Source: Pyropia yezoensis
Taxonomy: Eukaryota > Rhodophyta > Bangiophyceae > Bangiales > Bangiaceae
NCBI GenBank assembly: GCA_009829735.1
Contig: CM020618.1
Span: forward strand, 28,744,894-28,808,893
Length of the DNA: 64,000 nt
Reading direction: 5' to 3'
In this document: positions 1 to 64,000 of the stretch, in pieces
Position numbering within the stretch: position 1 is the stretch's first letter
Layout: every line of letters begins with the position of its first letter
Notes under the pieces: generated by a model
Database searches by the model: none
The model's input: the letters and a program-made list of their open reading frames with translations, nothing else
Told to the model about the DNA's origin: nothing
Position numbers and translations under genes: made by a program

Positions 1-395
1 TGGGGGAGGGAGTTTGGGAGGCGCGAGGAGAGGGTGAGAGGGGGGAGAAGAAGGTGCAAGCGGCCGAGCGCCCCGCCACGACGGGGGCTCGTTCTGTCGG
101 CTCGTTCTCAACAATTGTGGCGGGCGAGAGCAGAGGTGGAGGGGGAGATGGGGGGCGGGGCGGCGGCGGCACCCGCGTACGCCATGCGAAGCCGGCACAC
201 ACACTCTGGGGAGCGCAACGCCTGTCGTTCCCGTTGCGTGTTTTTTTTTTTCTCGCTCCTGCTTCCCCCCCCCCCCCAAGCGCCACCGCCGGCACCGGTC
301 TATCCACCCCCGCCTCCCCACGCATTGTGGTAGTAGCGACGGCCGACGGTGCTGGCCACTTGAGGCGGAGAGGGCGGTGCGCCACACCCCCAGCG
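1..395. other. Low-complexity flank, no gene recognised
   Basis: G-rich then C-rich sequence with a T run near 241-250 and C runs near 266-279. Long open frames here are a by-product of the high GC content and have no recognisable domain. It is the 3' flank of the minus-strand gene that ends at 396. Confidence 0.4.
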
Positions 396-397
396 TC

Positions 398-431
<34 letters not shown>

Positions 432-1319
432 CCGGGGGGGCCGGCCGTCGTCGGCCAGCCGCGCAAACAGGTAGTCGGTCGTTCGGCGGAGCGACGCCAC
501 CTCGGCTCGCAGCGCCCGGCGGCGGCGCGACGCGGCGCTGCCGCGGCCACCCCCCCCGGCGCCCCCGCCGATAGTCCCGCCTCCCCCGTCGCTCCCTCCG
601 ACCCCCTCATCACTACCCCTAGCACCACCCCCACCACCAAACCAGGCGCCCCAGCCAATGCCGCTGCTGCTGCTGCTCGTGGGCGCGGCGGCGGCAGCCT
701 TGGCCCCCCCCGCCCCGCCCCCGTCGGCGGCCACCACCAGCACGTCCCGCAGGATGTCGAGGTGCCGCTCCAGCGCCCGCACCCGCGCCTCGAGCACCCC
801 ACACCCACACGTGGTGGGGACGGTGCAGCCAGGACCGCCGCCGCCGCCACCGTCGCCGCCACCACCGCCGTAGGACTCGACAGCAGTAGTGGGGCCGTCG
901 GCCACGGTACCCGTAGCCGCCACCGCCGCCGCCGCCGCCGCCGCTGCCGCATGGGGGACGCCCAGGTCAAAAGAGGCCGACGCGGCGGCGGCGGCGGGCC
1001 GGTCGGCCGAGCCGCGGCTGGACGACCCAAAGGTCGCGCCGCGGCGCAGGCGGGGGCGCCGCACCGCACCCGCAGCGGCGGCCGCAGCGTCCCCACTGCT
1101 GCTGGGGGCGGTGCGGAAGGTGTCGCCACCACCGCCACCGACACCGCTACCGTCACCACCACCGCCGCTACCGCCACCGCCACCACCACGGGGAACGCCA
1201 GCACCGCCGCCACCGCCACCGCCGTCGTCGCCAGCCGAGGAACCGGGTGGCCGCGCCACAAACGAGGCGCCCCGTCGCAGCGGCGGCCGCGTGACGGCCG
1301 ACGGGAGCGGGGGAGGCAT
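396..1319 (-). CDS. Hypothetical low-complexity protein with C-terminal coiled coil
   Basis: A 307-residue frame starting at the ATG at 1319-1317, which opens MPPPLPSAV. I preferred it to the upstream starts because the sequence beyond is G/P/R-rich and looks untranslated. The first two thirds are Gly/Ala/Ser-rich. Two leucine heptad stretches follow: one with the core LEARVRALERHLDILRDVL (about residues 180-200) and one with the core LRAEVASLRRTTDYLFARLA near the C terminus. These would suit a short homo- or hetero-oligomerising coiled coil. The frame then enters a pure Gly tail encoded by the 31-nt homopolymer at 400-430, so the exact C terminus depends on the true homopolymer length. No family is recognised. 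It is transcribed divergently from the PLP enzyme at 2049. It could be a chance frame, but the heptad periodicity argues for real coding. Confidence 0.35.
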
Positions 1320-2048
1320 GGCGCCGGGAGCACCTGGGGGAAAACAAGAGGGGGGGGGGGGGAAGGGGGAAGGGCGTTCTTCCCAGGTAAAAAAATAGGG
1401 TGGGGAGTGGGGAGGGCTAGGAGGTCGGGAGGAGAGTGGGTATGGCGGGGAACCAGGGAGGCTGGACGGGGGGGGGGGGGGGGAGGAGTCGCAGAGGAGG
1501 ACGACGAGGATGGCGAAGGGAGGGGCGGGGGGCGGCTGCCGCCGTTGCCGGCCGCCGCCCGCTGCCCAGCGCGCCCGCCGGTACCGGGCAGGTGGTGGCC
1601 CGGCTGGGCCCGCCGCCGGCCGGGGGGGGGGAGGGTGGGGGAGGCGTGGTGGGTGCCTGGCGTCGCCCCCGCTGGCCAGGGTGGGCGGCTCATGGGTGCG
1701 GGCGGGGGCGAGAACTCGCTGCTGCCTCCGCGTGCGCCGAGCGCTGTGGCCGTCATCGTTGGGCAAGGTGTACCGTACACACGGAATTGTACAGGAATGT
1801 ACATACTTGGTTGCTCTTTTAGAAGAGCGGGCGGCAACAATTCTTGTCGGGTTTCCGGACGAACTCATTTCTTGCACAGCGTTCTCGCTTTCTGGACAGC
1901 GCGGCTGACGCGGCACGCTTCCATGAATTAAGTACATTGCATACACACGAGGGAAGGGGGTTTTTGCCCTCGGCCATGCACCCGCCCGTCCTCCCCCGAC
2001 CCCCCCCCGCCGGCGCCGGCGGCCGCGCCCCCCGCACCGGCGCCGCCC
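1320..2048. promoter_or_regulatory. Divergent intergenic region with GTAC-rich island (1768-1945)
   Basis: This lies between the minus-strand coiled-coil gene and the plus-strand PLP-enzyme gene, so it probably holds both promoters. Most of it is G- or C-rich, but 1768-1945 is markedly AT-richer. It contains GTGTACCGTACAC, a perfect 13-nt odd palindrome (1768-1780), and two more GTAC cores within 25 nt. No canonical TATA box is evident. The promoter role is inferred from position and composition. Confidence 0.35.
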
Positions 2049-3596
2049 ATGGCCGACGTGACGCTCGCGGATGTGGAGGTGGCGGCCGCCCGTCTGGCCG
2101 GCGTTGCGCACGTGACGCCCCTCCTGACCTGCGCGTCACTGGATGACGCCCTGTCAGGCGGCACCACCCGCTTCTACTTTAAGGCCGAGGCGCTCCAGCG
2201 GACGGGGTCGTTCAAGTTTCGGGGCGCCTACAACGCTGTCGCCTCGCTCATTGAGCGCCTCGAGGGGGGGAGGGGGGGGGGGGGCGCCCCGCCGCTTGCG
2301 GCCGTCCCCAGTGAGTGTGACGGCAGTGGCGGCAGTGGCGGCAGTGGCGGCAGTGGCGGCATTGGCGGCAGTGGCGGCGGTGGCGGCAGTGGCGGCGGTG
2401 GCGGCAGTGGCGGCGGTGGCGGCAGGGGGTCTGGCGGCGGGGATGGTAGGGATGGAGGTAGCGTCACGAGGAAGGGTGCGCGTAGCGGTGGCGCTTGGGC
2501 GGACGCTGCCCGTGGTGGCAGCTGCGGCGGCGCCGGCTGGGGCGCCGGCAATGGCGCCGGCGGCGACGCTCCCCACCCGCCGCGGCCTCTGTCGGCGGCG
2601 GCTGACGCACCGCTCTCGCCCCCTGCCCCCTTGCCCCCCCCCCAGCTGTGCCACCGCCCCGCGCCCGGCGCGGCGGGCGGATGCCGTGCCCACCTGACCT
2701 TCATCACCCACTCGTCTGGCAACCACGGGCAGGCGGTGGCCGCGGCGGCCGCCGCCGTTGGCGCGCGCGCCCACATTGTCGTCCCCGCCGCGTCGGCGGC
2801 GGTCAAGCGGGCAGCCATCAAGGCGTATGGCGGGGTGATAACCACCTGCGGGGTGGGTATGGCCGCCCGCCTCGCCGCCGTCGAGCAGCTGCTGCACCCA
2901 CCGCCGCCGCCACCACCGGCATCGTCCCCGCCACCCCACCAGGGCGCGGCCAGGGGGGGGGCAGAGGTGGCGGGGGCCCCCAATGGGGACCTCCCCCCCC
3001 TCTCCCCTCCCCCCCCCCCGCCTTCACCGCGGCGCTTCCTGGTGGACCCCCACAACTCGGCCGACGTCATTGCGGGCCACGCGACGCTGGCGCTGGAGCT
3101 CCTCGCGCAGGCGCCGTCCCCCCTCGACGCGCTCATCGTGCCCGTCGGCAGCGGCGCCATGCTCGCCGGCGTCTGTGCGGTGTTGCGGGCCACCCCCGCG
3201 GGCCGAGCGGTGCGGGTGTTTGGCGCGCAGCCCGCGGCGGCCGCCGGCGCGGCGCGGTCGCTCGCGGCGGGCAAGCGGCTGCCAAACAACGCGGCGGACG
3301 CGGCGGCGACCGCCGCCGACGGTCTCCGCGCGGACCTTGGCGTCGCCGGCTGGGCGGCGCTCTCCCGGGGGGACGTCCAGGCGGTACTGGTGGTGCCCGA
3401 GGCGGAGGTGGCCCGGTGGATGCGGGTGGTGTGGGAGCGCCTCAAGCTGACGATCGAGCCGTCGGCGGCGGTGGGGGTGGCGGCGGCGGCGGGGGCAGAG
3501 TTTGGGGCCCTCGGCCTCCGGTCGGTGGGTGTGGTGCTATGTGGGGGGAACGTCGACCTGGAGGGGGGGCTCCCATGGCAACGGGGAGGGGCGTGA
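2049..3596 (+). CDS. Serine racemase / threonine dehydratase-like PLP enzyme (fold type II)
   Basis: A 515-residue frame starting at the ATG at 2049 (MADVTLADVEVAAARLAGVA). Fold-type II PLP enzyme landmarks appear in order. TGSFKFRGA carries the Schiff-base lysine (about residue 58). HSSGNHGQA is the Asn loop that holds the PLP ring. VGSGAMLAG is the phosphate-binding Gly loop, where most family members have GGG. CGGNVDL is the C-terminal signature of the serine racemase/threonine dehydratase family. The family catalyses serine racemisation and/or Ser/Thr dehydration, and I cannot choose between these. The Gly/Ser-rich insert encoded at about 2262-2690 and a second Pro-rich insert near 2895-3030 make it longer than the usual ~330 residues. 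The first insert has splice-like ends but excising it would break the frame. The cofactor lysine and both loops are intact, so an active enzyme is expected. Confidence 0.85.
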   Translation: MADVTLADVEVAAARLAGVAHVTPLLTCASLDDALSGGTTRFYFKAEALQRTGSFKFRGAYNAVASLIERLEGGRGGGGAPPLAAVPSECDGSGGSGGSGGSGGIGGSGGGGGSGGGGGSGGGGGRGSGGGDGRDGGSVTRKGARSGGAWADAARGGSCGGAGWGAGNGAGGDAPHPPRPLSAAADAPLSPPAPLPPPQLCHRPAPGAAGGCRAHLTFITHSSGNHGQAVAAAAAAVGARAHIVVPAASAAVKRAAIKAYGGVITTCGVGMAARLAAVEQLLHPPPPPPPASSPPPHQGAARGGAEVAGAPNGDLPPLSPPPPPPSPRRFLVDPHNSADVIAGHATLALELLAQAPSPLDALIVPVGSGAMLAGVCAVLRATPAGRAVRVFGAQPAAAAGAARSLAAGKRLPNNAADAAATAADGLRADLGVAGWAALSRGDVQAVLVVPEAEVARWMRVVWERLKLTIEPSAAVGVAAAAGAEFGALGLRSVGVVLCGGNVDLEGGLPWQRGGA

Positions 3597-4085
3597 CGCC
3601 CGCCCCCGCCCGCGCGGCTGCCACGCTCAGTTAACGCTCGCGCGGCCACGACTGGCCAGTCGAGGATGTGGGGGACCGACTCGGCCATCCCGTGCGCCGC
3701 CGAATGGAGGCAGCCCACAGCGCTGTCCGGGGTGAAGCCCGGCGTAGGCGGCGCGCGGGTATTTGGCCGCTGCGCTGGCGGTGCGCGGGGCGGCTGCCCA
3801 CGGCAGAACGAGCAGCCGCGGCGTCTGACGCGACGCGCGCCGAAAGAGAGCGGGCGCTGGGCCGCACTTCCCTTCCCCATGTACAAGGACGCAGCAACGC
3901 ACCGCTTTTTGAGGCGCTCCGAAACGAGGCGCCCCTCCCTCCCGTCTCCGCCCCCACAACGCCCCATTCGTCTCTTCCTCCCCTCCTCCCCCTCCGCCCC
4001 CCCCCCCGCCCCACTCACAGACAAAAACAGTTCCAGAACGAAGTGGAACGACCAGTCGCCACGGGCCGGCCGCCGACCGGGCACG
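3597..4085. other. Convergent intergenic region, nothing recognised
   Basis: This separates the 3' ends of the PLP-enzyme gene (+) and the Sly1 gene (-). It is Arg/Ala/Pro-codon-rich in every frame, which is typical of GC-rich spacer. No domain, RNA gene or clear polyadenylation signal was seen. Confidence 0.4.
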
Positions 4086-6575
4086 TCACCTCACGTCGGC
4101 AGACGCAGCAGCCGGCGCCACCGAAGGGGGTGGCCCTCCCAGGGCCTGCAGCTGCGCGAGAAACGCGTCGCCCGTGACCATCTCGGTGGCGCCATACACC
4201 ACTCGACGGCGGCCATTCCCCCCCCGCCCCGCGTGCTCCATTACGTTGTGGTACTCGACGTAGTTGCCGCCGCCCACCACAAACACAATCGCGTCCTGGT
4301 GGCGCGGCCGCCCCGCGGGGCGAGCGCCCCGTGGCGACCGCGGGTCCCAGTACCCGTACCCATTGACCAGTGCGGTCGCCGCCGCCGACGGTGCGCCACC
4401 CGTGTCACCGCTGCCGCCGCCGCCGTCGCCACCGCCGCCCATAAGCGCGTCCACAATGCGCGACGTGGCGCACGCCTTCTCCGCCGCATTGGCCAGCCGC
4501 TTGTTGAGGTTGGCCGCGACGGTGTGGAAGCCCTGCACGCCCAGCTGCACTGCCGACGAGACAACTTTTTCCAGCTGCGTCGACGCGGCCAGCGCCGACG
4601 CGGCCGACGCCATCGAGGCCGAGCCCGACAGCAGGCGGGTCCCAACGTCCGCGTCGGGGTTGCCCAGCCCAATATTGCTGTCGCTGGTCAGCGTTCGCCG
4701 GTGGCCCGGCGAAGCGGCGGCGGCGGCGAGACTAGAGCCCGGCCCGAGCGCCGCCGCGGACACGCTGCGCGAGAAGCGCTTGTTGGCCCGCACAAACGCA
4801 AACGCGCGGGTGTCGGTGACTCCCGCAGCAGTCAGGGCGGCAGCCGCGTCCTCCAGCGCCCCTTCCCGCCGTTCGTCTGGCGCGCAGAGGGCGGCGATCA
4901 GGGCAAGCCGGAGGCGGTCCCCGTCGGTGGCCGCCACCCGTGGCGCCGCCGCCGCTCCGCCCGCGGCGCCCGCCCGCGAGTTGCCCCCAGAGCGCACCCA
5001 GTCGAGCGCCACTCGCACGGGCTCGGCCGCCGCCGCGGCAGCAGTGCCGCCCGAGCTCCCCGCCACCGCCAGCAGCTCCTCCTCCATCGTAAAGAGGGTG
5101 TCAATTCCCCGCCGGTGAATGGCCTCGAGCAGCGCCGTCGCGATCGTCGTGTGCATGTCAATCAGCGCCTTGCGTTTCCGCAGCGCAGGCAGGCGGGTGA
5201 GGGCGGCGGCCAGCTTGTCCGCCCCAACCCCTGCACCCGCCGACGCCGTCGCGTCCAGCTGCGCCGCCACCGCGTCGAGGGAAACGTCGCCACCCCCACC
5301 CCCACCACCACCACCCACCGCGCCGGCGGTTCGCGAAATGTCCGCGACGGCCGCCTGATACTCGGTGAGTGCCGCGGCGACCGCGTCAGCCACCGCCGGG
5401 AACGGGGCATCCGCGTTGGCCGCCCAAAAGTCGTCCCGCGCCGCGTCCAGGTCATAGGTGCGGGTCGCGGCCGCGGCGGTCGGGGACGTGCCGCCGCCGC
5501 CTGCCTCGTCCGGCGCCGCCACCCGCACTCGGTTGAGCCGCACGCCCAGCACGTCCGACGCGAGCGCTTGGTACGTCCACGCGTGGTGGAGCATCACCGC
5601 CAGGTCCACCGTCCGGTCCAAAATGACGAGCACCGGCTGAGCCATAGCCGCTGTTCCCGTTCCCACCGCCGGTGCCCCCCCGCGCACGTCGGGGAGGAGC
5701 ACGCTGTTGCGGGTGCGTAATTGCTCGCGGAGGCGGGCGTCGAGCTGGGCGGCCACCATCTCCGCCGCACCCCCCCGGGGGGCACGGATGATCGGCACCG
5801 CCGTCAGGGTGGCGCACACACAAAACAGGCCGTCGACAATGGCCGACACGACCGCCTCCACTGCGCCGTCCGTTACGCCTGCCGCGTGGAGCGCCGCAAA
5901 GGTTTCGCTGGTGGGGGGCGGCGGGGGGGGAGTCCCGGCCCCTCTGGCTGCTGCTGTTGCCGCGGCCGAGGCCTTGATAGCCCCCGCCGATGGCGGCAGG
6001 TTGAGGGAAAAGAGGTTGTGTTCGAGCGACAGGAAGTTGGCGTACAAGTCGTAGACGGTAGCGATAGCGGAAGCGGCGACGCCCGCGCGCGCCACCGCAT
6101 CGGCGAGGGATTCGAGCAGCTCCCGCGACAGCGACGACGTCCAGTGCACGTGGAGGCCATCGTACAGGCCCGCACCCGCATCGGCAGCGACGCGCGCCAC
6201 ATTCTCGGGCGTCGGCGCCAGCAAGTACACGGCCGGCACGTCGGGGATGGCCTGACGTGGCGCGGTCGCCGACAGGTGGAGCGTCACCCCGTGCGCACGC
6301 AGGTCCGACACCTGCAGCAGCGGCGCGATAACGTCGCGGGCGGGGGCGTCATAGACGAGGACCTTCCAAAAGGGGGGGGCCCCACCACCGCCGCCGCCCC
6401 CGCCGCCGCCGCCGCCGCCGCCGACCGTGGCACCCCCCCCATTGAGAGCATAGGGGGCGAGAGCGCCTGACACGCCGCCCTCGTCAGCGGCGGCGCCGAC
6501 CGAGTCGAGCATGTCCAGCAGCAGCGCCCGCTGGCGAGCGAGGACCGACAGCCGCGGCTCTGCCGAGTCGGCCAT
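4086..6575 (-). CDS. SLY1: Sly1/SCFD1-type Sec1/Munc18 (SM) protein
   Basis: An 829-residue frame from the ATG at 6575-6573 (MADSAEPRLSVLARQRALLL). The open frame continues upstream, but the extra sequence is non-conserved. SM proteins clasp SNARE bundles, and Sly1 binds the ER-Golgi syntaxin Sed5/STX5 to promote ER-Golgi fusion. The N-terminal Sec1 domain 1 has WKVLVYDAPARDVIAPLLQV, followed by VYLLAPTPENV and YDLYANFLSLEHNLFSL. The central part contains QPVLVILDRTVDLAVMLHHAW and TYQALASDVLGVRLN. The C-terminal strand QDAIVFVVGGGNYVEYHN followed by VVYGATEMV is diagnostic of the Sly1 branch rather than Vps33, Vps45 or Sec1. The protein is longer than the usual ~640-670 residues because of Gly/Ala-rich loops (a Gly run near residue 60, Ala-rich loops in domain 3). 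It is one uninterrupted exon. The upstream spacer leads to the 3' end of the homeobox gene on the same strand. Confidence 0.92.
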   Translation of the reverse strand: MADSAEPRLSVLARQRALLLDMLDSVGAAADEGGVSGALAPYALNGGGATVGGGGGGGGGGGGGGAPPFWKVLVYDAPARDVIAPLLQVSDLRAHGVTLHLSATAPRQAIPDVPAVYLLAPTPENVARVAADAGAGLYDGLHVHWTSSLSRELLESLADAVARAGVAASAIATVYDLYANFLSLEHNLFSLNLPPSAGAIKASAAATAAARGAGTPPPPPPTSETFAALHAAGVTDGAVEAVVSAIVDGLFCVCATLTAVPIIRAPRGGAAEMVAAQLDARLREQLRTRNSVLLPDVRGGAPAVGTGTAAMAQPVLVILDRTVDLAVMLHHAWTYQALASDVLGVRLNRVRVAAPDEAGGGGTSPTAAAATRTYDLDAARDDFWAANADAPFPAVADAVAAALTEYQAAVADISRTAGAVGGGGGGGGGDVSLDAVAAQLDATASAGAGVGADKLAAALTRLPALRKRKALIDMHTTIATALLEAIHRRGIDTLFTMEEELLAVAGSSGGTAAAAAAEPVRVALDWVRSGGNSRAGAAGGAAAAPRVAATDGDRLRLALIAALCAPDERREGALEDAAAALTAAGVTDTRAFAFVRANKRFSRSVSAAALGPGSSLAAAAASPGHRRTLTSDSNIGLGNPDADVGTRLLSGSASMASAASALAASTQLEKVVSSAVQLGVQGFHTVAANLNKRLANAAEKACATSRIVDALMGGGGDGGGGSGDTGGAPSAAATALVNGYGYWDPRSPRGARPAGRPRHQDAIVFVVGGGNYVEYHNVMEHAGRGGNGRRRVVYGATEMVTGDAFLAQLQALGGPPPSVAPAAASADVR

Positions 6576-7692
6576 GACGGGCCCCACCGCGGGGAGGGGG
6601 GGGTGGGGGGGGGGCGTGCACCAGAAACAAGGGGGGTGGGTGGGATGGGGCGAAGGGGGAGGGAGGGAGCGGCGAGGAGACGGCGACCGAGACGGCAATG
6701 CGAGTCGCCCGGCACTGCACGTAGGCGACACGCGGCCGCAGGTCGACAAATCGGACGGGCCGTCGCGAGCGCACCCACAGCTTCTTTAGTGTCAGCCAGC
6801 CACGTGGCTTCCGTTGCCTGAACTTGGCTTGTGACTCACCAGCCGCAACCAGGTTGCGGCAACCTTGACCTCAACCTTCACGCCCGTCTGCGCGGCAGAC
6901 CGAGGCCGTTGATCAACACGCCACAGCGGACACCCCCTGGCGGACATGTCACCCCCCCTGGTGGGGATATCACCCCCCCCCTGCGCCCGCCCCCGCTGCT
7001 GGACGCGCGGCGGCGCACGTGGCGCCCTGTTCCTGCGCGTGTGGGGGAGTTATCACCCCCCTCGCGGGGTTATCACCCCCCCCTGCGCCCGCCCCTGCTG
7101 CTGCCCCGACGTGCGGTAGCGTCAGTGCGGAGGATGATCCCCCTCGTGTTCAGCACCGAGCGAACGGGATCTACGGCGTGAGCAGCGATCGCGGAGGGCC
7201 GTGAAAGCGGCGGTGGAAGCAATGGTGGTGGCGATGGCGGCGGTGGCGGTCGTGGCTGAGGAGGCAGTGACGGTCGCTCCCTCCCCCCCCCCTCCCCCCA
7301 CTTGTATCCCCCAATGAGCGACTGCGAGGGTAGGATACCAACGTGCAAGAGAAGAGGAGGTGTGTCCTCAGGGCTGCGGTAGCGGATATCGACATAGAAG
7401 GAAAGAAAAACAAGAATGAGACAAAACAACAAACGCACACAGGAAATGAACATGGAGCGGGATGCCCATACAACCCCACACTCCCGGCCAACCACCACCC
7501 CGCAACTGTCCGCCTCAAAAAAAAAGGGCACCCCCTCCCCAGCAAGACCCCATGGCCACACAAAGGCCAGAAGTGAGAGCATCCACCACCCACGGTGGCG
7601 ACGCGCGGAAGCAGCAGGGGCGGGCAACTCCCGCCCTCCCAACTCGACTCATAAGAGACCCCCTGCGGTGCGCGGGCACGCGTCGCGGCACC
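6576..7692. repeat. Spacer with imperfect tandem repeat (6950-7105)
   Basis: This lies between the Sly1 start and the homeobox-gene stop, both on the minus strand. At 6950-7105 a module built around TATCACCCCCCCCTGCGCCC is repeated, ending in CTGCTGCT- or GCTGCTGG-like tracts. Single GGGTTATCACCC-type submotifs lie between. The rest of the spacer (7200-7600) is mixed sequence with A-rich patches and may hold the homeobox 3' UTR. No gene was supported. Confidence 0.45.
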
Positions 7693-7979
7693 TCAGGTGC
7701 GCGTACTCAACCGCACGTCCGAGCCCGGCAGCACCCGCCCCGCCGCGCTGCCGCCCGACGCGCCGCCGCCACGGCGGGGGGAGGTGCGCTTGGACGCCGC
7801 AAAGCGGCCGCCGCCGCCGCGGGGCGGCAGCGGCGGCGCGCCGTCGCCGCCCGACGCTGCCACCGCCGCCGCCGCCGCCGCCGCCGCCGGCAAGCCCGTC
7901 ACGCTGGCCGCAACGCCTCGGCCACCGGCCGGCCGCCGCCTACGGGTCGACGTCCGCACAGCGCCGCCCGCCGGCGCGC

Positions 7980-8022
<43 letters not shown>

Positions 8023-11000
8023 ACCGTCGCCGTCGCCGTCGCCGTCACCGTCGCCGTCGCCGCCGGCGTCACCGTCACCATCGCCGCCGGCGTCACCGCC
8101 CCCATCCCCATCCCCATCCCCATCCCCGTCCCCGTCGCTGTCGCTGTCGCCATCGCCGTCGCCGTCACCGCCGGCATCAGATGCATCCACCTTGCTTCGT
8201 GTGTCACCGCCTCCGCCAGAGTCCCCAGGCGAGACAGCCGGCGAATCGGACGCTGCCGCCACCCCCTCAGCCGGCAACAGGTCGCCGCGGTCAGACGGGG
8301 CGGCGGTCCCACCCGCCCCCTTCCGGCCACGGCGGGTGCCGCGTTGCCGCGTCCGCGGCGCGGGTGGGTCGGCAGGCTCGGCACCACCGTCGGCCGCCGC
8401 ACCGCCACGGCTGGCGCTGCGGAGCGCCCGTGGGCTGGCGCTCCCGCCACCGCCACCCCCACCACCACCCCCCCCGCCACCGCCACCCTTGTCTCCCTGT
8501 CCAGCCCGGCGCTTGGCAGCTGGGGGCGCGCCTCCGCCGCTGCCATCAGCGGTGCCCCCTCGGCCTCCCTTCCGCCCGCCCTCTACGGGTGCCACGTCGG
8601 GCGCCGCAGCGCCCGCCGCGGCGGCCCTCCGCGCGAGCGCCATGGGCGGTTTAGTCTTGAGCACCCACTCGTCACCCCCCCGCCAGATCTGGTAGGGCCG
8701 CAGCGCGTCGCGCGGCAGCCACCCAGCCTCGCGGCCGTCGGTGGAAACGAGAAAGCCCTTGCGCGGCGCTGAGCCGCGGACAACGCCGACCAGCCACGAT
8801 GCCGCCACCCGCGCCTCGACCGCGTGGCCAATCTCGGGCGACCACCGACGGGCGCCGCCGCCACTGCCACTGCCGCCGCCGCTACCGCCTCCGCCCGACG
8901 CCCCCGCCGTCGCGGGCGGGGGGGCGGGCCGCAAGCGGGTAGCGGCCACCACCTCTTGGGTGGAACGACCGCCGCTGACGCCACTGCCATCAGCGGCAGA
9001 CGATGACCCGCCGTCGCCGCCGTCGCCGCCGTCGCTGGCGCTGCCCCCGCCGCCCCCATCGTCGCCGCCCGTGTAGCGCACGCGGTACAGCAGGCGCGCC
9101 GACGGGGGGGTGGGGGACGCCATTGGCGGCAGCCCCGGTGACACAGCAGTGGAGCCGCGGAGCCGCCGCCGGGCCACCCCAACCAGCGTCCGCGCAGCGG
9201 CAGAGACGTCACCGCCCTCGACGGCGACGCCCTGCGGCTGCTCCCCCCCGCCCTCCCCGCGCACCTCCCCCTCCCTCTCCGCGTCGGGCGTCGCGCCCGG
9301 CGTGGCGGGTGGCTCGGCGGAGCTCGCAGCGGCACTGCCGGGCGCCACCGCGTCGGCAAACGAAACGGAACGGCGGAGAGCGCGCGTGACGGGCCGCGGC
9401 GACGTGCCCGCGGCCGCCTTTGTCGCCGCACCCTCGGGCAGAGGTGGCGCCTGTGCCGGCGGCTGGGCGGGCCCACGGGAGGCCGCGGCAGCAGCGGTGC
9501 CCACCGCTCCCGCCGCTCCGGCGCCTCCTCGTCGAGGGCGGTCGGGCGTACGCGCGCGGGCGCTCCCCCCCCCCTCTGCCTGCGGGAGCCCTACGCCAAG
9601 AGTGAAAGGCAGCGACGGCGCCGCGGCAGCGGCCCCGGCCTTGCCGCCTCCACCCCGTGTGACGTGCACCGACGAGCCAAGCGAAAAAGGGGCCTCGGCC
9701 GAGACGCGGGCCACCACCACAGCGGGGGCCCATGCACGGCCGACGCCCCTGCCCGGCTCGAGCACCTCCACCTCGTCACCCGGCACGTACTCGCGCTGTG
9801 CGCTGACACGCGGAGTGGGGGGCATACGGCCAAGCGTGCCGGCTACGCCCCCCCCCGCCCCCGCCCCCCCGGGGAGGGCGTCCTCAAAGTGCACGCCCCC
9901 GCCAGCACCGGAGCCCAGAGACAGCAGCACCGCCGCACCACCGCCGACGCCATCCCCCGCCGCGGCGGTCGCGAGCGCCCGCTCGCGCAGCCGGGGAGAC
10001 TGCCGCGGGCCGCCGCCCCCCGCCCGCCCCCGTGGTGGCTGCGGCGACGCCACATCCCAGCCACCCCCGGGGGCGGCCAGCCCCCGTGAGGTGCTATCCG
10101 CGGCCGCGGAGAGGAGCGCCAGGTTTCGCAGCCGCGGGCTAAATCGCGGGCCAGGAGAAAACCCACCGGCAAGGAGCGTAGGCGACCGTGTGATAGGCCG
10201 CCCGCCGGCCCTGCCCTGCGACGGCGAACGGCTCGCCGCGGCAGGGACAGCAGCAGCGGCGGCGGCACCGCCCGCCCCACTGGCGGGCGCAGCCGCCCAT
10301 ACGGGCCGATTAGACCAGCCACCGTCGGCCGCGGCGGCAGGCGTGGCCGGCGACGGTACCCAAAAGTCACGCCCAGCCGCCGCCGAGCCCGGTCCGGGGC
10401 CTGGTGGAAGCGCCAGTGACGGTAGCGCCCGCGCAGCGGTGCCACGAGAGGCGGTGACCCCTCCCCCGGTTGCGGCCGGGGGGGGGGGCACCACCGAAGC
10501 AGATGGCGCCTCGTACGGGGGAGTCAGACCCGGCGGGCGGGTGCCCACGGCGGAAGACACACCACCGCTGCTGGGGCCACGTGAAGGCGGCGGTCGTGGT
10601 GCGGCTGTGGCGGTGCCCGCTGGCTCTGCCGGCGACGCCGCAGCCGCCGCAGCCGTTGTAGCAGCTGCAGCAGCAGCCGCGGCCGCAGCCGCGGCCGCAG
10701 CCGCCTTGGCAGCTTTTCCCTTGCCCGCACGCGAAGTGCGCGCCCGCTTGGGTGGTGGCGCCGGCACCGCTGGAGCCGGCCGCGGCGCCGCCCCAGCAGG
10801 CGCACCGGCCCCTGCTGGTGGACGGCCGCCGTACGCCACAGGCGCCTCGGGTCCCCCGCCACCAATGACAGCGCCGCGCGGGGCGGCAGCGGTGCCAGTG
10901 ACCGCGGCAGGCACACCCGAGACCGGCCCCGCGGCGACAGCCCGACCAGCCGCGGGGGGTAGCGGCGGCACCTTGCGCGCGCGCTTGCCCGGCCGAGGTG

Positions 11001-13221
11001 CGCGTTTGGGCGGCGCTGTCGGCTGGGGTGCGCTGACGCCGCCCAGCACCCCCCCTCCGCCGCCGGCAGCCTCAATCACCGCCGCTGCTGCCGCCGCTGC
11101 CTGTGACTCGGCCGTGTCTGCGGCCGCCACAGTTGACGCCGCCACCGCCGACGCATCGACAGCGGCGGCGGGACCGCCAAACGTCGAAGGAGCAGCGTAG
11201 GCCAGGGGCACCCCCCCACTGACCATGGGGGCAGACATCGCTGGCAGCGGCAGCGCCGGCGGCGGTGGTGGCGGAAGCGGTTGCGGCAGCGACGGCTGCG
11301 GTCCCCCTAGATCCATCGGCACCGCCTCCCCCGTCCCAGGGAAGCCCAACAATCCCCCGGCGCCACCAAGGCCCGCCTCGGCTAACGCCGCCCTGGCAGC
11401 CTCTTGAGCCGCCGTCGCAGCGGAGCGGTCTGCCCCCGTGGCCGAGGCAGTCCAGCCCAACGTGGACTCGCCGGGGGGCAACAGCGCCATGGAGTGCGGG
11501 GGCGCATAAGCGCCCACGTGGGGAGCTGCCGTATCATCGCCCCCCGCTTCAAACGGCCCGCTGTGGCGGGAGGCGAGAGTCGAGGCCGCCGCCGCGGCAG
11601 CAGCAGCAGCGGCGTTGGCCGCGGCAGCAGCTGCCGCCGCCTCCGAGGAGACCCGGTCCCCAGCAGCCACCCCAGCAGAAGCACCCCCACCAGACCCCCC
11701 CTTGGCGCCAGCCTTGTTGGGTACACGCGCACGGCGGTTCTTAAACCATAACACCACCGACTGCAAGGGCATCCCAATGCGCGCGGCGAGCGCGGCCAGG
11801 GCCTCGGCAGTAGGGCTGGCCGTGACCCCAAATACAGTAACCAGCTCGGCCAGCTGCTCGGGAGACGCGCGGTAGCGCTTCTGCTTGGGCTTGCCCGCTT
11901 TGTTTAGCTCCACAGGCCCCACGGCGGGCACTGGTGGGTGACCTGCGAGGGAACCATTGAGGGCCCCACCACCACCGCCGCTGCTACCACCGCCGCCACT
12001 GCCGCCGCCACCGCCACCGCCACCACTGCTGCCGACACCACCACCATCCAGCCCGGAAAAGGCGCCCATCACGGAGGCAACTCCCTCAGCTCCACCCCCC
12101 AGCGGCGGGCCCCCATACCCGACAGGCTGGGGCAGCCCCATCCCCCCACGAGAGGACGGCGGGGGATAGGGTCGCAGCCCGCCCGTGTGGGGCCCGTAGG
12201 CAGCCGAGAGGCCCCCCCCTCCCCCCCCACCCCCGCCATGGTGGTAGACATGGCCCGCAGCAGCGGCCGCTGCCGCCGCCTGCTGCTGCGCCTGCTGTGC
12301 CTGCTGAGCCTGCTGTGCATGTTGCTGCGCCTGTACCTGCTGCACCTGCTGCTGATGCTGCGCCTGCTGTGCCTCTTGAGCCTGCTGCGCCTGTTGAGCC
12401 TGCTGGAGCTGCTGGTGCTTTTGCAAAAGCTGCTCCTGCTGCATCTGCAGCTCCTGCTGCTGCTGCTGCACCTGCTGTTGCTGGTGCAGCTGTTGTTGTT
12501 GCCGTTGTTGCTGTTGTTGATGCTGCAAGTGGAGGGGCGGCTGCTGCTGCTGAGGGGCCACACCCCCTAGCCCACCGCCCCCCCCAGGGTAGCCGCCCAC
12601 CCCGCCCACCCCCAGGGCGTACGGCAGGTCGTGGCGCGGGAGGTGGTGAGGCGGCAGGGGGGGCTCCCCTCCCAAGCCCGACCCGACGCCGCCGCCCGGC
12701 GCTCGTGATAAGAGCGCTGACGGTGGGGGGAGGGTTGGGTGGCGGGGGCGGCCGCCGACTCCGCCTCCGCCGCCGCCGCTGCTGCCGCTGCCGACGCCAC
12801 CGCCAACACCACCACCTACAACGCCGCTACCGACGCCGCCACCCTGGGGAGGACCGCCTCCCCCCCCTATTCCCCCTGGGGCGCCCAGCGGTTGCCCGCC
12901 CGCCGCTCCCCCCAGTGGCGGCAACGACGACGGCACGATGCCGTGCAGGTCTGCTGGGGAGGGCAGGTGCAGGCCACCACCGACGCCCCCACCGGGACCC
13001 CCCCCCGGCGGGAGAAGCGGCGGTTGGCCATAGGGCCCCGCCGGCGCACCGACGCCGGGCCCACCACCGCCGCCGACGCCACTGCCGCCGTCGCCGCCAG
13101 GTTCCGCCCCATCAACGGGGCCATACGTGAAGCCGCCGTGGCCACCCGCCGGGCCAGGCGGGTGACCGCCGCCGCCACCCCCACCCCCACCCCCGCCCTC
13201 CGATTCCGTGACCACCCCCAT
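7693..13221 (-). CDS. Large homeobox protein with Gln-rich region and tandem Agenet/Tudor-like module
   Basis: An 1842-residue frame from the ATG at 13221-13219 (MGVVTESEGG). Upstream in-frame sequence looks untranslated. The order is a Gly/Pro-rich N terminus, a Gln-rich block (about residues 225-330, genome 12260-12560), then a homeodomain (about residues 438-500). The homeodomain reads KQKRYRASPEQLAELVTVFG and later VVLWFKNRRAR, which is the DNA-recognition helix. A long Ala/Pro/Gly-rich linker has basic patches (KRARKVPP, KRARTSRAGKGK). An Agenet-like unit opens YVPGDEVEVLEPGRGVGRAW and, after a long insert, closes with YRVRYTGG and ATRLRPAPP. A second unit runs from GHAVEARVAASWLVGVV to LPRDALRPYQIWRGGDEW. 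The tail has an Asp-Gly repeat. The homeodomain binds DNA and Agenet units usually read methylated histone tails, so a nuclear chromatin-linked regulator is inferred. The homeodomain is certain and the Agenet call is from motif pattern only. Confidence 0.8.
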
Positions 13222-14783
13222 GGGGCGGGCGATGAGCGAAGCGGGGCCAACCCACGCAGCTCCCCCCTCCCCCCCCCCCACCCTCCTCCGCCCTCCCTTA
13301 TTCTCCTCCTCCCTCCTTCCCAATCCGCGCGCGCACTCGCCGCGTTTCTCCCAAATCCCCGCCCGCCGACACAAACGCAAAAAAAAAAAAGCGTGTGTCG
13401 GGCAAGCGCCACGAGCAACGACCCCCACCGACCGACCGACCCAACCCACCGGGGAGGAACGATGACAGCGGCGGCGGCCGCAGCTGGAGGAAGACGACGG
13501 CCACAACGACGGCGGCTGCAACGGCGGCGGCGGCAGCAGCGGTGGTCACGACAGTTGTCGCCCCCCCTGCCCACCCGCCACCAACCCTCTGGCAGCAGCA
13601 CGGGCGGGGTGGTCGGGGAGGGTGGTCGAAGCCGGCGCGGGCGGGCACAGCCGGCAGGCGGGCAGACCGGGGGGGGAATGAGGGTGCGGGGGGGGCGGCC
13701 GGCAGGTGAGCAGGCAGGCGGGGCGGGCGGGGCTGGGGAGCGGACGGGCGGGCGGGCGGGCGGGCGGGCGGGCGGGCGGGTCGGCAGGAGGCCGACGCGG
13801 GCGCGCGCTTTGCGCACCCCCGGGAGCGGGACCGACCTGCGCCGCTGTCAGACCCCCCAGCTCTGCCCCGCGCGGCGTGGTGGGGCCCCCACTGGGGGTG
13901 TGGGCGCGCCAGCGGGAGGGGGGGTTGGGGGGGGGGGGTGGGCGCTGGCGCACCTCGACCAAATTGGGGGGCGGCCGGCCGGCCGATCAAGCCACCAGCC
14001 GCAGCCCCCACCCGACGGTGCGCGCGCGGCGGGTTGGATGCGGGCCAAGGCGCCACTTGAAGCAAGAAGTGGGGAGGAGCGCGGGACACACCAGAGCGTG
14101 GGAATTTTTGGTGAGTGAAATGACCGCCGGCCCACCAGCCACCGTCAGCTACTGTAAGTATTCACCGTACGGATGGGTGGAATGGGGGGGGGGCGGGGGA
14201 GGAGGCGGGCGGGTGGAATCCGGTCCTGGCGGGACGCACACAGGCGGCCGCGGCCGGGGCACGCGCACGCGTGGTGCCCGCCAAATTCCCAACCCCGCGA
14301 CCGACAGTGGAAAGTGGGATGGGAGGGGGGGGGAAGAAGGGGATGTGGGAAAGGGGGACGGGGAGGGGAAAGAGCCGGCGAGGGGAGGGCGCGGTGGTGG
14401 CGTGGTGGCGGGGGTGGGGGGGAGGAAGCGGGCGGGCAGAGCCCCAGACTTCGCGAGCGCGCGAGGACCAGAAAACCGAACGGATCACGGCGGGGATCAG
14501 CGGCCGCGGTCTCGTCCCCCCCCACTCCCGCCCGCGGCCGGCCACGGGCGCGTGTGCCGCGGGCGCGTGTCTCAGTGGCCCACCACGGCCACGACGGCCA
14601 CGACGGCTGGGCATGCGCGCTCGCCAGCGGCGGCGCCACGGCGGCACCGCCGCTACCAGAGCACCCGCCCCCATCCCCTCCCACCTTCCTTCTGCTCCCC
14701 CATCCCCTCCCAGCCCTCCCTCCTCCTCCCACTTGACTAAACATTCCCCCCCCCCCCCGCCCACCCACCCATCTTCACCCTGG
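13222..14783. other. 5' flank of homeobox gene / 3' flank of L2HGDH, with (GGGC)n repeat
   Basis: This 1.5-kb spacer is mostly G-rich. A pure GGGC tetranucleotide repeat lies at about 13742-13780, an A10 run near 13381-13390, and a C run just before the L2HGDH stop (14747-14758). Sequence immediately upstream of 13221 is pyrimidine-rich and may be the 5' UTR and promoter of the homeobox gene. No other gene was recognised. Confidence 0.4.
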
Positions 14784-16289
14784 TCACCAGCCCATCTCCT
14801 TGGCGGCACGCCCGGCAACCACCCGCGCAATCGCCAGCGCGCTCGTCGCGCCCGGCGACGGCGCGTTGCGGACGTGCAGCGCGCGGCCGGCGACGGCCTC
14901 AAACACAAAGTCCCCAACGAGGCCGCCCGCGTCGTCGAGCGCCTGCGCGCGGACGCCCGCAACCCCCCCCCCCCCCTTGCCCCCCGCGGCGCCCCCGCGG
15001 AGGACGTTCCCGGCCGTCAGGCCGTCGACGTAGCGTGCCGCGTCGGCGACCGCCGCGGCGTGCACGGCGCTCCGGTACGCTTCGCCCATGGCATAGCCGC
15101 CGACGCGGGCGGCGAGGCGCCACACGGCGGGGTCGGCGGCCAGCCCCGCCAGGTGTCGCACGTCGAGGCGGCCCCACGAGTAGCCGTCGCGAGCGCCGGC
15201 GAGCACCGCGTTGGGCCCCACCAGCACCTCCCCCGACACGGTGGGCGTGAAGTGGACGCCCAGGAAGGGCACCCCGGGATTGGGGACGGGGTAGATGAGG
15301 CCCCGCACCAGCTGCCGGGCGGGGGGGGCCAGCCGCAAGTACTCGCCACGGACGGGGAGGATGCGGGGGGAGGGGGCGCCCCCGTAGAGGCCCGCAACGG
15401 TGTCGGCCCAGGCGCCCGCGCAGGTGATGACGCCGGCGGTGGCAATGGTGCGCGTCGTTGCGCCGCCACCGCCGTCGCCGCCGCCGCCGCCGCCGCCGTT
15501 GTCGTCGCGGGCGGCGTCCGCGACGGTAACCGTCAGGCGGAGCCCCCCGGCGGCAGCGTCATCGTCAATGGCGGTGACCTGGTGGCCGACGAGGACGTCC
15601 CCCCCCGCTGTGACCACGTCTGCCCCGTACGCGCGCGCTATGGCCGCCCAGTCGGTGATGGCGGTGGTCGTCGAGTGGAGGGCGGCGACGCCCTTGGCCG
15701 CCGGCTCTACCCGCCGGATGGCGTCGGCGTCTGGCAGCCACACCAGCCCGCCAACGCCATTGGTGGTGGCGTTGCGGTGGAGGGCCTCGAGGGCGGGCAC
15801 CTCGTCGTCGGTGAGGGCGACAATGAGCTTTCCGATCCGCCGGTACGGGATGCCACGGCGCACCGCGTAGGCCTCCGCGGCGGCCGCACCCTCCACGCAC
15901 AGCCGCGCCTTGAGCGAACCCGGCGGGTAGTAGATGCCCGCGTGGACGACGCCACTGTTGTGCGACGACTGGTGGGCGGCGAGCGCCGGCTCCTTGTCCA
16001 GCAGCGCGACGCGTAAGTGGGGGTGGGTGGCCAGCACCTCCCGCGCCGTCGCCGCGCCGACAATGCCGCCGCCAATGATGGTCACGTCGTACGGGCGGCG
16101 GGAGGCACCTACGGTCGCGGTGGTGGCAGCAGGGGTGGGGGTGGTGGCAGCGGGGGTGGGGGTGGTGGCAGCGGCGGCGGCGGCGGCGCGACGGGGCGGG
16201 GCATCCTGCGGCCGGGGCCCCCGCCAGCGCCCCCCCCAGCTGCCGCTGCCGACACCGAGGGGGGGGGAGGTGGCCAGCCGACGCAGCAT
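14784..16289 (-). CDS. L2HGDH: L-2-hydroxyglutarate dehydrogenase, mitochondrial
   Basis: A 501-residue FAD enzyme starting at the ATG at 16289-16287 (MLRRLATSPPLG). The first ~60 residues are Arg/Ala/Thr-rich and nearly free of acidic residues, as in a mitochondrial targeting presequence, which is why I chose this start. The family oxidises L-2-hydroxyglutarate, a side product of malate dehydrogenase, to 2-oxoglutarate. The FAD-binding Rossmann motif is DVTIIGGGIVGAATAREVL (about residue 72). The family signature HNSGVVHAGIYYPPGSLKA follows, then GKLIVALTDDEVPALEALH, TTTAITDWAAIARAYG, VITCAGAWAD, LPVRGEYLRL, IYPVPNPGVPFLGVHF and VGPNAVLAG. All expected blocks are present. The only unusual piece is a Gly-rich insert (genome about 15470-15510). 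The gene is a single exon. Confidence 0.93.
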   Translation of the reverse strand: MLRRLATSPPLGVGSGSWGGRWRGPRPQDAPPRRAAAAAAATTPTPAATTPTPAATTATVGASRRPYDVTIIGGGIVGAATAREVLATHPHLRVALLDKEPALAAHQSSHNSGVVHAGIYYPPGSLKARLCVEGAAAAEAYAVRRGIPYRRIGKLIVALTDDEVPALEALHRNATTNGVGGLVWLPDADAIRRVEPAAKGVAALHSTTTAITDWAAIARAYGADVVTAGGDVLVGHQVTAIDDDAAAGGLRLTVTVADAARDDNGGGGGGGDGGGGATTRTIATAGVITCAGAWADTVAGLYGGAPSPRILPVRGEYLRLAPPARQLVRGLIYPVPNPGVPFLGVHFTPTVSGEVLVGPNAVLAGARDGYSWGRLDVRHLAGLAADPAVWRLAARVGGYAMGEAYRSAVHAAAVADAARYVDGLTAGNVLRGGAAGGKGGGGVAGVRAQALDDAGGLVGDFVFEAVAGRALHVRNAPSPGATSALAIARVVAGRAAKEMGW

Positions 16290-17445
16290 CCGGAGCGGCG
16301 CGAGTCTGGGCGGGGAGGGCGGGGAGGGGGAAGCACGCAACGGCCGCGTCGGGCTGGCGGGGCGGGGTGGGTAGGGCCTTGGTGGTCGCGCGAAGCCGTC
16401 CGGGGGGGGGAAGGCGGGTAGGGCTGCCAACGGGCAGCCTGGCCAGAGGACCGGGACGGCTGGCCCGCAACGTAGCCATGCAAGAGCGGCTCCACAGAGT
16501 GGGAATACTGACTGAAATTTTGTCTCCCTCAAAGTGCATCCATCCACCAAACTCTGAGATGCTATTGCAATGGTCCGTACTTAATATGTCATGCTACTTT
16601 TAGCTCTCCTCCCGCCTAGCACTTCGCACAGCTGCGCCGTTGCTCCTCTTTTTCCTTCTGTCTTTCTGTCCTTCTGTCTTACTTCTTCTTCCCTCAGCGT
16701 CGGCGCCCCCACGTGGAGTGGCGCGTCGACGTCGCCGCTGCTGCCAGCCGGTCACGGGCGCCCTGCCACGGCAGTGGTGGCAGTGGCGCCGCACCCCCTT
16801 GGCCGCGGCGGGGGACGGTATGCCCGCGGCAGCAGGCAGCCTCGCAACACTGGCGCATCGGGCACTTCCGCCCCAATGCCCACGCCGTTTACCTGCTTTT
16901 CGGGCGTTACTCCGTTGTTGAATCCTCTCCGTTCGTCTGGGCCTGTTTCCTGGCGATGCGGGTAGTGTCGGTGCGGGGCGGGCGGACGGACGACACCCGG
17001 CGTGGGGACCCCTGTTTTTTCTTTTTTTCTTTCACGCCGCGCTGTGGCATGGGCGACTACAGTAGTGCCGCCCATAGCCAGCAACCTATTGGTGCGTGGG
17101 CACGACCCCACGGGCGAGGACGAGACACATGAACAAGCAGGGGACTAAGCACAAGTCGGCCACACAATGCGCACCACCCCCCCCCCTCGGGATGGGGTGA
17201 CCGGCCAGGGCATTCTCGCGGGCATGGTTAACAAAGTCCAAGTCAGGGAAGAACCGGGGGGAGGAGGGGGGCTGGGGGGCGGCAGGGGGGGGAGGGGAGG
17301 GCGCACAGCTGCGACCAAGCACCCCCACGTCAACCCGCAGTTGCCGACGGCTTCCCCGCTATCGCGGACCACCCCCGGCGCGGCGCCGTCGACGGCGTGC
17401 GAGACGTTCGCAGCCGACGCGGCCACCGTGCTGGGGGTGCCCCCC
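16290..17445. other. Intergenic region; AT-richer probable promoter of L2HGDH near 16490-16700
   Basis: 16490-16640 is conspicuously AT-rich for this window and lies upstream of the minus-strand L2HGDH gene, so it is a plausible promoter. A pyrimidine-rich tract with repeated CTTTCTGTC/CTTCTGTC motifs occupies 16640-16690. From 16700 to 17445 the sequence is ordinary GC-rich spacer. A plus-strand frame at 16591-16965 starts with a hydrophobic stretch but has no recognisable domain, so I do not call it. Confidence 0.35.
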
Positions 17446-17892
17446 TTAGACGCTACCAAACGATACACCCGCTGCAAACGCGACCGACGTGGACGACAGG
17501 CGGAGGTCGTCGAGCTCCTCTTGACACCGGCTGACCGTCGCGCGCGCAATCCGCTCATACTCCTCCGCCACGTCTGCGTCAATGCCCGGCCCTGGTTCGG
17601 CCGCCTGGGCCAGCTGCGTACACTCTGCCACACAGTCCTCACAGTCCTCCTCGAGGCCCCCTTCCATGCTCAGGCAGCGGGTCATGGCGTCGCCGCAGTC
17701 CTCGCGGCGCTGCTCCAACGCCGCCGCCTCGGGGGTGGACGCGCTGACGCCCACCGCCTGGTCGAGGAGGAGGCCCACAAGCCAGAGGAGGAAGAGGATG
17801 CCACACACCACCACCTGGCGGTCGGCGCTGCCCAGGTGGGCGCGGCAGGGCCGGCTTGAGCGACTTTGGCGAGCAGGGTGACCCCGCATCAT
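17446..17892 (-). CDS. Possible small single-pass membrane protein, Cys-containing
   Basis: A 148-residue frame from the ATG at 17892-17890 (MMRGHPARQSRSSRPC). A basic N terminus is followed by one hydrophobic segment, VVVCGILFLLWLVGLLLDQA (about residues 27-46), suited to a type II anchor or uncleaved signal. After it comes an acidic, helix-prone luminal or cytosolic part with four closely spaced Cys (CGDAMTRCLSMEGG and EDCEDCVAEC) and a further helix (VAEEYERIARATVSRCQEEL). The Cys spacing could form disulfides or bind a metal. No family is recognised. The frame could extend to 18141 or continue through an intron at its 3' end. The amphipathic helices and single clean membrane segment are better than chance but do not prove coding. 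Confidence 0.4.
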   Translation of the reverse strand: MMRGHPARQSRSSRPCRAHLGSADRQVVVCGILFLLWLVGLLLDQAVGVSASTPEAAALEQRREDCGDAMTRCLSMEGGLEEDCEDCVAECTQLAQAAEPGPGIDADVAEEYERIARATVSRCQEELDDLRLSSTSVAFAAGVSFGSV

Positions 17893-20212
17893 GGCAGGCC
17901 GTGGCGCGCGACAAGGGTGATTTCTGCACTGGTGCTTCTTGACGGAGAGGGGGGGAGGTCGGTTGCTGTCCTGGACAGGGCTTGACAGGTTGCCGTGGAG
18001 GCCAGCGTGACGTGAGAAGAGTGGAAGGGAAATGGGGCAGAACTGTGGAATCGGAAAGAGAGATGGCAGTGAGAGGGCGGAGAGAGGACGAGTGCGCCAA
18101 GTCGGTCGAACGTCGACGGTGCCGGGTCTCGATGGGCTCATACAGCGGTGCGTGCTGGACCTCCGTGAGTGTGTCCACCGTCGAGCCGCCGCTGGTTACA
18201 AAGCCGGCCGGTCCGGGAAGGATGCAACTCCGGTTGTTGCACCTTTTATCCCCCGCACCGCTGGGAAGCCGCGTCAAGAGGGGACACGTTGCGGGTGCGT
18301 GCACAGTACCGAAGACGCTTCGGGTGGCTGAGGGAGTGGCCCAACCCGCCGCCACCCCGAGGATGAACCTCTCCACTATCGCCAGCCCGAGCAAAGACGC
18401 ACGCGTCTGTGAGCGGGGGTCGGCTTGCAGTGGCCGCCATCCAGTAATAGAGTGAGGACGGGCCGCCGCGCTGCATCGGCAGCGGCCACCCATCACGTCA
18501 TGCAAGAGCGATGCAAATGTCCTCGATGGGAGGGCCATCTTCAAGGGGAGGGTCGACTACGCTCCCACATCGGCCGCCATCCCCCCCCCCCCCGCCTCTC
18601 CCGGCGCGCGCAGATGCGTCTGGGCAGCACGGATGCGTGAGCCGCTACAGCCTGGAGGGGGCGACAACTCCCCCCTCTCTCCCCCTACTCGACTGGCGGA
18701 GGCCGGCAGTGCGGCCACTGCCACTCCTCGCACAGGATGATCGTGCTTTCGCCCGCTCTCCCTCACCCAGCAGGGCAGCGTGTCGACACGACCCGACCGC
18801 CTGTCGTTCAGCGTCTTGGGGCTTTGGCCCGCTCCGGCGGCTGGCACGGGCGTCGTGGCGGCCATGTGTCGACGGGGGGGAGAGTTTTCGTGGCGGCCTG
18901 CCCCCCGACCCAGCAGCCGGTCGCACCCATTTGTGATGACGATTCCCAAATGGGGCCCGCCGCACTGATCGCCGCGTGTGCGGCACGGGCGAGCGCCGGC
19001 CGCGTACGAGCCATGCGTGTTTGGCCATGCGGCTTCCACCAGGTGTGCGAGTCAACGGGGTCTCGTGCCTGACCCACGCGACCGTCGGCCCGCCCGCGAT
19101 CCTGGTTCGCCTGGTGCCTGGGCACGTCCCCCGTCGAGCGGGACCACACGCGCGTGTCGTCATGGCGGTACAGCCAGGCACGCGGCACGAGGTGCCGGCC
19201 TTCCAAATGTGATTAGCAACTCGGCTTTTAGCGGGGCTCGCTGGCCGACGTTGACCGAGACGAGGATCGTCACCACGTGGTCGCCTGGGTGTGGCTGCAA
19301 ACGGTCCACGCCATTGCATGCTCACGACGACAACAAAACGGACCAATAGCACGAACGGGAGGAGAGTCCGCATTGGCGCAGGCCGACTGCCGCCAACCTT
19401 CGCGACGTAGACGCGGCTTCTCTCTGGCTGGTGGGCGCCAAGATTCGGGGGAAGCGCACTTCGGCCATATCGGCCTGTTGCAAGCGCGCTCCCGCGCCAA
19501 TAGTACACTGCGCGGAATGGGGCATTTGAGGCATATGATCCCTGTCCAACGTCGGTCAACGACAGCCCGACACCTTCTCACGGTGTGGGCCGCTTGTTCG
19601 TTTGCTTGCAGCCCTTACAATGAAACGCCTGGTGCATCGTCCCTGACGGGACAATGTCCATAGGAGGCCTCGCCTGCCCTTCCGACATGAGCGCAATACA
19701 GCGGCCGCCGAGACTGGTTCTTGGCGGCTGCCGCATGCCTTACAGTCTCTGCTGAGTCTCGGTCACGCGCCCGCATGGCGCATGCAATGCCCTCCACAGT
19801 AAAAGCACGGAATGGCAGCGGAAAGTCACTGTCGTAGGGGTCACAGATTGGCTCGCCGTTGGCACAGGTGTTTCTCTCTTATTCGCACCTCAGAGGCAAG
19901 GGTGCACAGTACACTGTGTACTCAACGGTCTTCGGCGATCCTCTCACTCGGACAGAAGCTGCGAGCCTCAGAAATTCAGACGCGACGGTCAAAATTCGTG
20001 CCACTGTCAAGATGGACTCAGGACGTCTCCCAGTTGACTGATTCGTGGCAGTAGCTTGCTTTCACCTATGTTCGTATGTTCATTGCAGTGTGATAGATAC
20101 GTTGATGCTGTAAAGTTCTCCTCCTTTGTGCTGCGACACGACACGGGGTGTCAGCCGCCCGGCCGGTCTTTTCGTACAAATCCATTCAGAGTGAAACATG
20201 GTGGGTCGCAGA
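17893..20212. other. Gene-poor region, nothing recognised
   Basis: 2.3 kb of moderately GC-rich sequence that becomes less GC-rich from about 19200 to 20150. Frames in all six directions are short or low-complexity and match no domain I know. It may be old, decayed mobile-element sequence, but I see no diagnostic motif. Confidence 0.35.
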
Positions 20213-20315
20213 GGGGGGCATCATGCCCCCCCGCCGGGCGTGTCCAACACCGTGGCCTCCATCGCCCGCCATCATGGCGGGCGATGGAGGCCACGGTGTT
20301 GGACACGCCCGGCGG
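20213..20315. repeat. Two abutting perfect palindromes (19 nt and 85 nt)
   Basis: 20231-20315 is a perfect odd palindrome. The 42-nt arm 20231-20272 is exactly complementary to 20274-20315 around the single base 20273. Directly to its left, 20213-20231 is a second perfect odd palindrome (GGGGGGCATCATGCCCCCC). Both have the same CATCATG centre. As RNA or single-stranded DNA this would fold into two adjacent hairpins, the larger with a 40-bp-plus stem. No surrounding gene explains it. Confidence 0.9.
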
Positions 20316-22030
20316 TACGCGACGATGGCCAATAAGATGACCGGCTTCAGCAGTGGGGGCGGAACGGGTAGAGCATAGCTGGCGGGCGGCAGCGGCGCCG
20401 GCGGTGATGATGGAGACGGGGACGGCGGCGGCGGTGGTGATGCCATATGGGGATGTTGGTGGTGGCGGCCGCCACAGCTGAAGAGGTTGGCCGCTGCGGG
20501 ACGTTGGCGGTACGACGCGGAACAGGGGGGTAGGGTCAGCCGGCGGTGGAATCCTGACGCTGGGTGTGGGCACACTGTGAGATCCGCAGGGCCTGTCGGG
20601 GGGGCCGCGGTGGCCGCTGGCGTCTGGGCGGCCGCTTTCACCGTGGGTCGTGGGGGGGGAGGGTTCGCCAGCAGGGACGACACCCACCACCAACGTGCTT
20701 GGCTCGACGCACGCGATGGAGACCGCGGTGGGGTGGAAGGGACAGCGATGACACCGGCAGCTGCGGTGGCACTGTAGCAGCCAGTATGTAGTCTCGCGCA
20801 CCCGCACGCTTCCCGCGCTTGGCTGCCCGCCCACTCCCGTCCGCCGGCCCCATCCCTATTGTGGCGGGCCGGGGGCCATGACTCCCGCGCCCCCTCCCCC
20901 CCCCCACGCCACCGACGCCAGAAGTGGCCGCGGTCAAAAGGGGAACCCCCTCCTGAGTTTAGTCGGCCGTACGGGTGCCGCCGCCGCCGCCGCTGCGGCC
21001 GTCCACCAGTGAGGGCAGAGCCGCCCGCACCCTGCGAGGAAGTGGCAGCAGTGGCGGTCCCGCCAAGATGGATAGAGGGCAGGCGGTAGATTTGTCGGCC
21101 GCCGGCCGCGGGCGGCAGCGTCACCCCGCAGAGAGACCACGCGCGCGCCCCGCCTCGCCCTCTTCAAGCGATGGGGTTTTCTAAAAACTGCTCCCTGACC
21201 ACTACCGCCTGGCCCACAGGTCGAATCTGCAAGGGCACTATCGGAGGGGGGGGGTGGCGGCCCGCCGGTCATCCCCCGCGCCGCCGCGACCTCCTCAACT
21301 CCCGCGCCGCCACGACCTCTCCGCGCCCTCTGCACCCACCGCCTCCGCCGCCACCGCGACCAAAGCTGCTGCCGGTCTACCAAGCCCCCCCCAAAGTCAC
21401 GTGCCCGCGGCGTGCGGCGTCCCCGCCGTCGCCACCGCTCCGTCCGCGCGTCGCCGCCCCCGCCGCCCCCGTCGCCGCGGATGCGGCCGCTACGCGCGGT
21501 AGCTCCCCACCGCACAGTGGCCAATCGTCGCCGCGCGCTGTCGCACCCCCCTACTTCGCGCAACCACTGGGCGCGCCACGAGCAGCCGCCACCGGCCGCC
21601 GCCACCGCCGCGCAGCAAAAGGCGGGTGGCACGCACGACGCGGCCGGGAGCGGCGCAAAAAAGGGGACCTTGGCCTTGCAAAACACAGACTTTTTTGCCG
21701 TTGTGTCGACGTAGTAGTCGTCTGTGGTAGTCGGGCTTCTGGTGGCCTACCGTGCCGCGCGTGATGACCCACACCTTCAGCGGGACGCCCCCAAACCATC
21801 GCGATGCGATCGCTTACGCCCATACGCCACCTCACACGGCTGTACGGCTGCTGCCGCGCGTCGTGCACCAGTCGGCGGACATGGATCGGTTGGTACATAT
21901 GTACACATACATAAAGACGCTCCCCCCGTCCCCACCTACCTATGTCCTCCCGTAGCGGCCCCCCAATCCCCATTGCCCCCCCTCTCATAATTTCGCCGCC
22001 ACCCCCTGCCCCCCCTTAAATACAGTAAGC
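20316..22030. other. Gene-poor region, nothing recognised
   Basis: GC-rich low-complexity sequence. A minus-strand frame covers 20186-21124 and a plus-strand frame 21171-21764. Both are Ala/Pro/Arg/Gly-rich with no domain, so I treat them as spacer. The tail (21700-22020) becomes mixed in composition. Confidence 0.35.
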
Positions 22031-22044
22031 CAGGCTTCAAGTTC

Positions 22045-22310
22045 GTCCTGAGGGGAAAGGTACCGCATTAGGGGATTAGGGGCAGCTTATTAGGGGATCG
22101 AGGACGCCTAACCTTCCCACTGCATCAAGCCCAGGAGGCGGGTCTCGCCAAGTACGGCGCCGGAAGGCCTATCCGGCTCCTCCCGGGAAAGGTTCTCCAA
22201 CCTTTCCCCTGGGAGAGGAACTGAGTTGCCGGTTCCGGGCGTGTGTGCTCCTGCCTCAGCAGTAACCTGGTTCCTTTCTCCCGGGAAAGGTACCCCGGGA
22301 AAGGTCGCTG
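22045..22310. repeat. Dispersed GGGAAAGGT motif cluster with 10-bp inverted repeat
   Basis: GGGAAAGGT occurs near 22054, 22185, 22283 and 22297, three times preceded by CCC. At 22185-22208 it forms a perfect inverted repeat, GGGAAAGGTT / AACCTTTCCC with a 4-nt loop. ATTAGGGGAT-type repeats lie at 22066-22100. This may be a protein-binding cluster or part of a degraded repeat. The function is unknown. Confidence 0.5.
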
Positions 22311-22319
22311 AGGGGGGGG

Positions 22320-24002
22320 TCAGATGGATGCGGATATCGTCAACCGGACAGCCTCCAGGGCCTGCGATCTAAGGGGGGGCCTGGCCGCTTTGTCCAGACG
22401 GCGACGTCGGCGCCGCAGCGCGTTCGTGTGGCGATTGCCTGGTTTCCATGGCGACCCTCGGGAGTTGCGGCCCGCGAGGGGGGGACGTGGGGCTCCCGTT
22501 GGGAGTTCGCAGCCAGTCCTCCTTACTACCCGGTCCCCCACGCCTGCGAATCCCTCGCCGACGACCACGCTCCCCCCCCCCCCCCCCCCCCCCCCCCCCC
22601 ACTCACCGACGCGACGAGGCCGTCGAGGGCGAGGTCCGCAGACGCGCTCGCCGCCGCTGCGTCTGCCCCCGCGTGCAGGGGGGGGGGAAGCCGCCCCGCC
22701 GCAGCCGGGAAAGGCGGGGGACCCGCCGTCGTCAGTGGGCGGGGGGGGGGGGGGTCAGCGACGTTGGTGACGCCGTCGCGGCCGCCCCCCGGCTGCCGGG
22801 GGGGGGGGGGGGGGGGGGGCGCGTCCATGGCGGTTCGCACCCCCTCCCCTCCCGCCCCCCCCCCCCAGCGCCCCCCGCGCTGCCCGCCTCCTCACCCCGG
22901 GGCCACAGTAACCGCAGGAGGGCAGCGGCACAAGCGGGGGCGCCCGAATAACGGGGGCACCTGTGAGGACCCACCCAAACCCGGGGCGCCCTCAACGTAC
23001 TCGTGGGGGTGTCAGCGGGCCCTGTGAGCCAATGGGGCGGCGGGGCACGGGGAAGAGGACGGTGGTCTCGACGGGGGTGGGTCTGGGGAAGAAGATGGGC
23101 GTGACGTCGGTGGGGATCGAGGGTACAAAAGGTAAGCAGTGTCTTTGGTCTGTGTCTGTGGTTGCCCCTCTCGTCTCCCCCTGTGGCGCCGACACCCACA
23201 CACTACATACTCGCGTCGGGGCACCTCCGAGGTGCCCCAAAGCATGCGTTTCCCCATCGCACTGCCGGTAGGCACAGAACGGTCCAAAAACAAAGCGTGT
23301 CTCTCAGAACAAAGCATGGGCGGGCGTGCGCACTAAAGGAGTGCAGCCCCAGGTTGCCCGAAACGAAGGGGGTCCCGTGGATGGCGCCCAGCGCGCCCCA
23401 CCAGCCGGCTCCACACGCCGGTCGGCCAGAAGGTCCGACCGGCTGTAAGGGCCAGCAAGGCCAAATTCAATCAATCCAAAAGCCGGCGAGCCAGTCATAT
23501 CGCACTCAGCCGCCAGCGAGGATGTGTGGTGTCCTCAGTGTCGGTGAATCATGTGACTGGTCCTTGATGCCAGCTTTCAAGCAGCGCAGAGAATAAAATT
23601 CAGGCAGCACAGACGGGGATGTCCGCCCGTGGTTGGTCGACGATGTCACTCGCTCCTCGTTGTCGAGTTTCGACGTCCATGACAGGGTTCCGACAGTGCG
23701 TTGACGGCGGCTTTCGTGCGGTCGGCCGACGTCCGCAAAATGTCAGGGATACAGCGTGGTGTCGACCAGGATAGTGGGGAATTGATGTGTCTTGGGGGAA
23801 GTTATCGGGGCCGGACATGTAAGGAGAGGTCCCAGTCCATATCCCCTGGGTTCCGGGTGGGGATTTACCCCCTGGCTTTCCTGGGCCAAATAACCAGCAT
23901 AAAAACCGGGTTATTGTCCGCAGGATACGGTCCGCGGCCGACGCCGCCAACGCGGTGCCGACCGTGATCGCCAGCCCAGGCTTCAAGTCGCGCACCAGCT
24001 GG
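22320..24002. other. Gene-poor region with long homopolymers and small palindromes
   Basis: C run at about 22570-22602 and G runs at 22741-22753 and 22799-22819. Two small inverted repeats are present: GGGGCACCTCCGAGGTGCCCC (23218-23238, perfect odd palindrome) and GCCGGTCGG/CCGACCGGC (23417-23443, 9-nt loop). 23000-23960 is less GC-rich. No gene was recognised. Confidence 0.4.
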
Positions 24003-24085
24003 CACCGCGTGGCGGCGTGGCGGCGCCGCGCCGCGGTGGCGGCGTGGCGGCGTGGCGGCGTGGCGGCGTGGCGGCGTGGCGGCAG
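24003..24085 (+). repeat. GTGGCGGC microsatellite
   Basis: An 8-nt unit (GTGGCGGC) is repeated about eight times, partly interrupted, between 24003 and 24085. It is a simple tandem repeat with no gene attached. Confidence 0.85.
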
Positions 24086-24299
24086 CCGTAGCTGTGGAGG
24101 CGGCAACGGAGTCGGCTGGCCTCTGGCCCCCCCCGCCGCCACCGCCACCACGAACCCCACTCTCGGCACACACCAACAATGCGCGGCTCACAACCCCCCC
24201 GCCCCCCCCCCACCCCACCCCCCCCCACACACCCACCCCGCACCCCCACCCCCACCTCCGCCTCGCACCCACGCGGATCCACAGAGGTGAAGTGATCTG

Positions 24300-24720
24300 G
24301 TAGCAAAAACTCCTACATATATTTACCTTTTAATTCTCCAAGTAATTACAAAACTCATACTGCACTCATGCGGACCGACCACAGCGACGGGGTCGCGTTA
24401 TGTACATAACATGATGCCAAGAGATCTCACATGGCCGCGACTATTTTCATGTGGTTTTCCGAGGATTGCGAACGGTACACACTGAAACAGTTGGACGGAA
24501 CTGTGGTTTATCTGTCAACTAATGAAGTGGTCCTCGCCACCAGTTGAAAAAGTAACCTGAACACTATCATATGATATGGTGGCGTGATTCATCAAAAATC
24601 GGATCACGTCATCGATCGAACGATTTCGTACGTGGGAATGGCACTCGTGAACAAAGTTTGTGTTTTTGTCTATCACGATCTCATTGGCTACCGACATGCC
24701 CCGACAGCGGTGGAGGTCAC
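24300..24720. other. AT-richer island, no gene recognised
   Basis: About 400 bp of clearly lower GC than the rest of the window, with homopolymer A and T patches. It contains only short frames (such as 24515-24697 on the minus strand) without a recognisable domain. It may be an insertion of different origin or unselected spacer. Confidence 0.4.
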
Positions 24721-24969
24721 ACGCACCCGTCAGGGCTGTCCTTGGGGGCCTGCGCCTGCACGACCGGAAACTTTACCGAGCTTCTGCGGGAGGCGGCGGT
24801 GGAGGCGCGGGGGGGGGGGTCGGGGACGGGGGGGAGGCATGAAGCGGTTTTGGGTGCGAGGACTGGCGCGGGGTATGAAAGTCGTCGCGTGGGCCGGGCT
24901 CCTGTACGGGTATGCGCCGGTGAGACGGGGCAAGGCACGCGAGTGGGGGGGCAAAAGGATCGCTGTCGA

Positions 24970-25118
24970 GGACGGCACGGCTCAGTGGCCCTCCTCAACC
25001 CCGTATCTTTCGTACACACACGCAAACAAAAACCGCGATTGAGACGACGGCACGGCTCGGTGGCCCGCCTCAACCCCGTATCCTTCGTATACACACGCAA
25101 ACAAAACCCGCGATTGAC
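24970..25118 (+). repeat. Tandem duplication, two units of about 74 bp
   Basis: Two adjacent copies, starting near 24970 and 25044, share GACGGCACGGCTC at the start and ACACACGCAAACAAAA then CGCGATTGA at the end, with a few substitutions. The array lies just downstream of the truncated ParB-like pseudogene on the minus strand, so it may mark its broken end. Confidence 0.8.
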
Positions 25119-25184
25119 AAACGCTACAACGAGAAATCCGTCACTCTTCGCACTCGTTGGCGGCAAATGCAGCACGCCTGTGCA

Positions 25185-25859
25185 TCAGAGCACTAGCAGG
25201 AGTGCGAAGAAGCGGCGGTACCCATTGACGACCATCCAGTGCTGCTCGCGGCGGCCATCTCCGTCGCCGTCGCGTGCTGCGTCGATGGGGTGTCCACGCC
25301 CCACGTGGCGACGGCGGGGAGCCACCTCCGAAAGTGCACGTGCACCTACCGTGGCAGGCAGAGGCCCACGACGACGAGGGGCGATACCGTACGGCCCCCA
25401 CACGACGCTGCTGCTTGTGGTGGCGGCGTCCATGTCAAGCACCACGCGCACGGAGCGCGGATGCCAACAGTAGCCCGGCTGGTGAAACTGGTCGTGGTAG
25501 GCCGGGTCGGCGGGCTGCCTGGCGGCAGCATCCACGTGAGTGGTGATCGGCAACGTCCCCAGCGTAACGTCTTGGAGCACCAGCGACGAGCGCGCCAGGT
25601 GATGGGGAACCCGTGCGGTGGCGGCTCCGTCGGCACCCGTCGGCGGTGTCGCGTTGACCCCGTTCTCCACCGCCACCTCTTCAGTACCCTGCGCGTCAGT
25701 GCGCCCGCGTTCCTCGAGCGACGCACCGCTGTCGTCCACGATCATATCGCCAACGTGGACGGCGCTCGCCCGCACGTCATGGTCGTCGTCTGTCAAGTCG
25801 GAGGGGCACGGATCGGCCACGCTGGCGGGGCGGGGAAAAGCGCGATCCGATCTGTCCAT
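25185..25859 (-). pseudogene. Truncated paralogue of the ParB-like element gene
   Basis: A 224-residue frame from the ATG at 25859-25857 (MDRSDRAFPRPASVADPC). It aligns with the N-terminal part of the ParB-like protein at 36072. YHDQFHQPGYCWHPRSVRV matches YYEQFKQTGYCWVTGSLRV, and QHWMVVNGYRRFFALL matches the motif RYWLIDGYHRFTALM. It stops immediately after the GYRRF motif (stop at 25185), where the full-length protein continues for about 1000 residues, so the catalytic domain is cut short. Possible continuing sequence in another frame points to a frameshift. In the paralogue the aspartate of the DGxHR-type motif is Asn (VNGYRRF). It is arranged divergently from the helical-protein gene at 26558 across the shared repeat block. 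This links the ParB-like gene and the helical-protein family to one element family. Confidence 0.75.
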
Positions 25860-25904
25860 GACGGACGTCCGCGGCAGCACAACTGGAATGGGCGGCAAAC
25901 GATG

Positions 25905-26500
25905 ATCGGGTGGGGGAAAGGGGGCAAGGCGGAGTGTCGGTGGGTGGGTGGTGGTGGGTGTGGTGCGTGGCGCGGGGGGTCCGGGGGGGTCTGGGCGAGT
26001 GCGGAAAAAACCGCGCGCCGACCGTCACACTGGCAGTCACGCAGGAGGCGGCTCAGGCCTGTGCCTGTGTAGTGACAACAACTCTTAAACGCCGTGAAGT
26101 GCATGGTACTTTAAAGTCCATGTTGGACCAATTCCAGAGGCCCTCCCTGGCGCTGCACGTGCTGCTCGCGCTGCTCGTGTTGCTCGTGCTGTTTGCGTTC
26201 ACGGGGTTGCCCCCCCCCGCCGACCCCCCCACCCCGGGGGCCGAACCGTCTTACGGTCGCGAGACTGAACTATCAGTGGAACTATCATTGGAAGAGGGAT
26301 TGCCGAATTTCTAATTGATATAAGTTTTGTCGCCACCACTGACTGCCACGTCCCGGGCGGCCGGTGCACGCATAATGGATATGCGGCGACCCGGCACGGG
26401 CGGGATCCGGCCAGCCCCGCCCGCAAAAGACTTTGCCGTGGGCGACTCCGCAAGCGGCCGCGCTCCCTCTTGGCATTGTAGCCTTGTCCCCTGTCCCTCG
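25905..26500 (+). repeat. Element repeat block, copy A (divergent intergenic block)
   Basis: This is homologous to copies B and D. A GT-rich GGGCAAGGCGG...GTCGGTGGGTGG stretch is followed by GGCGCTGCACGTG plus repeated GCTCGTGTTGCTCGTG. An AT-richer part containing ATTGATA comes next, then the core GACTGCCACGTCCCGGGCGG...CATAATGGATATG (about 26337-26390) and GACTTTGCCGTGG (about 26429). It lies between the truncated ParB-like gene (-) and the helical-protein gene (+). It could therefore serve as a bidirectional promoter and, because of its copies, as a terminal or subterminal repeat. Confidence 0.75.
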
Positions 26501-26557
26501 TACCCTTCCTTGTTTGCACTGTCCCTGCGCGTCGGGCGGGGGGTTCTCGTCGTGACC

Positions 26558-27214
26558 ATGCCGCGTCGGTCCGTGCAAACCGCCAATGGCGGCGCTTTGC
26601 ACGGGGCCGTCGAGTCTTTCGTGCTCGTCCTGCGGTTTTTTGGCCTGCTGACGGGCGCCCCCGGCGCCGCGTCCTCCCGCGTCAACGACCTCACGGCAGG
26701 GAGGAGCCGCAGCGGAATGGCTGCGGCGGCGATCTTTATTGCGCTTGAATGGGACAACACGTACTCCGTTCCTGGCCGTCTCAACAACCCCCGGCCGGCG
26801 GCGCGGCCAGAGCCTGTGGCCGCCCAGTTTGTACCGACTGCCATGCTCGTTGCCTGTAGGGCCGCTTGTGGCTGCCTGCAGGGATCGGGCCTGACACCCC
26901 GAGGGGCGGCCGCCGACGAAGAGCCCCTGCGGCTGATCTCCTCTGTGGTGGCACTCAACGCGGCCGACGGACTCGCTGTTGCGGTTGCAGAGCTCGCCCT
27001 CCGGGCGGTGTGGCAAGACGCTCACCCGCCAGTGGCACACGTGGCACCGGCGTTTGCGGCGGACGTCTCTGCAATGCGACACTGTGTGGACGCTGCGAAG
27101 GCCCCTATCGGAGACAATGGGGACCGGCCCGCGTCGGCGCTGGACCCCCCCGCCGGCTTGTTCAGTGCGAGTGGGTATCCCGAGGGGGATTATTTTTCGA
27201 ACCTCTCTCCGTAG
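26558..27214 (+). CDS. Element-associated all-helical protein, paralogue 1
   Basis: A 218-residue frame from the ATG at 26558 (MPRRSVQTANGGALHGAVES). The start is supported because the minus-strand paralogue at 28703 starts at the equivalent Met. Shared blocks are LRFFGLLTGAPGAA, VPTAMLVACRAACGCLQ, EEPLRLISSVVALNAADGL and VAELALRAVWQDAHP. The pattern is all-helical. The order of helices, with a conserved N/E before VALAELALRAVW, faintly resembles a P/PHO80-type cyclin fold, but key cyclin residues cannot be confirmed by eye. No function is assigned. Its 5' flank is repeat copy A and its 3' end faces paralogue 2 across 715 bp. It ends at YPEGDYFSNLSP, so its C terminus is shorter than the other copy's. 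Confidence 0.65.
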   Translation: MPRRSVQTANGGALHGAVESFVLVLRFFGLLTGAPGAASSRVNDLTAGRSRSGMAAAAIFIALEWDNTYSVPGRLNNPRPAARPEPVAAQFVPTAMLVACRAACGCLQGSGLTPRGAAADEEPLRLISSVVALNAADGLAVAVAELALRAVWQDAHPPVAHVAPAFAADVSAMRHCVDAAKAPIGDNGDRPASALDPPAGLFSASGYPEGDYFSNLSP

Positions 27215-27929
27215 GTGGTCCACGGAGCCGACGTTTTGTGGGCGTTTTGTCCGCACGACGGGTGCCGGCTGGCCGCGGGGATTGTGTGGGTGGTTCTTGT
27301 ACAAATTGTTTTTCATCGCGTGTCGGCTGCTGGGAGCCATGGCCTCGTCGGGTCCCCGGGCTCTCGTCTGTAGTCCATGGGGGGTGCGCACACGGTGCAC
27401 CCCAGACGCCCGCGGCCCGTGGGGAGCTCCCATGCCAAATCGCACGAGGGCAGTGACGGCCAATCGGGTCACCACGGGCACGTGCGCGTAGGCCGACGTG
27501 TCTACCGCGTCGCCCTGTGCGGCGCGGCAGCTCGCGTAGCTGCGCGAGGACAAGAAGGTTAAAAAGTACGTGTCTTCCGGCCCCCCCCGCGCATTGGTGA
27601 GTAGGGGGCGCGGCCGATACGGTCTTTAGTAAAGGTGGTGGGCCGGGTGGTGGGCCGGGGGCACGCTGCACAACGCCGACGCGCGGTCGGCCTAGGAAAT
27701 GACCAAGAGAAAGCGGCGTCTAGAAGCATGGAAATGATCTACCCAAGACCCAACACAAGACACGCCTCCTACCCGCCCACATGTTTCACCATGTTCAGAA
27801 AAAGTTGTCACGTGTTGGCACAGAGGCGTTCCACACTCGAAAAAGCAGCTCTGAGTGGCAGGACATGGGAAATCGCCCCCCCCCCCCCCCGCCATCCCCC
27901 CCCAGAGGTCTTTTCGACCCTCTCTTCTA
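27215..27929. other. Spacer between the convergent paralogues
   Basis: 715 bp between the two convergent helical-protein genes, with no recognised domain or repeat beyond a C run near 27876-27889. It presumably contains both 3' UTRs. Confidence 0.4.
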
Positions 27930-28703
27930 CTATCGCCCCCGTGTGTTGCGCATGGCCAGGCGCAGACTCCGGCGACGGGACGGCGGGGTGGCTTCCGGGA
28001 CCGCCGCAGCCTCGACGTGCTGCCCAGTAGCCACTCCCGTGGCAGCGGCCGCTGTCGCGGTGGTGCCAGCTCCAAAGACGAGGTGCATGTCCGGATACTT
28101 ACTGGCAACGGCTAGGTCCGCCGGAATACAAACAGCAGACGGCCGTGCACCTGTGGGAGCCATTGCCGCGTCCACGCAGCGCCGCATGGACGCAGCGTCT
28201 GCGACGGAAACGAGCGAGGCAGCGCGCACGGTGGGATGGGCGTCCTGCCACACCGCGCGGAGGGCCAGCTCGGCCAGCGCGACGGACAGCCCCTCGGCCT
28301 CGTTGAACGCCATCAGAGAGTAGATCAGCCGCACGGGCTCTTGGTCGGCTTCCGCCGTGTCCGCTGCCAGGCCACAACTCTGCAGCCGCAGACAGACAGC
28401 ACGACACGCAATGAGCAAGGCCGTGGGAACGTGCTCGCAGGCCACCGGCCGCTCCCGAGCCGGAGGGCGCCCGACACTCGCACGGGCAGCGACACAGTAA
28501 GAGTTTTCCCACTGGACAGCCACGGCCACTGCCGCTAGGGCCATTCCGCCGTGACACATTGCCGCGGCGACCTCGCTGATACGGGAGGCGGCGGCGCCGG
28601 GGGCACCCGTGAGCAAGCCAAAAAAGCGCAAGTAGTCTACAAAGACCTCGACAGCAAAGTGAGCTGCCCCACCATGAAGGCTGTGCGCCGCATGCCCGGG
28701 CAT
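27930..28703 (-). CDS. Element-associated all-helical protein, paralogue 2
   Basis: A 257-residue frame from the ATG at 28703-28701 (MPGHAAHSLHGGAAHFAVEV), aligned with the start of paralogue 1. An extension to 28751 is possible but not conserved. Conserved blocks are FVDYLRFFGLLTGAPGAAAS, VPTALLIACRAVCLRLQSCG, EPVRLIYSLMAFNEAEGL, VALAELALRAVWQDAHPTV and MRRCVDAA. About half the residues match paralogue 1 across the core. The C terminus is longer and ends in a basic RRRSLRLAMRNTRGR tail that could be a nuclear signal. The gene is convergent with paralogue 1 and has repeat copy B at its 5' side, so the two genes and their flanks form a large imperfect inverted pair. No function is known, and a cyclin-like fold is only a guess. 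Confidence 0.65.
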   Translation of the reverse strand: MPGHAAHSLHGGAAHFAVEVFVDYLRFFGLLTGAPGAAASRISEVAAAMCHGGMALAAVAVAVQWENSYCVAARASVGRPPARERPVACEHVPTALLIACRAVCLRLQSCGLAADTAEADQEPVRLIYSLMAFNEAEGLSVALAELALRAVWQDAHPTVRAASLVSVADAASMRRCVDAAMAPTGARPSAVCIPADLAVASKYPDMHLVFGAGTTATAAAATGVATGQHVEAAAVPEATPPSRRRSLRLAMRNTRGR

Positions 28704-28789
28704 GACGGCAACGCTCTCCGGGGGGCTACTGCTGTCGACAGCTTGTCGCACGAGGGGCCGCCGTCCGGTTGTCAGGAAAAGTCGTCGGC

Positions 28790-29490
28790 GGCGAGGAGGG
28801 GGACGGGGGGCAAGGCGGGGCGTCGGTGGGTGGATGGGTGAGGAGGGTGGCGGGGGGAGGGCCGGGTCCGGGCGAGCACGAGAAAAACGGCGCCGACACT
28901 CGTGCGTGACGCGGCTCAGGCCGGTGGCTGTGCTCTGACGGCCAGGCTTGGTCTAATATGGACTGGGGACTTGAGCGATTTCAAGTCCCATTTGAGGGGC
29001 CCACGCCGGCGCTGCACGTGGTGCTCGTGTTGCTCGTGTTGCTCGTGTTGTTCGTGTTGACGGGAATACCCCCACGCCCACCCCCCCACGCCCTCCCCTC
29101 ACGATCCGTCCTACAGTAACGGGACTTGACAATCATTGAAGAAAGGACTGCTGTAATGTTAATTGATACAACTACCGTCGCCACCACCGACTGCCACGTC
29201 CGTCGCCTCCACCGACTGCCACGTCCCGGGTGGCCGGTGCACGCATAATGGATATGTGGCGACCCGGCCGACGTGGCAGTTGGTGGGCCACCACTGACTG
29301 CCACGTCCCGGGTGGCCAGTGCACACATAATGGATAGGTGGCGACCCGGCCGGGTGGGGATCCGGCCAGCCGCGTCCGTGAAAGACTTTGCCGTGGACGG
29401 CTCCCCGCATGCGCCCGCCAGCGGGGATTCCGCGTGGTGTGGCGATACGTCCATCCCACCGTGCGCGCCGCCTCCTCCCTCTGGGGAGGG
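28790..29490 (+). repeat. Element repeat block, copy B
   Basis: It is nearly identical to copy D over 28870-29240. The order is ACGAGAAAAACGGCGCCGAC, GACTTGAGCGATTTCAAGTC, the GCTCGTGTTGCTCGTG series, ACTTGACAATCATTGAAG, AATTGATACAACTACCG, then two core units with CCACGTCCCGGGTGG and CATAATGGATA (about 29214-29270 and 29298-29350), then GACTTTGCCGTGGACGGC. It then reads into VVWRYVHPTVRAAS, a remnant of the helical-protein gene. Most of that gene is missing, so this is a deletion derivative. Confidence 0.8.
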
Positions 29491-29554
29491 GGGCGCCCGC
29501 CCGCACCGCCGGTGCGGTTTTTCCAGCCGTGCCCGTGCCGCTGTTGGCGCGTCG

Positions 29555-29587
<33 letters not shown>

Positions 29588-30040
29588 CGCCCACCCCTCG
29601 CGGCCGCAGATCCCCTGCCCTGCTTTGCCCGCTCCCCCCCCCACCATTTCCAAGGTGATGTACCGTCAGGGTGGTCTACCCGCCTACAGGTCTTCACGAC
29701 GGCCATTCTCAGTCCCACAGCTCTTTGCTGACAACAGTATGAATGCATACTTGCAGAGTTAAGACAGCGGCCCCCGGGTGCAAGGACTGCGCGCCGGCCG
29801 CTGGTGGAGGGGGTGTGTTCGGCGCTCGCGCGCGGCTGTGGCTCGCCAGTGTTCCTCGACGTCATCCCCGTCGGGCGGACTCGTCGCGGTACTCGTCCAC
29901 CACAAGAGGGTCCTTCCGATGCTGTGCGACGGCGTGCGGTGGTCGCCGCGGGGCCTATTTGCCGACCGTCGGCGGCCGCTGCCCGACGAGCGGCTGTCCG
30001 CCCATGCCATGCGGAAGCGGCAGCAGCCGCGGGGCGGGGC

Positions 30041-30409
30041 ATGGATACCAAAAACGCGCGCATTTGCACGGCGCAGCTGTGGGCGATGCTGTCCGCCCTG
30101 GTCAACTGCGGCCGCCACACAGGGGAGCTGCCGTCCGTGGCCGCCGCCGCCCTCTCTGTGCCGGCCAACGCTGTCCGTGCCGCCATGGTTGAGGTGCGCG
30201 TCAGTGGCGTGCGGGCGTTGCGGAACCTGGCCGCGACGCTCAAGGCGTCCACTGCGGGGTTGGGACGGCTGAGGCGGCGGCGGCCGACAACTCCGACGCG
30301 AATGCGGAAGAGGGCGCGACAACAACCGGCAAGGACGCGGTGGCGACGCGAGCGCCCCCCCTCCCATCGCTTCACATGCATGGCGCTGCTGTTGGCGCCT
30401 ACTGGCTAG
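30041..30409 (+). CDS. Hypothetical short protein, low confidence
   Basis: A 122-residue frame starting at the ATG at 30041 (MDTKNARICTAQLWAMLSAL). The first ~75 residues are mixed in composition and helix-prone (LPSVAAAALSVPANAVRAAM, VRALRNLAATLKAS), which stands out from the surrounding low-complexity frames. A basic tail follows. No domain is recognised. It lies within the repeat nest and may be a fragment of an element gene. It could also be chance. Confidence 0.2.
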   Translation: MDTKNARICTAQLWAMLSALVNCGRHTGELPSVAAAALSVPANAVRAAMVEVRVSGVRALRNLAATLKASTAGLGRLRRRRPTTPTRMRKRARQQPARTRWRRERPPSHRFTCMALLLAPTG

Positions 30410-31435
30410 GGTGGGGAGCTTGGGCGCACCGGCCGGCACCATCCGAATGGAACGCGCCATTGGGTCTCGCACACGACGGCCCAGAGGAGCATCGCCGTAG
30501 CGTATTTGTTGGCCGCCCTCGCCGTCGCCCACCGCTGCGCCGCCGAGGCCCCGGAGGGGGTGGCGCACAATGCCCCTGCCAGGACCGGGCATGGGAGGTC
30601 GTGACGCTGATACTCGACCGCCCGCCCCCGCCTGCCGTGGTCGCCATCGCAGAAGTGGGCGCGGGGGAAGGAGGAGGCGGAGGGGGGGGGGGGGGGGGGG
30701 GGGGGGTTGGGGGGGACACTGCAAGGGACGTTCAGCGCAGCGGTGGAAAGCGGGTACCAGAGCAGGGGGAGGGCGCGGCCGTGGGAAAAGCACCGTCACC
30801 CCGGGCGCTGACGCCGCCCGAAGAAAACCCCGCCGCCCCTTCCGCTCTGCCCCCACCGTCGCCGCCGCCGAATCCTCGGCCTTGTCCCGGCTGTCCTCCT
30901 CCGCCCCACTACATTCCTTGCCACTGCGTTTTCGGCATCTCAACAATCATGCCCAAAAGCCCCTCCGTTCGCACCTGCTTCCTTCTCCCCACCCACGTCG
31001 TCGGCCCTGCCCCCCTCGCCGTTCCAACCTTCCTCGCCGTCTGCACCCCCACGCGCCCCCCTCGATCCGACGAGCCATGAGCCCCTCGGCCCAGTCAGAG
31101 TGCCTGAACAGGGCTGACGACTGCTCTGCCCCTGCACATGTGACGGCTTTCACGTGCCGTTGCGAGCAACACGCTTTTTGAGGCGCTGCGTGACGCTGTC
31201 TCGAGCACGGCGTGGGCCTTTTCCCCGGGCAGAAGGTCGTACTGCCCCCCCCCCCCCGCACCCTCCTGCCACCACACCACGGGACTTGCGCTCACTGCCC
31301 CTCAAACAGCCCTCAGGACACACATCACCCGGGCAGTGGTTCGCCTGTGCCCAGCACGCGGTGGCTTGGTCTCCGATGAGAATTATTTTTGACCGCCAGA
31401 AGGAGAATGAAGGGAAGAAGAGGAGTGGCTGCTTG
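30410..31435. other. Low-complexity spacer in the repeat nest
   Basis: Pro/Arg-rich frames on both strands, a G run of about 27 nt near 30680-30706, and no recognised domain. The stretch 29555-30040 upstream likewise holds a C run of about 32 nt (29555-29586) and nothing else recognised. Confidence 0.35.
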
Positions 31436-31439
31436 GAAC

Positions 31440-31735
31440 GCGGTGACCGCCGCCACGATGGGGGAAGTCGCCGTCAGGGGGGTGCCCGCAAGGGTGGTGG
31501 TCACCGCCGCCACGAGGGGGGTGACCGCCAGGAGCGGGGTGACCTATGGCATGGGGGTGTCCGCCGCCAGGGGGGGTGTAAGCGCCTGTAGGGGGCTGAC
31601 CGCCAACAGGAGGGGGCTGACCGCCAGCAGGAGGGCAGCCGCGGTCAGGGGGGAAGCAGCGGGCAGCGGGCAGGGGCAGCCGCGGGCGGAGGGGGTGCCG
31701 ACAGGGGGGGCGTGACGGCGGCTACCAGTACGAGG
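31440..31735 (+). repeat. Minisatellite of GACCGCC/AGGGGGG-type units
   Basis: Degenerate tandem units of about 18-36 nt built on GACCGCCAxxAGGxGGGG and GTGxCCGCCxxAGGGGGG fill this interval, repeated roughly a dozen times with drift. It lies immediately before repeat copy C. No coding role is supported. Confidence 0.7.
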
Positions 31736-31865
31736 GGGGGGTCCATCGAGTACAGGTACATAAGGCTGAAAACAGCAGGTAACCTTATTGCCATCGTCAC
31801 ATGAGTTCGAACCTTACTACCATCAACAGTTACTTACTTCCTTCCAGCGCTCACCCCGTCCCTAA

Positions 31866-32588
31866 TGACGGGAATACCACCCCGCCAACCCCCCTACCCC
31901 CCATCCCTCACGAACCGTTCTACAGTAACGAGACTTGACAATCATTGAAGAAAGGACTGCTGTAATAGTAATTGATACAACTACCGTCGCCACCACCGAC
32001 TGCCACGTCCGTCGCCTTCACCAACTGCCACGTCCCGGGTGGCCGGTGCACACATAATGGATAGGTGGCGACCCGGCCGGGTGGGGATCCGGCCAGCCGG
32101 GTCCGTGAAAGACTTTGCCGTGGACGGCTCCCCGCATGCGCCCGCGAGCGGAGATTCCGCGCGGTGTGGCGATCCGCCCATCCCACCGTGCGCGCCTGTG
32201 GGGGTGGGATGGGCGGCTGGCCGCACGGGAGGCGGCCGCCGACGCTGCCGACGCCTCCGCCGCCGACGCGGCCGACGCTGTAGCCGCCGCGCCAGACGGT
32301 GAGCTGGGCGGCGGCGGCGGCGGCGGCGGAGGAAGGGGGGGGGGGGGGGGGGGCGCCAGCCCCGGTGGCGTGTCGACGGGGGCCGGCGGGTGGGGGGTGT
32401 GCGTCGGCCCCCCCCCCCCCCCCCCCGGCGTGCCCTCCCCAGCCTCTCTCACACCTTGCCATCGTAATTCTCACCCGCCTCCCACGCGGCAACCAGCCCC
32501 TTGAACAGCTCCTTGCGGTCGGCGGGCAACGTCGCCCGCACCCCCCGCGCGTCGCCTCCACCCCCCCGCCCCCCCCAACCCCCCCCCC
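31866..32588 (+). repeat. Element repeat block, copy C (tandem with D)
   Basis: It starts at GACGGGAATAC, runs through ACTTGACAATCATTGAAG, one core unit (CCACGTCCCGGGTGG...CATAATGGATAGG) and GACTTTGCCGTGGACGGC. It then passes into a remnant of the helical-protein gene (VWRSAHPTVRA) and further shared sequence ending in a captured gene fragment. The following ~670 bp (copy D) repeat it almost exactly, so C and D are a recent tandem duplication. Confidence 0.85.
32449..32545 (-). pseudogene. Captured gene 3' fragment inside copy C
   Basis: On the minus strand this encodes RATLPADRKELFKGLVAAWE followed by AGENYDGKV and a stop at 32451-32449. The mixed composition is unlike the surrounding low-complexity frames. 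The same fragment is in copy D with its upstream sequence, so this copy is 5'-truncated at the duplication junction. The source gene is not recognised. Confidence 0.45.
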
Positions 32589-32590
32589 CC

Positions 32591-33447
32591 GAGTACGAGA
32601 AAAACGGCGCCGACACTCGTGCGTGACGCGGCTCAGGCCGGTGGCTGTGCTCTGACGGCCAGGCTCGGTCTAATATGAACTGGGGACTTGAGCGATTTCA
32701 AGTCCCATTTGAGGGGCCCACGCCGGCGCTGCACGTGGTGCTCGTGCTGCTCGTGTTGCTCGTGTTGTTCGTGTTGACGGGAATACCCCCACGCCCACCC
32801 CCCCACGCCCTCCCCTCACGATCCGTCCTACAGTAACGGGACTTGACAATCATTGAAGAAAGGACCGCTGTAATGTTAATTGATACAACTACCGTCGCCA
32901 CCACCAACTGCCACGTCCCGGGTGGCCGGTGCACGCATAATGGATATGTGGCGACCCGGCCGGGTGGGGATCCGGCCAGCCGGGTCCGTGAAAGACTTTG
33001 CCGTGGACGGCTCCCCGCATGCGCCCGCGAGCGGGGATTCCGCGCGGTGTGGCGATCCGCCCATCCCACCGTGCGCGCCTGTGGGGGTGGGATGGGCGGC
33101 TGGCCGCACGGGAGGCGGCCGCCGACGCTGCCGACGCCTCCGCCGCCGACGCGGCCGACGCTGTAGCCGCCGCGCCAGACGGTGAGCTGGGCGGCGGCGG
33201 CGGCGGCGGCGGAGGAAGGGGGGGGGGGGGGGGGTGGCGCCAGCCCCGGTGGCGTGTCGACGGGTGCCGGCGGGTGGGGGGTGTGCGTCGGCCCCCCACC
33301 CCCCCCCCCGGCGTGCCCTCCCCTGCCTCTCTCACACCTTGCCATCGTAATTCTCACCCGCCTCCCACGCGGCAACCAGCCCCTTGAACAGCTCCTTGCG
33401 GTCGGCGGGCAACGTCGCCCGCACCCCCCGCGCGTCGCCCCCACCCC
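32591..33447 (+). repeat. Element repeat block, copy D
   Basis: A fuller copy than C. It begins ACGAGAAAAACGGCGCCGAC like copy B, includes the GACTTGAGCGATTTCAAGTC hairpin-like stretch and the GCTCGTG series, then one core unit. From 32776 it matches copy C to its end. The left half matches B and the right half matches C, so it joins the two variants. It carries the same remnant of the helical-protein gene and the same captured fragment. Confidence 0.85.
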
Positions 33448-33730
33448 CCGCCCCCCCAACCCCCCCCCCCCCCCACGCCGAGCACCGCCTCGACCACCCC
33501 CACCAGCGCCGCCGTCACCCCCGCGTCGTTCGCCGCGGCCGTCGCCCCCGTCGCGCCCGCGGCGAGCGCCGCCTGGATGTGCGGGGCGGCGGCCTCCGCC
33601 GCCGTCCGCTCCCTGCCCCCGCCCTGCCTGCCTCCTCCGCGCCCCCCCCGCCCCCCCCCCCCATCTCTCTTGGGGGCTGTTTTTGCTTGCGCCACCCAAG
33701 AGCACCCCGCCAGCCCGAGACAGCAACGTC
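33332..33730 (-). pseudogene. Captured gene fragment at copy D, extended 5'
   Basis: The minus-strand frame RATLPADRKELFKGLVAAWE with AGENYDGKV stop (33334-33332) is preceded by a poly-G frame slip. Further upstream is HIQAALAAGATGATAAANDA then GVTAALVGVVEAVLGVG (about 33480-33580). The two parts look like one protein interrupted at the homopolymer. The source family is not recognised, and the fragment has no credible start. Confidence 0.4.
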
Positions 33731-34104
33731 CCACTCCCTGGGGAGGTCAGGGGCACGTGCCCCCCACCACAACCCGCAACGCCCCCCTTCCCACCCAATC
33801 CTCGTCGCCCCTTGTGTGGCAGACAGAGGAACGTGTGTGTGCGGCGGTGGTGTGGTGCGCGTGCGGGAGACGCTAGGGTACCTCCCCCGCCCACCCTCCC
33901 TCACCTCCATCATCCCCGGGATCGCCCTCCCAGCACGCCCCCCGCCCCTCCCCTGCCCCTCAACCCCCCCCCTCCACCCCCTCCCCCCCCTCCCCCCCCA
34001 CCCCCCCCCCGCCCGCCGCCGCCGCCACCGCCACCGCCCACCCATGCCGCCACAGCCCGGGCGGCGGCGGCCGCCCCCGCCGCCGCGGCCCGCCAGGCCG
34101 CCTA
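33731..34104. other. C-rich spacer
   Basis: Pyrimidine-rich sequence with multiple C runs (33958-34013). Nothing coding was recognised. Confidence 0.35.
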
Positions 34105-34200
34105 GCGAGACTTGACAATCAGGACTGCTGTAATGGTAATTGATACAACTACCGTCGCCACCACCGACTGCCACGTCCGTCGCCTCCACCAACTGCCACG
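34105..34200 (+). repeat. Element repeat block, copy E (truncated)
   Basis: GAGACTTGACAATC, then GGACTGCTGTAATGGTAATT with a deletion of part of the AT segment, then AATTGATACAACTACCG and CACCGACTGCCACGTCCGTC. It breaks off before the CATAATGGATA part. It is the plus-oriented copy closest to the ParB-dioxygenase-methyltransferase block and may mark its left side. Confidence 0.75.
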
Positions 34201-34329
34201 CCGTTGGGCGGGCGGAGTACGGGCGCGGCGGTCTTTTATGGAGGAAAGGGGTGGGTAGCGCCATCATCGCCAGTGTAGTTTTCCGTCGGCGGCACGGGCG
34301 TCGCCGGTGGCTGCGCCATCCCCCGAGCC

Positions 34330-35064
34330 CACCCCTCGCGGCCATCCACCTTCCTGTTTCTCCTCCCCTCCCGACGGGTGGGGACACCCAAAAGCCCACG
34401 TTCAGCTCAAACTCCTTTGCCATGACGTATTCAGAGACCCCCCCCCGGCAGCGACGCGCTTCCTTCCGCCGCTCTCATCCCAGCGGAAGCCCAGGCAATC
34501 GCAGGCCGCAGCCCCCCCCCCCCCCCCCCCCGGGCAGCCCACACGAGCAGCCGCCACAGCCGGCACAGCCACCTGAAAAAGTCATCTGCCGCTCCTCAGC
34601 AGCCGCCGCCACCCACGCGCCCCCACCGCGCACAAACGCCACCAGCCCGCTATCGGCTGCCACAGAAGGATGCACATAGTCAGCGACCACGATGGTGTCC
34701 CCTAGGTCCCCGCTTTCGCTGCCATGGTCGCCCGCGCCAGGAAGCCTCACGGGAAGCCCCCTGGGGAGGCGGTCCAGAACCCCCCCGGGAAGCCGACAGG
34801 AAACCCTGTCGGGAGTCCAGGGGCGAGTCCGGCAGGGAAGCCACTGGGAGAGCCCGCCGGCGACCCCGGGGGGAGCTCTCCCCGCATAGCCTCAATCGCC
34901 GCCGCCATCCCCATCCGAGGGTCGGCGCGCCACGCGGCCAGCGCAGCCCGTGCCGCCGCAGCTGCAGCGGGAGTAGCACTACGTGACGCAGCTGTGGCGG
35001 TTGCCGCCGCTGCTGCAGCCGCCGCCAGCGTTGTGGACGTTGACAGCGACGGCATGGGCGGCAA
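34330..35064 (-). pseudogene. Possible broken gene (three frame-shifted pieces)
   Basis: Three minus-strand pieces of non-random composition follow one another in different frames. Upstream is ARAALAAWRADPRMGMAAA followed by a GFPAG-type repeat (to 34747). Next is DTIVVADYVHPSVAADSG with LVAFVRGGGAWVAAAAEERQ (about 34590-34690). Last is SEYVMAKEFELNVGFWVSPP (about 34380-34440). They could be exons or frameshifted parts of one gene next to repeat copy E. No family is recognised. Confidence 0.25.
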
Positions 35065-35952
35065 GGGGGGGCAGCTGTGGCATTGGGGGAAAGGGCAGCG
35101 GCAGCTGAGGCGTGGGCGGGAAGGGCGGCAGCGCTAGGCAGGCGACCAGGCCCCGGGCATCGCAGCTGCATCCGGGCGCCGCAGCCGGCGAGGGCCAGCG
35201 CAGCGGGTCTCACACCATGTCCCTAACAGACGGCCGATTTGACTGGCAACGCGGCTTGCGCGGCCCGTTGCACGTACGACTGTCAACACCAAATGGCCCG
35301 TCGGCGAAACTGGTACATATTCGCTTGTCAAATGATTCACGAGGACCGTCACGACAAAGGCGTTGCTCAAAAAGTGCATTAAATTGAACCGACGGTGCAC
35401 GCGTTGGACGGGCCGCACCGTCCTGGTGGGAAACCATTCTTTCCATTTTGTATATCCAACTGGCGCGTGCCTGCGGATTCCACACACACACACAGGCAGC
35501 GCACGTGCCCCGCTTGCTGTCACCGGCGCCGGCAGCAAAAAACGCACGAACCCGAGGGCTTCTGACGTGGCAGACCCCGCCCGCCCCCCTCCCGCCCCCC
35601 CCCCCCTTCCTGTGCGTGTGCGCCGAGGCACGCGGCTCCTCGTCCTCGCCCCGCTCCCCTCTTCCGGGGGGTGCCTCCTGCCACCATCGGCGTGACGTCC
35701 CGCCCCCCCCCCCCCCCCCCCCTGCTCTAATTCTCGTGTCTGGGCCGCGGTCGTGTCGCGGGATCGAGACGCGACCCATTTCACTGCCACCGGCCCAATC
35801 TCCCCTGGTCACACACCCTCCCCGCCCCCTCTCCCTTTCGCGCACCGCCCTCCCCACCCCCCCCGCACCCATCTGTCGACCCCCCGACGCCGCCTCCCGT
35901 GTTGCCTTTCTTTTTCAACCTTCTTTGCTTCCGCCCCCGAGGAAGAACAACC

Positions 35953-35984
<32 letters not shown>

Positions 35985-36071
35985 CCAACGACGCCGGCCT
36001 CCGTCACCCCCCGCGCGGCACGGACGACCGAGTGCCCTTGTTATACGCTGGGCTCTGCGCCGGGGTCAGGT
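35065..36071. other. Upstream region of the ParB-like gene
   Basis: Mixed sequence, AT-richer between 35220 and 35500, then C-rich with homopolymers at 35701-35721 and 35954-35983. Minus-strand frames at 35134-35872 have no recognised domain. The promoter of the ParB-like gene probably lies here. Confidence 0.35.
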
Positions 36072-36637
36072 ATGGAGTGTTCTGACCCCCCGCCATCCCC
36101 TCCGCCTTCCGTTGGGGCGGCCAGTCCGCCCCTCGCGGACGACATGGACGTCGAGGACAACGGCCGGGAGGCCACGCCGTCGCTGAGCTACGACGACGCT
36201 CTGCTGGACTTTGGCGACCTTGACGGTCGTGACGACTCGACTTCGGTACCGGTACCGCCGTTGACGCAGCCGCAGCCCGGTGGGGTGGACGAGCCGGGGC
36301 CGGACGGGATCAGCAGCTCCTGTTTTGGCGGCGACGACGGAGCCGGTACCGTCCAAGGTGACGAACGTCCGGGGACTCCCCCGGATGATCGTCCGCCACC
36401 GTGACGGATCACGGACGGGCCCGACGCCGCGCCCGCCGACGGCCCTATATCCCCGTTTTGCACGGTTCAAGAGTCGGTGTCCCTTCGAGACATTGACATG
36501 CTTGGAGAGGGTGTGCGCGCGTCACGGGCCTTCGTCATCGGCTTGTACTACGAACAGTTTAAGCAGACGGGCTACTGCTGGGTAACAGGCTCCCTACGCG
36601 TGTGCGAACAAGGCGGGGATGACTTTGATAAGGACCC

Positions 36638-36706
<69 letters not shown>

Positions 36707-39700
36707 CGGCGGCGACGGCGGTCAACGCCGAAAACGGTACTGGCTCATTGATGGTTACCACCGGTTTACTGCCTTGATGCGTCACCTGAACGAGCGTCAC
36801 CCACTCTCGCGAGCGTCGGAGCTCTTTGCTGTCGTATCCCGTCGTGACGGGCGGCCACTGTCCAGGACGGACATTATCGTCCTGGGCGGCGCCGCCAACT
36901 TTGTCACGGTGCGCACAGAGCCGATGAGTGCGCGTGACCAGCTCACCTGGGCCATTGAGTGGGTGACGGCGCCCAACGACGCCACACTGGCCAGCGCGTA
37001 CCACTGCATCACACCCGGCATGCCGCCAGCGGACCTGGCGAAGGCTGTTGGCTTGCTCATCAAGGAAGCACGCTCGCATGGGGCGGTGCCCCGTAGCATC
37101 ACAACACAAAAGGAGTTGGGAGACGAGTCCCTGCGTAAGCTGCTCAGCTTGGGTGCCGCTGCCGTGACAGAGCGCGGGACCATCGAGCACATTGTCACCA
37201 AGCTGCAGGAGGAAGCCGCCGCCAAGGACAGGAACGGAGCCGCCGGGGGTGCTGCTGCGGCTCGCTCTCGTGAGCCCCGCGGTGTGCGTCGTCGTGCCGC
37301 GCGTGTCGCCGGCGGCCCTGTCAGTGGCGGGGACGACAACGACGACGATGAAGACGACGACGACTGTTACGATTCCGACGATCACGATGGCGTCGACGGC
37401 GTCGATGGCGGTTCACGTGACTGTGGCAAGGGACCCGCCCGTGATGGCCGAGGCAAGCTACTGCGCCAGTGCGCGAACAGGACGCTCGCGTTTGGGGCAC
37501 TTGGGTCCATCCCGTTCCTCCATCTTCCCGGAGTGCCGCCAGCTGAGAGGAACTCTGCCCGTGTGCTGATGGTCGATACGTCTTGGGCGTGGTCCGCGGG
37601 GTTCACAGCAGACGGCCACATGAACCGTCTGACTCGGGGCGCGGACAGCCCGTTTTACTGGTGCGTACTGTTTTTCATCATACACGTCATCAACACGGTC
37701 ACCGCTGAGCGCTTGTATCGGATCACCCGTGGTGGATTGGAGCAGCATCAGCAGCACGAGCCACACACCACGGGGGAGGGGGAGGAGGGGGATGGGCGCG
37801 TGCAGCCTGCGACGGTCGCCAAGGTGCAGACGACCTCGGCGACGGCGGAGGCAAAGTCGTTTCCTGCACGCCACGCACAACTCGCCCTCGACGACAAGGC
37901 GGCGTCGGCGTTGCAAGTGCTGCAGCAGCGCCGGCCGGGCCGCTCGCGGACGCTTCGGCACGAGTTGATCGGCGTTTTCGTACGCCACTACTCGTGCGAA
38001 GAAATGATGGCCACGGTGGAGAGAGTAAATAAGGTCACTGGCCAGCGCAAGACTGTCATACAACACGGAGGCGGGAAGGATGGTGCCCAAGTTCGTCATC
38101 GGCCGTTTATGACTGTCCACTTTGCTGCGTGGGCCAAGGACTTTGACGCGTTTGTCAAGACAGAGCCGCCGCCACCACCACCGCCGCCGCCGACGAGCAC
38201 CATTGCAGAGGACATTGTGGGGACCGCTGCCGCTGCGGCCGCTGCCACAGCAACTGCAGGCAAGGTGCGGCCGGTACAGCAGCAGCAGCCCCAGGTCACT
38301 GTCATTCCCGCTGTGAATTCTGACGTGGGCGGCAACAAGAGCGCCGCCAATGACACCCAGCGGTACGACGGAGACGCCAGAGATCGTGACGAGGCGGACT
38401 GTGGCGGTGGTGGACACGACAAGAGTCACGGCTCCGGCGACGCCGCGGCCTCGCGGTCGGACTGTTTTGAGACGCCCGTGGAGACGGTGCGGCGGCCGCT
38501 CGTTCCCCCCGTCTTGACGCAGGTAGACGACCGGTCGCGGTCATCACCGTCCTCACCGCCGCCGGCCCAGTCGCCGACACGGGCTCTGTCGGCCAAACCG
38601 CCGGAGGCACCTGCAAATCCCGAGGATGCGCGCGCAGCACCAGCAGCAGCACCGGCAGCAGCACCGGCAGCAGCACCTGCAGCAGCACCGGCAGCAGTAC
38701 CGACAACCGTACCGGAGGCAACAACAGCAACAGCATCATCGCGTGCAGCCGAGGCAAAAGCCAGAGGAACAGCTGCGAGCGCCTTGGCGGGTACTGCGGC
38801 TGCGGCTTCGGCTGCTGCCGCCGATTCCGGTGCCAGTGCCAGTACAGGTGCCCGATCTGTTCCGGCGAGTGAGGGTGCTGGTTCTGATGCAGGTGTGCGT
38901 GCAGCAGCAGCAGCAGCAGCAGCAACAGTAGCAGCACCCGAACCAGCACCTGCAGCACCCGAACCAGCACCTGCAGCACCAACACCAGCAGCACCAGAAC
39001 CAACACCGGCAGAGCCTGCACCAGCAGCACCCGCACCAGCAGCACCCGCACCAGCAGCACCTGCACCAGCAGCACCCGCACCAGCAGCACCCGCACCAGC
39101 AGCACCCGCACCAGCAGCACCCGCACCAGCAGCACCCGCACCAGCAGCGCCGGCAGCGCCGGCAGCAGCCGTCGCAGACGTCACGGATACAGCAGCGAGC
39201 GCTTTGGCGGCTGCTGCGGCTGCGGCTGAGGCTGCCGGTGCCGGTCCCCGTGCAGGTGCTCGTGCCGCTGCCGCTGCCGCCGCCGCCGCCGCTGCCGCTG
39301 CCGCTGCCGCTGCCGCTGCCGCTGCTGCGGGTAATAATGGTGGGCCGGCGGATGGCTCGACGACGGCCACCCCATTTCGGAGGCGCCACGCCCGCAGCGC
39401 CGCCAATCGGGCGACGCGACAAGCGTCCGTGGCGGGGGCGGCACACGGCGGCGGTGGTGGGTCCAGACCACTGACCAAGAAGAAAGCGCGCTCCAACCGT
39501 GCGCGCCGTCCGCAGGCCAAGGCGACCGCCAACGCGGCCGACAAGAGCGACGGGGAGTCCAAGCGCACGCCGCGCGGATCCAGCAAGGCCACGCGTGGCG
39601 CGGGCAAGAACCAAGTGGGTGAAAGCCCCGAAGAAGCAGGGCGTGCTCCCTCGGGCGGCGGTGGGGTAGACCCTTCGACGCGGCCGTACACCGATACGGT

Positions 39701-39722
39701 GCCGCCAGTGGCGGCCTCCTGA
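36072..39722 (+). CDS. ParB/Srx-motif protein of the DNA-modification cassette
   Basis: The gene starts at the ATG at 36072 (MECSDPPPS), which matches the start of the 25.9-kb paralogue (MDRSD). One in-frame TGA at 36402-36404 interrupts it. The open frame resumes at once and runs to the TGA at 39720. A 114-nt interval (36358-36471, GT...AG) would remove the stop without shifting the frame. The core at 36550-37230 contains QTGYCWVTGSLRV, a poly-Gly insert, then YWLIDGYHRFTALM. The last is the DGxHR-type motif of ParB/sulfiredoxin-like nucleases and NTPases. The helical sequences SARDQLTWAIEWVTAPNDAT and ITTQKELGDESLRKLLSLGA follow. A second conserved-looking region (37500-38150) contains VLMVDTSWAWSAGF and FYWCVLFFIIHVINTVTAER. 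The tail is Ala/Pro repeats (APAAP pentads, about 38990-39170), poly-Ala and a basic end with nuclear-signal character. In bacteria and phages such domains often accompany DNA methyltransferases. Binding or cutting of DNA is inferred only. Confidence 0.7.
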
Positions 39723-39779
39723 GCACTCGACGCTACTGCGAGGCGGGCGGCGCTTGGTTGCCCTCTACCACCGCCACGC

Positions 39780-42164
39780 TTGGCGGTGGCCGCTACTGGC
39801 GCCGCTGCTGCTGACGAGGAGGAGCAGGAGGACGCGCGCGTGGCGCCACCGCCGGCGCCGCGGGGAGAGGTACTGCCTCCATTTGCGGCGCCGCTGCCGC
39901 TGGAGCACCAGGCGCGGGACTTTCTGGAGCTGGGCGTCTGGCACGACGCGGACGCCCGGGCGAAGGCGTACATGGTCAACGCGGGCGCACGGGTTGCGCT
40001 GGGCGCCAAGGCCGACACAAACGTCATGTCGTCGGGCTGGCCCGAGGAATTCTTGTCCATTTTGGAGACGACGGCCGCGTCAGTGCTTGCGACCGAGCTC
40101 TTTGAGCGCGGCTGGGCGATTCTCCAGGGCGCCACCGCCGTAGGTATGCCTGTCATGCACATGGCCGACGACGACGGCGGGGGCGGCGGTGGGGGTGGCG
40201 GCGGTATCCATGCGGCGGCGGGGCAGCCCTCGCGGCTGCAAGCCCGCCCTTGGGCGGAGTCGGGCACGGGGACGGCGGGACGGGTGTTGAGCGTTGTGGA
40301 CGCGACGCTGCACGAGCTCATGCGCAGGTTTCCTGGGGAGGCAGAGCTGGCGAGACGGGCCAAGCAGGGGCAGCGGCGGGGTGCCAGTGCAAGGCGCAGT
40401 CGGAAGGGCGACACTGGTCGCGTCGCTGCTGGGGGTCGCGGTACTGTTGCGGGTGATACACCCCCCGGTGCAGACGACGGGGGGCTGCACGTGGATGACC
40501 TGTGGTCGCCCATCATCAACACCAACATTGATTCGCTGGACCGCAAGTTCACGAGTCAAGGGCAAGGCCGGCTAACCGTAGGGGTGGACGCGCTTTGCAG
40601 CTCAGACGACAACGAGCGTCACAGCCTGTACCTGTGCAAGTTGGCGGCTGATGTGGGTATGGTGGCCCTGGCGTACAAGGTCCTTCGCGGCCTTCAGAGG
40701 GTTGAAGCGGCACGCCGCGAGCACTCGCAGCTGCCCTACGCCCAGCCCGGTCGGAACCTGATTCCCGCCACGCCCACGCGGCCCGTCCCCGGGCCTACCG
40801 AGCAGCACTTTGTCGGCAGCCGAGACGACGCACTGCCACCGCTTCGCGTTCGTGCTCCTCGGACGGGCTCGAGGGTGCTGCTGACGACTGCCGGCGCAGT
40901 GCCACAGGTCCCGCACGTGGACTTGCCCGTTTGGTCGTCCGCCGAGTGTCGACAGCGTCGCCGCGGTGGCGGCGGCGGTGGTGGGCCGGGCGGGAGCGAG
41001 TGTCGCAAGGGCTCCTCCTCGCACGGGGCGCTTGGTGCCAGCGGCACTATGGACGATGATGGCAAATACGCCGATGACGACGAGGACACTGGCATTGACG
41101 TGCAGGTGGTCTCTGATCCTGTGTACGAGATGCCTCTGACGAGAAGTTTTTTTGCTCTTGCGTCTGGGGCAGACGCGTGTTCTTTGCGCGTCTGGCCGGG
41201 AAGCGTGCTGGCCTTGCAGCGGGAAGCCGACGACCCCACCTTACGCGACCAATTGGTAATGCCCATGACGTTGGTCGTGCCGCGCAACTCTTTCATCATT
41301 GTTCGCAGTGAACTTGTGCACGGCGGCACAGGCGCCAAGGATGACGTGTGGCGAGCGCACAAGGCCCTCGCGGAAGTGAGTTACCCGCGCAGCATCCGCC
41401 TCCACATGTACCTGCAGCACGAGGACGACCCGCTGTACGATGCAGTGTTTCTGCCTCTACGTGCAGGCGTGTTTCTATCCCCCGATGACGTGGCAGCCCG
41501 CCGCCGTCTCCGTGAGCGCGGCCGGTGCACCGACTGCGGCCAGCGTGTCCCCGAAAAGAAGGGTGGCGACGGTGACGGCGACGGTGACGGCGACAGCGGC
41601 AGCGACGTTGGCAGCGACAGCGGCAGTGACGGCGGCAGTGGCGTCAGCAGCGACAGCGACAGCGGCAGCGACAGCGGCAGCGACAGCGGCAGTGGCGTCG
41701 GCAGCGACGTCGGCAGCGACGTCGGCAGGGACAGCGGCAGTGGCATCGGCAGCGACGTCGACAGCAACAGGGGCGGCGGCAGCGGCAGCCGCAGCGGCGG
41801 CGGCAGCGGCAGCCGCAGCGGCAGCGGCAGCGGCAGCGACAGCGACAGCAACAGGGGCGGCGGCAGGGGCAGTCGCAGTGACGGCGGCAGTGGCGTCAGC
41901 AGCGACAGCGACAGCGGCAGCGGCAGCGGCAGCGACAGCGGCAGCGGCAGCGGCAGCGACAGCGACGGCGACAGTGACGGCGACAGTGACGGCGACAGCG
42001 GCAGCGACTACGGCAGCAACAGTGACAGCGTAAGCGAGTACGTCCTCGGCGCCGCTGACGGAACAGGCGGGCGTGTCGGCGACAGGAGTCCTGGCGCCCA
42101 ACGTGTTACTTCAGCTGTTGGTCGTGCCAGGGGCAAGGGGCGAACAGCAGCGCCGCCGCAATAA
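39780..42164 (+). CDS. 2-oxoglutarate/Fe(II) dioxygenase-like protein with Ser-Asp-Gly tail
   Basis: The frame is open from 39723, directly after the stop of the ParB-like frame and in the same phase. No ATG occurs before 39972, although [20 protein letters not shown] already looks coding. It may therefore be the 3' part of one gene joined by splicing or readthrough. The double-stranded beta-helix signature is VPHVDLPVW (H at 40914, D at 40920, the HxD iron ligands). After about 135 residues comes [15 protein letters not shown] (second His at 41319), then SIRLHMYLQ (Arg at 41397, a candidate 2-oxoglutarate ligand). The strand motif PGSVLALQ precedes these. [10 protein letters not shown] is a small Cys pair. 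Positions 41570-42035 encode a long Ser/Asp/Gly repeat. Such enzymes hydroxylate or demethylate proteins, RNA or DNA bases, and TET/JBP-like members travel with transposons in fungi. The substrate is unknown here. Next to a methyltransferase, DNA base oxidation is a reasonable guess. Confidence 0.6.
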
Positions 42165-42639
42165 TCCCGCGCCGTCAGCGGCGGCGGTGGCCGCGGCGGC
42201 GGCGGCGGCGGCGGTAGAGCCAGAGACAGCAGCCAGCCGGCCGTCGAGGTGCCGTCGAGTGTAGCACGGCGGCGGACCCCACGGCCCGGGCCCGAGGCCC
42301 GCGCACTGGAAAGCTCAACGACACCCCGGCGAGCAGCAACGTCCACGTCTGTGACCGGGACGACGCCGGCAACGGGGCCACCGCAGCGTCCCGGACTCCC
42401 TGGACGACGGCCTTCGCCGGCATCCGCCCTCACCCCTTCAACGAGAACACCTTCGCGATCACCACAAAGCCGACGGGGTGCCACAAAGCCACCGAGTCGT
42501 GCCCCGCCGCTGGACGCCGCCGCACTCTCTGCGAGCCTTGCCGCCAGAATTGCCGCCGACCGTGACAGAGTTGGGCGTCGCCCCCCTCCTCTTGCTCAGA
42601 GGCACCCGCCTGGTAGTGGCGGAGGTCCCAGTGGCAGCC

Positions 42640-42689
<50 letters not shown>

Positions 42690-43121
42690 GGCGGCCGCGG
42701 TGGTAGCTCCCGCTCCGATGGTGGTGGCACCGGCCCGGCGACTAGAGTCGCTCGTCTGGCGTCTGGAGGTGTCAGTCACGGTAGCGTGCGCGCCAGTGCC
42801 GGTCGTGGCCGCGGCGGTGGAGGCAGCGGTGCGAGTAGCCTGGCCGGTCGCCCTGGGCATGGTGCCCGATTGCGACCCGGCGTCCGGGGGGACGGCCTCG
42901 ACAAAGGGGAAGGCCGGAGCGCGAGTGCTGGTGGCGACAGTGCCCGAGGAGGTGGTGGTCGCCGCACCGAGGATGGTGGTCGTCGACTCGGTGGTGGTAG
43001 TGGCGGAAGGAAGCGCCCACGTGAGGACGATGAGACGGACGGGGACACGGGGCGGCCTCTGTCACGGACCGGCTCCGGCCGGCCGGGGGATGGAGGTCCT
43101 TCCAAGAGGCGCCCGATTTGA
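42165..43121 (+). CDS. Ser/Arg/Gly-rich frame continuing after a TAA stop
   Basis: After the TAA at 42162-42164 the same phase stays open to 43121 and ends in a basic segment (RKRPREDDETDGD...SKRRPI) typical of a nuclear-signal-bearing C terminus. The first in-phase start codon is a GTG near 42249. It is Pro/Ser/Arg-rich, then poly-Gly. It could be the true C terminus of the dioxygenase protein with the TAA being a disabling mutation or intronic, or a separate gene, or noncoding. A second frame over 42478-43173 is hydrophobic Ala/Val-rich and looks like a shadow. Confidence 0.35.
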
Positions 43122-43671
43122 AAAAGGCGTCCGCATGGGCCTCAGGCGGTCGCGCAGGGAGTGTGTCTGTTGACATGCGGGATGCCAGGGGAAGCTAGTT
43201 TGTGTGGCAGTGGTGGTCGTGGGGAGTGGTGCTGTTTTCTGTTTTGCATTTGTTTGTTTCCTGTGTTTGAACGACGGTGCGGGGGGATGACGGGGGGGTG
43301 TGTGGGTGGCAGGGTCGCCGAGGGCGCAAACCTGGGAACATCACATAGCTGCTCTGTACGTACTCGTCGGTTTCAATTCCCATTCAGTACACATATGGAT
43401 ATCTTTCTTGATACAGTGACGCCGCACAGGATAGATATCGATTGACAAGTGCATTCCGTTTTGAATGTATGAACTTGCGGCTACACAGAAGCGCGCCAAA
43501 TGTCGGTCGACCCCGACACTCTGTCCGTGGGTGGCTGCGGTGCACACGACCCACCGCACTGCGACGCGGAACCGGTGCGCACGACCCACCGCACTGCGAC
43601 GCGGAACTTGCCGCGATCGTTTGCGGAGCTTCACCCGCGCCGTGGCTCCGAGTGCAAGCCCGGCTGCCCGC
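43122..43671. repeat. Spacer with 35-bp tandem repeat upstream of the methyltransferase gene
   Basis: 43160-43450 is AT-richer than its neighbours and may be the promoter. At about 43537-43606 a unit containing CACGACCCACCGCACTGCGA is present twice in tandem (start offset about 34-36 nt). The frame of the methyltransferase gene is open through this repeat, but I place the start at 43672 because the sequence upstream is repetitive. Confidence 0.5.
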
Positions 43672-43981
43672 ATGGCCGACCTTTTGCCACCCTCGTGGCT
43701 CGTCCTCAGCGTCACGCGCATCGTCACCGCTTGCGCTGAGGCCGTGGTGGACGCCGCCGGTGATGGGGCGGACGCCCCCGCCGCTGACGCCGCCGCCATT
43801 GCAATTGGCGGCGCCACCGCCACCGGGACCGAACGCGGTGCCGGCGACAAGAGGTCTGGGCCTGTGGAGGGTCGTGGCAACCAGCCCGCTACCGCGGCGA
43901 GGCGCCCGACAAAGCGGCGCGCCGGGGCGCCAAACGCTGTCCGAGACGATGAGCGGCGCGGGACAACCGGCGGCGGCGTCG

Positions 43982-44012
<31 letters not shown>

Positions 44013-47000
44013 GCTGGACTTTCAGGGCGGATGTGGTTGCCGGCCTTCCCCTATTGCATGCATGGACGTGCACGACGCATATCCCGCCCGCGCTATCACT
44101 GTCGGCCTCGCCGCGTTGCGCGACCTGTTTGTGCTGGACAAGGTGCGCATTGAGAAGTTGGACAATCCCGACGGCAATGGGGGCGGCGGCCCGGTAGCTG
44201 CTGCTGTGCGGTCAGCGTGTGGAGGTGATAACAGTACGGCTCCGGGAGTGGCCGCACCCCGTCCGGCTGATGCGACACTCGAGGACGCGACGTGGCCGGC
44301 GGTCAAGCTTTGGGCCATCACGCTCACGCGCCCCCCTCCTCGGCACGCCGTTCAAGGCCAGCAGCAGCACCATCAGCAGCAGCGGCCGCCCCTCTCGTGG
44401 TCTGATTGGCCTCCCGAGGCCGAAAATGCTGTTGCCGGTACGTCCCCGACGTCGGGCCGCGTGCTCCACACGCCGCTGACGTGGTGGATGGAGGGTTCCC
44501 GCATCAAGCGCATGTACAGTGCGGTGTGGGTCCTCAAGCGGTTTGTGTCTTTGCCCCCGCTCGGCGGCGGGGGCGGCGGGGACGCGCGCGGGCGGCGTCC
44601 CCGCCCGTCATCCGCGTGGCTCCGCGTGCTCGCCCTCCGCTCCGGGCGTGTGGACGTGTCACCGCCAACGCGGCCGACGCCGCAGTTGCAGTCGCCGACG
44701 CGACGGCCACTGCCACCGCCGCTGCACGAAGAAGAGACCCGCGGTCTGCCCGGCTGTGTCGTCCACATGACAGACGCCAACCACGACGACGACAAAATAC
44801 GACAGACAAACGTTGCTGTTGTTGATTGTACGTCGGGCGACCCGTCGGTTGACGTCCGGGTGTGGCAAGCGGTCCTTGACGTTGGGACGCTGAAAGAAGC
44901 TGCCCTGGACGTGGCCGCCCTGGCCGCGAGCTTACGTCATCGGGACGCATGTGCCAGGCACCCGGCTGGCTGCGGGCATGGGGAGGAAGTTTCGCGTACC
45001 GCGGCGTACGCAGCTGCTGCGGAAAGCGCCGCGTGCCAAGCCAGGCAAGAGACAAACACAGCCGGTCAGGAACAAACCACAGGAAGCGCCGCGCCGCCCG
45101 TTCTGCATCGCCCGGGTCCCGGACAGGGTCGGCATGTGCCCCACTCGACCGGTCGGCACCACGAGTCTTTTGTGACGTCGCAGCGCTCGCGCTTGGCGTC
45201 GCCGCAGCCGTTGCCACTGCCCGGCCGGCCGGGGTGGCAGACCGCTCGCCGGGGCGCTGCCCGGGGCCTGCAGCGAGTGGGCGTGCTGACGCCAGACAAG
45301 CGGTTTCTTATAGCCATTCTGGAGGGCGCCCTCGGCACCGCCGCCTTTGAACGCGGCTGTGGTGCCGTTGATGGCGGCATGTGTGCTGGCAGCGCCAGCG
45401 ACTCTGCCGCCAAACGCCAGCCCTGTCGTTGTGAGCGACTGCAGGCTGCTGCCGAGATGGAGCCTTTCGAGCTCTTACTGTGGCTCTCCTCGCTGCACCC
45501 GCTTGTTGCCGCCGACGCGGAAGAGCGGCGGCGGCTTGCACCACAGCGGCAGCAGCCAACAACACTACCATTCCGCCCCGCGCGCCCGTCATCGACACCG
45601 ACCGGCAAGCTGCAAGGCACACTTCCACCACCAATCGCCGCGCCTGCGGTACACAGCGACGGGCGCAGGCAGGCCTTTTCGTCATGGTGGGCCTGCGCGT
45701 CCGCTGCTGCGGCTGCCGGAGCTGAGCCTCCCTCACATGGGCGAAAGCGTCCTCGTTCCGCCGTTGGGGGTACGGGCGTCCCAAGCAGCCCTGAACAGGG
45801 TGCTGACGACGCATGCGCTGCGCACCGGGAGGGGCGCGCCTTGTTGGCACTCAGCGCCACCGTTCGATGTGCTGTGACTGCCGTCGTGCGCTCCTGGGAT
45901 GCCGTCGCAAGGCGCATCGGCTTTGAAAGCATCGAGAACTGCCTCGCCCCGTACCTCTTGTGGCACTCACGGTCGTGCGCGTTTACGACGCTGTCAGAAC
46001 CGCAAGGTACTGCCGGCGTATTCGCGCCCGCTGCGCAGCGGTTTGACATTGCCCACGGGCTCCCCCCCCCAACTTCCAGGGCCGACAGGGACGGGACTCC
46101 CGTCTGTACAGAGGCACTGCACCGCACCGCCGTCGCGGATGCACAGCTCCGCATGGCTGCTGCTCATTTTGTCTACCACATGGGGGAGGTGACGAAGCCC
46201 GAGCGACTCGCCGACGCGGCAGCCGCTCTGTTGGGAGCAACTGCAATGCAGCAGCCGCAGCGGGGCCAGCCGCAGCGAGGACAGCATCTGCAAGCGCCTT
46301 CCCGCCCAGCCACCGCCACGGCGGCGGGTGCTCCACCACCGGCGGCGGCTGCGTCGGCGGTTGACGCGCTTCCTGCTGCCGTCAATGGGGAAACAAAGCC
46401 GGGCTACTTGACAGCCACTGCATTTGTGGGCAGAGGACTGGCAGCACGCTGTCCGTGGGAGGTGGTGGGGGTGCCCCCAGTGCTAAACCCGACCGTCCGA
46501 GGCCTAACCGGCTTTCGGCCCGTCGTCGTCGATGCCGCGGGGGCAGCAGCGATGGGCACCATCCCGCCTGCGACGCCGGCCACCGCGGAGGAGGGGGGGG
46601 CGGGGGGGGGGGGCGCCCCCGGGAGGATGTGTGCTTGTCGCGTGGAGGACGCAGGCGCTCGTGTGAGCCTGGTGAACCGCGCTCTTGCGCGCGACGCAGG
46701 CGTCGCCGCAGCGCGTGCGGCGTTGGCCGCGGACATACACCGGGGTGGCACGCCTGTCGCTGCTGCTGCTGTTGCAACACACGCCGCTCCCCGTGTGTGT
46801 GACGACGAGGACGATGGCGGCGGCGTGGGTGGTGGGCGTGCCACGCCCGTCCATGCCGCTGGGGGGCAAGGCCAGCCAGGACCGCGAGCAGCACAAGCAG
46901 CACGAAAAGCACCGGCAGCTGCGCTGAGGGCGCAGCCGGCAGCACCATCGCCTGTACCATCAGCAGCACCAACAGCGCCGGCCAGACGAGCGGCGTCCGT

Positions 47001-49674
47001 AGCCGGGGGGTCACCAGTGCTCTTTCCGCCAGTGCCTGGCACCGAGGGCGGCTCTGCGGCTGCGTTGGGGAGTTGCAGGCCTGTCACCAACGGCGACCCG
47101 TTGGCCCGTCACATCCGCACTGTGCAGACGGCCATGCGTGCCGTTGTGCAAACGCATGTGTGCGACGTGAGGGACCTCGACAAGACCCACAGCGCCGCCA
47201 ACGAGGGTGCCCGCAGCAGCAGCAGCAGCAGCAGCAGCCGCATCGGAGGATGTGATGCTTACCGCATTGGCCCCGACCTGCGTGGCGCTGTTCAGCTCGT
47301 GCTGTCCGACCCCCCTTACAACACCCGCCGTCTACATGCAATGCCCAACTCTCATTACGACAACCTGTCGGAGGACGTGCTGAAGGAGACCGTGTCGCGG
47401 ATACACGACTGGGTTCGTCCTGGTGGGCACGTGCTACTATTTTGCAGCCCGATGCAGTTCCCGCTGTGGGTGACGCATCTGAGCAAGTTGGAGGACCCAC
47501 TCCCGCCGACGGATGGTGACAAGGCTGCAGCCGTAGCCGCAGCTCCCGGCAGTGGGGAGGAACCAGTGTCGGGGGGTCAACGTGCGGCTGCTGCTGAGGC
47601 AGGGGCTGCAACGGGTGCTGCCCCTCATGCGCCCGACGGTGCGGTCGCCGCTACGACCACAACAGGTCCGCCAAGGACGACCGACCGCTCAGCTGCCGGT
47701 AGCGGCGGGGGTCGTGACCCCAACCGTGGCAGTGGCGGTGGCGGGCGGGGCGGCTGGGAACCTTCTGTTGGAGAACCACGGCAGCGAAAACGACGACGGC
47801 GAGCTACGCCCGCTTTTCAGGTGGAATCGTGCCCCCTGTTGGCCGTTCTGGCGCCCAACGCGTGGGCACCGACAAGAAGGTCGCCGACGATGATGACCAA
47901 CCGGTCCCAGTACGTGCTCCACGCGACCAGGAACGGAGCGCCCGCCACGGCTGCCTACCGGGCTGTTAATTACCGCACGTTCATCGCCGTCCCGTCGCGC
48001 TTCCCCGCGCACCACAACGTCATTGACAACGTGGTTCCCCTGCGGGATGTCGAGGTCCTTCGCTGGACGCCGGGGCTGAGAGAGTTGGTCGGTAAGCCGC
48101 AACAGCAGGAGCAGCGGCAGAGCACCGGGCGGCGGGACACCGACGGCGGGAGCGGGGGCGGCGGCGACAGCAGCGGCAATGAGAATACGGACAGGGACGG
48201 GGACAATACGCCGTGCGGCTCCGACGACGGGGCCGACGACGACGGAGAAGTGCCTGACCCCAACGATGATGTTGGCGACGACGACGATATGGATAGCGAC
48301 GTTGCCGACGGCTCCGACACGGAGGGCGGCGACCAGGACGAGACGGACGATGACGGCGACGACGACGACGACGGAAGCGACGTGAACTGGAGCCTGGGCC
48401 CTCAAAGACGCACGAAGCGCGGGGCACGCCCCCCAGAACGGGGAGGCGGTGCCGGTCGAGGCAGCGCGCGTGCACGTGCACGTGCGGGTGGTGGTGGTGG
48501 TGCCCCCACCGCGTCGGCGGGGGCGTCGGGGGGTGCCCCCGGCGACGTCCCGCCTCGCGCCGGCCGACGCGTGCGTACTCGGCGTGCGGTAGACGCCGGT
48601 GCTCCGTCCAAGCTGGCCAAGCCGCGCTGCCCGCCGCATCCCACCTCCTCTGTACAGCAGCGCCAGAAGGAGCTGCAGCCGCAGCAGCAGCAGACGTCAC
48701 CATTGTGTCCTCCTTTTCGCCCAGCTCACCCCCACAAGACACGCCCGCGCGCCCTTGCGCCACGCGTCCGAAGCGAGCAGAAGTCTGTCCTCTGCCTGTC
48801 CGAGTTGATCATGCGAATGTCCAATGCGGACGACCTCGTCCTCGACATGTTTGCGGGCACGTGCTCCACCGCGATGGCCGCGATCAGGATGCCCAGCGGC
48901 CAGCATCGGCGCGTTGTTTGTGCCGACAGCGACCCGGCCGTCATTGCAGCGTCGCAGCCACGCCTGTTCCGAGAGTTTGTCGACCAGGTTGTTGGTGGCG
49001 GCTTCCGGTCGTGCCCCGACGTTACTGCAGAGGTGGTGCACGCTGCGCGAGAGGTGCTGTTAGCCAATGAGGCCGCCGCCGTCGCTGCGACAGGTGCTGC
49101 TGAAGGTGCTGGTGACCTGGTCGTGGCCAAGACCGCCCCGCTGCTGCTGGCGCCGTCCTTTCAAACGACAGCCGCTGCCTGGGCGCGCGTGCCCGGCCAG
49201 CCGTGCTTCACGGCCCTGCCAGCACACATGCTCCTCCTGCTTGCCAACCGGTGGGCCGCACAAAATGATAACGAGCGAAGGGCGGGGTACCACAGGCAGG
49301 CCGCGGCCCGACCACGGGTGCAGCCCCGCCGGCTCACCGACCGAGCATTGGGGGCCTTTATTCCCGGCCACCACACCCAGTGGCCACGCATGCTCACCCG
49401 TACTGTCACCGCTACCGGGGCAGTGGCTTGGGCGTTGCGGGCACCAAGTGGCGCTGGATGGCAGTACCGGCGGCGCGCGGTGGGGCCTATGACGGGTGCT
49501 GGGACGGACATGCGGAGAGGGGGGTTAGGGTTGAGTGTGAAGTTGTGGGGGGGGAGGGCAGGGGAAGCGGCGCGCCGCGTACGTGGGGCAGCTCCGTTCA
49601 GTGCCACACGACCTCATTCCCAACGGGAGCTCGCTTTGAGCTGCAATGACAAACGCGATGGGTTCGGGGCTTGA
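43672..49674 (+). CDS. Very large beta-class DNA methyltransferase (N6-adenine/N4-cytosine type)
   Basis: A 2000-residue frame from the ATG at 43672 (MADLLPPSWLVLSVTRIVTA). The catalytic motif comes first: VQLVLSDPPYNTRRLHAMPN with DPPYN at residues 1213-1217 (motif IV), then WVRPGGHVLLFCSP. Much later come KSVLCLSELIMRMSNADDLV (motif X-like) and VLDMFAGTCSTAMAAIRMP (motif I, AdoMet binding, residue 1725), then VVCADSDPAVIAAS (motif II). This permuted IV-X-I order defines the beta group of amino-methyltransferases. Bacterial and phage enzymes of this group modify N6-adenine or N4-cytosine. The typical size is ~300-400 residues. Here about 500 residues separate the halves, including Asp-rich low complexity (48200-48380), and a 1200-residue N-terminal part has no recognised domain (WWMEGSRIKRMYSAVWVLKR, RFLIAILEGALGTAAFERG). 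All catalytic motifs look intact. Its position after the ParB-like and dioxygenase genes suggests joint action on DNA modification. Confidence 0.85.
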
Positions 49675-49839
49675 CACGGGGAGCGGGGCTGAGCAGGGTG
49701 GTGAGGGAGGGGCGGGGGGAGGGGTGGGGGGAGGGGGGGTGAGAGGGAAGGGGGGGGCAGGGGGGGCCCGTCTGCAAGCCGAAACGTCTGCCGACACTTC
49801 CTCGTGGACGGTGGGGGGGGGGGGGGGGGGGGGGGGGGG

Positions 49840-50130
49840 GCGGGACCCGACCTTGTCCACGTCCGCGGGCAACCGCAGGCGGGGAGCCGCCCACGGCAAA
49901 GTCTTTCGCGGACGCGGCTGGCCGGATCCCACCCGGCCGGGTCGCCACCTATCCATTATGTGTGCACCGGCCACCCGGGACGTGGCAGTCGGGCCGGGTC
50001 GCCGCCTATCCATTATGTGTGCACCGGCCACCCGGGACGTGGCAGTCGGTGGTGGCCACGGTAATTAAAAGAAAGCACATTAAATACAACAATCGATAAC
50101 AAAGCACGTTAAAATACAACAATCGATGCT
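49840..50130 (-). repeat. Element repeat block, copy F (inverted) with AT-rich tandem repeat
   Basis: It has the opposite orientation to copies A-E. On the minus strand, two tandem core units (CCACGTCCCGGGTGG...CATAATGGATAGG, about 49948-50045, offset about 56 nt) are followed by GGATCCGGCCAGCC and GACTTTGCCGTGGGCGGC. At the outer side, 50075-50128, a 28-nt AT-rich unit (TTAAATACAACAATCGATA) is repeated twice. Together with copies D/E it brackets the ParB-dioxygenase-methyltransferase genes as inverted repeats. A G run of about 31 nt lies at 49810-49840. Confidence 0.8.
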
Positions 50131-50658
50131 GACCATGACGCACCCGCGCGGCCGGACTGCCTCCCCCCCCCCCCCCCCTGCTCTATCCCTAGGCCCCCCC
50201 TTCAGCCGCACCGCTCACATTGATTGTCCTGGCGGACCCAGGGCGCGGTGCAACGCACCTGCAGCCGCGCCACATCCGTGCACGTGCGGTGTGTGGGCCT
50301 GCATGGGGCGGCGCGCACGCCGTGTGCTGGGGGGACTTCAGAGGAGGGGACGGGAGGGGGGGGGGGGGGGGGGGGGGTGGGGAGGGGAGCTCGAGAGGAC
50401 GCGCTGCCTGAAGGTTTGGAAGCACACTGCCAAGACGGCCGACGGCTGAGCAGAGCGCTATGTGGTACGACTGTGCTCCGGGAAGGGAACTAACTACCAG
50501 GCTGGGTGCGTGCGTCGCGGCGAGGGCGGCAAATGGACTTCGACTCGCAACACACAGTCAGCAGGTGTCTATGGACAAGAAGAAAATCATGCATACCTCC
50601 TACTGGTCTGGGTATGGGTGCCGCCAACCCTACACCCCTGCGAGGGGTGGTCGCGCCG
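50131..50658. other. Spacer between methyltransferase-side repeat and Ulp1 3' end
   Basis: GC-rich with a C run (50163-50179) and a G run (50358-50376), then mixed sequence to the Ulp1 stop. No gene was recognised. 49675-49809 upstream of the repeat is G-rich 3' flank of the methyltransferase gene. Confidence 0.4.
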
Positions 50659-53196
50659 TCAACAGTAGAGCTTTCCAATGAGCAGATCAAGGGCCATTCG
50701 CAGCCGGAGATTGGCGAGTGCCTCTGCGCCAACGACGGGTGGGATGGGGACTCCCAGGCTCAAGCAGTCCGCAAAGAGGAGCATGAAAACGCCACAGCTG
50801 CTGCCATCGGTCTGGTAGGGTAGGCCCTGACGGACGACGATGCCGTCCCAGCAGGTTTCGTCTGCGACGCGTGCCGCCTCCGCTGCCGCGCGCGTCGCGG
50901 CAGCCGCAGCGCCAGCGCGCGTGTCCCCACCGTCGCAGTCGTCGTCGCAGCCGTCGAGCCGCGCGTCCGCCACATTCGATTTCGCCGCCGCCGCCGCCGC
51001 CGCCGCCACCACAGCGACCTCGTCCCTGTACCACTGGTACAAAACAGAGAGCACTCCGGGTCGTACGTGCCGTGACCGGAAAGAGTTGAAAAACCGTACG
51101 CACCTGCGCACAGGGTCGATTTGTGCGAGGCACCAGTGGTTGCCGCCCTCGTGGATGGGCACCAGTATGGAGTGTAGTGCACAGACGTCCACCCCTGCCC
51201 CGCGCGTCCACCTCGATACACGCGCATGGTCACCTCGAACGACCGACTGCTGGTGGTCCGTCGCTGCCCCGTGGGGGTCCCCGCCGGTCAGCGTCGTGAA
51301 AAAGAAGGTGCCCCAACAGTGGGACTGTGCTGGGTCCAGTCGCCGCTTGTGGATGGGCTCCTCGACCGCCGCGGCGTCGCCCGCAGCAGCGACACTCGGG
51401 CCCGCAGCATGCGGTTCCTTGTTCATCTTGCCGTCGCCGTGTGCAGGATGTGTGGCCACCTCAGTCCCGTCCGACATCAAAAAGGCCACCCGGTCTTCGC
51501 ATGCCTCCGGCCCCGTCGTAGGTGTCGCTTCCCCGGTCTCTCGCGGCGGCTGGCTTCCCTCCTGTGCCACCGGAGGAGCGTGGACGGGCTTGACTTGCCC
51601 CGCTGCGTCACCGACGCCGCCGCGAGCTTCCTGTCCAGCGTGCTGAGATGCGCCCGCAGGCGACCCGAGTCGCCCGCCCCGGCGACCCGTGTCAGGACCC
51701 TTCACGGTCGCGACCTTGTCCTTTGTCGACGATGACGACGCGTCGCCCCGTCTAACGCGAGTATTCATCAACCCAACGTACGCGTTGATGACATTGTCGT
51801 TGAGCCACATGGCGGTATCGGAGAGCCGTCGCAAATCGCCTGCCGTGATGTCCGTCATCGAGCCGTGCACGCCAGGCACTTGAAAAAGCACCGTCTCACT
51901 TTGTCGACCGGTCGGCAGCCCTTTGATGAACGCCACACAGTCCGGTGGCAGGGGCCCCAAAGACAGGGCGCCAACGCGAGCAGTCGCTCCGACCGGAGGC
52001 TTTGGTGGTCCACGACGCGCTCTCTTTCTTTCGACTGGCTTGTTGAGCTTCTCAGGGGCCTTCGTATCGGCGGCAGTGTCCGCCGCGGTGGAGGCGGCCG
52101 CAGTCGTTCCCGCATCGTCCACATGTGCGGACCCAGAACCGTTCGTTCCTTCGCCCACTAGCGGAAACCGCACCGCGCGTTGCAGTGCGTGCCGGTCCCA
52201 CCTCCACACGCGCTGCCGCGGAAGGGGCCGCACGCCCACCTCCGATGCACCGAAGCCTGGGACAGCACGCTGGCCCATGACAAACGGTGCCACCTCGTAC
52301 GCGATGGCCGGCTCCAAGTGGACCTCGTCCTGCTGCCCCTGCTGTTCTTGGCGCTGCTGCTGCTGCTGCGGCTGGCTCTGGTCCTCTTTCGCACAAGCAT
52401 CTGCGCGATCTGCCCGACCTGGGGCCCCCGCCGGTACCAGCGATGGTGGTGCCGTGAACCCGTCTATAGCCGCACCTTGCACGACGCCCAACAAGAAGCG
52501 CTCTTCCACAGAGCGCTTGGACGGCGCACACGCCAACACCTGTGCCACTCGGCGTGCCACTACCACGGCCCGCGCTGCGCGCTTTGACGCCTCACTCCCT
52601 GCTTGGCCTGCCACGCGCTCCTCGACAAGCAGCCCTCCCGCCGGGCCTCCACCCCCCATGTGGCGCCGACCACGAGCGGCGCTGGCGACGACGCCGGCGC
52701 CGGTGGCGGTTGCTGCGGCGGTGGCTGCGGCGTCCGCGGCATGAACCGAACAGCCAACAGCGGCAGAACGGGCCACAGCAATCGCCGCGGCAGCGCTGGG
52801 GTGCAAGACCCCCAAAAGGGGAAGTGGCGCACGTCCCTTGTCCGTTTGGTCGCCCGCACGCCTACCCCCCGCCTGGGGCCCACACAGCTGGGTTTGCCGG
52901 CGCTGACGCGGCGGCTGTTCGGAATGGGAGCTGGCGGACCGCCCACTGGACCGCCCACTGTCCGCGCCATCGCCGCCGGCATCACCTTCGCCGTCGCCGT
53001 CGCCGTCGCCGTCGCCCCCGACGCTGGCTACGTTATCCGTCGCCGTCGCCTTTGCACGAGAGCGCTTTCTACCCGCCACCGCGCTGTCGGTCGCACAGGG
53101 AGCGCCCTCTGTGGCAGGGTCCATCGGCGGCCCGGCCGCCGTTTGGGCGGCTGACGTTTGCGCCGCAGGTGCAGCCGTCGAGGGTGACCCCGTCAT
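50659..53196 (-). CDS. Ulp1-type (C48) cysteine protease with Asn at the catalytic Asp position
   Basis: An 845-residue frame from the ATG at 53196-53194 (MTGSPSTAAPAAQTSAAQTA). The C-terminal Ulp1 domain begins ITAGDLRRLSDTAMWLNDNV and INAYVGLMNTR, the SUMO-protease N-terminal signature. After a long insert, CWGTFFFTTLT leads to the active site. The His is in GGNHWCLAQID (H687), the next residue of the triad position is Asn (FFNSF, N704), the oxyanion Gln is in LPYQTDG (Q795) and the nucleophile Cys is in SSCGVF (C801). The His-to-Asn spacing (17) and Gln-to-Cys spacing (6) equal those in Ulp1, so N704 replaces the usual Asp. It may still support catalysis, as Asn does in papain. The N-terminal half is low-complexity with basic nuclear-type patches (RKRSRAK, KPVERKRARRG). 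Ulp1-like proteases process SUMO conjugates and are carried by several eukaryotic DNA transposon groups. The gene is divergent from the helicase gene across an 8-unit repeat array. Confidence 0.85.
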   Translation of the reverse strand: MTGSPSTAAPAAQTSAAQTAAGPPMDPATEGAPCATDSAVAGRKRSRAKATATDNVASVGGDGDGDGDGEGDAGGDGADSGRSSGRSASSHSEQPPRQRRQTQLCGPQAGGRRAGDQTDKGRAPLPLLGVLHPSAAAAIAVARSAAVGCSVHAADAAATAAATATGAGVVASAARGRRHMGGGGPAGGLLVEERVAGQAGSEASKRAARAVVVARRVAQVLACAPSKRSVEERFLLGVVQGAAIDGFTAPPSLVPAGAPGRADRADACAKEDQSQPQQQQQRQEQQGQQDEVHLEPAIAYEVAPFVMGQRAVPGFGASEVGVRPLPRQRVWRWDRHALQRAVRFPLVGEGTNGSGSAHVDDAGTTAAASTAADTAADTKAPEKLNKPVERKRARRGPPKPPVGATARVGALSLGPLPPDCVAFIKGLPTGRQSETVLFQVPGVHGSMTDITAGDLRRLSDTAMWLNDNVINAYVGLMNTRVRRGDASSSSTKDKVATVKGPDTGRRGGRLGSPAGASQHAGQEARGGVGDAAGQVKPVHAPPVAQEGSQPPRETGEATPTTGPEACEDRVAFLMSDGTEVATHPAHGDGKMNKEPHAAGPSVAAAGDAAAVEEPIHKRRLDPAQSHCWGTFFFTTLTGGDPHGAATDHQQSVVRGDHARVSRWTRGAGVDVCALHSILVPIHEGGNHWCLAQIDPVRRCVRFFNSFRSRHVRPGVLSVLYQWYRDEVAVVAAAAAAAAKSNVADARLDGCDDDCDGGDTRAGAAAAATRAAAEAARVADETCWDGIVVRQGLPYQTDGSSCGVFMLLFADCLSLGVPIPPVVGAEALANLRLRMALDLLIGKLYC

Positions 53197-53309
53197 CTTT
53201 GCCGCCACTCCCGCCGCCACCGCAGACGGCCGTTGTGGCGCCGGTACGAGGGACCGGTCTGTAGTTGATGGTAGATGAAAGGGGGGGGGGGGGGGGGGGG
53301 GGGGGGGGC

Positions 53310-56010
53310 GCACGGCAGTGAAGAGGGGGAGAGTGTGGGAGAGGCGGGGTGGAGGATCGGCGGCCGGCCGGGGGGGAGCACGGGCGCGGCGGCTCTGTTG
53401 GGGGAGGGGGCCAGGTCGCGCCAGCACCGGCGGCGCGGTTTCTTTAAACCGCGCCTCCGCCGCTGCTGGTGTGCTGCTCCCAAGCCGCGCCCCCACCCCA
53501 CGGCCGCTGATTCTCTGCCGTGCCTTTTTCCCCTCTTCCCCCCCACCCCCTTCCCCCACCCCCTCCCCCCGCAGGTGGCAGCGGCCAAGGCGGCGGGTTG
53601 TGTGGCGGTTGCGGCGACCGGACCGGTGCGTTTGTTGTGGGCGGAGAGGGGGGCGTGAGGAGGGGGGGGCGTGAGGAGGGAGGGGCGTGAGGAGGGGGGA
53701 GAGGTTGGGAGGGGTGGGGCGGAGGATCGGCGGCCGGCCGGGGGGGAGCACGGGCGCGGCGGCTCTGTTGGGGGAGGGGGGCAGGTCGCGCTAGCACCGG
53801 CGGCGCAGTTTCTTTAAACCGCGCCGCCGCCGCTGCTGGCGTGCTGCCCCCAAGCCGCGCCCCCACCCCACGGCCGCTGGTTCTCTGCCATGCCTTTTTC
53901 CCCTCTTCCCCCCCACCCCCTTCTCCCACCCCGTCCCCCCGCAGGTGGCAGCGGCCAAGGCGGCGGGTTGTGTGGCGGTTGCGGCGACCGGACCGGTGCG
54001 ATTGTTGTGGGCGGAGGGGGGGGCGAGAGGAGGGGGGGGCGTGAGGAGGGGGGGAGAGTGTGGGAGGGGTGGGGTGGCGGATCGGCGGCCGGCCGGGGGG
54101 GAGCACGGGCGCGGCGGCTCTGTTGGGGAGGGGAGCAGGTCGCGCCAGCACCGGCGGCGCGGGTTTTCAAACCGCGCCGCCGCCGCTGCAGGTGTGCTGC
54201 TCCCAAGCCGCGCCCCCACCCCACGGCCGCTGATTCTCTGCCGTGCCCTTTTCCTCTCTTCCCCCACCCCCTCCCCCCCCCCGCAGGTGGCCGCCAAGGC
54301 GGCGGGTTGTGTGGCGGTTGCGGCGGTCTGTGTGGTGCGTTTGTTTTGGGGGGGGGGGGGGGCGTGAGGAGGGGGGAGAGTGTGGGAGGGGCGGGGTGGA
54401 GGATCGGCGGCCGGCCGGGGGGGAGCACGGGCGCGGCGGCTCTGTTGGGGGAGGGGGGCAGGTCGCGCCAGCACCGGCGGCGCGGGTTTTCAAACCGCGC
54501 CGCCGCAGCTGCAGGTGTGCTGCTCCCAAGCCGCGCCCCCACCCCACGGCCGCTGATTCTCTGCCGTGCTCTTTTCCCCTCTTCCCCACCTCCCCCCGCA
54601 GGTGGCAGCGGCCAAGGCGGCGGGTTGTGTGGCGGTGGCGGCGGCCGGACCGGTGCGTTTGTTGTGGGGGGGGGGGGCGTGAGGAGGGGGGAGAGTGTGG
54701 GAGGGGTGGGGTGGAGGATCGGCGGCCGGCCGGGGGGGAGCACGGGCGCGGCGGCTCTGTTGGGGGAGGGGGGCGGGTTGCGCCAGCACCGGCGGCGCGG
54801 GTTTTCAAACCGCGCCGCCGCCGCTGCTGGCGTGCTGCCCCCAAGCCGCGCCCCCACCCCACGGCTGCTGGTTCTCTGCCGTGCCTTTTTTGCCTCTACT
54901 CCCCCACCCCCTTCCCCCACCCCCCCTTCCCCCCCCCCCCGCAGGTGGCAGCGGCCAAGACGGCGGGTGGTGTGGCGGCGGGTTGCGACCGGACCGGTGC
55001 GTTTGTTGTGGGCAGAGGGGGGGGCGTGAGGAGGGGGGGGGCGTAAGGAGGGGGGGAGAGTGTGGGAGGGGGGGAGAGTGTGGGAGGGGCGGCGGTGGAG
55101 GATCGGCGGCCGGCCGGGGGGGAGCACGGGCGCGGCGGCTCTGTTGGGGGAGGGGGGCGGGTCGCGCCAGCACCGGCGGCGCGGTTTCTTTAAACCGTGC
55201 CGCCGCCGCTGCTGGCGTGCTGTCCCCAAGCCGCGCCCCCACCCCACGGCCGCTGATTCTCTGCCGTGCCTTTTTCTTCTCTTCCCCCCCACCCCCTTCC
55301 CCCACCCCCTCCCCCCGCAGGTGGCAGCGGCCAAGGCGGCGGGTTGTGTGGCGGTTGCGGCGACCGGACCGGTGCGTTTGTTGTGGGCGGAGGGGGGGGC
55401 GTGAGGAGGGGGGGGCGTGAGGAGGGGGGGAGAGTGTGGGAAGGGCGGCGGTGGCGGATCGGCGGCCGGCCGGGGGGGGGCACGGGCGTGGCGGCTCTGT
55501 TGGGAGAGGGGGGCGGGTTGCGCCAGCACCGGCGGCGTGGGTTTTCAAACCGCGCCGCCGCCGCTGCTGGCGTGCTGCCCCCAAGCCGCGCCTCCACCCC
55601 ACGGCCGCTGGTTCTCTGCCGTGCCTTTTTCCCGTCTTTCCCCCCCCCCCCCCCCCGCTCCCCCACCCCCCCTTCCCCCCCCCCCGCAGGTGGCAGCGGC
55701 CAAAGCGGCGGGTGGTGTGGCGGCGGGTTGCGACCGGGCCGGTGCGTTTGTTGTGGGCAGAGGGGGGGGCGTGAAGAGGGGGGGGGCGTGAGGAGGGGCG
55801 GCGGTGGAGGATCGGCGGCCGGCCGGGGGGGGGCACGGGCGCGGCGGCTCTGTTGGGAGAGGGGGGCAGGTCGCGCCAGCACCGGCGGCGCGGTTTCTTT
55901 AAACCGTGCCGCCGCCGCTGCTGGTGGGCCGCCCCCGAGCCGCGCCCCCACCCCACGGCCGCTGGTCCTTCCCCTCGCTCCTCATTCACCCCTTCCCCCG
56001 CCCGCTTCCC
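53310..56010 (+). repeat. Eight-unit tandem array in the divergent Ulp1-helicase space
   Basis: Eight units start, by the anchor CTCTGTTGG, near 53393, 53763, 54118, 54440, 54755, 55139, 55495 and 55848 (spacings 315-385 bp). Each has GGATCGGCGGCCGGCCG, the anchor, CAGCACCGGCGGCG, and a palindromic GGCGCGGTTT/AAACCGCGCC or a close variant. Then come CACGGCCGCTG, a pyrimidine tract ending CCGCAGGTGGCAGCGGCC (shaped like a 3' splice site), GGCGGGTTGTGTGGCGG and GACCGGACCGGTGCGTTTG. A G run of about 28 nt precedes it (53281-53308). Open frames inside it follow from the repeats, so I do not call genes. Confidence 0.9.
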
Positions 56011-56116
56011 CCACAGGTGGTGGCCCAGACGTTGGGAAGTGGCGGCCGCTGGTGCGTCTGGCGGCACAGCCCGCAGGTGGGGGGCGGCAACGAGGTCGGT
56101 GGGGCCGCTGGCGGCG

Positions 56117-56541
56117 ATGGCGGTCACACCACCGGCGGCCGAGCCGGTGGCTGACCCGGCGGCCGTGTCGGCAGCGGAATCGGTCGCGTCGCCGGTGGTC
56201 GTACCCGCCGCGTCGGCGTCGGAGGTGGCTGACCCGGTGACCGGGCCGGTGGATGTGGCGGGTGCAGTGCCGACGGTCGTGGCTCCGGCGGCTCCGGCCG
56301 AGCCGCCGCCCGCGTCGGCGGGCATGTCAAGGGCGGCGTCGGCCGAGGCGTCGGCGGTCTCGCCGGCTGAGCCGGCCGTCGCGGTGTCGGGCACGTCAAC
56401 GGCGGCGGCGTCGGCGGGCAAGTGGACGGTGCCGGCGGACGCGGTGGCGGTCGCGGTGCCCGTCGTGTCGGCGGGCGCGGTGCCCGGGACGATGGCCGCG
56501 TCGGCCGCGCCAGCGGGTGCGGTGCCCGTCGTGTCGGCGGG
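56117..56541 (+). CDS. Ala/Val/Pro-rich frame leading into the assembly gap (possible helicase N terminus)
   Basis: It starts at the ATG at 56117 (MAVTPPAAEPVADPAAVSAA), directly after the last array unit, and runs open into the N block. It is built of Ala/Val/Pro/Ser with repeated VPVVSAGAVPG-like units. The opposite strand is also open and low-complexity (Ala/Thr/Asp/Gly), so the strand is uncertain. If real it could be the N terminus of the helicase protein, but the gap prevents a phase check. Confidence 0.3.
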
Positions 56542-57041
56542 NNNNNNNNNNNNNNNNNNNNNNNNNNNNNNNNNNNNNNNNNNNNNNNNNNNNNNNNNNN
56601 NNNNNNNNNNNNNNNNNNNNNNNNNNNNNNNNNNNNNNNNNNNNNNNNNNNNNNNNNNNNNNNNNNNNNNNNNNNNNNNNNNNNNNNNNNNNNNNNNNNN
56701 NNNNNNNNNNNNNNNNNNNNNNNNNNNNNNNNNNNNNNNNNNNNNNNNNNNNNNNNNNNNNNNNNNNNNNNNNNNNNNNNNNNNNNNNNNNNNNNNNNNN
56801 NNNNNNNNNNNNNNNNNNNNNNNNNNNNNNNNNNNNNNNNNNNNNNNNNNNNNNNNNNNNNNNNNNNNNNNNNNNNNNNNNNNNNNNNNNNNNNNNNNNN
56901 NNNNNNNNNNNNNNNNNNNNNNNNNNNNNNNNNNNNNNNNNNNNNNNNNNNNNNNNNNNNNNNNNNNNNNNNNNNNNNNNNNNNNNNNNNNNNNNNNNNN
57001 NNNNNNNNNNNNNNNNNNNNNNNNNNNNNNNNNNNNNNNNN
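56542..57041. other. Assembly gap, 500 N
   Basis: Exactly 500 N, which is a placeholder length, so the true distance is unknown. It probably removes part of the repeated Ala/Val/Pro sequence and the start of the helicase gene. Confidence 1.
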
Positions 57042-60000
57042 ATGGCAACCGCCGTTCGACATGCCCTTCGCGGCCCGGGTTTGGCAAATCTGCCTCGCGA
57101 CAACCTCGAGGCACTCGTGGACATGTTTGTCCTCCCCGTTATGGTTCCTGACGTGTGGCGGGCAAAGAACAACCATCCACCGCCTGGCGGTGCGGGCGGC
57201 GGCGGTGGCGGCGCCCACACAGATGCTGGTGACCGGCCGGTCTGGGCGGAAGCGGCTGCGTCTCACCGCCCCTGGTGGCCCTGCCGTCCCGGCCTTGGGC
57301 GGTCCTGGGGGCCCTGCGGGTCCGGCTGCGATGCCGTCTTCCCGTTCATTGGCGTTGACCCCCCCCCCCGCGCGGACTTTCGACACCCTAGGGCATACGA
57401 GCCGCCGGCGACGCTTCCCCGGCACGATGCGCATGTTGTAGCGGGCGCTGGCAGTGGTGGTGGCCAGGAGCTCGCCCACTTCAGCCGCGAGATGGTCGCT
57501 GCTGTCGGCGCCGTCTGCTCGAAATGGCTGCGCGAGCGCGGGCCGCTGGTCGATTCTCCTTCCTGGCCGGAACAAGTGCGGTTTTTCCGTACCGCCTGGT
57601 CCATGGGCGTCTGGCCACCCGAGGCCCAGCGCTTCCTGCTCGACGCATGTGCGACAGACACTGCCACCGCGTGCAGCAGGCGGTGCTGGCGGGCAAGGGT
57701 GGTACTGGAGCGCCCCAGCAGCCGTTAAAACTGCACACCCGCCTGTGGTCGCATCTGGTCGAGTCGGTCTTCGTACCTGCCGTCGTGGAGCGGGGTGGCG
57801 GTGACGACGAGCCTGTCCCGGCCGGTGCGGGCAGCCCTGACGACGTTGCCCTGCTGATGTCCATGCCAGGGACGCTGGCAATGTTGCCGACGGACTTCTT
57901 CGATGCTTTTGAAGAAGTCAAGGCGTGGGGAACGGCCATATGTGACATGGCGGCTTTGCTCTTCCCAACCGTTCTGGGACACCCGGGCGCTGCTGCTGCT
58001 GCCGCCCCGGCTGCGGCCCTGTTTTCACGTTTTGCGAGCGTCACTGCCTCGGACACGGGCGTCGGGTGGCTGGTGGCGCCCAGCTCAAAGTTCCGACTGT
58101 CCGCCCGGCACGTCATCCGTCGCCTCGCCGGTGTGGGTGAGCGGGGGGGCGGTCGGTCTGATTCGTGGTCCGTCATGGACCTGTTGGATGGGTGCTCACC
58201 CGTCCTGCCCGACGGGGGGGGGCGCGGTGACTCCGCCTGCGAGACCACCAGCGCTGCCGCCCCGGGTCCGCCTTGTGGTGGCCCGCGACCTTTTGACGCC
58301 CTGCGCGTCATCGAAAACGCCCTGCACTTGCTGGATGTTAGTGCGCGCACTGCTCGTGCGGCTCGTCACTGGAACGGCATCCCCCTGCAGCTGTTTGCCG
58401 TAAGTACGGCGTTTGTGCGGGGCGGCCGACAGGTGCTGACGGACGTGAGCGCGGGGCCCCCGGCTGCGGCTGTGGGCTCTCAAGGCGATTCGGACAAAAT
58501 GTCAGAGGGTGGGGCGCTCGCCCGTGTCCTGCACCTGCTCATGCGGCTGAGCATCCACCGAGACGTGTCGCAAGCACGGATTGTCATCCTCTACGCGCTC
58601 GTCGGGTGCCTCGCCCGATTCGCCGATCCCGCTGGGTGCTCCACCCATTTTGACATCTTGGACGCGGGACACATCGCCCCCGTTGTCAACGAGTGGGTTG
58701 ACTCGCTGCCGAGCCTTTGGGAGGTTGCCGTCGGAAACGACAAGGCGGCGCGGTCGCAGTACAGCTGGGTGTACTATGCGGCCATTTACAACCTGGGGAG
58801 TATACCGCTTGCGTCTGGTGTGCGGGCATCTCGGAGGGCGCTGGCCAACGCAGCGATTGCCTGGTTGGCGTCCCCCTCGGGTATGTCGCCCTGGATCGGA
58901 CGAGATGGGGAGAATACCTCTCAGGCCCTGCACAAGCTGAGGAGTTTGCTCTGTCCGCCTGCCAAGCCTGGCAAGCGGGTCAGCCCCCTGGTCGAACAAC
59001 TTCGTCAGCGCATCGACGAATTACTCGGCGGGTCTGCTGCACCAGACGACACTGGGGCGGGTGCTGCGCCAGAAGACGCTGGGGCGGGGGCTGCGCCTGC
59101 CGATGAGGTAGGTGCCGGGCCAGGTGCCGACAAAGATGGGCGGCCTCCCCCAGCGCCCGACGCGACCATGGCGATTCCGTCCGGTGACGGTGACCCCGAC
59201 GGCATAACCATTGGCGACGACACGGGGGACGGAGTCCAGTTTGTGTGCTACCTGCACGCAGTGGCGGTCCCAGACAATGTTTTGGCTGCGCAGGCCGTTT
59301 CCCCTGCGTATGATGCGGAACCCTGCAACGTCATTGTGTTCATTGACGACGACGATGACTGGAATGACGCAGAGAACGACGACGTGACTATCGTCAGTGT
59401 GGCCCGAGTGGTCCGGGCCGGCCAACTGGTCGGGCAGCGGCGTACGTCCTCCGCCACTGGGGCGGCCCCCCGTGTGGCAGTAGCTCAGAGTGCTGCCACC
59501 TCTGTCGCGACGGTAGCTGCCACCTCCTCCGCGACGGCAGCCGTCCCAGGCGGGCCCTCTACGCCAGAGGTTTCTGTTACCGCTGCTGCTCCCGATGCTC
59601 CATCGGCGGCGGGTATAGCCACAGGCGCGGTGGATGCTGTGGCTGTGGGTGCTCCTGGTGTTGGTGGGGCTCCTGCGGGCACGGCGGCCGTGGCCGACGC
59701 GGGTCTTGGCGGAGGTGCACCTGCTGAACTTGGTACTGCTGCAGCAACCGACACGGCGGGGGTGGCTGCGGTGGGCACGGCAGTGGCTCGGGGGGAGGAG
59801 CCCTCTCCCGCTTTGCCTGCAGTTGCAGACGCGGGGGCGGCAGTTGTTGGAGGTGGGACTGCCGGCGTGGGAGGTCCTTGTATCGGTTCCCCGGCTGGTG
59901 GGGGGGACGCGTCTCCCACTGCAGCACCTCTGCCCGCGGCGGCGGCGGCGGCGGCGGGGGGTGGTGCCAGCCAGGCCAGTCCTCCCGCACTGTGTGGTGC

Positions 60001-62650
60001 GGATGGTGATCGGGTGGCGCTCGGTCAGTTGACGCTCTGTACGTCCGAGTCGGGGTGGAAGGGTGTCCCAACCCACCTGCGCCCGTCCCCGTTATACGCA
60101 AGAGGACCTGGGGGCCACTGGCAGGCCATCGTTGTGGCCACCTTGTGCCAGCTCGCCGCCCGCGGTACAGAGGCGGTGGCGCAGTCTATCGAAGGCAGCA
60201 GCAACAAGGGCCATGGCAGCGGCGGCGGACGCAGTGGGCGCGTGACCACGTCGTCATTGTGCTCCCGCTTTGGCGTGGCTCGCATCGACGCGCCCATCAC
60301 CCTGTCGTCGCCGCAGGTGGGGGGCTCCATACTGGACGACCCGCGGGCGTGTCGCATGTGCAACGTGCTCGTGCGTATGCCCGCCCCCCGGGGTGGTCCC
60401 CCCGGTGGGGGCGGCCGCCACCACCGCCGCCACAAGGACCGCGGGGGAGAGTGTCAAGTGGACCCCACAGACGCCACCCCGGGTGATTTGTGTGCCTTTT
60501 GGGTACCGGAACCCGTCGGCTCGGTGTGCAGCACCCCCGTGGACGCGGTGTTTATTGGCCGCTGCGGGGACAAGGAGGGGCAGCCCGGCGGGGGGGTTGG
60601 TGGCCCACCGCCCCCGGGGGCAGGCCAGTGGTGGGTGGACAAGACGCCTGGCCCGGGGCTGGACGAGGGGGTCGATGACGCCGGCACGGCGCGCCACGGT
60701 TGCGCATCCAGTCCCCCCCGGCGGTGGTGGTTTGCGGTGCGTCGTTCAGACGTGCAGCGGGTGCTCCATCGCCGGACGGCGAATGTGGTCGTCACCCTGT
60801 CTCATAGTGTCCTGTCGGACAGCCGCGAGTTTGGCGGCCTCGGCCACTGGGGCCTTCTTCCGCCAGTCATGCAGAGGGCGCTCGCCATCCACGCAACGCC
60901 TCCGCACGGGGGACAGCAGGTGGTACCTGTACCGGCACCGGGGCCTCCCCCCCTGCAGAGTGCTCCTCCACGCTACGCCCACCTGGACGAGTTCCAGTGG
61001 CGCGCAGTCGATTGCATGCGCCGGGAGCTGCTGTCGGACGAGTGTGACGTGCAGCTGGTGACGGGCCCCCCCGGGACGGGCAAGACACGCGCCATTGTCT
61101 CCATGGTGGACATGGTACTTGGGACCCTGCCAGACGGGCGGGTGCTGCTGACGTCGCGCACCAACACGGCGTGCGACGAGCTGTTGGCCGCAGTGCACGA
61201 GTTGTTCTGTCCGTCGGGGGCTGCCAGTCGACACGGCGTCGCGAAACCCGATGACGTGACGCTCCTCCGTGTGGGTGAACCCCCTCCGGATGGCCACCGT
61301 GCCAAGACAACGCACATTGACGCCGTGGTGGACGAGCACCTTCCTGTCGCCTACCCGTCCGTGACAGCCGCGGTGGAACGGGCAAGGGCACGGGTGGCCG
61401 ATGTGGGCCGCCGTGTGGATCGTTCCCGCGCCCAGGGTGCAGAGCCGGGCGCGGGTGGGTCACGAAACCTCCTCGAGGAATGTGCCGATGCGGAGCAAGC
61501 CCTGGAGGCTGCCCTGCGTCGCCAGCAGCGTGCGGAACGGGAGCTCCGCAAGCGCATCGTGGGCGGCGCGTCCGTCATTGTCACAACCACGTCAACGTCG
61601 ACGGGGGCGCTCGTGGGGGCTCAAGGCTTTGACGCCATTATCATTGACGAGGGTGCGGCAACAAGCGTCCCTGCGTCTGTCGCCGCCATTGTTCGCGCCA
61701 AGCGGGCGGGGCGTGCGGGTGGCTTGTCAGATGAAGAAGAGGACGGTCATCCGGCAGAGCGGACCAAGTGCATTGTCCTTGTTGGCGACAATGCCCAGCT
61801 GAGGCCGAGCGCCGGCATGGAGTACAGGGGCGAGACACGGCCGATGGCATCCAGCGTTTTTGAGCGGCTCGCCCGGTTTCTCTCCGCTTGCGTCATCCTC
61901 TCCGTGCAGTACCGCATGCGGCCGCTGTTATGGTCCCTCCTCCGAGAAGTCTTTTACCGGCACATTGGCATATGGTCGGACGGGCGCGGGCCCAAGGCCC
62001 GCCATGAGGAGGGGTTTGGAACACCCGCGTGGCTAAACCATCCGAGTCGGCGTATTCGCTTTGGAGGGCTGCAAGTGACAGACACCTCCCGCCTGCCGGC
62101 CAACGATCGGGCGCACAAGTCGGGTTCCACCACCCCCAACAACAAGAGCCTGATCAACGTTGCAGAGCTTCGGTTGGTCGAGATGGCTCTTACGGATCTA
62201 CTGCGGGCGTGGGCGACGTCCAGCGGGGCTACCAAGCTCAAGGTGATGCTCATCACCCCGTACACTGCGCAGCGGAACAAGCTGAAGGAAGTGGTGCAGT
62301 CGATGAGAGACAGCGGGCGGCTGCCCCGCAGACCATGTGCCGACGTCAGGGTGTCCACCGTGGATGGCTGCCAAGGCGCTTCTGTGGACTGTGTCATACT
62401 CTCCCTCGTGCGGTCAGAGCCTGGGGCGCCACCCGGCGGGAGCACCGACTTTTTGTCCGACGAGCGGCGCGTGAACGTCATGATGTCGCGGGCACAGAGC
62501 CATCTCCACGTGATTGGTGACATGGACTACCTTTCAAGCTCTGGGGGTGTGTGGAAGAGCTGGTGGGACAACGTCCGCCGTAGGTGGAGCCGTCCAGATC
62601 GACGGGACCGCGAGCACATCAACATTGTGGCTCCCGACAGGGTGTACTAG
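57042..62650 (+). CDS. UPF1-like SF1 helicase of the element, with one internal frame change
   Basis: After the gap, 57042-57728 is open in one phase and looks coding (LANLPRDNLEALVDMFVLPV, ELAHFSREMVAAVGAVCSKW, WPPEAQRFLLDACATDTATA). Near 57640-57728 the coding sense moves to the -1 phase, open from 57524 to 62650 (GAPQQPLKLHTRLWSHLVES onward). This is a frameshift or a missed small intron. The C-terminal third is a complete superfamily 1 core. The motifs are LVTGPPGTGKTRAIVSM (Walker A, 61064), FDAIIIDEGAATS (motif II, about 61635), CIVLVGDNAQLRP (III), SVQYRMRP (IV), MLITPYTAQRNKL, VSTVDGCQGASVDCVILS (V) and DERRVNVMMSRAQSHLHVIG (VI). DEGA replaces the usual DEAA/DEAS. The order and spacing are of the UPF1/SEN1/MOV10 type, so it should unwind nucleic acid with ATP. 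The N-terminal ~1000 residues have Ala/Val-rich low complexity (59450-59980) and no recognised domain. Confidence 0.85.
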
Positions 62651-62932
62651 TCGGGAGTATCTTTTGTTTCTGGGGGGGAAAGTGGGGGGGGGGGGGGGGG
62701 GGGGGGGGGCTGTACGGCACCCCCTCTTTTTTATGCTTTGAAGGTGTCGCTTTTCATGTGGTGGTCGGTTGTTCCCCAGTGTTGTTCCCAACTGCTGTCG
62801 TTGATGTTTTGAGTTGCGTGACCAGTTGGACAAAGGCTCATATGGCAAGGTCGCGCCCAAGTGCCACAGCACCGTCCGTGTATGTGGGCCCACAGCTCAG
62901 CGCCCAGGACTCCGCCGTGGTCGGCAGGCACG
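62651..62932. other. Spacer between helicase stop and transposase remnant
   Basis: G run of about 28 nt (62682-62709) followed by less GC-rich sequence. No gene was recognised. Confidence 0.4.
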
Positions 62933-63423
62933 ATGGCGGGCTCATCGCGTCGCTCTCTGTCCGACGGTGAGCGCGCGGGGTCATCACTGGCCTCCTCCAA
63001 CACCACAGGTCCTTCCGGGGCCATCGGTACGGATTTGGGGCGCTCCAAGAGCACCATCGCCTACGCAGCTATGGGACATCCGCACAGAGTCCGCCCGCGC
63101 CAGGGTGGACAAGCGGCGTCGCCCTAGGGTTTTGACGGACCGTGAGCTCTGTAACCTCAAGCGGGCGCTTGACACCAACGGGTTTTCCTCTGTGGCATCC
63201 CTGAAGGAGATGGTGAATAACACGCGCAACCACCCAAGCGACCAGAGGGCCCGAGAAGGGACCAGTGTCCGTCTCCGCTGTCTGCAGGGCCGTCTGGAGC
63301 TTGGGTTTTCACTCCAGGGGGAAGCGGCCAAGAAACCCTTCCTGTCTGCCAAGAACGTCGCCAAGCGCCTTGTGTGGGCCACAGCGGTGGGGGGTGTGAT
63401 AGCCGCTGCGCAGCGGATCTAAA
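62933..63423 (+). pseudogene. Tc1/mariner-like transposase DNA-binding domain, frameshifted
   Basis: The ATG at 62933 opens MAGSSRRSLSDGERAG, and IGTDLGRSKSTIAYA is a first helix-turn-helix in the style of Tc1/IS630/IS30 N-terminal domains. Around 63085 the coding sense jumps phase (the first frame stops at 63127). It continues with DKRRRPRVLTDRELCNLKRA, FSSVASLKEMVNNT and finally AAKKPFLSAKNVAKRLVWA, which resembles the second Tc1 HTH and its KKPxLSxKNxxxRLxWA end. The frame stops at 63420 without the catalytic DDE domain. It is broken and truncated, either a separate old insertion or a right-edge component of the element. The family call is by pattern only. Confidence 0.55.
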
Positions 63424-64000
63424 ACCGTGTAACTTATTTTCCGTGCATCGGGCCCAAACAGGCGGGCAGTGGATTGCAGGGGGGCGCCCAGGGGCCCCGT
63501 AAAGCCCGATTTCCGCGTGCAAGAGCGCACACCGCCGCGTTGTGACCGTGCTTCCTACTCTTTTTTTTTTTTTTTTCTCCTCGACGACCGTCATCAGGAC
63601 GGCAAGGCCTACATTCCCACGGCCTGTGTCCGTCTCGCCGAAGGGGCGTGCCGCGGGGCGCACAACAAGGCGACCGTGACACGAGAGTACGTGTCTATGC
63701 AGCAGCAATATCCACGTTTCATGACGTGCCCGAATGGTGTCAGTCGCTGGTGCTGCACTGCTGCACTGCTTTGCAGGCTTCCTCACGTGACCGCGCAATG
63801 CAATGCATGCGACGGGCACGGCATTCACGTGTTTGTGAATGTTGCTGCAGGCACGGTGTTTTGCGCGACCAGGGCCGCACTTCAAATTGTGCATGCCCTG
63901 CAGCGTTTTACATGATGCCAAGGCGTGCACCGCTGACACTGTGAAATTTTACGGCTTTGCAAAAGCGGCGACGGCCGTACGCCCGGGCCCGCGGGGCCTG
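63424..64000. other. Window end; Cys-containing frame of unknown nature
   Basis: A plus-strand frame at 63469-63915 includes a poly-T-encoded Phe run (63559-63576). Its end contains closely spaced Cys (RWCCTAALLCRLPHV, QCNACDGHG). It does not look like the missing DDE domain of the upstream transposase. I assign no function. Confidence 0.3.

Follow-up and report, generated by a model that had tools for sequence, protein, structure and literature searches.

The genome of the red alga Pyropia yezoensis (nori) contains a dispersed family of giant mobile DNA elements, each ~25-63 kb in length, that carry a candidate chromatin-modification cassette. Our preferred reading, to which we give slightly better than even odds (about 0.55), is that the cassette keeps the element expressed and lets it evade silencing. 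The window, by which we mean the whole 64,000-nucleotide stretch of DNA analysed here, contains most of one copy, with the remainder lying past its right edge (Table 1). The object is a multicopy mobile element with sharp common ends and a fixed gene order: a ParB-2OG gene, a methyltransferase, a convergent Ulp1 protease, an SF1 helicase and, beyond the window, a Fanzor-like gene. The original prediction had placed five genes here, on a repeated mobile element with a DNA-methyltransferase writer as part of it, and this picture holds: the motifs are in frame for ParB, 2OG, methyltransferase, Ulp1 and helicase, and the element recurs at many loci with common ends. What it had missed were the SET fusion in other copies, the fusion of ParB and 2OG, the Fanzor-like gene and the right end.

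Table 1. Features of the window copy of the element, in window coordinates
Feature	Position	Strand	Details
Giant element, window copy	22046..70148 (right end = C1:28815041)	+	48,103 bp; in-window part 22046..64000
AGTTCG flank, left end	22040..22045	+	same AGTTCG at 70145-70150 across right end
W-type left terminus (TCCTGAGGGGAAAGG...)	22046..22110	+	half of asymmetric inverted repeat; partner 38 nt inside right end
Second ParB-like ORF	25188..26024	-	BLASTP against main ParB domain 2e-6 and 9e-4, two blocks; no Pfam match
Paralogous gene copy 1, inverted pair, function unassigned	26324..27211	+	54% identity over 212 aa to copy 2
Paralogous gene copy 2, inverted pair	27933..28952	-	54% identity over 212 aa to copy 1
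Stretch with dispersed repeats	28873..34200	.	28873-29470, 31866-33471, 34103-34200; also 26128-26462
ParB-like part of ParB-2OG gene	36405..39719	+	GxHR box 36750; BLASTP 2e-10 against family-2 ParB region
In-frame TGA splitting ParB-2OG gene	39720..39722	+	copies A and B open across it
2OG/Fe(II)-type domain	39723..42161	+	HxD 40905, distal His 41307, Arg 41391
Beta-class N6/N4 DNA methyltransferase ORF	43465..49671	+	Pfam N6_N4_Mtase 2.9e-8; phrog_67 1.1e-10
Ulp1 (C48) protease, convergent	50662..53318	-	Pfam Peptidase_C48 1.9e-15; His 51141(-), Cys 50808(-)
Tandem array	53318..55964	.	TRF: period ~370 bp, 7.5 copies
UPF1-like SF1 helicase gene	57392..62647	+	Pfam AAA_12 1.8e-34, AAA_11 1.1e-22; Walker A 61064

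The ends of the element are TCCTGRNGGGGAAAGG / ACCGATAGTT, the termini reading TCCTGR... on the left and ...ACCGATAGTT on the right. In 10 of the 11 left ends examined, AGTT stands 2 or 3 bases before CCTG, and 13 of the 14 right ends examined (n=14 read) finish with it. Among right ends with unrelated flanks, 16 of the 17 matching copies stop at most 1 base apart and one ends 20 bases later; on the left, 23 of 71 matches to the A-type end and 26 of 44 to the W-type end start at one point, give or take a few bases. The two ends hold an asymmetric inverted repeat. With the A-type left end, which belongs to other copies, only 2 and 2 of 1000 shuffles equal it; with the W-type left end of the window itself, the repeat is weaker, 14 and 17 of 1000 shuffles scoring as high. 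Terminal hairpins were no better than shuffles at either end (z-scores -0.5 to 0.8), and a search of window positions 20000-64000 against Rfam at gathering scores gave 0 matches.

Copies fall into two subfamilies, whose cassettes are ~30-45% identical to each other and which have the helicase and the ends in common; Ulp1 was found in one subfamily only. Examples of family-2 copies, 59 kb in size, lie at C2:7.50-7.56 Mb and C3:20.27-20.33 Mb. Within family 1, to which the window belongs, five copies (A-E) are collinear with it across 18-31 kb, with gaps but in the same gene order, at a DNA identity of 86-97% in the main aligned blocks. The window copy and all five of these are each broken somewhere: motif patterns fail in copy D for the ParB box, the 2OG HxD and His and methyltransferase motif I, in copy C for the 2OG His and methyltransferase motifs IV and I, in copy B for methyltransferase motif IV, and in copy E for the 2OG HxD and the Ulp1 His and Cys. 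Between family-1 copies, the third-position ratio was 1.38 for ParB (p 0.01), 1.12 for 2OG, 1.20 for the methyltransferase (p 0.0011) and 0.91 for Ulp1, compared with 1.18 and 1.56 in two control stretches and 0.71-1.93 in left-arm ORFs; so weak a codon-position bias suggests that the copies are drifting nearly neutrally.

Across the genome, the genes occur together far above random. At 23 of 38 methyltransferase loci, a same-strand 2OG match lies no more than 14 kb upstream (random mean 0.12, maximum 2; 15 without a detected partner), 10 of 17 Ulp1 loci pair with a 2OG locus (0.11, maximum 2; 7 without), and at 30 of 53 helicase loci, 2OG is present in the 70 kb upstream (0.81, maximum 4; 23 without). 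The helicase follows downstream of the methyltransferase at 19 of 38 loci (random mean 0.39), and a Fanzor-like region lies within 12 kb downstream of the helicase at 30 of 53 (0.13); left ends pair with a helicase in 19 of 37 cases (0.75, maximum 5) and with a Fanzor-like region in 16 of 37 (0.46). The comparison drew on 38 methyltransferase matches, 88 2OG matches merged into 50 loci, 55 helicase matches at 53 loci (genome-wide, at least 55 at no fewer than 53), 19 of 36 Ulp1 matches merged into 17 loci, the first 36 of 146 Fanzor-like matches and 37 left ends (33 of 71 A-type and 4 of 44 W-type); the 17 weak Ulp1 matches left out were mostly <60% identical, one being a 32-residue piece at 94% (C2:13163598). 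The genome searches scored the best candidates only (for the helicase, the best 53 of 352), and thus, each count is a minimum and a missing partner may be artefactual. Even so counted, loci with the same gene combination were found beyond the window, where the original prediction had held that a lack of any second such locus would leave a chance neighbourhood. That unrelated host genes merely happen to be neighbours is a reading that we reject, its probability being negligible in the face of the co-location, the collinear copies and the repeated loci.

The profile searches recommended by the original prediction gave a divided answer: N6_N4_Mtase, Peptidase_C48 and AAA_11/AAA_12 all matched, and the ParB and 2OG ORFs, whose failure in such searches the prediction had named as refuting it, drew 0 Pfam families at E<=1, which by its own terms counts half against it. 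The methyltransferase, the SET domain, Ulp1 and the helicase can thereby be named firmly at the level of sequence. In the methyltransferase, motif IV (DPPYN, 47308) lies upstream of motif I (FAGTC, 48844); this is the order of the beta class, in which the PF01555 match also places the protein. The window copy has no C-terminal SET domain, 1306 bp being missing at 49298 in comparison with copies A, B, C and E (1297 bp with D). SET motifs (GxG, GEELxxDYG) are present in 5/5 other family-1 copies, copy D holds methyltransferase and SET within one 2385-aa frame, and in the family-2 copy, the two form a single 1502-aa ORF with a SET match (PF00856) of 1.9e-5, above the cut-off. The fusion is also seen in proteins from other sources, P0022 (SET 6.8e-7) and P0012 (0.00032, just below the cut-off). 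The PF00856 match and the motifs identify the domain as a SET-domain lysine methyltransferase with predicted catalysis.

ParB and the dioxygenase, foreseen as separate genes, are one fused gene, interrupted by a TGA in the window copy and running as a single 2012-aa ORF in the family-2 copy; the two domains do lie where they had been expected. The ParB assignment is suggested by sub-threshold profile scores of the family-2 sequence (PHROGs ParB 0.0037, NCBIfam DGQHR 0.036) and by the GxHR box, which is a CTP-binding motif. The 2OG domain had no match in Pfam, PHROGs or NCBIfam, and a PDB profile search gave 0 hits; the HxD, His and Arg are conserved in the window, copy B, the family-2 copy and metagenome protein P0006 (48% identical), and from this HxD...H...R triad, retained between subfamilies, the domain resembles a 2OG/Fe(II)-type dioxygenase. 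It has 13 other copies in its own genome at 87-97% identity over at least 290 residues, more distant relatives being mostly 30-50% identical. With the family-2 ParB-2OG protein as query, none of the 7988 candidates scored in a protein search reached E<=0.001; an alignment search returned three proteins, two of them from metagenomes and the third a Pyropia yezoensis record of 387 aa that is 99% identical to the window. Structure models of the ParB and 2OG domains reached pLDDT 36 and 38 and were discarded.

The homology of the window with all five copies breaks at 53318. Upstream of this point, the Ulp1 ORF enters the tandem repeat, and that part of it is not native; in the family-2 copy read, the module has a related tandem array on either side. 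The array was rejected as a set of parS-like ParB sites, since no perfect palindrome of >=8 bp recurs within it. Given the break, we also considered whether the helicase might be a host gene or part of a different element and rejected this, as it is found near many copies of both subfamilies; its best PDB matches are UPF1/NAM7, followed by DNA2, SMUBP2 and SEN1. In the left arm, the paralogous gene at 26324..27211 has sub-threshold matches only (TFIIB repeat 0.22, virion RNA polymerase plug 0.051), and the dispersed repeats of 28873..34200 recur inverted at 49863-50061. The gene beyond the window has a C4 zinc ribbon followed by RD, as in the Fanzor motif that the available part of PMC3627910 gives as D-X(125,275)-[TS][TS]XX-C4 zinc finger-X(5,50)-RD; the TS..C4..RD part is present, with a D-to-TS spacing of ~400 aa against the published 125-275. 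PF07282 scored 0.014, below the cut-off, and PDB searches returned only glycine-linker and low-complexity matches; we call the gene Fanzor-like on the strength of the motif.

By inference, the likeliest function of the cassette is the self-marking of the element's own DNA and chromatin, which the original prediction had also proposed. ParB would act as the DNA tether of the dioxygenase domain; the element's own chromatin would receive two marks from the methyltransferase-SET protein, amino-methylation (6mA or 4mC) and lysine methylation, and the dioxygenase may remove or edit a methyl mark of the host or of the element itself. Ulp1 could strip SUMO-dependent silencing factors, and the helicase and the Fanzor-like nuclease might serve replication or movement. 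The net effect would be an element that stays expressed and escapes silencing. The element probably moves in trans, by a rolling-circle-like mechanism, given that its ends are similar to those of Helitron2 and that a search within it found no transposase.

The same ends leave room for a plainer account, which we hold possible but somewhat doubtful: a non-autonomous Helitron2-type element, its ends recognised in trans by the Rep-helicases of ordinary Helitrons and its cassette a passenger cargo without a role in self-marking. The Helitron Rep domain (PF14214) has 22 genomic matches (best 2.2e-30), AGTT is fixed at the ends, and the asymmetric terminal inverted repeats resemble those described for Helitron2 in the accessible text of PMC3627910. 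However, across the 13 element spans checked, 0 of the 22 matches occur, and the closest lies at a distance of 113 kb; the terminal hairpins do not stand out from shuffles; and, against mere cargo, two subfamilies so far diverged have both retained the gene set, which argues for function. The non-palindromic AGTT at both ends, the asymmetry of the ends, the size of 25-63 kb and the cargo genes would also suit a giant Crypton- or Starship-like element, integrated at an AGTT core by a tyrosine recombinase, but of the 13 genomic matches to Phage_integrase (PF00589), not one falls within any of the 13 spans checked, the closest being at 270 kb, a result that covers the recombinases within reach of this profile, and Pfam scans of 76 ORFs (window 20-35 kb) and 96/114 ORFs (two right-hand tiles, copy B) contained no recombinase. 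We consider such an element improbable.

Other rivals start from the gene types. Ulp1-like proteases, methyltransferases and dioxygenases are among the proteins that giant and Polinton-like viruses can carry genes for. Fanzor, too, occurs in large dsDNA viruses according to the part of PMC3627910 available, and this partial overlap in gene types could hint at an endogenous viral remnant; yet the Pfam-scanned ORFs, which cover part of the element, hold no structural, capsid, packaging ATPase or DNA polymerase domain, IMG/VR scans found 0 loci for the dioxygenase and 1 locus, at 38%, for the methyltransferase, and identical sharp ends at dispersed sites are typical of a transposon, all of which makes this very unlikely. 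Alternatively, the Fanzor-like RNA-guided nuclease might cut unmarked sites and the methyltransferase protect the element, in an addiction or homing system akin to restriction-modification. Both gene types do sit in the same elements, 30 of the 53 helicase loci having a Fanzor-like region downstream and 30 having 2OG upstream, but the scheme is a functional argument only, and the Fanzor-like region is also present at places that gave neither a methyltransferase nor a 2OG match (C2:27905560-27930379, for example); we think it has little chance of being right.

Returning to self-marking, we put forward a bolder version tentatively and at clearly less than even odds: this may be the first eukaryotic mobile element known with its own two-layer epigenetic system, in which a methyltransferase-SET writer would lay down DNA amino-methyl and chromatin lysine-methyl marks, ParB-2OG would spread from a ParB site and oxidise methyl marks, and an RNA-guided nuclease and a helicase would be carried in the same unit. 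If true, the element would provide a natural multicopy test case for transposons that write epigenetic marks and do not just erase them, and would do so in an alga that is cultivated and has a chromosome-level genome. It bears on whether 6mA or 4mC plays any real part in eukaryotes beyond the MT-A70 pathway, and on the reason for coupling an amino-methyltransferase to a SET enzyme.

The Pyropia element does not have the CACTA ends of EnSpm elements, and the scan of ORFs from part of it found no transposase domain. Like the giant EnSpm elements of red algae, described for Chondrus at 16-20 kb with 4-5 ORFs in the available text of PMC6431247, it carries accessory genes on a giant DNA transposon, but it is larger, and its asymmetric ends are associated with AGTT. 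Giant EnSpm elements are also known from Bostrychia (Petroll 2025, as cited in the accessible part of PMC12477816), and an overlap with these is possible. A parallel in idea is Sola1-1_Ec32, a 21.5-kb Ectocarpus transposon for whose accessory protein, with ParB and N4C/N6A methyltransferase domains, self-marking has been proposed; the same text cites ParB-methyltransferase proteins for green and red algal transposons (PMC12477816, in part). The original claim that no described element combines all these genes stands within the literature covered: the pairing of ParB and N4/N6-methyltransferase on algal transposons is already published, but the full Pyropia set is apparently unreported, no report having been found in the literature, in which Petroll 2025 and Iyer 2011 are represented through citation only. 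In Sola1-1_Ec32, as there described, the two domains form one 1104-aa protein beside a Sola transposase; the Pyropia element, with no transposase found, instead has a ParB-dioxygenase-like fusion, methyltransferase-SET, Ulp1, helicase and Fanzor-like genes.

A dioxygenase is also carried by the TET/JBP-bearing DNA transposons of fungi, with a proposed anti-silencing role (PMC12730594, available part); unlike those, the Pyropia dioxygenase-like domain has no profile match, is fused to ParB and is accompanied by a methyltransferase-SET writer in a red algal host. With the Helitron2 and Fanzor1-bearing Helitrons of Chlamydomonas, as far as PMC3627910 was available, the element shares a fixed tetranucleotide at the insertion point and a Fanzor-like gene, has similar asymmetric inverted repeats, and differs from them in its UPF1-like helicase, size and gene content, no internal Rep-helicase having been found. 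Helitron2 repeats have their 5' copy at the end and their 3' copy 20-30 bp inside; here, the left copy starts at position 1 and the right copy lies 38 nt inside, outside the published range. Finally, the 4mC system of bdelloid rotifers is likewise a bacterial-type amino-methyltransferase mark in a eukaryote (PMC8885841, in the text available, which names SETDB1 23 times). The rotifer system belongs to the host, whereas in Pyropia the writer and SET are fused and carried by the element, a pairing that recalls the 4mC/SETDB1 topic of that paper from the parasite's side.

The window spans C1:28744894-28808893, and the object in it is a multicopy element. Its dioxygenase ORF has at least 88 matches in the genome, which merge into 50 loci, and there are at least 55 matches to the helicase (53 loci), at least 36 to the Ulp1 protease (17 loci from the 19 strong matches used) and at least 38 to the methyltransferase profile. 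A 2OG partner stood in the expected place and orientation at 23 of the 38 methyltransferase loci (random mean, 0.12), 10 of the 17 Ulp1 loci (0.11) and 30 of the 53 helicase loci (0.81); at the remaining loci of these three genes no such partner was detected, in part because the limits of profile and scoring miss pieces. Copies A–E, five other members of the window's subfamily (family 1) examined as 40-kb stretches, are collinear with the window across 18–31 kb, with gaps; their main aligned blocks are 86–97% identical to it at the DNA level, and they share its gene order of ParB, 2OG, methyltransferase and Ulp1. With co-location far above random and the copies collinear, the expectation that the same gene combination would recur at other loci was borne out.

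The five-gene cassette of the original prediction holds at the level of Pfam for three members, the methyltransferase, the Ulp1 protease and the SF1 helicase, the last having UPF1/NAM7 as its nearest solved structures, followed by DNA2, SMUBP2 and SEN1. In the methyltransferase, motif IV (47308) precedes motif I (48844), the beta order among methyltransferase classes, and by this order the enzyme is assigned to the beta class. The window's ParB and dioxygenase ORFs matched zero Pfam families, and they were identified from motifs that two subfamilies have in common, a GxHR box for ParB and HxD, His and Arg for the dioxygenase, together with sub-threshold matches of the second-subfamily ParB (PHROGs, 0.0037; NCBIfam DGQHR, 0.036).

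That second subfamily, family 2, is represented by a copy at C2:12163001-12183000 (L030/L031), whose cassette proteins are about 28–45% identical to the window's; its helicase matches at 94% in the C-terminal part vs. only 57–77% in the N-terminal part, and the Fanzor-like region matches closely. Here ParB and 2OG form one 2012-aa ORF, and a single ORF of 1502 aa encodes the methyltransferase with SET as its C-terminal domain; the catalytic part of Ulp1 was not seen. In copies A and B the frame is open where the window's ParB-2OG gene has a stop, and copy D holds methyltransferase and SET in a single 2385-aa frame, so the reading frames indicate the same two fusions in family 1. Since a methyltransferase-SET fusion is also predicted in two proteins from outside this assembly, P0022 (SET, 6.8e-7) and P0012 (SET just under the cut-off), the fusion is, judged from these sequences, no accident of the P. 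yezoensis genome. A related Pyropia vietnamensis protein (P0017) ends inside the region and gave no SET match; GxG- and GEEL-like motifs were seen in it by eye. Distant 2OG and methyltransferase matches near chromosome ends (C1:43.55-43.58 Mb, C3:29.31-29.38 Mb, C1:0.23 Mb and C1:1.70-1.74 Mb), some scoring equally on chromosomes 1 and 3, are possibly a third subfamily.

The window copy has suffered damage: an in-frame TGA interrupts it at 39720, the 1.3 kb encoding the SET domain are missing, and at 53318 it ceases to match the other copies and gives way to a tandem array with units of about 370 bp; a related array lies on both sides of the module in the family-2 copy. Copies A–E each bear their own lesions, and B, C, D and E have lost some catalytic motifs. 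Substitutions between family-1 copies show little codon bias, which argues that these copies drift after insertion, conservation being visible mainly between subfamilies. The right arm of copy E (C1:35385001-35425000, L025-L028) is split by an insertion of ~9.4 kb with direct repeats of ~470 bp at its ends, LTR-retrotransposon-like, and sequence resembling it is found on the right of copy C.

The ends were located from both sides. When the sequence to the right of the Fanzor-like gene was used as query, 17 other copies matched its first bases, and 16 of them stop no more than one base apart, one 20 bases later. At 14 right ends (the window's and 13 others) a ACCGATAGTT-like terminus is followed by unrelated flanks; AGTT stands at 13 of them and TGTT in copy D. 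Left ends are of two related types, A-type (TCCTGGTGGGGAAAGG) and W-type (TCCTGAGGGGAAAGG), the latter found in the window; 23 of 71 listed A-type matches start within four bases of one point, as do 26 of 44 listed W-type matches within seven, only 3 of these 26 reaching the end of the 1.2-kb query. Family 1 has its A-type left end and its right end in common with family-2 copies elsewhere. AGTT lies two or three bases ahead of CCTG in 10 of 11 left ends examined, the eleventh being without the terminus, and because most A- and W-type left-end matches start at that AGTT, it may be part of the element rather than of the target. The window copy has AGTTCG at 22040-22045 and again at 70145-70150, copy A has AGTTAG at both ends, and in the others four or five bases agree between the two ends. 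From 22046 onward, the first 300–460 bp of the W-type terminus also occur in short sequences (40 scored of 680 first-look candidates), some 97–99% identical, which suggests recently active nonautonomous relatives.

Extent of the element and its copies, with further cargo of the window copy
Feature	Position	Size	Remarks
Element of the window copy, continuing past the window's right edge	22046-70148	48.1 kb	
Fanzor-like ORF	65614-69966, right of helicase	1450 aa	CCHC knuckle, DPGR motif, TSQACSEC...CYTC, NRDDVAARN
Second ParB-like ORF	left arm of window element		
Inverted pair of paralogous genes	left arm of window element		
Copy A		48.2 kb	
Copy D		51.5 kb	
Copy G		63 kb	
Further copy	C2:19.52-19.58 Mb	63 kb	
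Four family-2 copies		48.9, 54.9, 59.1, 59.6 kb	
Short copy		24.8 kb	no methyltransferase or 2OG match found in it
Copy B		73 kb	at least one end inferred
Further copy	C2:10.73 Mb	47.8 kb	at least one end inferred
Further copy	C3:25.73 Mb	49.5 kb	at least one end inferred

The large ORF to the right of the helicase agrees with the C-terminal part of the Fanzor/TnpB motif as given in the available text of PMC3627910; its Asp spacing is longer than in that motif and profile support is 0.014, so we call it only Fanzor-like. Copy A carries an A-type left-arm ORF (9084-10478, minus strand; L009/L010) with a GATA-type zinc-finger motif (C-X2-C...C-X2-C) recognised by eye and, right of Ulp1 (L012), a long alanine-rich ORF (31716-37307, plus strand), PIN/NYN-like by eye in its C-terminal stretch (VSGDRGL), and a ~400-aa gene (37651-38871, minus strand) with a relative in the family-2 copy; the window copy diverges before the place of these last two. 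In the window, the host sequence left of the element includes a large ORF with a homeodomain (7696-13545, minus strand; 1.9e-10) and a gene for a pyridoxal-phosphate dependent enzyme (1932-3593, plus strand; PALP, 1.3e-50), and long runs of C or G are frequent throughout.

The combination of a DNA amino-methyltransferase-SET fusion with a ParB-linked dioxygenase-like domain suggests that the element may mark and unmark its own chromatin, the fusion protein as the part that would mark and the dioxygenase-like domain as the part that would unmark. The available text of PMC12477816 already proposes the same self-marking role for ParB-methyltransferase proteins of algal transposons, and TET/JBP enzymes are known on transposons in fungi (PMC12730594, available portion). 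The claim that no described element combines all these genes stands as far as our literature searches reached: they found no published report of the full P. yezoensis set, but ParB-methyltransferase proteins had been described for algal transposons.

None of the 22 genome matches to Helitron Rep and none of the 13 to tyrosine recombinase fall within the 13 element spans checked, the nearest being 113 kb and 270 kb off, respectively. Several of the tyrosine-recombinase matches belong to frames of close to 1400 aa, and some, at C1:39.06 Mb, follow one another at intervals of ~5 kb; these loci are a separate element type. Our best guess is that the giant element was moved by trans-mobilisation, while a transposase in further parts of the longer copies is possible. 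Terminal hairpins found no support at the element ends. In copies with A-type ends, one half of an asymmetric inverted repeat sits at the extreme left and the other 38 nt in from the right end; only 2 of 1000 shuffles equalled this repeat, and 14–17 of 1000 equalled the one at the window's W-type left end. This asymmetric repeat and the fixed AGTT resemble Helitron2 as described in the available text of PMC3627910, although the offset of 38 nt differs from the 20–30 published there.
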